Below are positions 1 through 64,000 of a DNA stretch of 64,000 bases, piece after piece. The position numbers were made by a program, and so were the translations under genes. The DNA is from Owenia fusiformis (Eukaryota > Annelida > Polychaeta > Sabellida > Oweniidae): positions 12,983,278 to 13,047,277 of the forward strand of contig CAIIXF020000008.1 of assembly GCA_903813345.2 (NCBI GenBank). The letters run 5' to 3'. How positions within the stretch are numbered: position 1 is the first letter of the stretch; each line of letters starts with the position of its first letter. The notes below the pieces were generated by a model. It was not told where the DNA came from. It searched no databases and saw only the letters and a program-made list of their open reading frames with translations.

Positions 1-991
1 TTTGTAAACAATACACCTATTTAGTGAGATTGTAGTATTAGAGGAGCTTAAACCCTTACAATAATAAAGCTTTTAAGTGGTACCTATATTTTCAACTTCT
101 ACTCACCCTTTTATAGTTTCTCTTACTTTAACAGAAGAAGCAAAAAAGATTTTCAAACTTCAAGCCCTTTTTGAAATGTCATATTTAAAAAACTCAGATT
201 TCTGTTACAGTTCCCTTATAGGAATGTTAACATAGTTAAAACCTTTAGGGGCTTTTAATAGTTTGCCAAAATGCAGACTCTACACAGAATTAAACATACA
301 AACTATTACCATCGTACATGGCTCATTAATGATCATACACTTTAAAGTTATATATTTGCCTCATTTTTATTTCTTTTTACTAGTACCTCATTTCTGAGAA
401 AAACAGCAAATGTCAATTTTTTCATTTTCAATATTACACAAATATATCACTCTATGTTTTCCAAATCATCTAGTACGAGTTCTCATAAGTTCATAGCTGA
501 CTTAAGATATGAGATTTGAACTTCAATTAGCTTCTCAAAACGTCTTTTTCAACTTGCTTCAGATTGACTTAATTTCTTTTTCAAAATCATCTGCAAATTT
601 TCAGAAGTTAAAATGTGACTTTAGATTTGAGATTTGACCTTCAATGATCTTCTCAAGATGAAAAAAGGTCAAAAAGGTATTTTTCCCCCAAATCATCTAC
701 AAGATCTCAGAAATCCAAATCTGATTTTTAGATTTAAGAATGTCAAAAAATGTCAAAAAGGTCATTTTTCAACTTGCCTCAAATTGACCATTTTTTCCAA
801 AATCGTTTACAAGTTGTCAGAAGTTCAAATCTGACTTAAGATTGAACTCATAATATTGTGAGCAACTATATTGTCTACTATATTGTCAATGCCTCATGAT
901 TTCAGTGTAAAGTTACCATTTTCTTTGTTGGTGACATTATTTTCTAACTTTAAATTTTTTTAAATTTGATATAGAGAAAATATTATTGCAG
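1..991. other. Intronic sequence upstream of first visible exon
   Basis: No exon is seen here. Short reading frames in it fall in AT-rich repeat sequence. Positions about 460-860 hold a degenerate tandem repeat that recurs at 14385-14905. The first exon of the plus-strand gene starts in phase 0 at 992, so the start codon of that gene lies outside the window. Confidence 0.6.
460..860. repeat. Degenerate tandem repeat, copy 1
   Basis: Several imperfect units contain the phrases 'aaaatcatctacaagt', 'tcagaagttcaaatctgac' and 'aaggtcaaaaaggt'. The same phrases recur in the same order at 14385-14905, so this is a dispersed repeat with internal tandem structure. It makes spurious small reading frames. 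Confidence 0.7.
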
Positions 992-1108
992 GTTGAGGTC
1001 CTGGTTGCTCTGGTGGGTGAGGCTGTATTTGGGGGTAGTTTATACCCCGACCCAGGTGTTATCACAGTTCGTATGGAGTATATCATCACAGGACCTAAAG
1101 TGAAACAG
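992..1108 (+). CDS. Exon 1 visible (of 22), unidentified gene
   Basis: 39 codons, phase 0 to 0, beginning VEVLVALVGEAVFGG and ending GPKVKQ. The acceptor is 'attgcag' and the donor GTATGG. The peptide looks like a strand-rich, C2-like fold, but that is only an impression. Confidence 0.85.
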
Positions 1109-4100
1109 GTATGGATCAACAAATATTATTCATTTTGACCAATCATAGAATTTGTCACTTATGACCAGTCACATAACATTTCTTGCATTGAAAGAATCTA
1201 TTGGTATAGTTTCCAACTTTTTTTGTGGATAATGGTTGGTGTTCGGCATTCAGCAGTCAGTGCCCATAGCAAATGTAACAAATGGCACATGGTGACATTT
1301 TGCATGTAAATGGCTTATTGGTATTAACTATTAACAAACAAAGCTCATTTCAGGGTGTAGAGTTGTTCATCGACAACGTGGTCTCAGATGTTCACTCTGG
1401 GCAGCACATACCCCTGGCCTGTATCACATCTAATGACACCTTTCTGAGTCCTTTCTCGGTAAGTTGGAAAAGTATATATTAAATCATTATGCTGGCCAAA
1501 GCTATTTTTGAGGTTTTCTGCTGGTGACTGGCCATTTTGATAAAAAAATTGATCAAAAGGCCATGCTTTCATATTAGCATTTTAATGGACTGTATCAGCA
1601 CCCTCTTTGCTATGTTTAATTGTGAACAGCAATGACAATATGAATGGTGCCAGTTCTCCATATGTAAAGACTTCAAAAATCATGTACATGTATGAGACTT
1701 TAATAAACTATTTTACTACTACGACTGTAAAGTCCAAAGTGGCTGCCAAATGTACGAATTTGCTGAAATCCAACTGGAGATTTCTGCAATATTTGCTTAT
1801 GTTATATTAAATGCAAATTGAATATATTTAAGAGAAGTAGAGTAGGCTGGATTGCAAATATTAACAGCGCATTTATAAAAAGAACACATCACATAAATAA
1901 ATAAATGACATATCATTGAAAAGAGGAGACATGGCTTCATGGTACATTGAATGAAATAGATGTAGTCATCACTGATTTTGTCTTTTAAGATTTATTTGTT
2001 TGTTGTGTTTTTTATACGCGCTGTACAAGTATATATGACATTTTTTATTTATTTATACAAAGAACACATTAAAACAAGTGCACATGTGCTTGTGGCTGGG
2101 CATCAGCATTATCAGCCACGTTATATGATGAGAAACAATTAACAGTATTCAATCAGACATTAATATAGTGGTTGTATTTGTGGAGGGTTACAGTGGTGGG
2201 GTGACCTAGACATTTTTACATCGTTCAAAAAAGATGGCACTTCATTTGAGGATATTTAAGTTTACAGCTTTAGGTAGTCTTTTATCACCATTGAGGATAA
2301 GGGAGATATTATATATTGTAGCATCTAGATTTTGGAATTCATATTTTTGTATGTTGAGATTGGCTGCACCAAGGTATGACAATTTTCTCGTTTAATTTAT
2401 TTTTCACATTTCAGGAGGAATTCATCACCTCAATCAAGGAAACCATTGTACAGTCAAAGTTTATTAAAATATTGGTAAGATACATTAGTACTATATATTG
2501 GTATTCACAAACATCTTGTAATTGTGCACTGTTATGTTTGTACATCTACATGTACCAGTATATTAAAATCTTGACAGGGTGTATTTTGCTATGAATTTTG
2601 AGAATTTAATGATGAAAATTATTTCTACTCGCACCTAGTCATCATATACATGTAGTGTAATGGCTGCATTGTTATATAAAATTCACAAATTCCATTCAAT
2701 TTGAATTACCACAGTCTGTTAATGCATTGTTGTGTTCTGATTATATTGACATGTTCTCTTTGATTTTGAATTGGTATTTTCTACTTAGATAAAATTGACA
2801 TGCTGTATCTTATATTATATTTTAACATATTGTACTTATATCAACATATTATACTGTTGCATTTTACTTATATTGACATATTATACTTATAATGTCACGT
2901 TTTACTAATCAACTAGTTACACTTAACTTATATTGACATATTATTCTTATGTTTTACCAATCAACTTGTTACACTTAACTAATATTGACATGTTATTTTT
3001 CTATATACAGTGCCTGTTACAAGATGCTGAGCATCCAGATTGGCTTATACCTGGAGAGAAGCAATACACTTTACACTTTATACAAGTTACTGAAACAAAG
3101 AAAGACAATGAAGAGTAAGTAAACTTAAGCATGATTATATTTATTTCTATAATTATTAAGGCTTTAACAGGCAAAATCTCACCACCAGCCATTTGTTACA
3201 GACGCCGACAGCCAAACTCTGAACACTGAACACCGTCCACAAAAAAGTTGGGAAACTTGTGGTGGTGACATAAAACAGCAAACTGTAAGCAGTGTTCTCC
3301 AGTTATTCATAAAAACATACATGTATGGTTGATAAATACATTTCTCACTGCAATTATTGCTAGCGGTCTACAATTGTTTGAGATACAGTAAAACCTGTAA
3401 AGTGGAACACTTCTGTAAGTGGAAAACTTCCATAAGTGGATTATTTTTAAGGATTTTCTGAATGAATGTTAAATAAAACTCTTCGAACACCTCCCAATTG
3501 GAAACCTTTTCGAGGTACCAAATGTATTCCAATAACACAGGTTTTTCTGTATTATCATTTACATTTGTAATTAGATCAAACAATGGAAATAAGTTCATAT
3601 TTCAAAATTTAACACCAGTAGTAGAACAAGTGGGTATTTCAAATATTTATAATTTTGGATATAGACTTGCATCTATTTAAAGCCCAGGCAAAAACAAGAA
3701 AAATTATGAAAAGCAATTTTCAACAAATGTAATCGGAACATACATTTTGCCCCTACTTGAAGGTTCTGGTAGAAAGCTGAAATATTAATAGAATTATTTT
3801 TACTTAGTGCAACTGTTTTAAAAATGAATGCACTAAATGAATAAGAAATATAAAGAATATCAAAACTCAACTATTTAAATAACTATGGTCTGTGTTAATG
3901 ACTGGTACAACATAATCCATTCAGACAGTACAGGTTTCTAGAGAATTTTTTCTAAATAAACAGCAACACATTCAACCTTGAATCAGGGAAAATTTTGATT
4001 TGGAAATGTATTACATAGATATTTAGACCAAGTCCCTAAATTCATTGTAGAGACAAGGTGGAACATCAAAGGAAGTACAGAGTGATAAAATGACTGACTA

Positions 4101-7100
4101 ACAGCCCCACACTGATTACAACACATCCATGTGCTCCAATGGCATTATGCCATTGGGCCACTTCATTCCAGATTGCGAACATTCTCACAGGACCCCCACT
4201 TCCATTTTCTATCTTTGCTGCCATGACATATACTTCACTTCCTTTTTGAGGGATTTTATCAACATTAGCTGCATTCTCAACACACCATTTATCATTTTCT
4301 AAAATTGCACGATGAGTTGGGTATGTTCTAAAATTGCTACCACTATCACAGCTTAGACTGTCTACTACGAATCCCTTTACATCCCTGTTTGGAGCAACCA
4401 GTTCACTGCATCAGGATGGGGTGCAGGGGAGTTTGCTTTCAATCTACCATCAGTCCCTAGAGGTCCAACATATGTATTGGCATCTCCCCAATACTGCCCC
4501 CAACCAGAGTGCTGTATGATAACAGCTCCTTTAGGGATTTCACCAAATATCTCCTCCCATTTTTGAATATCTGAAATGTCTAAAAATGCGTTGGGGTCTT
4601 TTTTGGCCTTCTTACGAATGTCTATTACAACAGCTGGACCATGAAGTTTAGAGAGTTTTAACTCATGTAGCTTTCTGCCGCCAAGGGAATAATGCACTGG
4701 AGCATCAATATGTGTGCCAATATGCTCAGAAATTTCCCAGTTATTCATGTACAGACTGAAAAATTAAAAACCATAGTATAATATCTGGATGTACAGTTTG
4801 CATGTAAACAACTACTGTACATTGAAATATGAGACATAAATCTGAGCTTTTTTTACAAAATGGTTGATCAATTAGCACCAATTGTACATTGAGACATTCA
4901 ACCCCCTTGATACTTCACTCTACCCCTAGATTATTCACTCCAAGATCTTTTTCCCTTATGCATTTTCCCTTTAGATGTTTCATTCATGGATAATTTACAC
5001 TTCTAGATATTTGACCCTCCAAGCATTTCATATCTAGATGTTTCACTCCTAGATATTTGTCCCTCCAAGCGTTTCATGTCTAGATGTTTTACTCATAGAT
5101 ATTTTACTGCTTAGGCTGTTCACCTCTAGATGTTTCACTCCTAGATATTTGACACTCCAAGCATTTCATATCTAGATGTTTCACTTCTAGATATTTAACT
5201 CTCCAAGCATTTCATATCTAGATGTTTCACTCCAAGATATTTGTCACTCCAAGCATTTCATGTCGAGATGGTTCACTTCTAGATAGTTTAACACTTAGGC
5301 ATTTCACCTCTAGATGTTTCAACTCTAGATATTTGACCCTCCAAGTCTTTCATGTCTAAATGTTATTATTTCTACTGATAATTCTTATAACACTATCTGA
5401 CTATATTATCTACCATAGGATAGCACACTCAAGACCCCTCTAGACCTTTTTGCATATTGAGTTTCACCACATATTCACCCATCTTCTTACCAACGAAGAA
5501 GTTCCAAATCCCCTGCATTCAGTGTAAATTTTGCGATTGCGCACTGATCTAGTTATTTACGCGAAAATCAATTCAATCTGAAGTTTGAATATACTGGGAA
5601 AATTCCACTGTTATATGATTGGTTGTTGAATATGTTTATCATGAAGCTGATTGGCTGCCTGCTTCAAGGCATGTGGGCGCTTGTGTGACTCAACGGGGAT
5701 TCCCATCGCTAACCGAGGAATAGATTGTGTTTAATTCTGGAGATTGCTTGTTCTGTTGATTATTTCAATATTTTGGCAATTATATACCCACAAGTTATTC
5801 TCAAGATAAATCCATGGTATGTGAGATATTATATGAGCACTAATAATGGGAGATCATTGATTGTCTGGGCGAGAAAACTATGGTATACTGCATCTTTAAA
5901 TGATTGATAAAATAAAATGATACTTACTATGGTGCATCTTCAAAGGTTCCATTCATCACATTCCTTTGACTTAACTTCATAAGAGAAGGGAAATAAAGTG
6001 CATCAGTATTTAAAGTATGTGTCATATCAATCATGTCACCATGCACAGATGATATCATAATCATCAAGGCTAATAATCCTTTGTTTTCCATAACTCTGCT
6101 TCTTCTGTTTGGATGCATTGGATTAATGTTGTGAGCAGGAAGTCTGATATTGTTAGGCCAGGGTTAAGGTGTACTGTCTTTAAAGATTCTCGCAATCTTT
6201 ATCCAATCAGCGATTGCGAGTGTGTCGGCTCACGTATAAAAGGCGAATCCAACTCAAATCCATGCAGGGGTGTATGAGGTACTCGAATAGGAAAGAGCTC
6301 GTGAAATCTGAATTTATATGCACATGGTCAATGATTACACATGTTTGGAGTTATTGAAGAAAATGTAATATGGGTGTGGTTCCGAATTTGAAGTCATTGC
6401 TGGAAAATATGATTTTAATACGTGAAATTATATCTATAAATATAGCACTAAAAATAACAGTACACATGAAGTACATGTATGATTGTGTTTAGAAATGTTT
6501 GAAACCCTTACGGAAAATTCTGTCTGCATTTTGTCACCATTGCTCTTTCTTCCCGCATTCTAGTGCTGTTTGAATGAATATATTAATTAATGTATTTCTA
6601 ACTAAAACATATCACATTTTCTTTATAAACCACAAACATTTAGATCATAAAAAAATTATTCAATACTTGAGTGAGCACGATATGCAAGGGTTACTAAGTT
6701 GACACAGTAAATGACCACTGATATTGTGTTAGTCCATGCACACAGCGTACACCCCTCACTTTCATAGTGAAGTGACTAATTGGTTTATGTTTACGTTTTA
6801 ATGTGTTTTGGGTTCCTTATTACAGCAAGGGGGGCCAGTAAAGTAGACTAACATGTTTGCATGGCAAATTTTGATTGAATATGTAAGTCACTTTAAAGTC
6901 CCCATGTAAAGTTTGAAAATATGTTTTTACCATTCATTAACTATTTGTCACTATAACTTTAAAAGTTATTTAAAGTGTCTCACATATTCGATCAAAATTT
7001 GCCATGCAAACATGTTAGTCTACTTTACTGGCCCCCCTTGCTGTAACAAGGAACACAAAACACATTAAAACCCGTAAACATAAACCAATTAGTCAGACGA

Positions 7101-10100
7101 TCACTTCACTATGAAAGTTAGGGGTGTTCAAGGCAAATGTGTATTAGCAGAATACGCTGTGTGCATGGACTAACACAATGTCAGTGGTCATTTACTGTGT
7201 CAACTTAGTAACCCTTGCATATCGTGCTCACTCAAGTATTGAATAATTTTTTTTATGATCTAAATGTTTGTGGTTTATAAAAAAATGTGATATATTTTAG
7301 TTGGAAATACATTAATAAATATATTCATTCAAACAGCACTAGAATGCTGGAAGAAAGAGCAATGGTGACAAAATGCAGACAGAATTTTCCGTAAGGGTTT
7401 CAAACATTTCTGGACACAATCATAAATGTACTTCATGTGTACTGTTATTTTTAGTGCTGTATTTATAGATATAATTTCACGTATTAAAATCATATTTTCC
7501 AGCAATGACTTCAAATTCGGAACCACCCCCATATCACATTTTCTTCAATAACTCCAAACATGTGTAAACATTGACCATGTGCATATAAATTCAGATTTCC
7601 CGAGTTCTTTACTATTCGAGTACCTCATACACCCCTGCATGGATTTGAGTTGGATTCGCCTTTTATACGTGAGCCGGTACACATCGCAAAAGCTGATTGG
7701 ATAAAGATTGCGAGAATCTTTAAGAGATTTTGGAAAAAAATTGAAAAGACTTTGTTACCTATTCATTCCTCAAATATTATAATAAAAGTTGAAAATTGTT
7801 AATCATCAAATGTCCCACTATACAGTGCAAAAACATTATCTTTTTAACACAAATGCAAAGATTGAGCAAAGGACACACAGTCACTCACTATTTCAATAAT
7901 AAAATGTCATATCTAGTTTTAGCATATATCAAAAATTATATTTTGCAACCTAGTGACCTCATCGTGACATCACTCAGGTTGTATAAATTTTACTATGTCA
8001 ATCTTTTTCTGAATATGCTAAACTTCAAAAATAAACCAATGTTGATTGTCTAACCGGGTTAAAAGGAAGAATATATTATGTTTTAAATATTATTGTACCA
8101 TTGGTACCTACGAGAACTAAAATTTAGAAATGTGTTTTTCTCTGAACCATTTTCATAAATGGATGAGTTCATTTCTCGGTTATTTATTAACCAATTTTCT
8201 TAATATTTTTCCAAAAACATGTGAGGGTGATTGGAAGTTTTGGTGTGAATTATTGCATTATAAAAGATACATGTGACCTCTAAAAGTTAGTTTTAAATAA
8301 ATTCACAACTGGTCAAACAAAAAGGCCTTCAATAACCACTTTTTGAAATTAAAAAAAAAGTTTCATATATCACACTTTGAGAACATTGGGTAAGAGTACA
8401 ATAAAAGCCAGAGTTGTTTAAACTTTATATGAGGGCTTTAACAATTCATGTTTTTCTTTCACAAGTTGATAATCCTATTTTTTGTAAAAAGAGTCTGTTG
8501 CATATTAAAGTTGTTGCAGAATTCACTAAAAACTTGCAACAGCTGAAGTTTGTACTTATAAAACTAGGCCTATACAGTAAAACCTGTCTTAGTGAACACC
8601 TCTCTCTAATGAACACATGTGTTTAGTGAACACCACTTGAAAACACATTTTACATTGACTCCTTTTAAAAAAATCCCCTCTCTGTAGTGAACACCTACCT
8701 ACAGTGAACACTTTTTTGTGGCTCCATAGGTGTACACTATACACAGATTTTACTGTACATCAAAAATTATAATCATGAGTCATTCTGGGTTGCACTTGAC
8801 ATTACACTTCTTACTGTACAACTAATTGAAACACAAATAGATTAAGTAAGCTCAAGCATGATTATATTTATTTCTATAATTATGACAAAGTCTAGTATAA
8901 ACAAGGCATTAACATGCAAAATGTCACCACTGGCCATTTGTTACAAAGGCCACTGAATGCTGACCATCAAACTCCGTTCACAAAAAGTTGGAGACTATAA
9001 CATTTTGTCACCACTTGTGGTGGTGACATAAAAAATAGGAAACTTTAAGCAATATTCTAAAAGTAATTCTTAAAAACATTTCTGAATACATTTTCTCACT
9101 GCAATTATTGCTAGTGGTCTACAATTCTACAATTCTCTAAAATATTATCATTTAATTATTAGATATTAAAGGATGGGAATAATGTCATATTTCAATATGT
9201 ATGTAAACATTTTGTATATAGACTTGTTTCTATGTGAAGTCCAGGTAAAAATGAGAAACAATTGTGAAAAGGAAATTTTCATTTTTATTTTGCACATACT
9301 TTAAGAAAAAACTCTGGAGACAACACTGAAACATTAATAGAATTAGCAGGCCTATAGCCAAGTTTTGTTAAGGAGGTTCACTCTTAAAAAATTCCAGGGG
9401 GTCATATTTGGCAACTTTGACCCCAAATCACTCAGAATGGTGAAAGTGCATGAATTTATAAGAATTTTTGCCCCCCCCCCACGCTATGGACCTGATCAAA
9501 ACTCAAATATTGAAATAACCACGGTCTGTTTGTTAACGACTTCTACAATATAATCCATTGAGCAAGTGCTGATTTCTAGAAAATTTCTAGGAAATTTTGA
9601 TTTTTAATGTGGAAACAACCCTGATCTGAATTCTATTGATCTTTTTTACCAAGCTCCTAGATAACTGTAGACAAAAGGTGAAACATTAAAGCAAGTACAA
9701 AGTGATGAAATGATTAACTAACAGCCCTAAACTGATTATAGCACCCCCATTTGCTCCATTAGCATTATGCCATGGGGCCACCTCATTCCAGATTGCGAAC
9801 ATTCTCACAGGACCCCCACTTCCATTTTCTATCTTTGCTGCCATGACATATACTTCACTTCCTTTCTGAGGGAGTTTGTCAACATTAGCTGCATTCTCAA
9901 CACACCATTTATCATTTTCTAACATGGCACGATGAGCTGGGTATGAGCCAAAATTGCTACCACTTTCACAGCTTAGACTATCCACTATGAATCCCTTTAC
10001 ATCTCTGTGTTGGAGCAGCCAGTTCACAGCATCAGGATGGAAACCAGGGGAGTTTACTTTCAATCTACCATCAGTCCCTGGAGGTCCAACATATGCATGG

Positions 10101-13100
10101 GCATCACCCCAATACTGGCCCCAGCCAGAGTGCTGTATGATAACAGCTCCTTTAGGGATTTCACCAAATATCTCCTCCCATTTTTGAATATCGGTGATGT
10201 CTAAAAATGCGTTAGGGTCTTTTTCGGCCTTCTTACGGATATCTACTACAACAGCTGGACCATGAAGTTCAGAGAGTGTTAATTCATGAAGCATTCTGCC
10301 ACCAAGTGAAAAATGTACTGGAGCATCAATATGTGTGCCAATATGCTCTGACATTTCCCAGTTATTCATGTACAGACTGAAAAATAAGAACTACACTATA
10401 GAATAAGTTATGTACAATGTGCAGTGGGCAAATGACACAATGAGTAACATTTACATGTAAAAAACACACCACAATTAGTAGTAAAGATTATGTCTCAAAT
10501 CTGCTTCCATGACTTATCATTACTGGTTCCCAGCAGGTTGAAGGGAACTGCAGTTAGTCTCATCCAAAATGGTGGACAAAACTATTTTTTTAGTATTCAT
10601 ATACTTTGTTTTCAGTTAGTACCCAGTAGAATCTGATTGCCAAATACTTTGCCGTATGAATTCATACATCGTCGAATGTAAGCAACTACAGGGTTTTAAA
10701 AAAAGAAACTGAAAGAAATTGCTATATATCATACTACACCAATTGTGTTCATCTTTTCAGAAAAGAAGAGACCTAAATAACAGTTCCTGTAGTAAGTTGA
10801 AAAACATAATGCCTTGGACACCTGCTCAAAAGACATTTGTAATAGAGAAATACATCAAAACGCAGTCAGGGGTTACTCCAACTGCAATAAAACCAAATTA
10901 CTTTTCAATTTTGGCACAAATTATCTTCATTCAATGAGTGGAAAGTCTGTAGAGTTTACCAAAGTCACTTTAGAGACTCTACACTCATGGTCGAAATAGC
11001 TTCTATAGTCTGACTGAACCAGGACGTATGACTGTGGGTTTTGAAATTTTCACTATTACAAATGTCTTTTGAGCAGATGTCTAAGGCATTACGTTTTTCA
11101 ACTAACTACAGGAGCTATATATTTAAGGTCTTTACTTTCTTTCTTGAAAAAAATGAACACAATTAGTTTAGTATTTTTCAAGATATAGCGATATATTTTT
11201 TGGTTCATCCTGTTTTTTTAACACCCTGTATGTTACAAAATGTCTCGGTTCCTTATCTCATCTAATGAAATTTGTAGGGATATTGAGAAACCATCAGTTC
11301 ATTCCTCTGTCTGTTGGTGTGGGTGATAACTTCAATTCCAGTTGATGAATTTGCCTCAAATTTTATAGGTGAATTGATAAAATCATACTTACTATGGTGC
11401 ATCTTCAAAGGTTCCATTATTCACATTCTTTTGACTTAACTTCAAAAGAGTAGGTAGATAGAGTGCATCAGTATTTAAAGTATATGTCATATCAATCATG
11501 TCACCATGCACAGATGATATAATAATCATCAAGACTAATAATCCTTTGATTTCCATAACTCTGCTTCTTCTGTTAAGATACAATGAAAAGTCTGTCTTGT
11601 TAGGCCGCATGGTTAATATATTCATTCATATTTTTCTTCTTTCACAAATTGATGAGGAATTTCTTTTTTTCTTTTACTTAATTTTGCATGAGATTTTGCA
11701 GAGTGAGCAAGGGAATGGTTTTTTAAAAAATCTAGTCTCAATTTGGAGAACTAAGTCCATCAGTCTACTGCATGTTACGCCTGCTTTGGATAATTTTGAT
11801 ATTTTTACATATTGTAAATTTAAATATCCATAATTTAATTGTGTTATTTCTAATTTCTATATTTTTCATAAAAACATGATTAGTTCAGTAAGACTGATGA
11901 ACATCGTTCTTCAAACCGAGACTTTTATTGATCGGTGTACCGCACGTTACGCCTGCTTCAGACAATTTTGATATTTTTACACATTGTAGATTCAAATGTC
12001 CTCTTTTGAATATTTATAATTTAATTTGGGTTTTATTTCTATATTTTTCATAAAAAATTATTATTCCAATAGACTGATGTACTTTGTTCTCCAAACTGAT
12101 ACTTGTCTTTTATTTACATCTGTCCATTGTGTCAAATCTAAGGAAAGAAGTATTCAGGCTTCATATCTTTGTGTATTTCTGACTCATATATCACATATTT
12201 ATCTCAACACTAGAATAAAAGTTATCAAATACATTTTTTAAAAAAAACTGATTGCAGGATTGGGCATATATGTTTCCAAGAGGTGCAGAGTAAATGTACC
12301 ATTTGGGACATACTGTATGCGGAGAGATTTACGGATGGATGTGTGAAGCACTTTATGTATTTACCCTGGCCTATCTAACAAAAAGAGTCTGTCTGTTGCT
12401 TTGGTATTTCAGAATTCACAAAAATAGGTGCAACAGCTGAAGGTTGAATTTGAAAAATAGGCCCATTCATCAAAAATTATGATCATAAAACATGTTTCAT
12501 TGTCATTCTAGGTTGCACACGTTTGCCGAATTTCCACTGGGCACTCTCCATGAAGGGGTCTTTTTTGTTCAGAGACAAGCAGAGTCCTATTTGAGATTAT
12601 ATACAAATTCTAGAGACAGACCCCATCTGAAGGGTGATGAAGTTAAAACGACAAAATGGTGGCATAGACCAAATAGAAATAAGAAGTTGGCTGAAAGACC
12701 TAGCCTTGTGGAGACTGATGGTTTCAAGTTGCAACCAACTCAAGATATTACTGGTCCCTATGCTTGGCAGATTACATTACCTCTGAAGTAAGTGTAACCT
12801 CTGAAGTAAGTGTTACCTCTGAAGTAAGTGTATACTCTGATCTCCACCAACATGATGTACCTACACTGCCCTCTGACTACAAGAGACAATATACAACTTT
12901 GACACTGATTACCATAATCACCATATTTAGGGCCCACGGCCACCCCTTGATAAGCACCCACCCTGCTTCACAAAGTTCATTTCAAGAAATGGCCAAGTAT
13001 TAATGAATACATTAGAAAATTATCGAATAAGCCATTCTTGGCAAGAAAACCTGCCATACATGAAATTCCCAAGGGATTTTTGACTTCTTTCATATACATG

Positions 13101-16100
13101 TATGTGTGCTGATTAGAATTGACTGAAGGAGGTATTTTGAACTTTTGAAGCATCTCAGGCGCTCACTAATTTCAGAGAATACATGCAGTAGATGTTAAAG
13201 ATCTCAAGAATGTAGCTTATACTAGGTTTTATCTGATTCTGGATGTTAAATGAATGGTTACCTAAATCTTGGCACTGATTGGATAGATATAGGCGTAATC
13301 AAAGAGTTGTCTTAAGAGTATAGTAGTTAGAGTATAGATGATATCTTCAGTAGCTCTCACAAAGGGTAGGATGTGCAATAACAGTAAAATTGTTTTTTAT
13401 TTGATTTGTATTTACGACCTATGAGTATCAATCATAGTGTTACCAGGTTAGTTAGGAACAAACTGTTTACGCCTGTTACTTTCTGTTAAGCGAGGTTTGC
13501 ATTGACTCTTAGTCCCGTCTTGTCAGTCTCTCTTTGTACTATTTGGTGGAATATTATCTCACATTATATTGCAATCACTCATGTGTTGTTGTTTTTTGTT
13601 TGTCTGACTGTACATGTACATCTGTCGGTTTATCCATCTGTCTGTCAACAAAAGTGGCATAGTTTATAACTTCTGTCGAAACTTTTAACGTTTTTTTGAT
13701 TTTTTAACTTTTAATGTTGTTGTATCATTAAACCCCTAAGCTGTACCGGTGGTCCCTCAAATTTTGTAAATGGACATTTATATCTCTGAGAAATTGGAAT
13801 ACTGTTATAAAATGAACTTAATTCATTTTCATGTTACAATAGGTCACACTGGCAAGACAAGTTAGCTTCTTTGGACATTGAGGTTGACCTTATTGATGCT
13901 GCCCATATGCTACTGCTACAAATCCTGATGGAGAAAGATGGACATGAAGCCGAACTGTTCCAGGAGTTGGCCATACTTGTCCAGACTCAAGCGTTTAAAC
14001 TGCACAGTTTGGCCAAGCATGCAAATTTTATACACATGCTTACCCTCACAAGTTTTGAGGTATGGTTATAACAATAAATAAAAACAATTTCAAAATGAGA
14101 ATATGTCTTTAAATTTCCAAATCGTCTTCCCAGCTTACTTATTTTGCAAAATGATATGGTTTGCTAATTGAGATTTACTTCTTATGTACTATTATTTATT
14201 TAGTTCTATTATCTAGTCATATCAAAACCATTTTTATGTCACCACCAAAAAGTGGTGACATACTGTTATGGTCTCCATCGGCGGTTGATAGTTGGTGGTT
14301 GGTGGTTGGCGATCGGCGGGTGATGGTTGCCATCTGTAACAAATTCATAAGACTTCCAATAACTGAACAAATACTGTTAAGACTGATTTCAATTTTTTTC
14401 AAGATCATCTACAAGTTTTCAGAAGTTCAAATTAAGATATCACCTTCAGTGAAAAAAAGTTAGTCTTTTTTTATTTCAATTTGCTTCAAATTGACCAGTT
14501 TTTTCAAAATCATCTACAAGTTATCAGAAGTTCAAATCTGACTTTAGTTTTTAATTTGACCTTCTCAAGGTCAAAAAAGGTAAAAAGGTATTTTTTCAAC
14601 TTGCTTCAAATTGACCAATTTTCTTTTCAAAATCATCTTCAAGTTCTCAAAAGTTCAAATCTGACTATAGATTTGACCTTCAATGACATTCTCAAGGTCA
14701 AAAAAGATTTGACCTTCTCAAGGTCAAAAAGGTCTCTTCAACTCACTTCAAATTGACCAATTTTTTCAAAATCATCTACAAGTTCTCAGAACTTCAAGTC
14801 TGTCTTTAGATTTGAGATTTCACCTTCAATGCACTTCTCAGGGTCAAAAAGTTTTTTTCAAATCATCTTCAGAGTTTTCAGAAATTTAAATCTGACTTAA
14901 GATTGAACTAATAATATTGTGAGCAACTAGGTGGTGACGTTTTGTCATGTTAATGCCTTGTTAGCCATGTTAGCTGGTTGTATTAATACATGTATATACA
15001 TGTGGTGTTTTCCAGGTGGGCAATACAGCATTGATCTACAATTTATTCACAGAGTTTCAACTGAGCGTTCACAAGACATTTCAAAGCACCTTGTAAGTAC
15101 CATACATATCTGCTCCATTTGTGAATAGTATCTGTATTTTATTTATCCCTATAGCCTATTTTGTATATACTTATTTATGGTCAGGTTCATATCAAGAATC
15201 GATCTTACCAAAAGGACATGGGTCATTTGAATGTTTGCCAAATAATTGGGCAATTATAAGTACTGTATGGTGTTTAAGATGTTATTTGTCTCTTCTATTC
15301 ATCTTCTGAATTCAGAGCATGATGTCATTCAAACATTTGCACCAAAATCATGTTTTGTATTGACGAGTAATAAAAAATGTCATTACATTGCTCTACCACT
15401 TAGTTTTGGAGCCAACTCTAATAAAAATGTCATTCATAATGATAAGTGTTATATTTGTGAATTTTGTAACAGGCAGATGCAGATTTGCCAACTTGAGGTG
15501 ACGGGGAAAGCTGTAAAGGGAATACTGGGGACCATCTCAGAAGCAAGTTTCTCACCTTCTTTTTATCAAGAGGTATTTATTTAGGAATACAGTACAAGGG
15601 CCGATCAAAAAGTTTCTTACTGTTATAATAAGAGGAGTTGGATGCTCAAACTTCTCCTATTGTAAAATCTAGAGCCAACGGTAAGAAACTTTTTGAATGG
15701 CCCTTGTACATCTGTTCTTTAATTTTATCCTGAATGTAATATTTTTAATCTTAAATGAAGTATTTTGAAAATATCCAGAAAAATCTTTTCACAGAAAGAT
15801 TTTCTAAATCCACACATCTTTACATCTATATATTTTACGTCTATAGATGTTTAGAAAAATGTAGTCATGTAAAATATGTTGAACCCAAATTTTTCACAAG
15901 TTATACTTTTGCAGAATTGAGGAAAAATTAAAAAATATAGTTAGGATGATTTTCCCACTTCTTAGGTCTCAAAAGAAGATTAATGGCTATGTTTCATTGT
16001 TATTGTGTTCTAGACAGCAGCTACTTTGAAGAATGTAGAGTGGCATTTGAGAACCATTCAGATGTTACTAGTTGATTCAAGACTCGAACTTTCTCCTTAC

Positions 16101-19100
16101 ATAGAGGTAGAGTAAGGTTATCATTACATAATGGTACAGTGAGGTTAAACTTACATAGAGGTACAATGGGGTTACATTTACATACTACAGTAGTGCGGTT
16201 ACATTTACATATGGGTACAGTAGTGAGGTTACATTTACATAGGGGTACAGTAATATTACCCCTATATGTAGTGACACTAAGGGTCCCAAATGGATTGCGC
16301 ACAAGCTCTGTATATTCCCATGATAAAATATTTAGTTAAAATATGATTAAAGAAATTATAAAAAATCAGCAGAATCCAACATCATCCTTATGCAATCAAT
16401 GTTAAAATAAAAACATTAAAACATAAATATATTAAATAAATAATATTTTCAGAGCTTTGTTGCAAACTTAAAGGGAGTGTTTCCAGACACCTTTAAGAGG
16501 GGAAGGGTTAACCTGAGAGATCCTGGATTCAACTTCCAGCAGTGTCAACATGGGGCAGAAATTGCTCATATAAATAATCATTCCAAGCAGTGTAAGTGTG
16601 TAGCATATACCTGTAGAGAGAGTTTGTGGTCATACCCCATCTTACTAGCCACTGTCTATATTCCCCATAAGAAATCATGCTTTCATACACTGGACTTTTT
16701 TGAGATTCTAGAGACTGAAATAGCCATAGCACAATGTAGTACCTCAAACATATATATATGTGGAGATTTTAATGCAAGAACGGGGATAAAGGCAGATTAT
16801 GAAACAGAAATATTTGGATCTGACAGTGAGCTCAGTTACCTTTTACCCATACTCAATAGCACTTCATTTTTTACTGACAGGGCATCAAATGATATAAATA
16901 ATCAAGAAATTCTTAGAACAAATGGCAAAGAACTATTAGAATTATGTAAGACCACAAATATGCAAATAGCCAATGGGAGAGTGGGTGAAGACAAAAATAT
17001 TGGAAAATACACCTGCATCAGACCTAATGGTGCTAGTGTGGTAGATTATGTAATTGGATCATCAAAGGCTCTCAAGAACATACAAAACTTTAGAATTCAG
17101 GCAAAATTACCAGAATCAGACCATTGTCCTATCTCATTTTCAATACTTACTCCAAAATTATCTACTTTAAGCGACTCAAATACTAAATGTACAACAGGTT
17201 TATATACTAACATTACTAAGTTCAGATGGAATGAATCAAAATCAACTGTTTTTCTGTCAAACCTCAAATCACCATTATGTAATTCAATACTCCATGAAAT
17301 ATCACTTGACCTGAAATACCAGGATTGTCCAATAGAACACACAGTAGATAAGCTCAATACAACACTCTCACTTGCAGCAGAAAATGTTTTTGTCAAAACA
17401 AAAGTATCTAACAAAACCACAAAATTTCCTGCAAATAAATGGTTTGATGAAAAATGTAAAACTCTGAAATCAAATATTCGCATAGCAGAAAAATTAGGAA
17501 CAGAAACGAGTGCTCTACATAAAGAATATAAAAGTCAAAAGCAAAAGTGTAAGCGCCATTTTCACAACACAATGTATCATGACCTATTATATAGCCTAAA
17601 TGATGACCCACCTCACTTTTGGAATTTATTAAACTCAACCCAATCAACTAACAGAGAATGTGTCAAAATAAGAGCATCTCCATCTGCTATATTTGAAAAC
17701 TTCAGCAAATTAGCCAAACCTCCTACACAATATAATTTTAATGATAATCACAATGAAAAGATCATTGATTTTCTTAACACTTTTGACAGTCACAAAAAAT
17801 ATGAAAATATGTATGCAAATGATCCAACCAATATCCTTAATACTCCAATACTTAATGAAGAAGTTGATGAAGCAATCAAAAATATGAAAATTAACAAATC
17901 CCCTGGGTTGGATGGTATTCCTGGAGAATTCATTAAATCATCAAAATCTGTCCTTAATAATATAATTACCCAAATATTTAACAATATATTTTTTACAAAT
18001 GAGTATCCCGAACAATGGGCCTTTGGCTTAATTTTTCCAATCCCAAAAACTAAGAAAACGAGTGACCCTGATACACTTAGACGTATCAATGTACTACCTG
18101 TACTTGGAAAGATTTTTGAAAGTGTCCTTCATAATAGACTTGAATTTCATACAGTATCTAATCATAAACAGGATATACTTCAAGGTGCATATGAAAAATT
18201 TAGTAGAACAGCTGATAATCTATTTATTTTGAACAACTTAATAGAAAAACATGCCTTTATCAAAGAGCCCCTATATTGTTGCTTTATTGATCTGAAAAAA
18301 GCCTTTGATTTAATTGATAGAAACATGCTCATATATAAACTTATTCAAAGAGGCATCACAGGTAATATGTTAAATGTCATTAAATCAATGTATTCTAAAT
18401 CAAAATCTTGCGTTAGGACTGATGCTGGCATCACAGATACATTCACAAATGAGGTTGGTATAATTCAAGGTGGAATCCTTAGTACTTTCCTTTTCAAATT
18501 ATTCATATCAGATGTAAAGGATGCTCTAAACACTGAATATGGTACCTTCATTAATGATCTTTCAATAACACATCTTGCATGGGCTGATGATATTGTGCTC
18601 TGCGCTCCAAATCCAAGTTATTTACAAAAACTTTTGCATGCTTTTGAAGATTACTGTAATTCTTGGCGCCTTGTTATAAACTGTAAAAAGACTAAAGTTC
18701 TTGTCTTTGGAAAGAAGAAAAATACACCTATAATTAACTTTTCTATCCTCAATCAAACAATTGAAGAAGTATCAGAGTATAAATATTTAGGCTGCATTCT
18801 TTCTACCAAAAATCTCAAGTCAAATTCAAATCATTTAGCTCAAAAAGCAACAAAAGCCATATTTAAGCTTAGAGGCTATTACAAAGTACTAGGTAATCTA
18901 CCAGTAGACGTAGCACTAAATCTTTTTGATAAATTGATTCTACCAATACTTGAATATGGTAATGAAGTACTTGCACAATCTAAAAGTTTTGAGATCATAG
19001 AAAAATTACAACTGAGATTTTTAAAGCAACTTTTACATGTTAAAACACAAACTTCAAATCTAGCAATACTTGGTGAATTTGGAAGGTATCCCCTCGTTAT

Positions 19101-22100
19101 AAGAATGAAAGTTCAAAAAATAAAATATTGGTGTCGATTACTTACTCTTCAATCTCAACACAAACTTAATATAGCGTATCAACAGAACCTTCAAATCTAT
19201 CATTGCGGTGGGAAATCATGGGTGTCACAAATCCAAAATATTTTGAAAGAATGTGATTTACAAGATATGTGGGATAATCATTTAAAATCTGATATTGACA
19301 TTCAGTCATATTTAACACTTCATCTTAAAGTATCAAATAAATTGAGATCTCTTTACAAAAACCAATGGCTTGCTCTAATCAACGATCACTCAAAAAACCC
19401 ATGCCTGAGAACATATTCTTTATTCAAAGTTGAATTCAAAAAAGAGCCTTTGCTTATGATAAAAAACAGCAAACTTAGAAACATATTATGCAAAATAAGG
19501 CTAAGTAACCACAAATTAGAAATTGAAATAGGTAGACACAAAAAGAAAGATGGACAAAAGATACAACTAAAAGATAGACTCTGTTTAAATTGTAACCTAA
19601 ATCAAATAGAAGATGAACTACATTTAATTTTTTACTGCCCTTCTTATACAAACCAGAGAGCAATATTCTTCAAAACACTAGCTGAAAATATTCCTATTAG
19701 CACCTTAATGCCTGAATTTTTAATAAAGGAGATCATGAACAGCAAAATTAACATATTAAAATATTTTGCCAAATTCCTCATAGATTGTAACAATGTAAGA
19801 ACATTCATATCTAGTCTCTAACATTGTATAAGTTTGTAAATATTTGTAAATTTATTTTGTATCATAGAATGTACATTTTGTAGCAATCATGTTTGTCAAG
19901 CCTATCTGAAAAGGTGTTTCCAGTCTGAATGTATACATCAACACTACATTAGAATCATGATGTAATGATTTTGTATTTTTCCATTTTGCTTATGACTGTA
20001 TATTTGTATATAAAACACATGTAAATAACTGTATAGTGACCCATGTGTCGGAGAGACTGACATATATAAGAGTCAATAAAAGAATATATATATATATATA
20101 TATAAATAACCATTCCAAGCAGTGTAAGTGTGTAGCATATAGTACCTGCATAGAGAGAGTTTGTTATTTTGATAATTTCAGTTCTCTATTTTTTGTTGTA
20201 TATGTAAATATAGATAATATGAAATATGATAATGTTCCAATATCTGTGAATAGACTAGATGCGAGTAGAAATAATTTATGTCATTAAATATTCGAAATTC
20301 AGTCAAAGTGATGTCATATTTGAAGTCTACATGGAAAAACTAACATGAACCACAAAAACTGATGAATATTTAAGTTAAAGTAACTATCTACTATACATGT
20401 ACCTGCCATGCTATCTGACCCAAATGAGCCACCTGGTGGTGAAAACTACTACCTACTCGCATCTGAGTTATTGGTGACATATAATTGTGCATGTATATAT
20501 GTATATATGACACAGATGTTTGTGTTACTAAGAGAGACTTTTGTATGAGAAGGAAAAAATTTTCCCTGTAATATCTGTTTTATAAAAAAGTAATAAATTG
20601 TTAATACTTGACCCTCATAGAAACTGATTTTAATGTTCATACACTAGTATAAACCAAGGGCGAACGTAATACCCGAAACATTCCTCTCTGACCCCTCTAT
20701 ACACCATTGTGTAATGCAGATCATATAAAGCCCCGGATGTTGTGTCGTTTCGTTTGGTACACAACTTAAGCCCCTTGTACTATATAAGCCCCTGTATAGA
20801 CTTGTATTACCAGACATAGAATTTCTATGAGGTCTGTTCACTAATGAAGGTTAAAGTCAGATCTATTTTATTTACTTCAGATATCAATGTGAAATTGAAC
20901 AGAAAAAGTGAGACTTGGCCGAAAGTTATAGCCACAGAGGCAGTTCTAGGAAAGGTAAACCCCTGAAAAATTAGACTATTTAATTAAAAAGGCATCAATT
21001 ATACATGTTGTTTACTAACTTTGATATTAGCAAAATTTTGACGAGGCAACACAAACTCTAATAAATTACTCGTACATCGTAAAATGATAAAAATGCTTTT
21101 CACTGAACCAAAAATCTAAATCTGAAAAAGATGCACTGTACATTTATTGTGAAGTGGATGTGATTGTACCTAAAAGGTACCCTAACATTGTAAAAATATT
21201 TTAATTGAAGTAAAAACATGACTCTTGACTAGCCACTTTACCTCTATCTGATGCTTTTGTCTACTTGACTCAAGCCTTTTTGGCTCCCTCCCCTTTAGTT
21301 CCTCTGGTAAGTCTTGGTTTGGAGAACAGTTCCCTAGGCTAATAATTATGTTTATGAAAAATATAGAAATATCACCCAAATTAAATTATGAATATTCAAA
21401 AGAGGACATTTAAATCTACAAGATGTGAAAATATCAAAAAAGTCCAAAGCAGGTGTAACGTGCAGTAGACTGATGAATTTCGTTCTCCAAACCGAGACTA
21501 GTATTTTGCATTTTATTTTTGCAACATATATTTTATTTTTTATTAGTATATAGCTGACACACATGTTGATGATGTGTGGAGTAATTTCTTGATGGAACTC
21601 TTGACTGGGAACTGTTTACCAAGGAACCCATACCCACTAATACTTTCTAGGCTCTACGAGGCATCTATGAAGTAAGGCACCATCTTATATGTTTTGCATT
21701 AAATTCTCTTTGTGAATGGTCTGATCCATTATCTGAAAACAATGTTATAGAAAATACGTTGTATGACATGATTCAGACAACCTAAAACAACTAAACTGAA
21801 ACAATGCATATATTTGATGAAATAGTTGTATTTTGATACATAAAGAAGTCTCACTGTGTGTAAATGTACAAGTTAAAACAGCAGATTCTCTATTAATACA
21901 TGTATATTTTTAGAATGGAAATGCATCGGGAGAAAGATGAAAAGTTAGTTTCCCGTTTACTTCATAGAAACGCTCAACTACAAGACTCAGACAATTTTAT
22001 ATATTTCATCCCTGGAGGCTCTGCACATGGTAATTGTTTTATTTAATGAAATTATTATAGTTGTACATATAGTAAATAAATTTCATATCCTCTGTCATTA

Positions 22101-25100
22101 CATGTATATGAGATTAACATAAAATGGCTTGATGTTTTCAATTAGGATAGATCTAATGTATAATTTTTATTTATTTGTTGTTTATTATACTGTACATGTA
22201 CAGTATGTTAAAGATATCTATACACTCTCGATCTAAATATCTTGATTAAATATATTTTGACTAATTGTCAAAATTATTTCTACTGCTTTAATTCTATGTC
22301 ACTGTACACATTTTCGTTCTACTTTTACATGAAAATCTAATGCATTTTATGATTGTATTTCACATTTTTAGGTCACCAGAGTGCCCTTGCATTACTAGAC
22401 ACAGCCTTCTTCTTTATAATACAGTCCATTGCTAATTCACTCACCAATACCTCATTTGTGCAGAGGAAAGGACCCTTTAAGGTGAGTGCTATATAGAATA
22501 TTAGAAGTAAACAATTTTCCAAATTTTAAAGTACCCGTATTAACATTTCTACAAATCCCCTGAGGTAAATAAGTATTGTTTTCTTTTCAAGAACTTTCCA
22601 TTGCAATATAAAGTGGTATTCATCACCAGGAATATGTAGGTAACAGAAACGTTGATGATTCATTATTTTTGAGCTTGTGTGTCCTCTATAAAAAGTGACA
22701 TTTTAGCATTTTTATGTCCCCACCACAAGTGGTGATATATTGTTGTAGTCTCCAACTTTTTTGTAGACGTTATGCAGCATTTGGTGTCTGTAACAAATTA
22801 TGGCATCTGTAACAAATAGCAGGTAGTGATTTTTTGCATGTTAATGCCTTGTATATATTTTTTTTTATTTTATTTATATTACAGATTGGGTTATGTCAGG
22901 CAGTAACAGGAAGTAGTCTGTATTATGGGACAGTGGACCCATATATCAATATGGTACTTTTAGATGAACATGCCTATATTAAAGGTCCTCGTGGTTGTAC
23001 AGTAGAAGCAGTGGAAATATATGCAAGAATTGGTATGTTGAGTGAATATTCATAATCAATCAAATCAAAAATATTGAATATTTTCTACTATAGATCTGTA
23101 GATGCATGCAAAATAAAAGGGGGTAATGAGAAGTTTTGAGTGTTGGATTTATACTTAGCTGAAGGAAATATAAAATCGATGATATAGTCTCCAACTTTTT
23201 ATGGACAGTATTCGATGGTTGGTGTACACACTTGGGATTTGGCAGTTGGCATTATAAGTTGGCACAAATGGCAGGTGGTGACATTTTGCATATAAATATC
23301 GTGTCATCTTTTTAGGCTCAAATTAACACACACAACCTTTAACATTATGAATTATTCCAACCTCTTTCAGTCCTGGATCATGTCTTAGATCTACTAAGTT
23401 TGTCGAGTTATCCCATAATTGGTGTGTTTCTGGGTCCAATTCAGTGGACGGCTGATCAAATACGACAAGAGAAAACTGGCTTCTGTTCAGATTTTACGAG
23501 ATCTTGTTTAGCCAAAGAAGGAATACATTTAAAGGTGAGACACATACTGCATTCTAGTTCATATTTGATGTGAATTGCAACTTTATGATCCTTAAACAAA
23601 TATGAGTACTTGCATTGTATTTTGTGCTATTTGAGCCATAAATTGGTTTTTCATGTTTTTTCAATTTTTGTGCCTTCATGGAAGTCATAAATCACTGTAC
23701 ATGTAATCCATTGTTATCTCAATAGGGCAATGCCATATTTAGAAAAGTTAATGTCAGACTTTTATTATTACTTACAGTATTAAATTGATATAATATCGTG
23801 ATTAGAGTTAAATGTCATTATAAAGCGTCCATGTCAAAAATAAAGTCTACATTTTCAGCTGTATGTGACAATGGACTGGAGATATGTTCCTGTGAAAAAA
23901 TGTTTCTTGCTACACTACCTTGACAATGATGGGTAAGATTTAATAAGGCAAAATGCTTTTTCTGACAATACAGAAAATGAAAATAAACATTAGTCATGCT
24001 AGCACCTTTCTTTGGTTAAACATATTCTCTCACGAAAAGTATTTCATATTAACTAAATAACTGTGAAGTTAAATGTATCCATAATGGTAAACTTCCACTT
24101 ATTGTTTCAGAAGAGAAGATCTTTTCCCCAGCAATTCCATAGGACTCTACCAGAATGTGTTTGCAACTAGGGAGAAGGTATGTTCTAATTTGAGATAGTA
24201 AGGCTTGATTTATCAATCTTGGAACTGTAAGTACATGTATTTGGTGACTCCCTGTATCTCCAGTGACCATGGTTATTGGCTCCATAAGTTGAGTTAAGCC
24301 AGTAGGTTTCCTAAATGGTATGTGTATCCTTCTGTAATGAACAAAATTACATGTCTTTGTCAGTCAGCTTCTTATTTAACTTTCAAAAAGCAAATCAGGC
24401 TACACATGTAGTCTATTATAGAGCCCCAGTAGCTATTATTTAACCTCCTAGATCTGGATTAAACTGGTAGCTTTCCTTGGCCTGCTACCGACTCTTTCAA
24501 TTTCTACATAGTTATGAGTAAGTTCTTGTCATAAAGCAGGCAAGGTCAGGCAGGGATTTGAAGTATCTATTCTTGGTAGAAAGTCTACCTATTGTAATGC
24601 AGATAAAATTAAGGCTTATTTTCTATCCAGGCAGCTTTTCACTTCCAACAAAGTGGGCCAGGTGGTGACCCTTACAAAGTTAGCAACATACGTGCTGTAA
24701 GCCTAGAGCTTGATGAAAACATTAGATCTGCTGTAGACCAGCAAGACTGGATCAGAGTCCACAGGCACCTACTCGTCAAATCTCTCATTACACAGGTTAG
24801 TAACTTGGGTTGGAACTCTCATTATCTCCTCTTTGCAATAGCACCTAGAAAAATCCTGACTTATATTTTCTTTTAAAACTCACTTTAGGACAGTTTGTCA
24901 AAATTAGTAGTAAAAATTATAAAAATACGCAAAAATTTGGTAAAATTACTAATTTTCACAAAACATTAAAGTGTACATTTTCCAACCCTTTTCGCTTTAT
25001 AAGTTCCAATAAAAAATATGTCACATTCATTCCTCCCTGTGACTTCTCTATTGTATAACAGTATTAAATATATATTATATTCTCATCCTAGTGACCAAAA

Positions 25101-26415
25101 GTTACTTGATGGCTTTGTGATGCTTACGATAGTATTCTCATGAAATATTTTGTGTATATACAGACTGAGGGCCACATTCCAGGAGCATGGAGGATGATGA
25201 ACAGCATAGCTGGACAATTAGAGTATCTGGTTACGCTCAGTCGCACCCTGCTGGAGCTTACCAAGTATGCCCTTCAATATGCTGACAGTGGTTCAACTGT
25301 CATTAACCAGGATAGCATGGTATGTTTTCTTTTGTGGCAATGGTTGGTGTTTGGAATTTTGTGTCTGTAACAAATGTCAGGTGGTGGTATTTTGCTATGT
25401 TAATGCCTTGTACTTGATTCTGGTTGGTCAGGAGGTAGTGAATTATTCACTTTTGTAAACATCGGAATTCTTGGAATTTTTGATAAAATTTAAACCATTT
25501 ACAAAAACCTAGTTGTGGAATTACATGTATTGTTGAAACGCAAGAACCCATCTTTCAAAATGGGCTGCAAATAATTGAAATACCATGGGACAAAATATGA
25601 CAAAAATCCCATACATTGAAATTTAACAAACATCCTTATTTTTAGTCAGATGCTCTGTACATTGCATTAATAAAATTACTAATACTACTTTTTTACATTT
25701 TAACATAGGGCTCTATAGATGCAAGGATTCTAACACAACTTAGCCAAGTGTACTGTTACAAGGTGGTAGAAGTTCTTGATAAAAACTGCTGCCCCAGTTC
25801 TCATGCCATGAATGAATTTATAGACTCAAAACTACAAAAAGTCTTTGCTTTAAGAATGGTAAGACTAGAGTTGAATGCAAATATGGTTTAAGCAATAAGA
25901 TAAAAAACAATATAGTAATAATTCTACTAACAGAAGAGTATAAGTAATAATTCCAGGTTTGACCTGGCATCTGCAATACTATTTAATCTTAAAGTTTAAA
26001 GGTTCTCAAATGTAAGCCCATTTATAATTTATTTAATTGATGAATGTGATCTTCAATTACATTTTCAAGCACAATTTTACAATTATATGTAGATTGTACC
26101 ATGTTGATTAATTGGTCCCCAGGATTTTGACATCATTGCCAGAATGTAAAAGGGACATGGTCACATGATTTATGGGGTCGAATGTTTCTTTGCACTATAT
26201 GGCCAATTAACCTTAATAGAAAATTTATCTATTTAGGAAAATATACTATATTAGGTGAAGTACATTTTTCATGATTTTATCTTCAGACTGTTGCAGATCT
26301 TGAAGCAGTGATAGGAGTTCTAGGGATGCTCCAGAACATTGTTGCGTATGACGTACACCAAGGCTGTCCACAGGCAGTCAGTGCCATCTTTAGTGTCATG
26401 CATGAAGCACCTTAA
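992..26415 (+). CDS. Unidentified large intracellular protein, C-terminal 921 residues (22 exons)
   Basis: Twenty-two exons join in phase without a stop: 992-1108, 1354-1458, 2415-2474, 3011-3114, 12512-12787, 13843-14059, 15016-15092, 15473-15572, 16014-16106, 16453-16591, 20881-20954, 21547-21671, 21914-22029, 22372-22481, 22885-23032, 23371-23534, 23859-23932, 24111-24177, 24631-24795, 25164-25319, 25709-25858 and 26287-26415. The sum is 2766 nt, or 921 residues plus TAA. All have AG acceptors and GT donors. The protein looks soluble: I see no clear membrane span, signal peptide, zinc finger or catalytic motif. The first 130 residues look strand-rich, the remainder largely helical with scattered Trp and Cys. 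I do not recognise the family. Two hydrolase genes lie antisense inside intron 4 and a LINE sits in intron 10. AATAAA candidates occur at 26593-26598 and 27064-27069. The gene is convergent with CFAP61. The exon structure is confident; the function is unknown. Confidence 0.88.
1354..1458 (+). CDS. Exon 2
   Basis: 35 codons, phase 0 to 0, GVELFIDNVV to FLSPFS. Acceptor 'atttcag', donor GTAAGT. A dispersed 'ggtgacattttgcat' repeat lies directly upstream. Confidence 0.88.
2415..2474 (+). CDS. Exon 3
   Basis: 20 codons, EEFITSIKETIVQSKFIKIL, phase 0 to 0. Acceptor 'catttcag', donor GTAAGA. The short size is supported by phase agreement on both sides. Confidence 0.8.
2750..3005. repeat. Intronic tandem repeat (~60 bp, degenerate)
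   Basis: Repeated phrases 'tatattgacatattatactt' and 'aatcaactagttacactta' run up to the polypyrimidine tract of exon 4. They do not copy the splice site itself. Confidence 0.65.
3011..3114 (+). CDS. Exon 4
   Basis: CLLQDAEHPDWLIPGE to TKKDNE plus two bases (phase 0 to 2). Donor GTAAGT. A decayed copy of the end of this exon lies at about 8822-8841, where the donor GT has become TT; see the intron duplication. Confidence 0.88.
3386..3549. mobile_element. Pogo/Tigger-like MITE, TA target duplication
   Basis: Begins CAGTAAAACCTG, ends CAGGTTTTTCTG, and is flanked by TA (3384-3385 and 3550-3551). The paralogous site in unit 2 (TA at 9143-9144, followed by the same 'ttatcattta') is empty, which fixes the boundaries. 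Non-autonomous; no transposase. Confidence 0.85.
4066..4755 (-). pseudogene. Exon 2 of frameshifted cyclase copy
   Basis: The first part (4377-4755) encodes YMNNWEISEHIGTHIDAPVH onward; after the 1-nt deletion the remaining codons (DVKGFVVDSLSC to FITLYFL) are in a different frame. Acceptor 'tttttcag' reads on the minus strand just above 4755. Confidence 0.82.
4900..5370. repeat. Minisatellite in intron of cyclase copy 1
   Basis: About ten imperfect units of roughly 45-50 bp carry 'tctagatgtttcactcctag' and 'atatttgaccctccaagcat'. Unit 2 lacks it at the equivalent intron position and has a DNA transposon there instead. Confidence 0.85.
5928..6091 (-). CDS. Exon 1 of frameshifted cyclase copy (signal peptide)
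   Basis: Encodes a hydrophobic leader (residues 1-18) and then DMIDMTHTLNTDALYFP, ending APY. The internal ATG at 6091 is chosen because the leader follows it directly and it matches the start of the intact copy. Donor GTAAGT. Confidence 0.75.
6177..7727. repeat. Large palindrome (foldback-like), arms ~720-760 bp
   Basis: The left arm, about 6177-6897, is the reverse complement of about 6968-7727, with scattered differences and a spacer of about 70 bp. Tips read TCTTTAAAGATTCTCGCAAT on the left and the complement of TCTCTTAAAGATTCTCGCAA on the right. Both arms carry the inward-facing phrase 'cacgtataaaaggcg', a TATA-like string. No arm holds a convincing gene, and no clear target duplication was found. 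The left tip is 86 bp from the start codon of the frameshifted cyclase copy, inside its likely promoter. Confidence 0.85.
8575..8755. mobile_element. Pogo/Tigger-like MITE 2, TA flanked
   Basis: Starts CAGTAAAACCTGTCTTAG and ends ACACAGATTTTACTG with TA on both sides. The interior consists of short 'agtgaacacct' repeats. Unit 2 has an uninterrupted equivalent at 12461-12472, so this insertion postdates the duplication or is specific to unit 1. Confidence 0.85.
8785..8845 (+). pseudogene. Ghost exon 5 start fused to ghost exon 4 end
   Basis: 'cattctgggttgcac' matches the acceptor and start of exon 5 ('cattctaggttgcac') with AG changed to GG at 8787. About 30 bp on, sequence resembling the end of exon 4 ('actaattgaaacacaaatag') leads to 'attaagtaag', where the donor GT has become TT (8842-8843). 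This is the junction of the tandem duplication. Both ghost splice sites are dead. Confidence 0.75.
9686..10376 (-). CDS. Exon 2 of intact cyclase-like gene
   Basis: Holds residues 55 (split codon) to 284, including all metal-site residues and the hydrophobic C-terminal tail, with the stop at 9686-9688. Acceptor 'tttttcag' on the minus strand. Confidence 0.88.
9686..11556 (-). CDS. Secreted cyclase-family (PF04199) hydrolase, kynurenine-formamidase-like, possibly GPI-anchored
   Basis: Two exons, 11393-11556 and 9686-10376, give 284 residues. Residues 1-18 are a signal peptide (MEIKGLLVLMIIISSVHG). The family metal motif H-x-G-T-H-x-D-x-P-x-H lies at 66-76 (H66, H70, D72, H76). H137 with G-W follows, and a second His/Glu pair at H203 and E215 matches the catalytic/metal residues known from bacterial KynB-type formamidases. 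The C-terminus runs N-A-N-G-A-N-G-G then about 18 hydrophobic residues to the stop, which is the form of a GPI-anchor signal. By family it should be a metal-dependent hydrolase of an amide or lactam; the substrate (formylkynurenine, isatin or another) cannot be told. It lies antisense in intron 4 of the large gene. The start is the ATG immediately before the leader; an upstream in-frame ATG at 11625 would bury the leader. Confidence 0.88.
10689..11228. mobile_element. Mariner/IS630-like element with long inverted repeats
   Basis: Ends are TA-CAGGGTT and AACACCCTG-TA. Inside, 'aatgccttggacacctgctc' near 10808 and its inverted partner near 11090 lie in two facing arms. The left arm encodes MPWTPAQKTFVIEKYIKTQS, which resembles the N-terminal helix-turn-helix (DUF4817-like) of Tc1/mariner-type transposases. 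Both arms seem to carry a copy of the transposase start, so it is an internally deleted foldback derivative without a catalytic domain. Confidence 0.7.
11393..11556 (-). CDS. Exon 1 of intact cyclase-like gene
   Basis: 54 codons plus two bases: signal peptide, then DMIDMTYTLNTDALYLPTLL, ending FEDAP-TA. Donor GTAAGT. It is 164 nt, exactly the size of the paralogous exon in the other copy. Confidence 0.87.
11740..12110. repeat. Dispersed repeat, two tandem copies
   Basis: 'gttacgcctgctt' followed by 'aattttgatatttttacaca' appears at about 11775 and 11947. A reverse-strand relative lies at about 21340-21500 ('aaagcaggtgtaacgtgcag'). The units start with 'cagtctactgca' or a similar phrase. No coding content. 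Confidence 0.65.
12512..12787 (+). CDS. Exon 5
   Basis: Largest exon of the gene: LHTFAEFPLGTLHEGVFF to WQITLPLK, phase 2 to 2. It is rich in basic and aromatic residues near TKWWHRPNRNKK. Acceptor 'cattctag'. The donor GTAAGTGT at 12788 is the first of three identical donors 18 bp apart. Confidence 0.9.
12779..12835 (+). repeat. Triplicated splice donor (3 x 18 bp)
   Basis: The 18-bp unit 'cctctgaagtaagtgtaa' occurs three times, with GT donors at 12788, 12806 and 12824. The first unit contains the last seven coding bases of exon 5. Using the second or third donor would read AAG then TAA, so only the first keeps the protein open. Confidence 0.9.
13843..14059 (+). CDS. Exon 6
   Basis: SHWQDKLASLDIEVDLIDAA to LTLTSFE, phase 2 to 0. 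Strongly helical, with a long Leu/His/Ala-rich stretch. Acceptor 'acaatag', donor GTATGG. Confidence 0.9.
14385..14905. repeat. Degenerate tandem repeat, copy 2
   Basis: Same phrases as 460-860 ('ttttcaaaatcatctacaag', 'tcagaagttcaaatctgac', 'ctcaaggtcaaaaaggt') in about five units. It is preceded by the 'gtcaccaccaaaaagtggtgac' repeat end at about 14237. Confidence 0.7.
15016..15092 (+). CDS. Exon 7
   Basis: VGNTALIYNLFTEFQLSVHK to FQST plus two bases, phase 0 to 2. Acceptor 'tttccag', donor GTAAGT. Confidence 0.87.
15473..15572 (+). CDS. Exon 8
   Basis: Completes a Leu codon and continues QMQICQLEVTGKAVKGILGT to SFYQE, phase 2 to 0. Acceptor 'gtaacag', donor GTATTT (weak). Confidence 0.85.
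15595..15706. mobile_element. Hairpin MITE, mariner-type, TA flanked
   Basis: A 112-bp element. Ends CAAGGGCCGATCAAAAAGTT and the complement of its partner 'aactttttgaatggcccttg' form a near-perfect inverted repeat of about 29 bp. TA flanks at 15593-15594 and 15707-15708. It lies 22 bp after exon 8. Confidence 0.88.
16014..16106 (+). CDS. Exon 9
   Basis: 31 codons, TAATLKNVEWHLRTIQMLLV to ELSPYIE, phase 0 to 0. The last twelve coding bases (CCTTACATAGAG) and the donor are the first unit of a minisatellite that continues into the intron. Confidence 0.86.
16092..16265 (+). repeat. Minisatellite starting inside exon 9
   Basis: About six units of 27-30 bp of the form 'tacatagaggtacagtgagg' plus 'ttacatt'. 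The first unit is the end of exon 9 plus its donor, so several later units carry decoy GAG|GTAC donors. Confidence 0.85.
16453..16591 (+). CDS. Exon 10 (LINE inserted just after it)
   Basis: SFVANLKGVFPDTFKRGRVN to HINNHSKQ plus one base, phase 0 to 1. Acceptor 'attttcag'; donor GTAAGT at 16592. From 16568 on, exon end, donor and early intron are repeated at 20100-20164, beyond the LINE. If the donor is not used, the reading frame stays open into the LINE ORF. Confidence 0.88.
16568..16627 (+). repeat. LINE flanking duplication, 5' copy (60 bp)
   Basis: 'atataaataatcattccaag' through 'gagagagtttgt'. It contains the last 24 nt of exon 10 and its donor. It matches 20100-20164 except for one substitution and two small indels (3 and 2 bp). 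Confidence 0.88.
16628..19821 (+). CDS. LINE ORF2: endonuclease (partial) and reverse transcriptase
   Basis: About 1060 codons without a stop. The APE-type endonuclease part shows GDFNART, VVDYVIG and SDHCPIS but lacks the N-terminal segment with the first catalytic Asn/Glu. Reverse transcriptase motifs in order: NKSPGLDGIPGEFIK, PKTKKTSDPDTLRRINVLP, CCFIDLKKAFDLIDR, IIQGGILSTFLFKLF, HLAWADDIVLCAP and CKKTKVLVFG. The catalytic box is WADD rather than YADD. The C-terminus has a Cys/His cluster (CLNCNLNQIEDELHLIFYC). No LINE start codon is evident because of truncation; upstream the frame is continuous with host exon 10. The open frame implies a fairly recent insertion, although the flanking duplications already differ slightly. 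Confidence 0.92.
16628..20099 (+). mobile_element. 5'-truncated non-LTR retrotransposon (LINE)
   Basis: A 3.5-kb LINE in host-sense orientation within intron 10. It has an ORF2 with endonuclease and reverse-transcriptase domains, a 3' UTR of about 250 bp with AATAAA at 20075-20080, and a (TA)n tail. It is flanked by a 60/65-bp duplication, far longer than the roughly 7-20 bp usual for LINE target sites. The endonuclease lacks its first portion, so the 5' end is truncated. Clade unclear; Jockey/CR1/L2-type organisation. Confidence 0.9.
20100..20164 (+). repeat. LINE flanking duplication, 3' copy (65 bp)
   Basis: Second copy of 16568-16627, directly after the (TA)n tail. It repeats the exon-10 end and a second GTAAGT donor but has no acceptor of its own apart from whatever the LINE tail provides. 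Confidence 0.87.
20881..20954 (+). CDS. Exon 11
   Basis: Completes a Tyr codon, then INVKLNRKSETWPKVIATEA to VLGK, phase 1 to 0. Acceptor 'tacttcag', donor GTAAAC. Confidence 0.85.
21340..21500. repeat. Reverse-strand relative of the 11.7-12.1 kb repeat
   Basis: 'gcaggtgtaacgtgcagtag' and 'ttctccaaaccgagac' match the repeat at 11740-12110 in inverted orientation. It ends about 50 bp before exon 12. Confidence 0.6.
21547..21671 (+). CDS. Exon 12
   Basis: YIADTHVDDVWSNFLMELLT to RLYEASM plus two bases, phase 0 to 2. The acceptor TAG at 21544-21546 is chosen because it keeps phase; a second 'tatag' six bases on would remove two residues and also stay in frame. Confidence 0.84.
21914..22029 (+). 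CDS. Exon 13
   Basis: MEMHREKDEKLVSRLLHRNA to FIPGGSAH plus one base, phase 2 to 1. A charged helix followed by a Gly-rich turn. Confidence 0.88.
22372..22481 (+). CDS. Exon 14
   Basis: HQSALALLDTAFFFIIQSIA to QRKGPFK, phase 1 to 0. The hydrophobic stretch is short and interrupted by Asp and Gln, so I do not call a membrane span. Confidence 0.9.
22712..22855. repeat. Dispersed 'ggtgacattttgcatgttaatgcc' repeat
   Basis: One of several copies of a short element that begins near 'tgtccccaccacaagtggtg' and ends 'ttgcatgttaatgccttg'. Others lie at about 1205-1320, 3155-3290 and 8905-9040 (both inverted), 14236-14345, 14933-14965, 23180-23300 and 25330-25412. Several end within tens of bases of an exon acceptor (exons 2, 7 and 15). 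Confidence 0.7.
22885..23032 (+). CDS. Exon 15
   Basis: IGLCQAVTGSSLYYGTVDPY to VEIYARI plus one base, phase 0 to 1. Acceptor 'tattacag', donor GTATGT. Confidence 0.9.
23371..23534 (+). CDS. Exon 16
   Basis: LDHVLDLLSLSSYPIIGVFL to KEGIHLK, phase 1 to 0. Acceptor 'ctttcag', donor GTGAGA. Confidence 0.9.
23859..23932 (+). CDS. Exon 17
   Basis: LYVTMDWRYVPVKKCFLLHY to DND plus two bases, phase 0 to 2. Acceptor 'attttcag', donor GTAAGA. Confidence 0.88.
24111..24177 (+). CDS. Exon 18
   Basis: Completes a Gly codon, then REDLFPSNSIGLYQNVFATR-EK, phase 2 to 0. Acceptor 'gtttcag', donor GTATGT. Confidence 0.88.
24631..24795 (+). CDS. Exon 19
   Basis: 55 codons, AAFHFQQSGPGGDPYKVSNI to LLVKSLITQ, phase 0 to 0. 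Acceptor 'tatccag', donor GTTAGT. Confidence 0.9.
25164..25319 (+). CDS. Exon 20
   Basis: 52 codons, TEGHIPGAWRMMNSIAGQLE to VINQDSM, phase 0 to 0. A long amphipathic Leu-rich helix is likely. Donor GTATGT. Confidence 0.9.
25709..25858 (+). CDS. Exon 21
   Basis: 50 codons, GSIDARILTQLSQVYCYKVV to VFALRM, phase 0 to 0. Contains a vicinal CC. Acceptor 'aacatag', donor GTAAGA. Confidence 0.9.
26287..26415 (+). CDS. Exon 22, last coding exon
   Basis: TVADLEAVIGVLGMLQNIVA to SVMHEAP and stop TAA (26413-26415). The 3' UTR runs into a MITE at 26526; AATAAA strings occur at 26593 and 27064. Confidence 0.9.
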   Translation, partial: TVADLEAVIGVLGMLQNIVAYDVHQGCPQAVSAIFSVMHEAP

Positions 26416-26525
26416 AAAAGTTTGTCTTCTCTATGAGATTAGGATGTGAATAGATTTGCCTTCTATTTGAGACTAGGATGTTCATGAAACACCACATAAC
26501 AATTTGTCATATGTAAATGATTTGG

Positions 26526-26948
26526 CGAACTCCCGTGCAGTGATATATCACTGCGGCGGGCAGGTATCTCACCGTAAGCATGGTAACATCGTAATAAACA
26601 ACTGACGTGATTGGTTCTAGTCCCATGCTCAGGTTGTGTGATTGTAAAATTTAGACAATTTCATTGGTTTAATTGCGCGTATTAACTAATAAACAACACG
26701 TGCGGTAAACTTTTATCAACACAACTTTTACTCAGAATTCCTTCCGCGGGGATTTCCTCTTATATTTCATTGATTTTGGAATATTTTGACAAAATAATTA
26801 TTGGCGAACATAAAAGAACATATATTTTATAAGTTGTGTGAAAAACAAGTACATCTGTGACAAAAAGGGGGACTATCTTCCCCAAATTTTGGGGATTCCA
26901 TAATCTGCCCGCCGCAGTGTCTATACCGAGACACTGCATAGGAGTTCG
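26526..26948. mobile_element. MITE with ~40-bp inverted ends
   Basis: Left 'cgaactcccgtgcagtgata' continuing to 'actgcggcgggcag', right 'ctgcccgccgcagtg' to 'cactgcataggagttcg'. Each end also contains a small palindrome ('agtgatatatcact', 'gtgtctataccgagacac'). No reading frame of note. It may supply the first AATAAA to the plus-strand gene. Confidence 0.8.
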
Positions 26949-27530
26949 ATGATTTGGGTGTTTTTCATGGAGCGCCACATAGAAGTTTATCTTCTATATT
27001 TGACAGTGTTCTTGTGATCTTCACGAAACTAAGTACATTCTTGGACACTGGAGATATGGGATAAATAAAGTCCTCCAAAACCTGTGATAAATGTATATAC
27101 AAACTCAGGAACCTAAGATATAAACGTGGGGGTATAGTGAACATCAGGAAATGCAGGACATTTGATATAAGTAGAGGTGTTTCATTTCCCCCCTAGCTAC
27201 TGGTAGCAATCTCAAATATTAGAACAGTTTCAATTTATTCTGTTTTTGTGCAATGCAATATAAAGAAATTGGCTTTTTTGCTATAATTCACAATAAAAGA
27301 ATAGTTGATAAAACACTTGTCATGTATGTTGCGTATAGATTTTTAGATTGACTAATTTCTGATTATACATTCTATGAACCATTCCTTGAATTTAAAAATA
27401 AATCTCTAAACTTAGGTGAAATAGGTCAACATTTTGGTATGACGTGTTTGGCTAGCTACAAATTTGGAAATATGCCTTGTTATTCACACATTATAAACAG
27501 TTGTCAAATCTATTCAAAATGATTACATCC

Positions 27531-27603
27531 GGGCTCAGTTCTTCAGAACCACTATTAGCTTAATAGCGCTATTAACAGAGTAGTGATTCTGAACAACTGG
27601 GCC
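27531..27603. repeat. Short palindromic element (73 bp)
   Basis: 'gggctcagttcttcagaacc' pairs with the 'ttctgaacaactgggccc' end, and the centre 'agcttaatagcgctattaa' is itself palindromic. Likely a short hairpin MITE. Confidence 0.75.
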
Positions 27604-28825
27604 CAGAATTATTGTAAATTGTATTAGAGACCGGCAAGATCTCTTGAACATATCTTCACATCTATGGGATTAACTCCGGGGATTAGCCTGACAACAACTC
27701 TAAATATACATTTTTGTACATCTTTGGGAATACTGGGAGAGAATTCTGCATCTTTGTTTTATATCTGTAGATTCTGAATTGGAAGAATATTCAACCATAT
27801 CAATGTAGAATCGAGACAATTTTTTTCATATTCTGCAATCTGATTAGCCTAGCTCAATAATGTTTAAAAATAACCAGACCCATCGTGAGATATCACAGCC
27901 TTCTCTCAGTTTCCTTTCTAGAACATTCTTGTGCATTGCAGAGATGGCCTGAATATCAGAATGAACCAGACCTTACATGGATGGATGTAATTTTCAACAG
28001 AAAGTTTTTTAGGCTCTTTAGTATGCTGCTTTTACTGCAATACTAATTTGAACACCATTGACACCTGGGTTTAAAGTGTTGATATTAACTGCAATGTATA
28101 CAGTATATTGTGCAAGTACTCAAAGTATTTCAGGGTCTCTTGGGGTGGGGGTATAGTTTATGCACCACCTTTAAGATAATCCATGTTAAACCCAGGGAAA
28201 CAAGTTATGAAACCATCAGATTATATCAGGATAGTCTCATAACTGGAGACCACACATATATTAATGATATTTTGAAAATATGGTAAATTACGTTGAAAAT
28301 ATAACTATTATTATTCCAATTTTTCCAACTGTGAGCGTCCTTCAAGCCTGACATCTATTACAAAAATATAAAAGTACAATACTGGAATGTTACAATTTGT
28401 GTTGCTTTAATAGATGGTAGAAGATGTTTGGAAAAAACCTGGAACACAATATACCTGTTGAAACGTTATTCAGCATGCAGCTTTCATGGTGTACCAAGCT
28501 CTGTATAAATTACTTTTGAGAATAAATGTATGCCTCAGCCACATTTAATGGATGGCAACTGTACGGTGGCCGTAGCATTCCAAAATCAAGAGAAATATAC
28601 AGCATAAAATATATTGATAAATCAGTAGGATGTCGATTTTTGTATCGATTTTGTGAAGCTATGGCCGCAGTACAGCCCCCCCCCCCCCTTAGAGCAAACC
28701 TGACTGAGGAAAGAATCAAAAAAGTCTGTAGGAATGATTCTGTAGCATTCCATCTTTGCATACACTTGTAGGTGATATAACATGTATGTTTAGAAACTCG
28801 GAAAAATAGTCTCTGCATATTGTTT

Positions 28826-28996
28826 CTATAGCATACCAGGCTTCGCATACATAGGTAGATGGTAGTAATTGTATGTAAGGAAACTGAGAAGGCGGGTGTC
28901 AACTGCACGCTTAGCTCCACCCTCCAAATAGTCTTTGTCAAGTTGCTTTCTCTGTGATTTACTAATGGTTAGGTCATCTTCTATCATCTGTCTCAC
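28826..28996 (-). CDS. CFAP61: CFAP61 last exon
   Basis: VRQMIEDDLTISKSQRKQLD to YAKPGML and stop TAG (28826-28828); enters in phase 0. The family ends with a similar Tyr/His-rich HLPMYA-type motif. Confidence 0.92.
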   Translation of the reverse strand: MRQMIEDDLTISKSQRKQLDKDYLEGGAKRAVDTRLLSFLTYNYYHLPMYAKPGML

Positions 28997-31900
28997 CTGT
29001 AATACAAGCCAAGACTTACATCATGTACAAGTAAAGCCTTATAACATGTACAAGTAAAACCTTATGACATGTACAAGTAAACATTTATAACAAGTAGAAG
29101 TAAAACTTTATGACATGGACAAGTAAACTAATATATCATGTACAAGTAAAACCTTATGACATGTACAAGTAAACATTTATAACAAGTAGAAGTAAAACCT
29201 TATGACATGGACAAGTAAACTATTATATCATGTACAAGTAAAACCTTATGACATGTACAAGTAAACATTTATAACAAGTAGAAGTAAAACCTTATGACAT
29301 GGACAAGTAAACTATTATATCATGTACAAGTAAAACCTTATGACATGTACAAGTAAACATTTTTAACAAGTAGAAGTAAAACCTTATGACATGGACAAGA
29401 AAACATTTATAACAAGTAGAAGTAAAACCTTATGACATGGACAATACAAGTAAACCACTATTATGAAGAAGGTCATGAATTTATGATGACTATTATGACA
29501 AAAAGGAATATGAAAAGATCAAGGAAAGCATACCTTCTCCTCTAAAGCTTCAACATCAGGAGATGGCTTTGTGATGAGCAGTTCTCGAACTTCTTCCTTG
29601 AAGTCGGGGAATCTATCATGGAATATAGCCAGACACCACGCCTCTTTGAAGTAACTGAAAGTTAAATATACAACTTAACTATGAGTAGGTCTTGATTAGC
29701 CCTTGAGAATAACTCAAAGATAAACTTGAAATATGGCTTTTAAATCGGAGAGAGTTGGAGTACTTCTTCATTTAGCCTTAACATCGGGCTTCAAAAAAGA
29801 TTCCTTTGTTTAAATAGTATGCATATACTGTATTGAAGTCTTTGAATGTGAATATTTCACTTTTATACACACATCTCAAAATATTTGCTTTTAGATAAGA
29901 TTACATCATCTAAATTATGGTATTCAAATACCAACAGAAGGCTTTTTATATTACATAAGAAATAAATCAATATTTATCAAGTCCACTGAAGTACCTAATG
30001 GTATAGTAGCTATCAGAATAGTTTTTAATTTCCTCTTAATACATCATTAAAACTGAATGGGAATACAAAAAGGCCCTAAGAGAGGAATATGTCAAATAGC
30101 TTTAAAGATGGATTAAAAGAAAAATAAATAAAAGGTTTCTATGAACTGAGAAGTATAATAGAAAATAATCTAGAACTACTCTGACTATTAATGGAAATCA
30201 CTTAGATGTAATCCAAGGCATTTAATGACATTTAACTCCTACATACAGTAAAACCAATGCATTAAACACCTTTAAAATGCACAATTTGGAATGTGAGTAA
30301 CTGATTCACATAAATTATTCAGAACCTCTTCAAGTGAACACCTTCTAAGGTGCAAATCTCAATGCTATTACTTTCAAATCTCAATGCTATTACCTTCATG
30401 GTATACCTCTCAAAGCTAAATATACCCATAGTAACGAGAAAAAAACTAACCATACAATATCCTCTTTAAATGGGTTTTACAGGAGAAGGATATTTCAAGA
30501 AGATGTAATGATTACTGAAGTTTGAATTTCTTACCTGTATAGATCTTTAATAAGACCTTCATCGAACCTTGAGAGAAGATTGTTCAGGTATCTCTCATGC
30601 ACATTGTATAGACACATCATATTACCATTGTTGAGAACCTAGAAATATATTGTAAAGGTATATTAAATTACAATGGCAGAGTACCTAGAAATACTTATAC
30701 GCACATCATATTACCTTGTTAAGTACCAAGAAATATATTGTAAAGGTATATCAAAATACAATGACCTCGAAATACATTATTTAGGCACATCGTATTACCA
30801 TTGTTGAGTACCTAGAAATATATTGTAAAAATATATTAAATTACAATGGTGGAGTACCTAGAAATACATTATTCAGGCTTATCATATAACCATTGTTGAG
30901 TACCTAGAAATATATTGTGAAGGTATATTAAATTACAATGATAGAGTACCTCGAAATACATTATAAAGGCACATCATATAACCATTGTTCAGTACCTAGA
31001 AATATATTGTAAAGGTATATTAAATTACAATGGTGGAGTACCTAGAAATACATTCTAAAGGCACATCATATTACCATTATTGAGTACCTAGAAATATATT
31101 GTAAAGGTATATTAAATTACAATGGTGGAGTACATAGGAATACATTATACAGGCATGATGGTGAAGTACCAAAAGTATTAGGTCCCTCAAGAAGACATAA
31201 TATATTTATTTATCCCACATCTGAGGTCAAATCTGTAGAATAACATATATATATTTATGATATTTTGCAAATGTTTTGAAAAAAGTGATATCTGTTGAAT
31301 AGGGAGAATATTCCATGGATATCACTTTTCCACCGATTTGAAAATTCCGGCAAATGTGACGTGCATGGTTACATATATTATATGCTTACTTGGTGATTTC
31401 ATGACATCACAAATGTGGAAATGATTAATGTTTTGGCTATATAGTTCAAAGGACAAAGTAAAACTGAATGTTGTTTTGAAATGGTTGGTTAGGTGAACTA
31501 TGGGATAAATAGAACATCCTATGATTTTTTCGTGATATAATTTTAATCCATTCGTTGATATCAATATCTGCACTCATTCGCTACACTAACTCGTCCAGAT
31601 ATTGATATGAACTCGTGGATAAAAATGACAGCTCTCAAATCATAGTATATCCTATACAACTCCCTTGGGATATTTCCAATATCCAAAACCTCCAATAACA
31701 TAACATTTATGTACTATTTGTGTAGAGACAGGACCACCTTCTCATTGTTTATCATAGCTGTTGTATATTATCCATTATTACCCTAACATACAATATCAAA
31801 TTGTAAATACACAACCAATTAGCTATATCAATGATAAACAAACTTATCATACAATGTATATTATTAAGCTTAGAGAAGAAAATATTCAAGATTTTAGTGT

Positions 31901-34900
31901 AAATAATTCTTGACGATTCTAGTACAATATTTCACCTCTAAAACTAATATTTATAATAAGTTGGACCTCTAGGATGATTATTAGCGAACGATTTCCTTGA
32001 AACAACAGATTTTATTTTGGGGTAAGTTTTATATTTAGAACATTGAGAGAGTATTTCTTATTTAGGGGCATATGTCTGATGTGTTTGTCACTTTGGAAGG
32101 GGAAACTTTAGATAAAATTCTCTCCAGACCCGACCCGATTTATCATTTAGAGACGATTTCATCATTAAGGCAATTCTGTTTAATGACATGTACTCATTAC
32201 ATTGTGACAAATGTTGCCGATTCTATTCTCTATAAAGAAAGTCCGCGATTTAAGAGTTTGATGAAACTATCTAGGTTAGGTAATTGTTACTTTAACTACA
32301 TTGACAGGAGACAGGTCGAGAGAGGAGTTTATATAATTCAAGGTCAGTATGCTTTTATTTTATTTACAAAGAAGTTACAAAGAAGATCAGTAAATCCATG
32401 GGCATTCAAGCTTTTTGTATTATATTATCAACATGTATGCACATGTTAATATTTTTATTTTTGAGTTTTTTCTTTAAATTAATACAAAATAAGATTTTTT
32501 CTAGAACTGTGTACAGGAAGCATTTTTCTCCACATTTGAAAACCTGGGGCAAGGCTCAATGTCATATGGAATTTGGGAAATTGCATACTCTTCTCTTGAA
32601 AGCCCATGGTAAATCCAATGCATACTGTACATCATATATATAATTTTAGTACTTTGGCAATTTAGCAAGTTTCATAATGTCATAATGTTGAATTTGAATT
32701 TAATGAATTATAGAGTATCTGAAAAATTCTTTCAGAACAAGTAACTCCACTTGATTGGTTCCCAGCAAGAATTAACCAAATTGAAATTACAGTGAGCAAC
32801 ATCATTCATTGCCATTTGCAATTTAATCCAATGAAAATTACATGTACAAAGCATGCAAAATCACTTTCTTGGGGACATTTGCATATCTTTATAATGACGA
32901 AAATGACCATTTGTAAAGTAGCTGTATTACTTGTCGTGTGGGCTCACCGCACCATATGGCAAATTTTAGGTATAAATTTTTTACTAATCAATTTTTGTAT
33001 TTGGTGTGAAGTGGATATCTTACTGTAAAACTTTGTTTTGCCCACAGTGTATCCATGCCATGCCCTACCATTTAAAATATCACCCCAAAGTATTCACACG
33101 ATGGCATACAGTGAGCCCACATAGCCAAAGTTTGACAGCTCCATAAGTCTTTAAAGCTCAGCTGGAAAGTAACATTTTGGTAAAAAATTGCTATACCTGC
33201 ACATGGTATTTTCTGGTACAAAATTAAGTATGAAGGCATGTGTGTATTTCCTTGCTTTTTTCAGGAAAGTATCATTACACTGTCTACTTTTAGTAAACCT
33301 GGAGACAGGTCAATGGTAGCTCCTGTGTTGTCCGGAAACTGAAAGAAAATTTGGAAAAATAGAGAGTGTGAAATATCAGAATTTCCTGGAGTTCCCATTG
33401 AACTCCTACCTGATATTCTAAAAGAAGACAATATAATGATACTTTCGTGAAAAAGCAAGGAAATTGACACATGCCTTCAAACTTTATTTTGTACCAGAAA
33501 ATAACATGTGCAGGTATAGCAATTTTTTACCAAAATGTTATTTTCCAGCTGTACCTTAACATTTCCCAAACTGGTCAAATAGTACAGTAAATGAATGATT
33601 CAAACCTTTTGTCATGTACACTGCCCTCATTTTTACATGGACAGCTTTGTTCTGTCTAAACAACCTAACACTTTTAGTTTGTTTTAATGACATTTGGAAC
33701 CATATAGATAGTACAAAGGTCATGATGACCTCTTTAAACAGAATCCAAACAAAAAGGAGTAAGCATTGTTCATAAAAATAGTAGCAAACCATGATATAAG
33801 GTCAAATATAAAACTAGTATGTCGGTGGAGTTGCAAGAAAATGCTATGCATTTAAATGGTTGAAAATGAAATGTAAGAATAACTTTTGATAATACCAAAC
33901 TGCCAAAAGGTCACAATGCCCCCTTTTGTCATTTCCAACTAGAAATAGATTAATTATTCTGTTGTATAAACCTGGATGGTTTATTTATCTTAGTGACTTG
34001 TTGACGTCTATTAGGTACTGTATTCAGTGAAAATAATCACTCAGAAAATTCAGAATAACTTCTCATGGAAGGCAAGAGGAGGGTATAATTTTTTTCACGA
34101 GAAGAGACAAGAGGCCAGAAGCCAAAACTTTGGGGGTAGGGGGGCGGGGAGATTCAGGATCACACTCTCATGGAAAGGGAGACTTAGAGAAAGCAGTTTT
34201 TCTTGAATGGATCATACCCTAAGGGGCCAGGGATGACCCACACAAAATTCTCAATTTGAGCTAGTGTTTAAAATATAGAACGATCTCAACTAACCATCAA
34301 TTTTATCATCTTTAAGGCTTTATTCTATGACATCAAATGTATAGTAATCAAGATCTAATCAAAAATAAGTCCTTAAACACATAGAAAATCTAATTTGAGG
34401 AAATTTGAACAAGAGATAATGTATGTCGTGTGGTGAACTGAATTAGGTCATAGTCCCATTGTCCTATTGTACACGTTGACAGACATAAGTTTTTGAAACC
34501 TTCAAATTCTCATGTCTGGAAGATAATTAATGGTACCACCACTGCATAAATTGTCAAGGAATATGTTAACAAGAAGATGACACTGAAAGGCTAGCAAAAC
34601 AAAATACAATTGTTGATAGTGGAAAACTTGGTTCAAATCCAGGGTTTTGTTTATACAATTCAGTTGTTGTACTCTAAGAGATAATACATGGTTCCATTTT
34701 CTGGTAAGATTCAATTGTCAAGGTTAACAGAACTACCGGATCTGCATCTGCCGGATCTACCGTAGACCTGGTCAACTGCCCTATTTATATGGGAGATGTG
34801 ATTCAACAAAATAAACTGAGTGCATTATTCACTTTCATCGTTGGAATAATAACTATCCTGAATATCCTCTGACTTTTTGATATACTGTAAATTGCTTTAA

Positions 34901-37900
34901 TTTGGCGAATTGGGCAAATTTTAAAATTTTAGATACTATTTAATTTGGCAGATTGACCATCATCAATGGTATTACTCATTTCACAGCTCGTCAAGGATAA
35001 CGCAATTCTATCGCTTCTGGTATCAGATGTTTTATTTTATTACCAGCAGGACTCTGTATATCTTTGGACATTGACATCTTATCCATGATTCAATCAGGAT
35101 TTTCACCATAATAGTTTTATCGTGCAAAGTAACACATGGAAAATGACGAAAATCCCCGGGAATTTCATTTTCAAAATATTGGTGGAGACTTAATTTGGCG
35201 ATCTCTTTCTTAATCTTCCAAATTAAAACAGCCGTCAAATAAAAGCAATTTACAGTATATTGCAGTCTTGAAGCTGATAATATCTAAACAATCTGAAATG
35301 TAAATATGGGACTTCACAGGAATTTGAATGTGAAGTGTTACTGTAATAGTATATCGATTCACTAAAAGCATACGTATTTAACACTCTTGAAATATAGAAG
35401 AGTTACTTACTTTTTTTGATAAACATGTGATGGTTTCCACCATTTTGTATTGGTTAACATGTAGCCTGAAGTACTCAGGGCTGCCACCAGGTGTCCCTGT
35501 GATCAATTCACGGCCCTACATTAAAATAAATAAGAACCATATGTTACATTGAGTCTGTCAAATCAGTGTAATTAGGAATTATCATAATGGGCAATATTTC
35601 AAAATGACACATCAAATACCAGACCTTCTCTGGCCTCTTATCTATAGATGGCGATGCAAAACAAAGAAGAGGGAGTGGTTGATGTAGGAGATCTTTAAAT
35701 ACCATCAGTTATATTTCAACTTAATCCTACACCAAGCCTCTGTCATACCCTCCCCATACCTCCAATACTAACACATGGTCATGAAATAAAGAGTTGAGAG
35801 CATTCTGATACATAGCATCTTTCTGTTTCAAGGCTGAGAAGAAATGAGATGTCATGGTTTATCATGATGGGTTGAGAATATAATCAGAGAGCGACATACA
35901 CAGGTGGAGAATCAAGTTATAAACTTACCCTAACAAGGCTCTATTTAAAAAAAAGCAAAGTATGGTAATCAAAGCCATGATGCAAGCATGCGTTGTACTT
36001 ACATAATCATTCTGTGCCATGAGAGCATCCAGAGGCGTATTCAACCCAGGTTTGCCTACGTGCAGGTAATTGTAACCCCCTGGAACAAAAATGAAGAAAT
36101 ATCACCACTTTCCTTGAACAAAATTCCAAATGGACACATCTTTTCAACACAATTTACCATTAAATTTTTAATCATGAAAATACAATTCTAGCATCGTATT
36201 ACAGTATAGTGCATTGCTTTTAATCTGTTTTTTACTCAATATTATTCCTTGCTTTTTCACTTCATTTTGCACTTGAAACATGATCATCATGGATTTTTAT
36301 GTACAGGTTATTCTCACTTAATCATTATTTCTGAGTGTCCAGTTAAAGTAGCTAGTCTGTCATGCATTGTCGTTATATCAGTGGGATGGGTGATCTAATG
36401 GAATTCCATTTCATTTTATGTTTCTGGCCAATTAGATGATAATTTGAAGGAAGGGTAAGTGCTGCATCAAAAGTATATGGACGTGATATGACATGAAACT
36501 TAAGACATCACTTAAAAATCTGTGATGTTGCAAAATATTTTGAAAATGTTGAGCTCTCGATTATTTCTTGAGTAAACATTCTCGAAGTTTGTAGAAAATC
36601 TGATTTTCCCTTTTTTCAAAAATCTAAAAAAATTCCAAAATCTTAATTTTTTGTTATCATTTTTGTATTTAAAAATAAACAATGGTTAATTTTATCTTTC
36701 AAAATGCCAAAATCTTAACTTTGTGTTATTTCATTCATTTTTGATGTCATCTTACCTGGTAGCACTGCTGAGGTGACCTTGGCAGCTCTGTACATGGGTA
36801 TAAGTTTCAAGATGTCCTGGGGGACCTCAGGCTGTGGCTCTAGGGTGGGGTCAAACAAACGTAACATCGCCATCGCCAACTGTAACACACAGGTTTTATA
36901 TTTCATTTATTTAATTGTTGAGAATAAAATTATTGTTTCTAAAAATGTGAACAAAAGAAACTCAGATGAAACAAGTAGATTAAAATGAAGACATTCATTA
37001 ATATTTCAGAGTTCTGTTCTGTTTGGTCGATTAGACCCAGTCAACTGACTTACATAGTACTAGGTATACAACAAAGCAAACAGAGCATGATGTCTCACTA
37101 GCTATAAACATACACCCCACATACACCTTTTAAAGGATTCTATTCCTCTCACACAATTGCAATGTAATTCAGGAAGTGTAAAAAGTGATCCATTTCAATA
37201 TTACCGAGTAATTAATTCAAGGCTCCATTATCTAACAGATAAAGTTCCCGTAATCGTTAAATCTGATTGATAGTACGTTATCAAACTGTTACAATATCCG
37301 TGTGTTCTTCCTGAGTTTCTATGGTTTTTCCTACATCTTTCCATATAAGGTAGGAGACAGGTGTGATAACACCCAGAGATTATTTTATTGCTGCCCTTCG
37401 TACTACAAACTTTTCTTGTTATTTCTTGAATTTTTAAGGTTAAGGTTAAGTGATGCTACACTGTAGTTTATTGGCCTAATTACTGTTACCAAATGTTTAG
37501 GAAATGTGAATACAGTAAAACCTGTCCGATGGAATACCTCTCTGTAGGGAAAACCTATGAACATGGAAGCTTTTTCAAAAGAACCGAATATTTTTCCATT
37601 GACTTACATGTTAACGGGCCCTCTCTGTAGGGAAAACCTGTGAACAGGGAACAAGGAACACTTTTTGGGGCAAATAATGAAAATTCACCTGTGAACAAGG
37701 AATATGGAATATTGGTGACACTGTATATTCTATTATTTTCCAGAGGTGTGAAAGTCTTAAGCCAATATCTGATTCTAAAAAGCTTGGATTAATATGATTG
37801 AGATTAAGATAAGCCAATTGTAGCCAAGATGTAGCATCCCAACTACTGTTCATTACCCTGATATATTCAAAACTAATACTAATCTGTTTGTTACTTATTA

Positions 37901-40900
37901 TCATGACACTAACAAACTGTATTACTTCTCATCAGTTGTGATAATCTAGGGACTGACACAATTGTTTTATGGATATGACAGAAGTCCATGTGTCATGTTG
38001 AGCCAAATCTCCTTCAATCTTTTACTGACCCAAAATTCTAAACTATCAATGATATACAAGAACACAAATGTGTACAAAATGTCCCCACCTATGGGTGATC
38101 CCGTCAAATGGTTATCCTAAAAATGAGTAGACAAGACTTTACCGACACAATTTGAGGACGGAATATCCAAATGGCCACCTTGAAATTTACCCAGAATGCT
38201 AAAAAATTAGTCAGTTCTAGTTTTCATACTAAGAACCAACCACCCCTGAAAATTTGAAATTGATCCCTCTCACAGTTAACCAGAAAACACGTAAACAAGG
38301 CTTTACAAACAAGATTTTAGGACGGAAAATCCAAAATGGCTGCCTTGACATTTATCCACAATGCCCAAAAACTAATCTCTTCTAGATTTTCATACTAAGA
38401 ATCATCCCTGAAAATTTGAAATTGATCTACCAAACAGTTCACCTGGAAATGCGTAGACAAAATTTAACAGACACGATTTTAGGACAGAAAATCCAAAATG
38501 GCTGCCTTGACATTTACCCAGAATGCCCAAAAACTAATTTGATTTAGATTTTTATACTAAGAATCATCCCTGAAAATTTGAAATTCATCTACCAAATGGT
38601 TCACCTAAAAATGCGTAGACAAGACTTTACGGGCAAGATTTTAAGATGGAAAATCCAAAATGGCTGCCTTGACATTTATCCAGAATGCCCAAAAACTAAT
38701 CAGATCTAGATTTTCATACTAAGAATCATCCCTGAAAATTTGAAATTGATCTACCAAACAGTTCACCTGGAAATGCGTAGACAAGACTTTACAGACAAGA
38801 TTTTAGGACGGAAAATCCAAAATGGCTGCCTTGACATTTACCCAGAATGCCCAAAAACTAATCAGATCTTGATTTTCATACTAAGAATCATCCCTGAAAA
38901 TTTGAAATTGATCTACCAAAAGGTTCACCTGAAAACGCGAAGACAAGACTTTACAGACAAGATTTTAGGACGGAAAAATCCAAAATGGCCGACAATAAAA
39001 AAGTGATTATAAGTTTTTGCTGATTTCTTTTTACAAAATTATCACATATAACTACTGTTAACAATAACATAGGCTTTTACAACAAAGTACACCTGAAATT
39101 ATTTATAAAGCTACAAAATAGTTAAAGTATGAAAAGTGAAAAACACCATTCAATATGATACAAACTATTATCGCGCGCTAACTTTTCTTAAAACATTCAA
39201 AATGGCTGACATGACTGAGCTAACAGGTCCAAAACCTAATCAGATCTAGAATGAAGTGAGCTGAACAAGATGTTAAAGTTTCAAAAGCAACTGTGAAGCC
39301 ATTTTTCTTAAAGTTTGCAGACAAGGATTTTAGCATTTGACTTCAAAATGGCCGACAGGAAGTAGGTATCGAAATAATTTTTTTTCATCCACATCTAGAT
39401 GCAATCATAAGTTATCCCTGAAAATTTGAAGGTGATATCTGTAGTGGTTTTGGAGAAAACTGCCGGACGTACGGACGGACATACGGACAGACGGACATAC
39501 GGACAGACAGACGCGCCTAAGCCGACAATATGGCCCCACACTATGTGGTGGGGACATAAAAATGGGGTTGATAAAACTTGAAATTCAGTTCTTAGAAACA
39601 TATCTCTACACATCACATCAATAATTACATCAACTAGACATCATCAGACACCAGCATCAACAGTTAAAATCAACATAGGGAGAACACCCCTTACCCTCAG
39701 CCAATGAAGGCAGGTTGGAGACCTTCATACATCTTTCAAGATGTTACAACAAGGTCTAGCAACCAAGTATGGAGTCGGCATTGGTAAAATCAATCAATGC
39801 CCAAATATATACAAATATGCTTATTCAGCAACTTTGAGTTTGCTGAAAGTGCGGCCCCTCTCTATAGGGAAAACCTCTGAACAAGGAAACTTTCCTCCAG
39901 TCCCAAGAGCATTCCCTGTTCGCAGGTTTTACTGTATACTAATTGAATGAACTACGAATTGAGTAGAGAGAAAAATATCTGCAAACAATGACTCACTTAT
40001 CCATGATAGACATCACAAATACGGCAGTGATCTCCCTAGGATTTTTTTTCAGGTGGGTGCAAAATTCTCATTTTTACAATTCAGTACAAAGTTGGTCAAA
40101 ATATGCCAATTTTTCATGATTTTTCTCATTTTCAAGTGGGTGTAAATGGATTTCCAGTTGGGTGCAAGCCTATTTTCAAAATCTAAGGTGGGTGCTACAC
40201 CCACTTGCTTTAATGCTGGGGAGATCACTGTACGGTATTGTTGAAGCAATTAATACCTGCACATTTCTACCAAAAGAATAATAGAAAACACAGATGCAAC
40301 TTGAAAACAAGATGCAAAAGCCAGGAACATTCAACATCGACACTTTAACCAATAATTGCACGATTTCCTTATTATGTTTACTAAAAACAGATCCATTTCA
40401 GTCTAATCCAGAAGAATATAAAAAACATTGCAGAAGAGAACTGTTTTGAATGGGAGTCGACTGTTGCCATTATCAATTACTTACTTAAAGATTATGGTCA
40501 TCTTAGTTAACAAGCATTAATAGATTGATGGATTTAGATTACTGCTTTGTGACCAACTGCACGTTGGACTATTCAAATTGATTATTTTTTCTCTATGGGT
40601 GATAAAATACTGCAGTTTGATACGAAGACAGACTGTTACGAGCAAGGTCTAGGATGATTTTGGCATTCTAATTGGGCTCAGAAACCAGTCAATGACTGAT
40701 AAATAATGCCTTTAATGACATCAATGAATTTAGTGTCGAATGTCTTGCAAGGCTTTTTATTCATTTATTTCCATTACTCTGGCCCAGTGTGGGGGATAAT
40801 TACAACATAGCCTTCCCCTTGGGTGGTGCTATAGCCAATTGATAGCTTCCCCTTGGGTGGTGCTATAGCCAATTGTGGGAGATTCTGAAAATATGGCCTT

Positions 40901-43900
40901 GCCCTTGGGTAAAGCTATCGCCAATTGTGGTAGATTCTGAAAACATAGCCTTGCCCTTGGGTAATGCTGTAGCCAATTGTAGGAGATTCTGAAAACATAA
41001 CATTGCCCTTGGGTGGTGCTATAGCCAATTGTGGGAGATTCTGAAAACATAGCATTGCCCTTGGGTGGTGCTGTAGCCAATTGTGGGTGATTCTGAAAAC
41101 ATAGCATTGCCCTTGGGTGGTGCTATAGCCAATTGTGGGAGATTCTGAAAACATAGCCTTCCCCTTGGGTGGTGCTATAGCCAATTGCAGGAGATTCTGA
41201 AAACATAGCCTTCCCCTTGGGTGGTGCTATAGCCAATTGTGGGAGGTTTTGAAAACATAGCCTTCCCCTTTGGTGGTGCTATGCCAATTGTTGGAGATTG
41301 TGAAAACATAGCCCTCTCCTTGGGTGATGCTATAGCCAATTGTGGGAGATTCTGAAAACTTTAAGTCTCCCCCTTAGGTGGCGCTGTAGCCAATAATGGA
41401 GGACAATTCCATTACCTACCCCATGCCCTTGTTGAGTGCTGTAGCCCAATGTGGTTGATAAATTTCAACATAGCCTTTAACCTCTTGGGTGATGCTATAG
41501 TCTATCATAGTGGATAATAACAAAATTGCAAAAAACTAGTTATAAGGAGGTGTAGCCTCTGGCTGCCAGTATATTCCCCAGGAGTGTAAAGTGCAATATA
41601 TAGTTGAACACATTCACCTATCAACAATCCACTCCAGTCATTAGCTATCCCATTAGTGAATTTTCACCATGGTTACATGTATGTTTTGAGAGTAAAGTAG
41701 ATTGGAAAGGAGTGAAATAAACACAAAATGTAACTAAGAGAATGTAGCTATTACTTTAAATTATAAAGGAGTGCAGGAAAATTAGACATCTCTTTCAAAT
41801 TGAAAATTGACATGGAACAAACGTGACTTAGAAAACATTTAAGCATATCTTAATGGGTTTTAATTAATAAACAATTTATTGTTTCACCCAGGGACATTTC
41901 TGCAAGTCCATGTTTATCAAAACCAAAGATAATCCCTGCCTGCATTATTGAAAGTAAGCTGTATCTTGCAAGCCTTATCCGAAACAAAGGTTTTGACGTA
42001 CATTATGTTTAATTATCAAAATACCAACAGAATCATACATGTATATTCATATATTGATCATATTTTCAGAAAGTTATTGTAAATACAATGTACCACCCAA
42101 ATTAAACAAAATTGATAATAGGCTGTTTGACTGACAGCCATTCAGAAAACAATCAGATATTACAATTATGAAAATATCAAATTAGATTTGTGACAGGGTA
42201 GCCAACAGGTCTAGCAATACAAACCCATTTCCGGACCTGGTATTTATCCTAATTTAGAACAAATAATCCATGAATAATGGCTTCTTCAATGAATACCAAA
42301 TCAAATGATTTCATAAGTAATAAATGAGACATAAAAGATGCCCTTTGGCTGAAGCGGAAATACTGTATGCTTTGATAAATACTTACAGGACAGACAAAGC
42401 TTTCCACTTACGTAGTAAGCAATAACACATTATGTTTTATTATACATTATTGCAAAACGTACAAACTGAATTATTTCCAAAAATAAATAAAAAGACAATA
42501 TTACACATTACTTCAATTTAGCTCTCATACTACAGCCAAAAGTAATAATTTTGCAAGATAAGATCTGAATCTCTATGTCTCCAAGAAACCAAAACAACCT
42601 AAGAAACATGAAAGAAGACATGAAAGCGAAATAAAATTCTTAATTGATAACACAATTGAAAGCTCCATTAAAGTTTTAGGCTCTTAGAAGGAGAACAATT
42701 TGCAAACAGTAATTACAGTACTTTCTCTGTGTTCAATGCAGTTGTGCATGTACCATTCCAATCATTCACCAGTCACCTTATATTACTACACTTTCAATAA
42801 TCACTTACAATTTTTATAACCCCTAGCAGACTGTATGTTACCTACCCTTCTTTGCTTCCTTGATTATTGAATGTAAATAGCTCAATCCTGATTGCAAATC
42901 AATGGCGCAATGCTCACATTTCAAACAATCGGTATAATTTCAAACCAAAAAGGACAAAATTATAGCACCTGTGTTTAGAGGAACGTGTCTTTTGTACAAA
43001 TGGTTGGGTCTACATGTAATTGCAAATTCTTACATTTCATAACAATCAAACTATAGTTTCAAACCAAAAAGGACAGTCTGGCACAATCATGAAACTTGTG
43101 TTAAGATGGATGCATCCTTTAAGCTTTGGGTCTTAAGTTGGAGAGTCTTAAAACATTCAGATGCATTTTGAAGCTCATCACATCCCTGGTTTTGCAACTG
43201 ACTAACGGAGGAAGGAGATGTTTTATTATAGTGATTTAGATGGCCGTTAAATTGCAATTCATTGTAGTCTCTTGTAGTTGCTCGCATTTTTTATTTTTTA
43301 ATTGAAGACCAAAGACTCGAGATGTTTGGTTCGCTTGTAGTTGATGGAATCTTATTTCTAATTGAAGACCGCAAGACTAAACTAAAAGTGTTTGTTTGTT
43401 CATTCTGATTTTTATCTACTTAGTATCAATTGACATACATTCCAGTTTTCTGTAAGTCTGCGTCACAACAGTAACTCTAGAAATTGCATCTTCCAAGTCG
43501 TGTTCAAAATAAAATGTTACTGCAGAAATATTATGGAAGTATTCTGTTCCAAGTGATAGCCCAAAAAATTGTCTACGATAATGATTTGTTACTGATTTTT
43601 AGATATTAGTCATAATTCCTGGACAAATGAAATCTTCAAAATATAAAATATGCCAATTTTGGACATCAAAGACAGAAAACAGATCCTACTTTAATACAAG
43701 ATATATTGTACATGATGTGATACTGATTTTTAGATATTAGTCATAATTCCTGGACAAATGAAATCTTCAAAATATAAAATATGCCAATTTTGGACTTCAA
43801 AGACAGAAAACAGATCCTACTTTAATACAAGATATATTGTACATGATGTGATACTGATTTTTAGATATTAGTCATAATTCCTGGACAAATGAAATCTTCT

Positions 43901-46900
43901 AAATATAAAATATGCCAATTTTGGACTTCAAAGACAGAAAACAGATCCTACTTTAATACAAGATATATTGTACATGATGAGATACTGATTTTTAGATATT
44001 AGTCCTAATTCCTGGACAAATGAAATCTTCAAAATATAAAATATGCCAATTTTGGACTTCAAAGACAGAAAACAGATCCTACTTTAATACAAGATATATT
44101 GTACATGATGTGATACTGATTTTTAGATATTAGTCATAATTCCTGGACAAATGAAATCTTCTAAATATAAAATATGCCAATTTTGGACTTCAAAGACAGA
44201 AAACAGATCCTACTTTAATACAAGATATATTGTACATGATGAGATACTGATTTTTAGATATTAGTCCTAATTCCTGGACAAATGAAATCTTCAAAATATA
44301 AAATATGCCAATTTTGGACTTCAAAGACAGAAAACAGATCCTACTTTAATACAAGATATATTGTACATGATGAGATACTGATTTTTAGATATTAGTCCTA
44401 ATTCCTGGACAAATGAAATCTTCAAAATATAAAATATGCCAATTTTGAACTTCAAAGACAGAAAACAGATCCTACTTTAATATAATATATATTAAAGAAT
44501 TTGAAAGAAATAACAACATAGATCTTGACCAAGTTAAAAATAACAACAATTATATTTTATGTGATAATACTAAAACAAAACCAAAAATATCTTAATTGTG
44601 TTCTTTTTAGTATCCAATTTGTTTAAATTGGTAGTTATTTATTTATTATGAATGACACAATTTTATTCAGTGATGTGAGAAACATCCATATAAACATTGG
44701 AAACACTGTTCTATAAATTACCACAATCAAGGATTTCTTTAAATTGTTTGGCTTAAGGGCTTAAAGGGATGTGTCTCTCTCAACCAATTAAAAGACATGC
44801 CTGGAAATCAGGTTACTATCCTATTTTTATAAAGTGCAATTTGTATCTTAGCATGTTACAAATCACTTTGTCAATTCCAAATAAGGACAAAGGGAAGTAT
44901 ATGAACATTTTCGATACATATCAATTACGTATTAATTAGAATCATAACAAACCATGAACTAATTAAATAATGGCAAGCATTGGGAACACTATTTAATGTT
45001 ACAAAGTTCACCAGCTCAAATAAATAAAGTATTGCATTACATCCATATCTTAGGGAAACTACATAAATAAAAAATATAATTATAACAACAAAGTTTCTGA
45101 ATTAAAGGGTGCGTGAAAGATGCCATAAATTATAATGAAAGGTATGTCTTTAACATCCAGGTAATTGTTTGTTAGGTTTCATTATTATTATCGCCAAGGT
45201 AACATAAGATAACATTGAGAATGTCTCCATCCTATTTGTCCATTAAGGAGAACACCTGAGCAGAATTTTAAGGTCCATTTGCAAATGGACGATTGGGAAC
45301 AGGATTTCAAAACAATTTCTCCAAGTGTCAACTGTCTAACCACTTAATTTAAAGCCTTTTACATAATTCACTCGCTTCGATATGCTATGTTTTATTAACA
45401 GACTTGTAATTGTTTGTAACTGAGCTGGACATGAGAAATGTTTTACATAATTCTTTTACTTTTAGAAATATTTACTTTTGACAAGGCTATGCATGCATTA
45501 AATCATTTTGAATCAATTGAAATCCAGTAAAACCATATACATGTATGATATTTAGTCCTTTGCAAAGATCTTGTTGTTGTTGTTGTTGTTTTTTATTATC
45601 ATAGTAATTTTTTTTACAAAGATTTTTCAAAAAGTTGCCGAAGCAAACATTATTGGCAACTATACATATAAACACACTACAATAAAATTATACAAAAATA
45701 TATAGATTTTGACAATACAAAAATGGGCTGCTGGTGGTTGGTTGGTAGTTTGGTTGGAGTAGGTGAAAAGAATAGGTAGCATGATCTTATTCAACAAGTT
45801 TGATAGATTCATTAATAAAGGTACTTGTAATAGACAAAACTTCTCTATTTGTTTCAATATTTAAAAAGTTAATTCCATACAAAAGAGTTTCAATTTTATC
45901 ATCTTGTTTCAAATTGTTAAAGGAGAAATTTATGTCATGCATGGTAAATAATCCATTTAGCCTGTCAAGCATTTGGTGTCTTATATCATTGTTGAGGCGA
46001 CAGTGTAAGAGGAAATGCTTTGTGGTTTGTTTTAAACCACATCTACATACATCAGAATCGATAGTTGTAAAAGAGTGGGCCATTTTATGTGCATTTAACA
46101 AGAGGCCAACACGTAATTGGTTCAGTTTGATTTCCAAATTACGGGGAAGAGATAAATTTTGTGAATTTGTCTGAATATTTTGAAAATTTTGGAAGTGCTT
46201 TTTGATTTGGCCTTTGAAAGAAGAGATAGTAGGCACCTGCCTGAGCTGTAATGGTAAGGAGTCCCAAATTTTAGAAAAAAGGATAGCTCCACTATCCTTG
46301 AACCTGGTAGAAATATGTAATGGGATGTGATAGGTTGGCCTATCCCTTAACTCTATTCCTATTGGTACAGGTGTCAAAAGTCTAAAAATATCTCTGATAT
46401 ATGAAGGGCACATATTATGTTTTACCTTGAACATTAACACACCTATGTGTGATAATCGTCTGGCTTCTAAAGTTGGCCAGTTTAGAATTTTCAAAAGTTT
46501 GTCGCCATTTGATCCATGCAGAGCTCCAGATACTAAGATTGCAGCTCTATAGTGCAAGGTATCTAGCAATTTTAAGGTTGTTTTGTTACTGCAAAGATCT
46601 AATGCTTGCTTTTGAATTTTTGTACATTTCAACATCTGTCCTGACCCAATGTCTCCTGTGCTGATAAAGTGAACCACTTTGCTGAAGAATGTGTTCATGA
46701 GCTAATGTGAATTGTATTTTTTGAAAAAAAGTTTCGGTCACAAAAGATCTCGATTGACTACTGACTTTGTGCATGAAAAACCTCAATGAAAATAACAAAA
46801 TATGATACATCAAAATCGCGAATATCTCAAAAACCCACGAGACAAGTGAATAGAGACCATGTAGATGGACAGAAAATAAATGTTGATATCGCTGAATATT

Positions 46901-49900
46901 ATGAATAGCTGTTTTGATTTGTATCATCATTGATGATGGATGGACTGAATGACAGACATACAGACAGACGGATGGACAATTGCCCAGTCGATTCCATAGA
47001 CTCACTATGTGAGCCAAAAATAGAAATAAGTGTTACATAAAATCGTTGAGTACTATTTATGGATTTTGGCACGGAATTGAAGAAATGGCCATTCCTTCAC
47101 GTCCATGGTTTTGGGTAAAGAATTGAACAACAGGGAAAACACATTTACAATAGAGATAATGTCTTGCTTCGTACTTCTGTGTAATTTTAATTTGGAAAGA
47201 AGTGCCCAGGTGGGTGTTCACAGAGTTTACAGTAATATATTTTTAAGTTTGTAAAAATGTTTATTAAACAAAAATTACATTACATTACTTTTAAATATGG
47301 ATATATGGAAAAAATCAGTAAAGAAAAGCCATACAATAAGCCATTGACTGGAATGCACATGGTATGGACTCTTTTTGAAATAAATTCTGGCAGCGGGAAA
47401 TATTTTTTATTCTGAACTTGTCTCAGTGCCAGGAAGGGGCATCTCAATGGGACAATTGGATGAACAGTATATTGTATAGTGGATTTACCTCTCCATTAAC
47501 ATTCATTATTATTTTATAGGTCAACTTGTTATATATGTGACCTAGAATTCTATTTAACTAGAAACATGTCGAGACTGTTGCCATCCCTTATCATGCAAAT
47601 AAAGTCATGATGCTTTGACCTCAATGAATGATCCAATTCTGGCTGATTAATTGTGTCAACACCATTCGAAAGGAAATTCAATTCCAAATAAACAGACTAC
47701 AATTATCCATTTCTATATATAAACAGACTAACCCAGGATCAACAAAATGTTGATTCCTTTTCTAGCTCTGATACATTTGAAATGTGAATAAAAATAGACA
47801 AATTAAGTTCATCTGTGAAACAGTCCAGGATTCGTTATGTAACATATTGGTTGATATGGCTTGCTTCGATTACCAAATAATGGACCTGAATGTAGCAGTT
47901 TGGGGAATATATGAGACATTGCAACTACTAAGTTTCAGTAGGAATATGTCATTAACCATGGTACTGAATTGAATCACGGAAATAAGTCCAGTGTTACTGA
48001 ACTATCAGATTATCAAAAAACACTAAAAACAAGGATTTTAAAGCCAATATTAAAATACTGACCAACACATATTTGCATGTACCTATTAAATAGGCTAAAA
48101 TACATTTTCGTATGAAATAGTTTACAATGTTGTAATTATCCACCACATTGTATTTTATTTCTACAAAGAAATAGACCTATGGATTGATATTTTTCCTTGT
48201 CTTCAATTCTTTAATTAGCTGAGCATCTCAGCTAAGGAACTGTTGCATATTTCAACATCGCATTTCTCAAATAAAAGATGAGAATCACAGAAAGTTTGAC
48301 TTTTCAATTTTAGAAAGAAAGCGTGACAAAAATCAACAACTATCCACCCTTAATATATCTGACTATTACAGAAGATTTCACACATTTGATCTTTCAAATC
48401 ATGGACTTAATAAAACCTGTATTGCCTTTTATAGAAGTTTAAATGTGAAATGAATCTTGACTTTTGTAGACTTGACTGTATACCTATATGACTATATTGC
48501 CTTTAATCTTTATAGGAGTTAGAATGTGAATTGAATCATGATTATAGTCTCTGTATATCCATATGACTATATTGCCTTTTATAGGAGTTGGAATATGAAT
48601 TGAATCATGAATTTTAACTATTATAGTTTCTGTATATCCATATGACTATATTGCCTTTTATAGGAGTTGGAATATGAGTTAAATCATGAATCTTGACTAT
48701 TATAGTACTGTATATTTGATAGAAAATATAGTGTTATGGTTTTCTGGCTACACATTCTGAATGATAAAGACAAGGTCAATGCAAGGGATGACGTTAAGGG
48801 TGTTGCTGAACCTGAGTTCTAGTGAAGTGTAACAACTACAGTAAAACTTGTCTAATACGAATTCTACCAGAACTGGCCAACTGGTAACTGTTCACATTTC
48901 AAGGTTTTTAACAAGACAAATTAATAAAAAGTGGGACCAAAAAGGGGTTCACATTAAGAGGGGTTTAGTATAGAGAGGTGTTCCGATATACATACAATTT
49001 TTTTGTATTTTAAACTGTATAAATATTTCTTGATACACATTTATTTATCCTTCATCTTCTTCCGTCTCCTAGCTACTATAGTATACAATCGATCAGTGTA
49101 TATCCTATTCAAAATGAATAATAAATGTGTTTATTTATTATTTCTATGAAGATTATACACCACACTTGCTAAAATTAATTGTTTCTTATTGCTGGAATAA
49201 AACAAATGAAATGTTGTTATTGGATTTACTGAATGCACTAACCCTTTGCATTTGTCTAACTTAGCTTCTTAAAAGAGAGCTTCTTCTTCACTCTAAAAAT
49301 CTCTGAACCCGAGCCATCCAGAGCTTGTTGTCACCAGATGGCAGCATAATAGATTTGCATTGATTCATGAGGTGTGAAAGCTATCTGCAGTTGGGACAGG
49401 GCTGCTTAGCTGTAAAATTGTCTAACCTATTAAGAGTTTGTGCTCAGGGTATGAATGAACTTGGATGATATGGAAAAAATTGTTTATTAACTTCTGGCAA
49501 TATTTATATTTAAGGCAGATTAGCAGGTTATCAACCTCTGGTAGACAATGGAAGTTGAATACATTAACATAAAATCTATTATTAGCAACAGCTATAAATA
49601 AGTTGTTGACTGTAGCCATCCCATGCTTGTTGATCAGACTAGATTTGGAAACAAAACAGCCAACGATCCCCAGGTCTTTTTTGTAGAAATAATTATGAAA
49701 ATTGGTTGATAAATAAATGAGAAATCAACTTATCCATGCATGAAAGAAGTTCAGAGAAAAATGTATTTTAAAATTTTAGTTCTCATCGAACCCAATGGCA
49801 CAGTAATATTGAAAACATAATCTTCTTTTCAACTTAGTTAGACAATTAACATTGATTATTTTGAAAGTTGGTCGAAAATGATATGCTAAAACATTTATTA

Positions 49901-52900
49901 TTATTGATATAGTATGGCCTTTGTTCAATCTTCACAATGGTGTGAAAAAGATAATGTGTTTTGCTCTATGTAGTGGAATATTTGATGATTAAAAATGTCA
50001 ACTTTTATTTTAAACATAGCAGGAAATTTGAACATTTAAGAAATAAAAAGCTGACCATTTTCCCCATTTTTTCAAAAATCTCTAAAATAACTTTTAAAGT
50101 CATGAAAAACAGTTAATAAATGATAAACTTTACCATGGGGCCTTTAAGTTAAACCCCTTATTCAACCCCAACATTTCAACAAATCATACTTTTGTCTCAT
50201 AAAAGTCATTGGACCTGAACTGAAAAACTCTTGGAGGAAGATAATATCTGACATGTCCTTGATACAGATGGAAAGTACAACATCAAATAATCTTACACAG
50301 GTACTTTATATCAATGTTTAGAAGCAGGGACCCTTGGGGTTATTACTCACAAGTACGATGACCTTTCATTGAAAATTCCCCGAGAACATCTGTGGTGTTT
50401 CCTGGTGCACAATCTCGTAAGAGTTAAGTAAATATTTTACTGAAAAATGACAAGCAGCCACAATAATCAGGATATTACGAAATGTCTCCACCTCTCCGTT
50501 CTACGTGGAAAAACGATAAAGAATGATAACCAAGAGATGAGAATGACAAAACCCAAGGGTACTATAAGTGAATTACCTTTGACTAGGAACCCCTGGTTTG
50601 AAATATCACATCTGAAACTCAAAACAGAGAAATAGGTAGCGTAATTATAAGGGATGGAATACTGGGAAAGGACAATAGCATCCAGGGAAGGTAGTAAATT
50701 ATATAGAAATACTGGGATACAAGGTGCAACAGTTTCATTTTATCAAGAATGGATTGTGATAAGCATGAGTAAGATGACATGTTACCAGAGAGGCCCTGGA
50801 AAAGGCAATATGTCATTCCCCTAATGACGTAACAAACTGATATAAATAAACCATCAATTTAAACAAAGTAAGCACAGGCTTTTACTTTAATTAAGCCATT
50901 GAACTTCCTCCGTGTACCAGTGCCTTTGACAAAACTAGACCATCGCAATATTCTACAAATAAAAAATGAATAAATATAAATATGTAAAATAAATAAGTGT
51001 TCCCCTGATGTCAGACTTTGAGGGAGATGTCTGTCAAAAATGGTGTCATTTTAGAATCAAGAAAACTAAGATGAATTATATGCCAAATGACATATGAATT
51101 GCACATTCATTGATATTTCATTGTGGCTTGCTCCATTGATTGTAAATATTGTGATTTTTTAATTTGCATAATTGTAGATTTTTCAAACATGTTCATAATG
51201 TTCATTGTTTATAGAGGTTTGAGTTATATTCTCCTGATGTTGGCCTTTGTGCTTTCTCACATCATTTATTTTTACTACATGTATTATGGTATGCCTAGTG
51301 CAAAAATTTTTGATCTGCTCCGATTAACTAGAAAATGACAACTCCATGGAATAGCAAATCCCACCTGACAATATAATATTTACCATAAAGAGATGTACCA
51401 CCATCCATTTTGATAGCTTCATCTCTTAAGATACAAATGGGCTTTTAATTTTTCCATATTTGATTTTTGAAGATGATCTTGAATATACTTATATATTCGT
51501 ATTTGTTACTCTCCCTCTGTTTGTTAAAATGATTGATATGGTTTATGGGGTTTGATATTTTTATGCAACTGGTTTTTTAAACATTTTACCTGACATTGTT
51601 TCTGGATACAATAAAAATCCTTACATCATAACAAATGGAAATACACACAGTGGCAATGAATAACTTTCAATTAATAAAGTTCAGCCATAGACAATCTACA
51701 TTTTGTGAAACTGCTTGTGACGTCAGGCTTCCATGTTTCTTTACAATAAAGCTACGATTCGCTACATCAGAAATGAGATGAACCATTTAGCTTTATTACT
51801 GCTACTGGGGCAGCTACGTGAAGAAAATACTTTGGAATACTGCCCAAAATATTCCCACAGGTTCGTCTTTCCGGTTAAAATTTCAAATATTGCATCCGTT
51901 AATAGGTATCGATTCAAAGAATAATAGAAGTTGCTTCCGTTAATAGATATTGATTCAAGGAATATTCAAGTTGCATCAGTTCATAAGTAGTGATTCAAGG
52001 AATGTATGTGCAGAGATGCATGCAGCAGGAAACACTCTCTGAGTGGGTGAAGCTGGCAGGAAGGTGTAGACCTTGGTTATCTCATCTCATTCTAGGAAAA
52101 ACCTTACAGCCTGATGCCTCCTATTTAACAGTCCCTCTCTAGTGAACACCTGCTCTAATATATGGTAAACACCATGCTATGCTAATTACATTGCCCAATT
52201 AAGCACATTGCTCTAGGGACCACCATGCTCTAGTGAACACCTTGCTCTTGTGAACACTTTTGTCAAGTGAACACCTTGTTCTTGGGACCACGATGTTTTA
52301 GTGAACATATTTCTCTAGTGAAAACCTTGGAAAACCTTAACTTAACCTAGTAAACACCTTGCTCTGGTGAACACCTGTCCTTGCTCTCATGAAAATCTTA
52401 ACCCAGTGAACACTTTTCTCTGGAGAAAACCTTGCTCTTGTGAACATCTTATACCAGTTCTCTCTTTTCTCTTTTGCCCTTAAGTGAATACTTTTTTCAA
52501 GTAAACTTCTAGTAGCATTCTTTTAACAGATCATCCCTCTCTTGTGAACACATTTTAGAGTATTCAGTATATGGTATACAATATCCAATGTGTCCTACAT
52601 CTAGCCCAGGTTTTACTGACCACGTACCTACAAGAATCTGTCCCATATTAAAGCTATGTTGCAACGTATATTTATACTGAACAGATTAATAGATAGAGAG
52701 AGGCAAGAATGGGGACGTGAGTCTAATAATTACTATGGCGATTACCGATGATGCAGTATTAACTGCCAGATTGCTGATAGCTCTGGGATTGGCTGAAATT
52801 ATCATATGCTCCTAAAATCCAGTGTTTACCTATGAGATATCAGACCATTTAAAATACTAGTAGCTATCAACAAGACTTTACTACCGATTGCAAACTTAAT

Positions 52901-55900
52901 CTGATTCTAGGAAAAACCGAAGAATTTCAAACTCATATTGACATAGAGGGACTGGCAGTAGGTTTAAATTGAAAAATGTTTTAATAAACGATTCAGTGGT
53001 TTATTAATATGGAAGAACTTGAAGTTTATTAGCCATGATGATGTGGAAATAAGGACAATATTTGAACTCCTGTCAGAGAGAATATTAGAAAGCGACTGCA
53101 GAAAGGAGATAACAGATTATTAAATATTTTCATCAATAAATGAAACTATAACTGAGATAAACCAAATAGATACTCCATGCAGGTAAGAAGTAATTTAATC
53201 TTGTTTTTCAAAACATCAAAACAACAAAACAACAATCATTTCAACTGAACTGTAACACATCATGGTATTCATGCTTTTAAATGCAAACAATTGGAAAAAA
53301 TAATATCAAGTAAGCATACATTATTGAAATCTAATATACAGGAGTTAATATACTAGATTCAATAAAAATGTTAAAGACTCAGGAAAAAATACTTTCCCAG
53401 ATGAATGAATTGCATGAACCGATTGCAAGTCAGAAATGGATAAATGCATAATATTAATTTCCTAATGCTGCATTTCTGAAATACAGAAGTGAAAAGAAAT
53501 GAATATGAAGATACAATAGATTCAAAATATTTATTAAGTTAGCATAGAATAGAAGATAAGACACTTAACTTTGACTATTGTGGCTTGCACGTCTGACTGA
53601 CATAATCAATGCACATGTATTTAATGTTTTTACTTATACACATATCATAAACATCAAGTATATTGTAGGTATATAATTGTTTAACTGGGCAACATAAAAT
53701 TACTCTGTCCTTTTCCAAACAAATGCAGAACTTGCATTTATTAAATAACTCTGTACTTTTTTTTTTCAAGCAAATACCTAACTTGCCATCATAAAATCAC
53801 TCACTCTATAGTTTTTCAAGACACTTATTACTTGATATTTTGAGAGATCATTTGACAACTGACTAGATGCCAATAAAAATAAACTTCATTTTCATGATTT
53901 ATCATTCATACTTCGCCAGAGTGATATCATATTAGACCCCCACACATACAAAAATACATCTAGAAGTTTTGGGAAAACGTGATCTCTAGGTCGGGTAAAT
54001 TTCCAATAGAGCCAATGAAAAAACAAAATATTTTTATTTTCATTTAAACTGCCATGAATTTATTTACTTAAATATGTTAGAATGATACAGCCTTCCTACT
54101 ACATGACAAAAGCTAGATCCTAATTGGTCGATTAATTTTATCAATTTCAAGTTAAGTGTCAAACTTTCTGCGATGTTGATGTTATTTTACCCGGGGTCAC
54201 TCCTGGTATTTAATGTATCGATGCCATATGACATCTGGATGATATTTAGAAATCCTTCAATTTAATACATAGGATAACTCTGAACGTATTGTCCTTTTAC
54301 AATAATTGTACCTAAAAGCATGACAATGACAAAATGTCACACCTTCAAATAGCTACAAAAGTGTAACAATTGTTAAAGAAACTGATGTTTGATGCCAGTC
54401 ACAAAAAATCTGTATGCCAGTCATAAAAACATATATGCCAGTTATAAAAAAATCTGTATGCCAGTCATAAAAAACATATATGTCAGTCATAAAAAATCTG
54501 TATGCCAGTCATAAGAAACATATATGCCAGTCATAAAAAATCTGTATGCCAGTCATAAGAAACATATATGCCAGTCATAAAAAACTGTGTATGCCAGTCA
54601 TAAAAACATATATGCCAGTCATAAAAAATCTGTATGCCAGTCATAGGAAACATATATGCCAGTCATAAAAATCTGTATGCCAGTCATAAAAAACATGTCA
54701 TCACTTCTTGGTCATGATGATAAATGATAACATCTGCATAATGGTAAGTTCCAGTAATAAGAAATAAAGTATGCAGAATAAAATTTCTACAAGGAATTGT
54801 TTCGATCGACAGAATTCAGAAAAGTACAATTTGAAAAACACAACTCTTTTGAAGGAAATCACTTTTTGGCAGCAGCCAAATAAAGATAGTGTAATTATCT
54901 TTATAAAGTACAAAATAACCATCTGTGTGATAATCTCCATGAAGAAAATAAGTTTTACGCTAAGAGAGTTACAAGATTTACGATCTAGATTGAAGACACA
55001 AGACGTTATTGCTTCTCAATGAAGACCACGTTTTGAATAATGAATAAAATAACATTTATTTATTGCCAGAAACAATATGAAAGAGCCATCATCTCAATCT
55101 GTGCAGAAATATGACCTATTTTTGAAGGATTTCCTCATATAATATACAAACAATCAACCATAATATGGGGTTTGTTTCTACCTACAGATATCAAGTTACA
55201 TTATCCTAACACACGTATATGCCATATGGTGTCTGTGTGAGATAATTGTACCTCAAATAAATAAATAAATAATCACAATATTGTTTTTGCAAGTAACTTT
55301 CATTTTATTATGAAGAGTTGTTTAATGCCCCATATTTGACTAATGCCTGGGTCACGTATGCTCCGATCCATCAGCCGGCGCCTGGCCACTTGAGTGTTTT
55401 GTTCAATACTGTATTCAATTTTGAACAAAATACTCAATCGGCCTGGTGCTGTTGTGAAAATCGGAGCAAATGTGACCAAGGCATTAAATAAGCCTGCAGA
55501 ATATGAACTTTATAAACCAGAAGTCATTTTTACAAATTGTAAACATTTCTCGATGCACTTGACTAATTCCTTTTTACCAATATCAATAAGACAATGCAAT
55601 AAATGGATTACTTATTGTTTTATGAATATGATTTATTATAAAGTCTACCATGCATACTAAATTCAGGAAAAATAGTACTTCACTTCCAACATTCAAAATG
55701 ACTCAATATATCAAGATCGCAATGTGTACGTTTTTCAATAACTGATTCTGTTTCTTAAAAGAGAGCTTCATCTTATTACTTCTCGCCTCTGGGCACAGGG
55801 TAATTGAAAAGTAATATCAGCAATTTCCCAGACTAATAATCAAATAAATAACAACAAAGGGATATAAAATAAGTTAATCTTCATATTAAATAAAGAAATA

Positions 55901-58900
55901 CGGAAGTCTATTTTCTACTTTCCTTGATCTCTAATTATTATACAGCACAAAAATGTCATTGTGATAACATTTCAGTGACCATATTTCATAGACAAAGATT
56001 ATGCAAATACACAGTCTAGAACACAACTTGCAAATAAAAGACAACAATTTGCACCCTGATATTCAAAGGGCAGCATTAAAGTTCTACACTCTAAGATCTT
56101 GAAGAAACTATTGGAGCTTTTTGCTTTAATGGTATTCTCTTGGGGTTTCAATATGTAATATGTAGGATCTTTGTTAGACTAGCTTCAAGACCCTAGACCC
56201 CCCCCCCCTATTTATTTCAACAACCTGTTGATGAAGCAAGGGGTATGGAGTGGGGGTCTTGAAGCAAGACTAGATTTTTGTGCAACATACATTCGTGTTA
56301 GAAATATATAGATCCAATGATTTTTTCTGAGTGAAAGAGTAATAAAAAATAATAAAAGTGAATGTCTCCTTTACTCCTTTAGAGGGTAACCAATGTGATG
56401 GAGAGGCTGTCTCATGTTGAACAATTTCTTGAATGAGTGCATTGAACTGAAAATTATATCACCCCATAAAATGCATAGGAATTAACCGATTTTAGTATCG
56501 TTAAATGTATTAAGCGATTTGTTTTTATTCCGAAACAATATTTATATTAGTTTCTTCATGAGCATCAAGCTTACAGAATGTTACTGTATTCACATTCAAA
56601 ATGGAAAAAATTGAAATTGTTGACAGCAATAAAACTTCCCAGATGGAAAGTCAATAATTCATATGGCTTAGAACATTCATGATTTAATTGAGGTATTATT
56701 GCTTCTGTGAAGTCTTGCACCCCTACTGACATGTATACCTTCTATACAAGTATGGAAACAGATAATGGGAGAGGAGCAGCTTGATGCAAGACTAGCTCCA
56801 ATGCTCCTGTGTAGCCTTACACCAAGCCCTTGTATACACCCCTACTAACATGTATACCTTCTATACAAGTATTGAAACAGATAATGGGGAGCAGAGGCTT
56901 GATGCTAGACTAGCTCTATTGCTCCTGAATAGCCTTGCACCAAGCCCTTGTATACACCCCAACTGACATGTATACCTTCTTTACAAGTATGGAAACAGAT
57001 AATGGGAGAGCAGGGTTTTGATGCAAGACTAGATCCAATGCTTCTGTGTAGTCTTGCACCAAGCCCTTGTATACACCCCTACTGACATGTATACCTTCTT
57101 TACAAGATTATGTCTTTACAAGTATGGAAACAGAAAATGGGAGAGCAGGGGCTTGATGCAAGACTAGATCCAATGCTTCTGTGAATAGCCTGTTACAATA
57201 AAAGCAATTATTTAACAAAGATCTATGAATTGTGAACCTCTTTAACAAACCAATGGTTCTAGCACTAACAATCTTCCTGGATACCATGTACAAACTGTAG
57301 TGCCCTTTCTATGATATGATTTTGCTTCTTTCAAAGAGAGATTCGTCAAATGTTGCTAGGCTCTGACCCTTTGGGTAAAACTACTCACTCATTTGAGAAT
57401 TTCTTAAAAGAATGTTTATGAACTTGAATTATAGTTTTTTTGTCATTAAAAAAGTTTAAACCACTTTAACTCATGTTGAAGTCTTACCTTATACAAGTTA
57501 AATGTGTTGTGTGTGAACTTTTCTAGTTCTTGAAAGCCCACGCTAAAAGGCATCTTTTGGAAGAGCCGTGAGTTTTAAAAAGTGATATGAGCCATTATAC
57601 TAAAATTTATGTTCTTTGAGCCACATAGCTTAGAAATAATCACAAAAATATATCCTTTCTATCACAAAATTAAAGTATTTTTTTAAAGGTTTCTTATGAT
57701 CAATAATAAGAAACCAAACAGTAATTTTTGAAATAACAAAGCCAAATCACATGAAGAAAAGCATAGAGAATTATAAAATAAAACATTTGGACAATCTGTA
57801 AAAGAGTGCATACCTTTATTTAAACTACAATTTAATTTCTACAGTTCTACTTCACATTTTTCCATCCAAAAACAAGGTCAAGAACACTCCAGATAAAAGA
57901 CAAGACTGGCTGTGCAAAAAGACACAGACGGGAATTCCCAAAAAGTATATTCAAAGGGCTTAGTTTGTTGCCTGTAAACATAGTGATTATACAGCCCCTG
58001 ATAAAAATGTCAATTTGCTCTTGTTAATTGTGCATTTGATGTGCCTAGTAGAATTAACAAACTGATTTTTTTGGCTTCTAGCTTCAAAGATGGATTTAGC
58101 ATTAAAACATTGCAATTTACATTACTCTTCACTTAATTTGAGTTTAATTAAGGCCAGGATAAAAAATAAATGTTTACCATATCCTCTTAGGTAATTGGTT
58201 AACTCAACCTCAAGTCAAGTCAATCTAAGTCAACTCACCCCAAGTCATCTCTTTCTCTTGCATCTATTTCAAATCAAACAAAAATAATTCCTGCCGTACT
58301 TATGGCAATTAAACTACATCTTTAACAGATATGAACTATTTCAACAAAAATATGTTATACTCATACATAACTAAATTCAAGTTTTGAGAATTTGGAAACA
58401 CAAAACAAGTCTCAACATGGACCTAACACAAGACTAATTACTTTGGCCTAACTTGATCAGAGTGACATTCTATCACAAGGTGGAGGTTAACTTCTACAAT
58501 TTCTTTCTCCATGTACTTACTGAGTTGATAAAAATGTATACAGTACTACAAGCATTTGCTGATGTATATAGGTTGCTCTGACAAACAGTTAATGGGCCCA
58601 ATAACTTATACTAAAAAAGTAGCATTTCTAAAAATTACCTCACTGCACGTAATAATTCATTTAAGGCAATTGCATTAAATCATCAAATACATTTAATTTG
58701 CGAAATCTTGCATATTTCAAATTGCTCTCTGAAATGGATTATTATTTCTTCTTTTATTTTTTCTGTCTATAAATCTCACTATACTGCTTTCAAGGAATTA
58801 CTTTTTCCTAACGATCAATCTTAATTTTATGTTTAATTTACAACCTAGATATAACATGTCTATATTTAGATGTTTTTCTTACAGATGATCAGCGATGACA

Positions 58901-61873
58901 GACCTGAATGAATCAACAATGATTGGCCGATATAACTGATATAAAAACCATGTTTTATGTATGCAGTTGATGCACCGAAGACCCCACCTGCATTAGTTCT
59001 TGCGAAACTGTCAAACTCGAGATAATCCCAGAAGAGGGGAAATTTACATTACAGATAAACAATAGCGTTTATATACCAATTTGATTAACCTTGTTCAGCT
59101 GACATTCAGAATTATATTTGATAAAACTGATAATAGAAACATGGTATTTGATTGGTTGATAATTCAAGGAAGTTAACGCTAACACGCTGCAGTTCACCAT
59201 CGGAATACCATAGCCGAAGTTGCATCAATTGAGTTAGTAAATGTGAGGGATAATTTCAGGTCATATACGTGACAAAACGTGACAAAAGTGTGAGGACATT
59301 AGGTACAAGTAAGAATATACTGATACTCTCCAGTTATAACTGACAGAGCGAGTACACTGACTCTATAGCCAAACCAATCAACCATGATGAAAGTAACATG
59401 ATTACTTTAACAGTTAAATTATCAATCAATTCTAAAATTACAAAGTGCATGGCTGAAGTGAATTAATAGCTAAATTCAGCAAAGGAGTTAATTTACGTTA
59501 TTATAACATTTCGAATTAGACTTAAGTAACATATTATTGGGGAGTTAATGTGATTGAACAATTAACCAATAGAGGATCTCCGTGTATGATTTAATGAAAA
59601 GACTTACACGAATTACAAAGACAAATTGTCATTAGTATTTAGGCGATGGCATCCCTTTTAGTAAGGAATCTGGAATATTCTACTGTTTAGTGAAGACAGT
59701 CAGACACGCAGTAATTAAGTTACATGAACTTGATTCCGTTAGATAAACTGACACCAACATTGTCTGTTGCAGGCAAAACCAATCAATCTGTCTGTATGAA
59801 CAATCAACAAGATAATAGAAACAATCAACCACCCAAGAGAAACAATCAACCAGACAAAATATACCAGCCAAGAAGAGCAATTAACAAGACAAAATAGACA
59901 ATCAACGAGACTACAGAAACACATATCTGGATAAAATAAACAATAAAGCAACCAACAGAAACAGTTTCAGGAGAACATTTTGAAAAGACACGATGGATGT
60001 AGGTAACATTATATATGTGGTACTAGAAGTTGTCATTGCCATTACCGCTGTGGTGGCTAATGCATTAGTTCTGTACATAGTCTACAAACATAAGCACCTA
60101 CATAGTATAACCAACTATTTCATCGCAAATCTCGCAGCAGCTGATCTACTTGTGGGGTTATTCGCGATTCCATTCGCACTGATCACAGCCAATGGACTGC
60201 CATATGATTTCTACGGATGCCTGTTTATGAACTCTCTCGTTGTAATCTTGACTCAGAGTTCAATCTTCAGTTTGTTGTCTATAGCAACAGAAAGATTCAT
60301 CGCGATCAAAGAACCATATCGCTATCAGCGTCACTGTGGCGGGAACTTTACAGCATGGGTGATAATATGCACATGGCTGGCCGCCATCTTTATTGGATTA
60401 TTACCTATGTTTGGATGGAATCTTGGGCCTAATCTAGATGGAGGAAAATGTCACTTCATGAAAGTTATTGATATGCAGTATATGGTTTATTTTAACTTTT
60501 TCGCATGTGTTCTTGCACCCTTAGTCGTCATGCTGGGAATGTACATGTATATCTTCATCATCATCCATAAACAGACCAAGAAAATTGCGAGTCTTCAAGT
60601 TGGCGATGGCTCGCCACAAGTATCCGACGTTAGAAATAAACGAGTGATCTTTCTTAAAGAACGACGAGCAGCGAAATCACTTGTTATACTAGTTGTGTTA
60701 TTCGCAATCTGCTGGCTACCACTACATATCGTAAACACCATAAAGCTGCTATGTCCGCATTGTAACATCTCCCTTGCATGGTTTCATGGTGCTATCCTTT
60801 TAAGCCATGCTAACAGTTCAGTGAATCCTATACTGTATGCGTACATGAATCGTAAAATACGATTTGCTATAGGGCGACTATGGGGTTTAAAATGGGGTGA
60901 AGATCTGGAAATTTCTCAAATAAGATCTTCAGTTGTACGCAGATATGGGTCCCCGGGAAAGAAGAAACACAAACTTATTGTGATAACGAACAAACGACAT
61001 TCCAAGAATCAGTCTTCTAAACAGAATAATAGTAAACACTGTTCAAGACATTCGCATAGTCAACATTCGCATAGCCAGCATTCGCATAGTCAACATTCAC
61101 ATAGTCAACATTCACATAGTCAACAGCAACATATTCAACAACATTCAATTATTCAACAACATAACCTAAGCAGTCAACAACACAATGCTCATAACTCAAC
61201 TCATAGTCAACATTCTCAAAATCAACACATTTCCTATATTACTCAACAAAATCCACATTGTCCACAAATTTCTGAAAGTCCACAAAACCCTCACTGTCCG
61301 CAAAACTCACACAGTCAACAAATTTCTCATAGTAACAAAAATACACATAGTCAACACTCAAAAAGTCAACAAAATTCCTATAGTCTACAAAATTCATCAA
61401 GTCAACATAGTCAACAAAAGTCCCATAGTCAACAAAACTCTCACGCCACACCACACATATCAGCAGAGTCAAGATATGGGTAACCATGCTTTATACTTTC
61501 TGTACAGACCAAAATCTGCATCTGAATGGACTACATTGCACTTGTAGTGAAAATATAATATACAAGTAATCAGTAAGTAGGGTAGGGGCTTGCTATTCCA
61601 GTACAGAAATCTCTACTTTTAAGTGCAATAAAAATCCCTTCAGATTTTCAAATCATTTTTGTATGACTGAACATGACTGTCAAATACATGTAGAGAAACC
61701 TACCTGGATTCCAACCTCCTTAGAATTAAAGTTAGTATGGGTCCACTGATCTGCGTGGTAGGATCTCTGGAACTTTGTAAGGGACCCAGCTCCTCGAATG
61801 GATGGATCATTGGTATGGAACTCTGCATCAATCACCAACCTCCCATCATACACCAAACAAGCATCATTGATAG
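28826..61873 (-). CDS. CFAP61: CFAP61, C-terminal 289 residues (7 exons)
   Basis: Cilia- and flagella-associated protein 61, a component of the axonemal radial spoke/calmodulin-associated complex needed for ciliary motility. Seven exons on the minus strand join in phase: 61704-61873, 36756-36879, 36003-36079, 35411-35515, 30535-30638, 29534-29654 and 28826-28996. Signature stretches are NDACLVYDGRLVID, the FHTNDPSIRGAGSLTKF segment (end of the FAD/NAD(P)-oxidoreductase-like domain, where the GD-type motif is usual), WTHTNFNSKE, LRLFDPTLEPQPE, YKMVETITCLS and LFHDRF-like AIFHDRF, ending NYYHLPMYAKPGML. These match the vertebrate family in order and spacing as I remember it. The 5' part lies beyond the window. 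The gene is spread over more than 33 kb, with one intron of 24.8 kb that hosts a GPCR gene on the other strand. Two exons carry minisatellites that copy their acceptors. Confidence 0.94.
29017..29460. repeat. Intronic minisatellite, ~91-bp higher-order unit
   Basis: Subunits of about 30 bp ('tgacatgtacaagtaaaacc', 'ataacaagtagaagtaaaac', 'acatggacaagtaaactatt') alternate in a regular order of three, giving a repeat of about 91 bp. It begins about 20 bp from the acceptor of the last CFAP61 exon but does not include it. Confidence 0.88.
29534..29654 (-). CDS. CFAP61: CFAP61 exon (penultimate)
   Basis: YFKEAWCLAIFHDRFPDFKE to SPDVEALEEK; enters after a split Ser codon (AG|T), leaves in phase 0. 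Donor GTATGC. Confidence 0.93.
30246..30478. mobile_element. Possible degenerate pogo-like MITE
   Basis: Starts CAGTAAAACC after 'ata' and ends GGGTTTTACAG. Interior phrases 'aaacacctttaaaatgcac' and 'aacaccttctaaggtgc' resemble the other elements of this family. The right end is one base off, so boundaries are uncertain. Confidence 0.45.
30535..30638 (-). CDS. CFAP61: CFAP61 exon (third from end)
   Basis: VLNNGNMMCLYNVHERYLNN to FDEGLIKDLY plus AG, phase 0 to 2. Acceptor 'atttctag'. The first ~24 coding bases and the acceptor are the first half-unit of the minisatellite that follows at 30615-31160. Confidence 0.92.
30615..31160. repeat. Minisatellite copying a CFAP61 splice acceptor
   Basis: Units of about 92 bp built from two related 46-bp halves ('gagtacctagaaatatattg' and 'gagtacctagaaatacatta'), roughly six copies. 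On the minus strand each half carries TTCTAG|GTACTC, and one half also carries the exon-like AACAATGGTAATATGATG. Many exon-like decoy acceptors therefore lie upstream of the true exon. Confidence 0.88.
32066..32342 (+). CDS. Possible orphan exon or retained fragment, unidentified
   Basis: An open stretch of 92 codons bounded by an acceptor-like 'ttcttatttag' and a donor-like GTCAGT. It begins GHMSDVFVTLEGETLDKILS and includes ESPRFKSLMKLSRLGNCYFN. Composition looks protein-like, but no partner exon is seen and it lies antisense within a CFAP61 intron. It could be an exon of an unseen gene, a relic, or chance. I cannot assign a family. Confidence 0.3.
33159..33551. mobile_element. Inverted-repeat element, arms ~135 bp
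   Basis: The left arm from 'cagctggaaagtaacatttt' through 'ttgctatacctgcacatg' is inverted at 33417-33551 ('catgtgcaggtatagcaat' and 'aaaatgttattttccagctg'). About 120 bp of unrelated sequence separates the arms. Non-autonomous element or inverted duplication. Confidence 0.78.
34885..35255. mobile_element. MITE with CTGTAAATTGCTTT ends
   Basis: CTGTAAATTGCTTTAATTTG at the left is inverted at the right ('caaataaaagcaatttacag'), and the flanks are 'ata' and 'tat'. 371 bp without coding content. Confidence 0.8.
35411..35515 (-). CDS. CFAP61: CFAP61 exon
   Basis: 35 codons, GRELITGTPGGSPEYFRLHV to TITCLSKK, phase 0 to 0. Contains the family-typical YKMVETITCLS. Donor GTAAGT. Confidence 0.94.
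36003..36079 (-). CDS. CFAP61: CFAP61 exon
   Basis: Completes a Gly codon, then GYNYLHVGKPGLNTPLDALM-AQNDY; phase 1 to 0. Donor GTAAGT, acceptor 'gttccag'. Confidence 0.93.
36756..36879 (-). CDS. CFAP61: CFAP61 exon
   Basis: LAMAMLRLFDPTLEPQPEVP to TSAVLP plus one base, phase 0 to 1. LRLFDPTLEP is close to the family consensus. The next exon upstream is 24.8 kb away. Confidence 0.94.
37513..39934. mobile_element. Possible composite pogo-like element, or two adjacent MITEs
   Basis: Left end TA-CAGTAAAACCTGTCCGATG, right end CGCAGGTTTTACTG-TA. Sub-terminal phrases match ('ctctctgtagggaaaacct' and 'ctctctatagggaaaacctc'; 'gaacaaggaa' on both sides). The middle is a 162-bp tandem array and a 'gacggacatacggacag' microsatellite block ending 'gtggtggggacataaaa'. 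Without a search I cannot say whether one element was split by a later insertion. Confidence 0.5.
38090..39000. repeat. 162-bp tandem array, ~5.6 units
   Basis: 'aatcatccctgaaaatttga' recurs at 38400, 38562, 38724 and 38886, exactly 162 bp apart. Units also carry 'aatccaaaatggctgccttg' and 'atgcgtagacaagacttta'. Because 162 is a multiple of three, open frames pass through several units; I do not regard them as genes. Confidence 0.9.
40800..41510. repeat. 52-bp minisatellite, ~13 units
   Basis: Unit 'cccttgggtggtgctatagc' + 'caattgtgggagattctgaa' + 'aacatagcctt'. The period is 52 bp (e.g. 41041 to 41093). Degenerate at the right end. Confidence 0.92.
43590..44485. repeat. 131-bp satellite, ~6.8 nearly identical units with dimer pattern
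   Basis: 'gatactgatttttagatatt' recurs at 43719, 43850 and 43981 and onward, every 131 bp. Variants alternate: units 3 and 5 have 'cataattcc' with 'tcttctaaa', units 4 and 6 have 'cctaattcc' with 'tcttcaaaa'. This indicates amplification of a 262-bp dimer. Confidence 0.92.
45571..46700 (-). mobile_element. 5'-truncated LINE fragment, (AAC)n 3' tail
   Basis: Contains the C-terminal end of a non-LTR retrotransposon ORF2 followed by about 190 bp of 3' UTR and an (AAC)n-type tail at 45571-45592 (plus strand 'ttgttgttgttgttgttg'). It differs from the LINE at 16.6 kb in sequence and tail, so it belongs to another family. Confidence 0.75.
45787..46698 (-). pseudogene. LINE ORF2 C-terminal fragment (303 codons)
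   Basis: Lacks endonuclease and catalytic RT motifs. It retains the RT connection/thumb-type region (NKTTLKLLDTLHYRAAILVS, NWPTLEARRLSHIGVLMFK) and a C-terminal Cys/His cluster (CRCGLKQTTKHFLLHC). The frame is open but truncated at the 5' end, hence non-functional by itself. Confidence 0.82.
48420..48715. repeat. Tandem repeat, ~3.5 units of ~85 bp
   Basis: 'ccatatgactatattgcctt' followed by 'ataggagttggaatatga' and 'attgaatcatga' recurs at roughly 48490, 48560 and 48640. Confidence 0.8.
52130..52610. repeat. Degenerate 'ctctagtgaacacct' array
   Basis: About twenty imperfect units of 20-25 bp ('ctctagtgaacacc', 'ttgctcttgtgaacac') lead to 'ccaggttttactga'. This resembles the interior and right end of the pogo-like MITEs seen at 8575 and 63195, so it is likely an expanded copy. 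Confidence 0.7.
54385..54695. repeat. 21/42-bp tandem repeat
   Basis: 'tatgccagtcataaaaaatc' alternates with 'atatgccagtcataagaaac' in about 14 half-units. Confidence 0.9.
56700..57185. repeat. ~120-bp tandem repeat, ~4 units
   Basis: Units contain 'tgacatgtataccttctata', 'agtatggaaacagataatgg', 'gcttgatgcaagactag' and 'gccttgcaccaagcccttg'. The third unit has a partial internal duplication near 57100. Confidence 0.88.
59763..59965 (+). repeat. AACAATCAAC-type repeat in the GPCR 5' leader
   Basis: 'aacaatcaac' or close variants occur about ten times with spacing of roughly 16-20 bp, ending 28 bp before the receptor start. Likely transcribed as 5' UTR if the promoter is upstream. Confidence 0.6.
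59796..59897 (+). CDS. Possible upstream ORF (33 codons)
   Basis: ATG at 59796, stop TAG at 59895-59897, encoding an Asn/Gln-rich peptide from the AACAATCAAC repeat. It ends 95 bp before the receptor ATG, so it could lower translation of the receptor. Whether it is in the mRNA is unknown. Confidence 0.3.
   Translation: MNNQQDNRNNQPPKRNNQPDKIYQPRRAINKTK
59993..61483 (+). CDS. Adenosine receptor-like class A GPCR (A2-type), intronless
   Basis: 496 residues, seven membrane segments at roughly 7-31, 42-66, 79-101, 120-141, 163-190, 229-250 and 262-284. Class A hallmarks are N24 (1.50), D51 (2.50), ERF at 100-102 in place of DRY, CWLP at 240-243 and NPILY at 278-282. Adenosine-receptor hallmarks are GCLF before TM3 and LTQSSIFSLL in TM3, MVYFNFFACVL in TM5, PLHIVN in TM6 and LSHANSSVNP in TM7. 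Ligand-contact positions kept: E12 (1.39), T87 (3.36), F155 in loop 2, H245 (6.52), N248 (6.55), S271 and H272 (7.42/7.43). The acidic residue that follows the loop-2 Phe in A2A is Met156 here. C76 and C153 should form the conserved disulfide. The tail from about 336 is basic and then His/Ser/Gln-rich with HSHSQ repeats. The start has a strong context (A at -3, G at +4). It lies antisense in a CFAP61 intron, 220 bp from a CFAP61 exon. AATAAA at 61627-61632. Confidence 0.93.
   Translation: MDVGNIIYVVLEVVIAITAVVANALVLYIVYKHKHLHSITNYFIANLAAADLLVGLFAIPFALITANGLPYDFYGCLFMNSLVVILTQSSIFSLLSIATERFIAIKEPYRYQRHCGGNFTAWVIICTWLAAIFIGLLPMFGWNLGPNLDGGKCHFMKVIDMQYMVYFNFFACVLAPLVVMLGMYMYIFIIIHKQTKKIASLQVGDGSPQVSDVRNKRVIFLKERRAAKSLVILVVLFAICWLPLHIVNTIKLLCPHCNISLAWFHGAILLSHANSSVNPILYAYMNRKIRFAIGRLWGLKWGEDLEISQIRSSVVRRYGSPGKKKHKLIVITNKRHSKNQSSKQNNSKHCSRHSHSQHSHSQHSHSQHSHSQHSHSQQQHIQQHSIIQQHNLSSQQHNAHNSTHSQHSQNQHISYITQQNPHCPQISESPQNPHCPQNSHSQQISHSNKNTHSQHSKSQQNSYSLQNSSSQHSQQKSHSQQNSHATPHISAESRYG
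61045..61475 (+). repeat. Coding minisatellite for His/Ser/Gln tail
   Basis: A 15-bp unit 'cattcacatagtcaa' is repeated five or more times near-perfectly (about 61050-61125) and then degenerates to 'agtcaacaaaattc'-type units up to the stop. It creates open shadow frames on both strands. Confidence 0.85.
61627..61632 (+). terminator. Polyadenylation signal of the GPCR gene
   Basis: AATAAA 144 bp after the stop codon, giving a short 3' UTR that would end close to the antisense CFAP61 exon at 61704. Confidence 0.6.
61704..61873 (-). CDS. CFAP61: CFAP61 exon (first visible)
   Basis: Completes an Ala codon, then INDACLVYDGRLVIDAEFHT to NSKEVGIQ; phase 1 to 0. Contains the oxidoreductase-like NDPSIRGAG motif. 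Acceptor 'tttttcag', donor GTAGGT. The first ~15 exon bases and the acceptor seed the minisatellite at 61858-62520. Confidence 0.95.
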
Positions 61874-62520
61874 CTGAAAAATAAACATTTAGTGCTATTT
61901 TCCTTGCAACCATCAATAATGGCTGAAATATAAACATTTAGTGTTATTTTTCTTGCAACCATCATTGATGGCTGAAAAGTAAAGATTTGGTGTTATTTTC
62001 CTTGCAACCATCAATAATGGCTGAAATATAAACATTTAGTGTTATTTTCCTTGCAACCATCAATAATGGTTGAAAAATAAACATTTAGTGTTATTTTTCT
62101 TGCATCCATCACTGATGGCTGAAATATAAACATTTAGTGTTATTTTCCTTGCAACCATCATTGATGGCTGAAAAATAAACATTTAGTGTTATTTTTCTTG
62201 CATCCATCACTGATGGCTGAAATATAAACATTTAGTGTTATTTTCCTTGCAACCATCATTGATGGCTGAAAAATAAACATTTAGTGTTATTTTCCTTGCA
62301 TCCATCACTGATGGCTGAAATATAAACATTTGGTGTTATTTTTCTTGCATCCATCACTGATGGCTGAAATATAAACATTTAGTGTTATTTTCCTTGCAAC
62401 CATTATTGATGGCTGAAAAATAAACATTTAGTGTTATTTTTCTTGCAACCATCATCGATGGCTACACTGTAAACATTTAGTGTTATTTTCCTTGTAACCA
62501 TTATTGATGGCTGGAATATA
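61858..62520. repeat. 49-bp minisatellite copying a CFAP61 splice acceptor
   Basis: About 13 units of 'gatggctgaaaaataaacat' + 'ttagtgttattttccttgca' + 'accatcatt'. The first unit is the exon start and acceptor ('gcatcattgatagctgaaaa'). On the minus strand the units read TTTTCAGCCATCAATGATGG, an acceptor followed by exon-like bases. Confidence 0.92.
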
Positions 62521-64000
62521 AGCACCCTTGATGGTTGAAATCCGATACATTATGTGTAACTTTTGTTGAAATCATTATTGAGAGGTAAAGTATAGAAACA
62601 TGTTTGAATAGAACAAAATACAATCTTCAAGAGCAAGGATATTACCAAGAAAGTAACAAGTAATTATAGTATTATTTAGCTGGGAGAAACCAGGGACCAT
62701 TATATTTTACACCTAGTATTCTCAAAGATTGTAACATATTCTATAATCAAGAAGTTCTGCTGATTTATAAAGAATTTCTCTGTATAATAAACTGTATTAG
62801 AGATACAGATATACCTGTACAATAAAATTGAATGTATCATACTTGTATTAATATTTTGTCTATGTAAAAAGAACAAATATACAAATAAATTATTTAGGAA
62901 TACAAGTGTATGTGTAATTTCTATTCATGAGTGATAAATCATGGTTGAATTAATGAATAAATCCAGCATGCTGCTGATGGTTAACCGCTTTAGGTACTCA
63001 AGTGTAAACATCAACAAGTTATTAATAGATTAATATATTTAACTCTACAGCTCCTTTGTCTTTCTTATGGAAATAATCTGAGTGCGTATACAGTAAAACC
63101 TGGAAAATGGAACACCACTTTAACTGGGCCATCTCCATTAGTAGAACTTTAGCCCCATTTTCTATTAACTTAACACAACAAATGAACCTCTATACAGTGA
63201 AACCTGTATATCCAAATTCCTGGCTAATCTGAACACCTTCCAATCCAAACTTTTTTCCAGTCCAATTTTTCCTCCCATTGACTTCCATGTTAAAAAATTG
63301 AAATCTGAACGTCTCTTAATACGAACAATGAACACTCATATTAACCTGTGTCATCTGAACACTTTTCACAAAATATCGCATATTTCTTACAAAATTGCGC
63401 AAATATTTTCAATATGACACTGATTTGTTATTATTTGTTATTATATCAAAACTTTTGAAAAAAAGTCAAATAGTTTCAATCATAATGGCTCTTTCTATTA
63501 TCACTAAATTCATTTGAATCAATTTTTGGAATGTCATAAAGCTATGTAGTCAATAGAAATATTAATATTCATCGAAAATGCATTTGTATTTCTTCATAAT
63601 CCAGAATCTTAAGGATGCAAAAACCCCAAAATCTAAACATCTCCTAATTCAAATGCTTTTAGCCTGTCCGAATGGCGATAGGATTAGTCAGGTTTTACTG
63701 TATAATGGTTTTTAATCCTGCATAAGCCGAAAAATATTACGAGGCAAAAAAGGATTTCCTAATCTATGTTATACTACAGTCTAAGGCACATTCTCAAATA
63801 AAAATAAATGCCCCAATTTGAAGTGTTCTCAATCATTTCATTGGTCATAATTTCATGGAACTATACATTTGAATGATTATTTCTTCTTCTATTAACTCAA
63901 TCAATGCCATTAATGAAACACAAAGCCTTGGAAGATAATTGGAATTAATAGGAACTAATTTTGTTGCCTCTAAGAAGAAAATTCAGCTCATGTATTTCGA
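62521..64000. other. CFAP61 intron, end of window
   Basis: No exon seen. Holds a partial pogo-like end at about 63091-63180 and a complete element at 63195-63700. The remainder is AT-rich without recognisable content. Confidence 0.65.
63195..63700. mobile_element. Pogo/Tigger-like MITE 3, TA flanked
   Basis: CAGTGAAACCTGTATATCC at the left, GGTTTTACTG at the right, TA at 63193-63194 and 63701-63702. The interior 'ctaatctgaacaccttccaa' is related to the other members. About 506 bp, no transposase. Confidence 0.78.

Follow-up and report, generated by a model that had tools for sequence, protein, structure and literature searches.

Minisatellites that begin in an exon and run on into the neighbouring intron carry the splice junction with them, and a locus that holds several of them raises the question of whether tandem duplication starts preferentially at exon–intron boundaries or is simply tolerated there. 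The window examined here is the whole stretch of 64,000 nucleotides that was analysed (G000:C8:12983278-13047277), part of a 498-Mb animal assembly (GC 33-35%; eleven contigs of 32-62 Mb seen). A sequence-only reading had counted six junction duplications in it and proposed that minisatellites are seeded at junctions with a bias. We found the observation largely right, the mechanism largely known and the bias weakly supported. In our judgement the arrays are probably 'mirage' minisatellites, in which a boundary would be duplicated by chance and, the duplication being nearly neutral, would then grow, possibly with a modest junction excess.

Arrays across splice junctions in the window

TRF gave 44 rows in the window, and four of the arrays overlap a coding boundary (12788, 16107, 30638 and 61873; Table 1), so that the count is four, plus one abutting array, rather than six. 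Each of the four carries 9-38 exon bases plus the splice site. The extra splice sites described earlier are intact and strong, scoring like the true site in most copies, at 12788, 30638 and 61873; those at 16107 are weak.

Table 1. Tandem arrays and adjoining exons in the window
Feature	Position	Strand	Basis
Exon ending at donor array	12573..12787	+	Gene finder; phase matches exon 13843
Donor array	12779..12840	+	TRF: 18 bp x 3.4
Exon, gene shared with 12573..12787	16014..16106	+	Donor 16107; gene finder and sequence
Donor array	16092..16265	+	TRF 16097-16252, 27-30 bp x 4-6
Abutting array, 23/46/92 bp	29003..29444	-	TRF; 6 bp from acceptor 28996
CFAP61 exon (VLNNGNMMCLYNVHERYLNN...)	30535..30638	-	Match to solved CFAP61 chains; gene finder
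Acceptor array	30601..31155	-	TRF: 46-bp unit, higher-order 92/184 bp
CFAP61 exon (INDACLVYDGRLVIDAEFHTND...)	61704..61873	-	Match to solved CFAP61 chains; gene finder
Acceptor array	61858..62521	-	TRF: 49 bp x 13.6

The first donor array holds the GTAAGT donor three times, and both further copies are intact and equal the true site in score (3.2). The first of the three donors (12788), in phase by eye with the exon at 13843, is the only one that avoids a stop: read on in the frame of the exon, the sequence at once reaches a TAA, a stop that use of either later donor would add to the message. The unit of the second donor array, of about 27-30 bp, resembles TTACATAGAG/GTA...; where the true site scores 2.0, the four donor-like copies reach -1.4 to 0.9. 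The exon before it ends in phase 0 and the exon at 16455 begins likewise (by eye), and because of this phase we prefer donor 16107 to the gene finder's choice, which lies 5 bases downstream. Pfam searches with the single exons and the joined peptide of this plus-strand gene (12.5-26 kb) named no family.

The two acceptor arrays belong to CFAP61. One includes 38 exon bases and a TTTCTAG acceptor (30638), the AG of which is kept in 7 of 9 copies with a median score equal to that of the true site. The other includes 16 exon bases and a TTTCAG acceptor (61873); here the AG is kept in 12 of 13 copies, with a median of 3.7 versus 3.8 for the true site. The abutting array, absent from the earlier reading, adjoins the last exon of CFAP61 at its acceptor, and the site itself lies outside the array. 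From phase and homology, the exon-side site is presumably the one used in each case. That the outermost copy leaves the exon intact, as the earlier reading had stressed, holds true and needs no special explanation, because geometry plus purifying selection suffice. Within a CFAP61 intron, a rhodopsin-like GPCR is encoded in a single open frame (59984-61483, +); a 15-bp array accompanies the Ser/His/Gln repeats that make up its C-terminal tail.

Two cases that had been counted as junction duplications are excluded. The LINE at 16568..20164 (+) is flanked by a 60-65-base direct repeat around its open reading frame (16568-16627 and 20100-20164, 65 bases, 91%), with no minisatellite. This repeat looks like a long target-site duplication; at about 60 bases it is unusually long for one, and it holds a GTAAGT. 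The 8.5-kb similarity, read earlier as ghost exons (8.8 kb), matches 12380-12475 at 75% over 99 bases and lies next to a tandem copy of a cyclase region. The putative-cyclase gene is present in tandem (3859-6120 and 9495-11585, with blocks 85% and 92% identical), and Pfam PF04199 was found in the second copy, the sole copy scanned. A stretch of about 1.5 kb between the two copies (6180-7723) is 90% identical to its reverse complement, as a long palindrome or a terminal-inverted-repeat element would be.

Within the window, a junction lies in 3 of 19 arrays with a period of at least 20 (0.8 expected, P 0.04) and in 2 of 14 with a period of at least 30 (0.7 expected, P 0.16). This test used manually compiled lists of exons and arrays, its cut leaves out the array of 18-bp units, and the window was picked for showing the effect.

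Sample of loci and null model

We turn to 29 other 10-kb loci, 16 with dynein and 13 with myosin genes. The dynein AAA_8 domain search had revealed an exon piece recurring every 118 bases in C4, and L011 is the locus that prompted the test. The dynein loci are 16 of 18 places, leaving out one in C2 and one at C9:30.94 Mb with a single open frame; the myosin loci are 13 of 19, picked by eye for closely spaced matches, leaving out 6. Loci were omitted before repeats were inspected. At the omitted C9 place (G000:C9:30940615-30941394) the whole AAA_8 domain lies in a single open frame, and it is split at the other dynein places. Elsewhere on C9 (G000:C9:37986009-37994334), one part of the myosin head (profile about 18-84) is matched twelve times in tandem within about 8 kb, resembling the clustered alternative exons seen in muscle myosin genes.

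Exon calls came from tblastn comparison of paralogues and from a small purpose-written gene finder, and array calls from TRF. We worked with three exon sets: a preset one that required homology support or a score of at least 20, one limited to supported exons, and a wider one that admitted exons with support or a score of at least 8. The test was fixed after the dyneins and before the myosin replicate; the supported-only and wider sets were added after the myosin result. Arrays with periods below 20 (45 of 118) were dropped before counting, as were 17 exon copies that had been predicted within the array of L011. This left 73 arrays with a period of at least 20 and 42 with a period of at least 30, including those wholly in exons (3 and 1, respectively, in the wider set); the bootstrap and locus-removal analyses excluded arrays wholly in exons and so used 70 and 41 for the wider set. 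All P values are one-sided and uncorrected, and many settings were tried.

The null model formalizes the neutral account. A short tandem duplication would arise by chance across an exon–intron boundary and expand through slippage or unequal exchange. It would be nearly neutral, with the exon-touching copy preserving exon and splice site and the remaining copies sitting in the intron and being spliced out with it; duplications confined to an exon, or covering all of one, would be purged. Near-neutral boundary duplications combined with purging in exons lead one to expect junction arrays where exons are dense, in a genome that produces many minisatellites. In the model, a tolerated duplication is accordingly one that is intronic or crosses exactly one junction, every single-junction duplication counting as equally harmless, and the expectation for each array is the proportion, among all harmless placements of a segment as long as its period, that spans a junction.

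Junction counts against the neutral expectation

Junction arrays recur outside the window: with a period of at least 30, at least one is present in 11 of the 29 loci with supported exons and in 12 with the wider set. This recurrence, and the finding that copies in the 30.6-kb array differ from one another and form higher-order periods (46/92/184, TRF), make collapsed or expanded repeats or some other assembly artefact a very improbable source of the arrays, although copy number could still be wrong. The analysis does rest on the sequence of one assembly, and one amphioxus array was seemingly misassembled in the draft, according to its authors in the extracts of PMC3087553.

The dyneins gave an excess under the preset rules (10 of 41 arrays with a period of at least 20 versus 5.3 expected, P 0.025; versus 5.9, P 0.05, with the best-scoring period as unit). 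The preset myosin replicate showed none (3 of 32 versus 2.7, P 0.51). With the wider set, chosen afterwards, the myosins gave 6 of 32 versus 3.7 (P 0.15), and 6 of 18 versus 2.85 (P 0.046) for periods of at least 30. Pooled counts for periods of at least 20 were 13 of 73 versus 8.0 (preset, P 0.043), 13 versus 7.4 (supported, P 0.026) and 17 versus 9.9 (wider, P 0.012). For periods of at least 30 they were 12 of 42 versus 6.4 (P 0.016), 12 versus 6.0 (P 0.009) and 16 versus 7.85 (P 0.0015), respectively. Across settings, before the curation described below, the neutral expectation for these longer periods was 6.0-8.9 of 42, and moving the TRF score threshold between 40 and 150 left the picture unchanged.

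Such numbers could reflect a mutational bias by which tandem duplication starts more often at exon–intron boundaries, for which a base composition step, R-loops, a nucleosome edge or microhomology between splice motifs are candidates. In its favour, bootstrapping over loci at periods of at least 30 gave observed-to-expected ratios of 1.99 (1.36-2.73) with supported exons and 2.06 (1.45-2.58) with the wider set. The excess also persists at these periods without L011 (11 of 38 versus 5.3, P 0.008, supported; 14 of 37 versus 6.9, wider) and without both L011 and L027 (10 of 35 versus 4.6, P 0.008; 11 of 34 versus 5.9, P 0.018); for periods of at least 20 in the wider set, removing both leaves 12 of 63 versus 7.7 (P 0.068).

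Against it stand the myosin replicate, in the preset and the wider set alike, the many uncorrected settings, and the effect of curation. Four arrays had predicted sites of both kinds (L007 5296, L008 2289, L013 3899 and L025 2894), because the gene finder called copies within the array as exons, and the L008 2289 case is doubtful. With these within-array calls and L008 removed, periods of at least 30 gave 11 of 42 versus 5.95 (supported, P 0.023), 11 versus 6.4 (preset, P 0.037) and 15 versus 7.8 (wider, P 0.004). Taking the best-scoring period as well lowers the excess at periods of at least 30 to 11 versus 6.7 (supported, P 0.054) and 11 versus 7.2 (preset, P 0.083), with 15 versus 8.8 (P 0.015) in the wider set. 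At periods of at least 20 it becomes 12 of 73 versus 8.2-8.8 (P 0.10-0.15), or 16 versus 10.9 (P 0.06) in the wider set. With either choice of period, the curated P values at periods of at least 20 run from 0.02 to 0.15.

A genome-wide count of donor-word pairs showed no clear excess of donors. It gave 205 rows versus 89 for the reversed word, rows that a few long arrays dominate; among the donor matches listed, the pairs fall into 17 places versus 13 reversed, which is within counting error. Rows less than 5 kb apart were joined by eye into one place, along the stretch common to both lists (C1 to C8:16.84 Mb, the first 100 donor rows). The single donor word is not commoner than its reverse (4020 versus 4455); many of its matches must therefore be something other than donors, which leaves this test with little power.

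Taken together, the counts suggest a weak junction bias of about 1.4-2-fold. Because the observed count tends to lie above the neutral null, pure neutral seeding may be insufficient, and a modest extra excess at junctions, up to about 2-fold, may exist alongside it. We regard a real mutational bias towards junctions as possible and rather unlikely. The stronger claim, that boundaries are about twice as likely to seed minisatellites and so give a steady mutational input for intron lengthening or gain, is likewise tentative. Of the pattern proposed in the earlier reading, then, the recurrence of junction arrays in other loci stands more firmly than the preference itself.

Anatomy of the arrays and signs of selection

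The copies outside the window often keep their splice signals. The array at L011 3925-6046 has a 118-bp unit of 91 exon and 27 intron bases repeated 18 times, with an intact donor in all 17 further copies. At L010 4398-6171 (91 bases x 19.5) all 18 acceptors are intact, and at L027 3018-4088 (91 bases x 11.8), at an exon predicted without homology support, all 11 sites are. At L016 9189 the splice signal is kept in none of 4 copies. Donor and acceptor boundaries are equally represented at periods of at least 30, with 4 donor-only and 4 acceptor-only arrays for supported exons and 6 of each for the wider set, plus the 4 with predicted sites of both kinds. At L011 2257-2463 and 9816-10000 there are two further duplications that start with acceptor-like sequence and have exon-like letters; the former is counted in the wider set alone and the latter is uncounted.

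Retention of strong sites might mean that the arrays are maintained for alternative splicing or regulation through the extra sites. One locus fits such a role: at the dynein exon 1309-1654 of L003 (sense), a 138-bp duplication repeats 46 codons in frame and without a stop; the repeat lies between two donors (1456-1734), either of which could therefore serve. The remaining evidence points away from maintained function, which we consider improbable. The period is a multiple of 3 in just 4 of the 18 arrays examined, the units at 12788 and L011 hit stops on read-through, and high identity among the copies of young arrays suffices for intact sites. Selection for coding repeats left no trace in these periods. 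No array with a period of at least 20 lies wholly within supported exons (0 of 73 versus 8.3 under uniform placement; 3 versus 10.5 with the wider set), and this absence, together with the 4 of 18 periods divisible by 3, makes the extra sites simplest to read as intronic passengers. The position of the junction within the unit showed no departure from uniformity (KS P 0.20) in the 18 arrays, comprising all 4 from the window and, from the wider set, 14 of 17 (L008 2289, L011 2257 and L016 9189 omitted).

On the account by chance duplication, then, geometry and purifying selection together explain why the copy beside the exon stays intact, and we infer the neutrality, the correct splicing and the growth mechanism of the arrays.

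Relation to known systems

The anatomy matches the 'mirage' minisatellites of amphioxus, a known kind that is frequent in this genome. In the extracts of PMC3087553 and PMC3902484, mirages are described in Adh3, the globins BflGb6 and BflGb9, troponin C and PGBD5, the last two added by PMC3902484. As here, they are minisatellite-like duplications across intron–exon boundaries at the 5' or 3' side, with units of 10-160 bp and AG/GT signals in many copies. Units that span the boundary occur in four arrays of the window and in 11-16 of 42 elsewhere (period of at least 30), on donor and acceptor boundaries alike and with AG/GT retained in many copies. Mirages also undergo turnover with internal homogenisation, on which the higher-order periods of the 30.6-kb array may bear. 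For amphioxus, RT-PCR suggested normal splicing and the authors proposed mirages as a source of new introns (both in the extracts of PMC3087553); differences in length between haplotypes and somatic instability have also been reported there. The present work differs in counting the arrays over 29 loci with a null model, and knows them from the sequence of one assembly.

Other systems are related more loosely. In potato RdRp, the extracts of PMC4974935 describe intron gain by a boundary-crossing tandem duplication, which, as here, brings ready splice signals; there a new intron resulted, whereas here the result concerns duplicated junctions. Internal tandem repeats that alter gene structure in human paralogues (PMC2812944) are alike by their description, and a study of Drosophila intron positions and tandem duplication (PMC2891723) is related by its title. 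Among the matches listed, we recognised in titles and abstract openings no animal report of junction-spanning minisatellites outside lancelets.

In the sources as extracted, mirages come so far from a handful of lancelet genes; here 11-12 of the 29 loci, which belong to large conserved genes, contain them. The neutral null offers a yardstick for any claim that junctions are favoured or that tandem duplication has produced an intron. The arrays amount to a frequent natural experiment, in which the spliceosome presumably selects the right site among up to about 18 near-identical ones.
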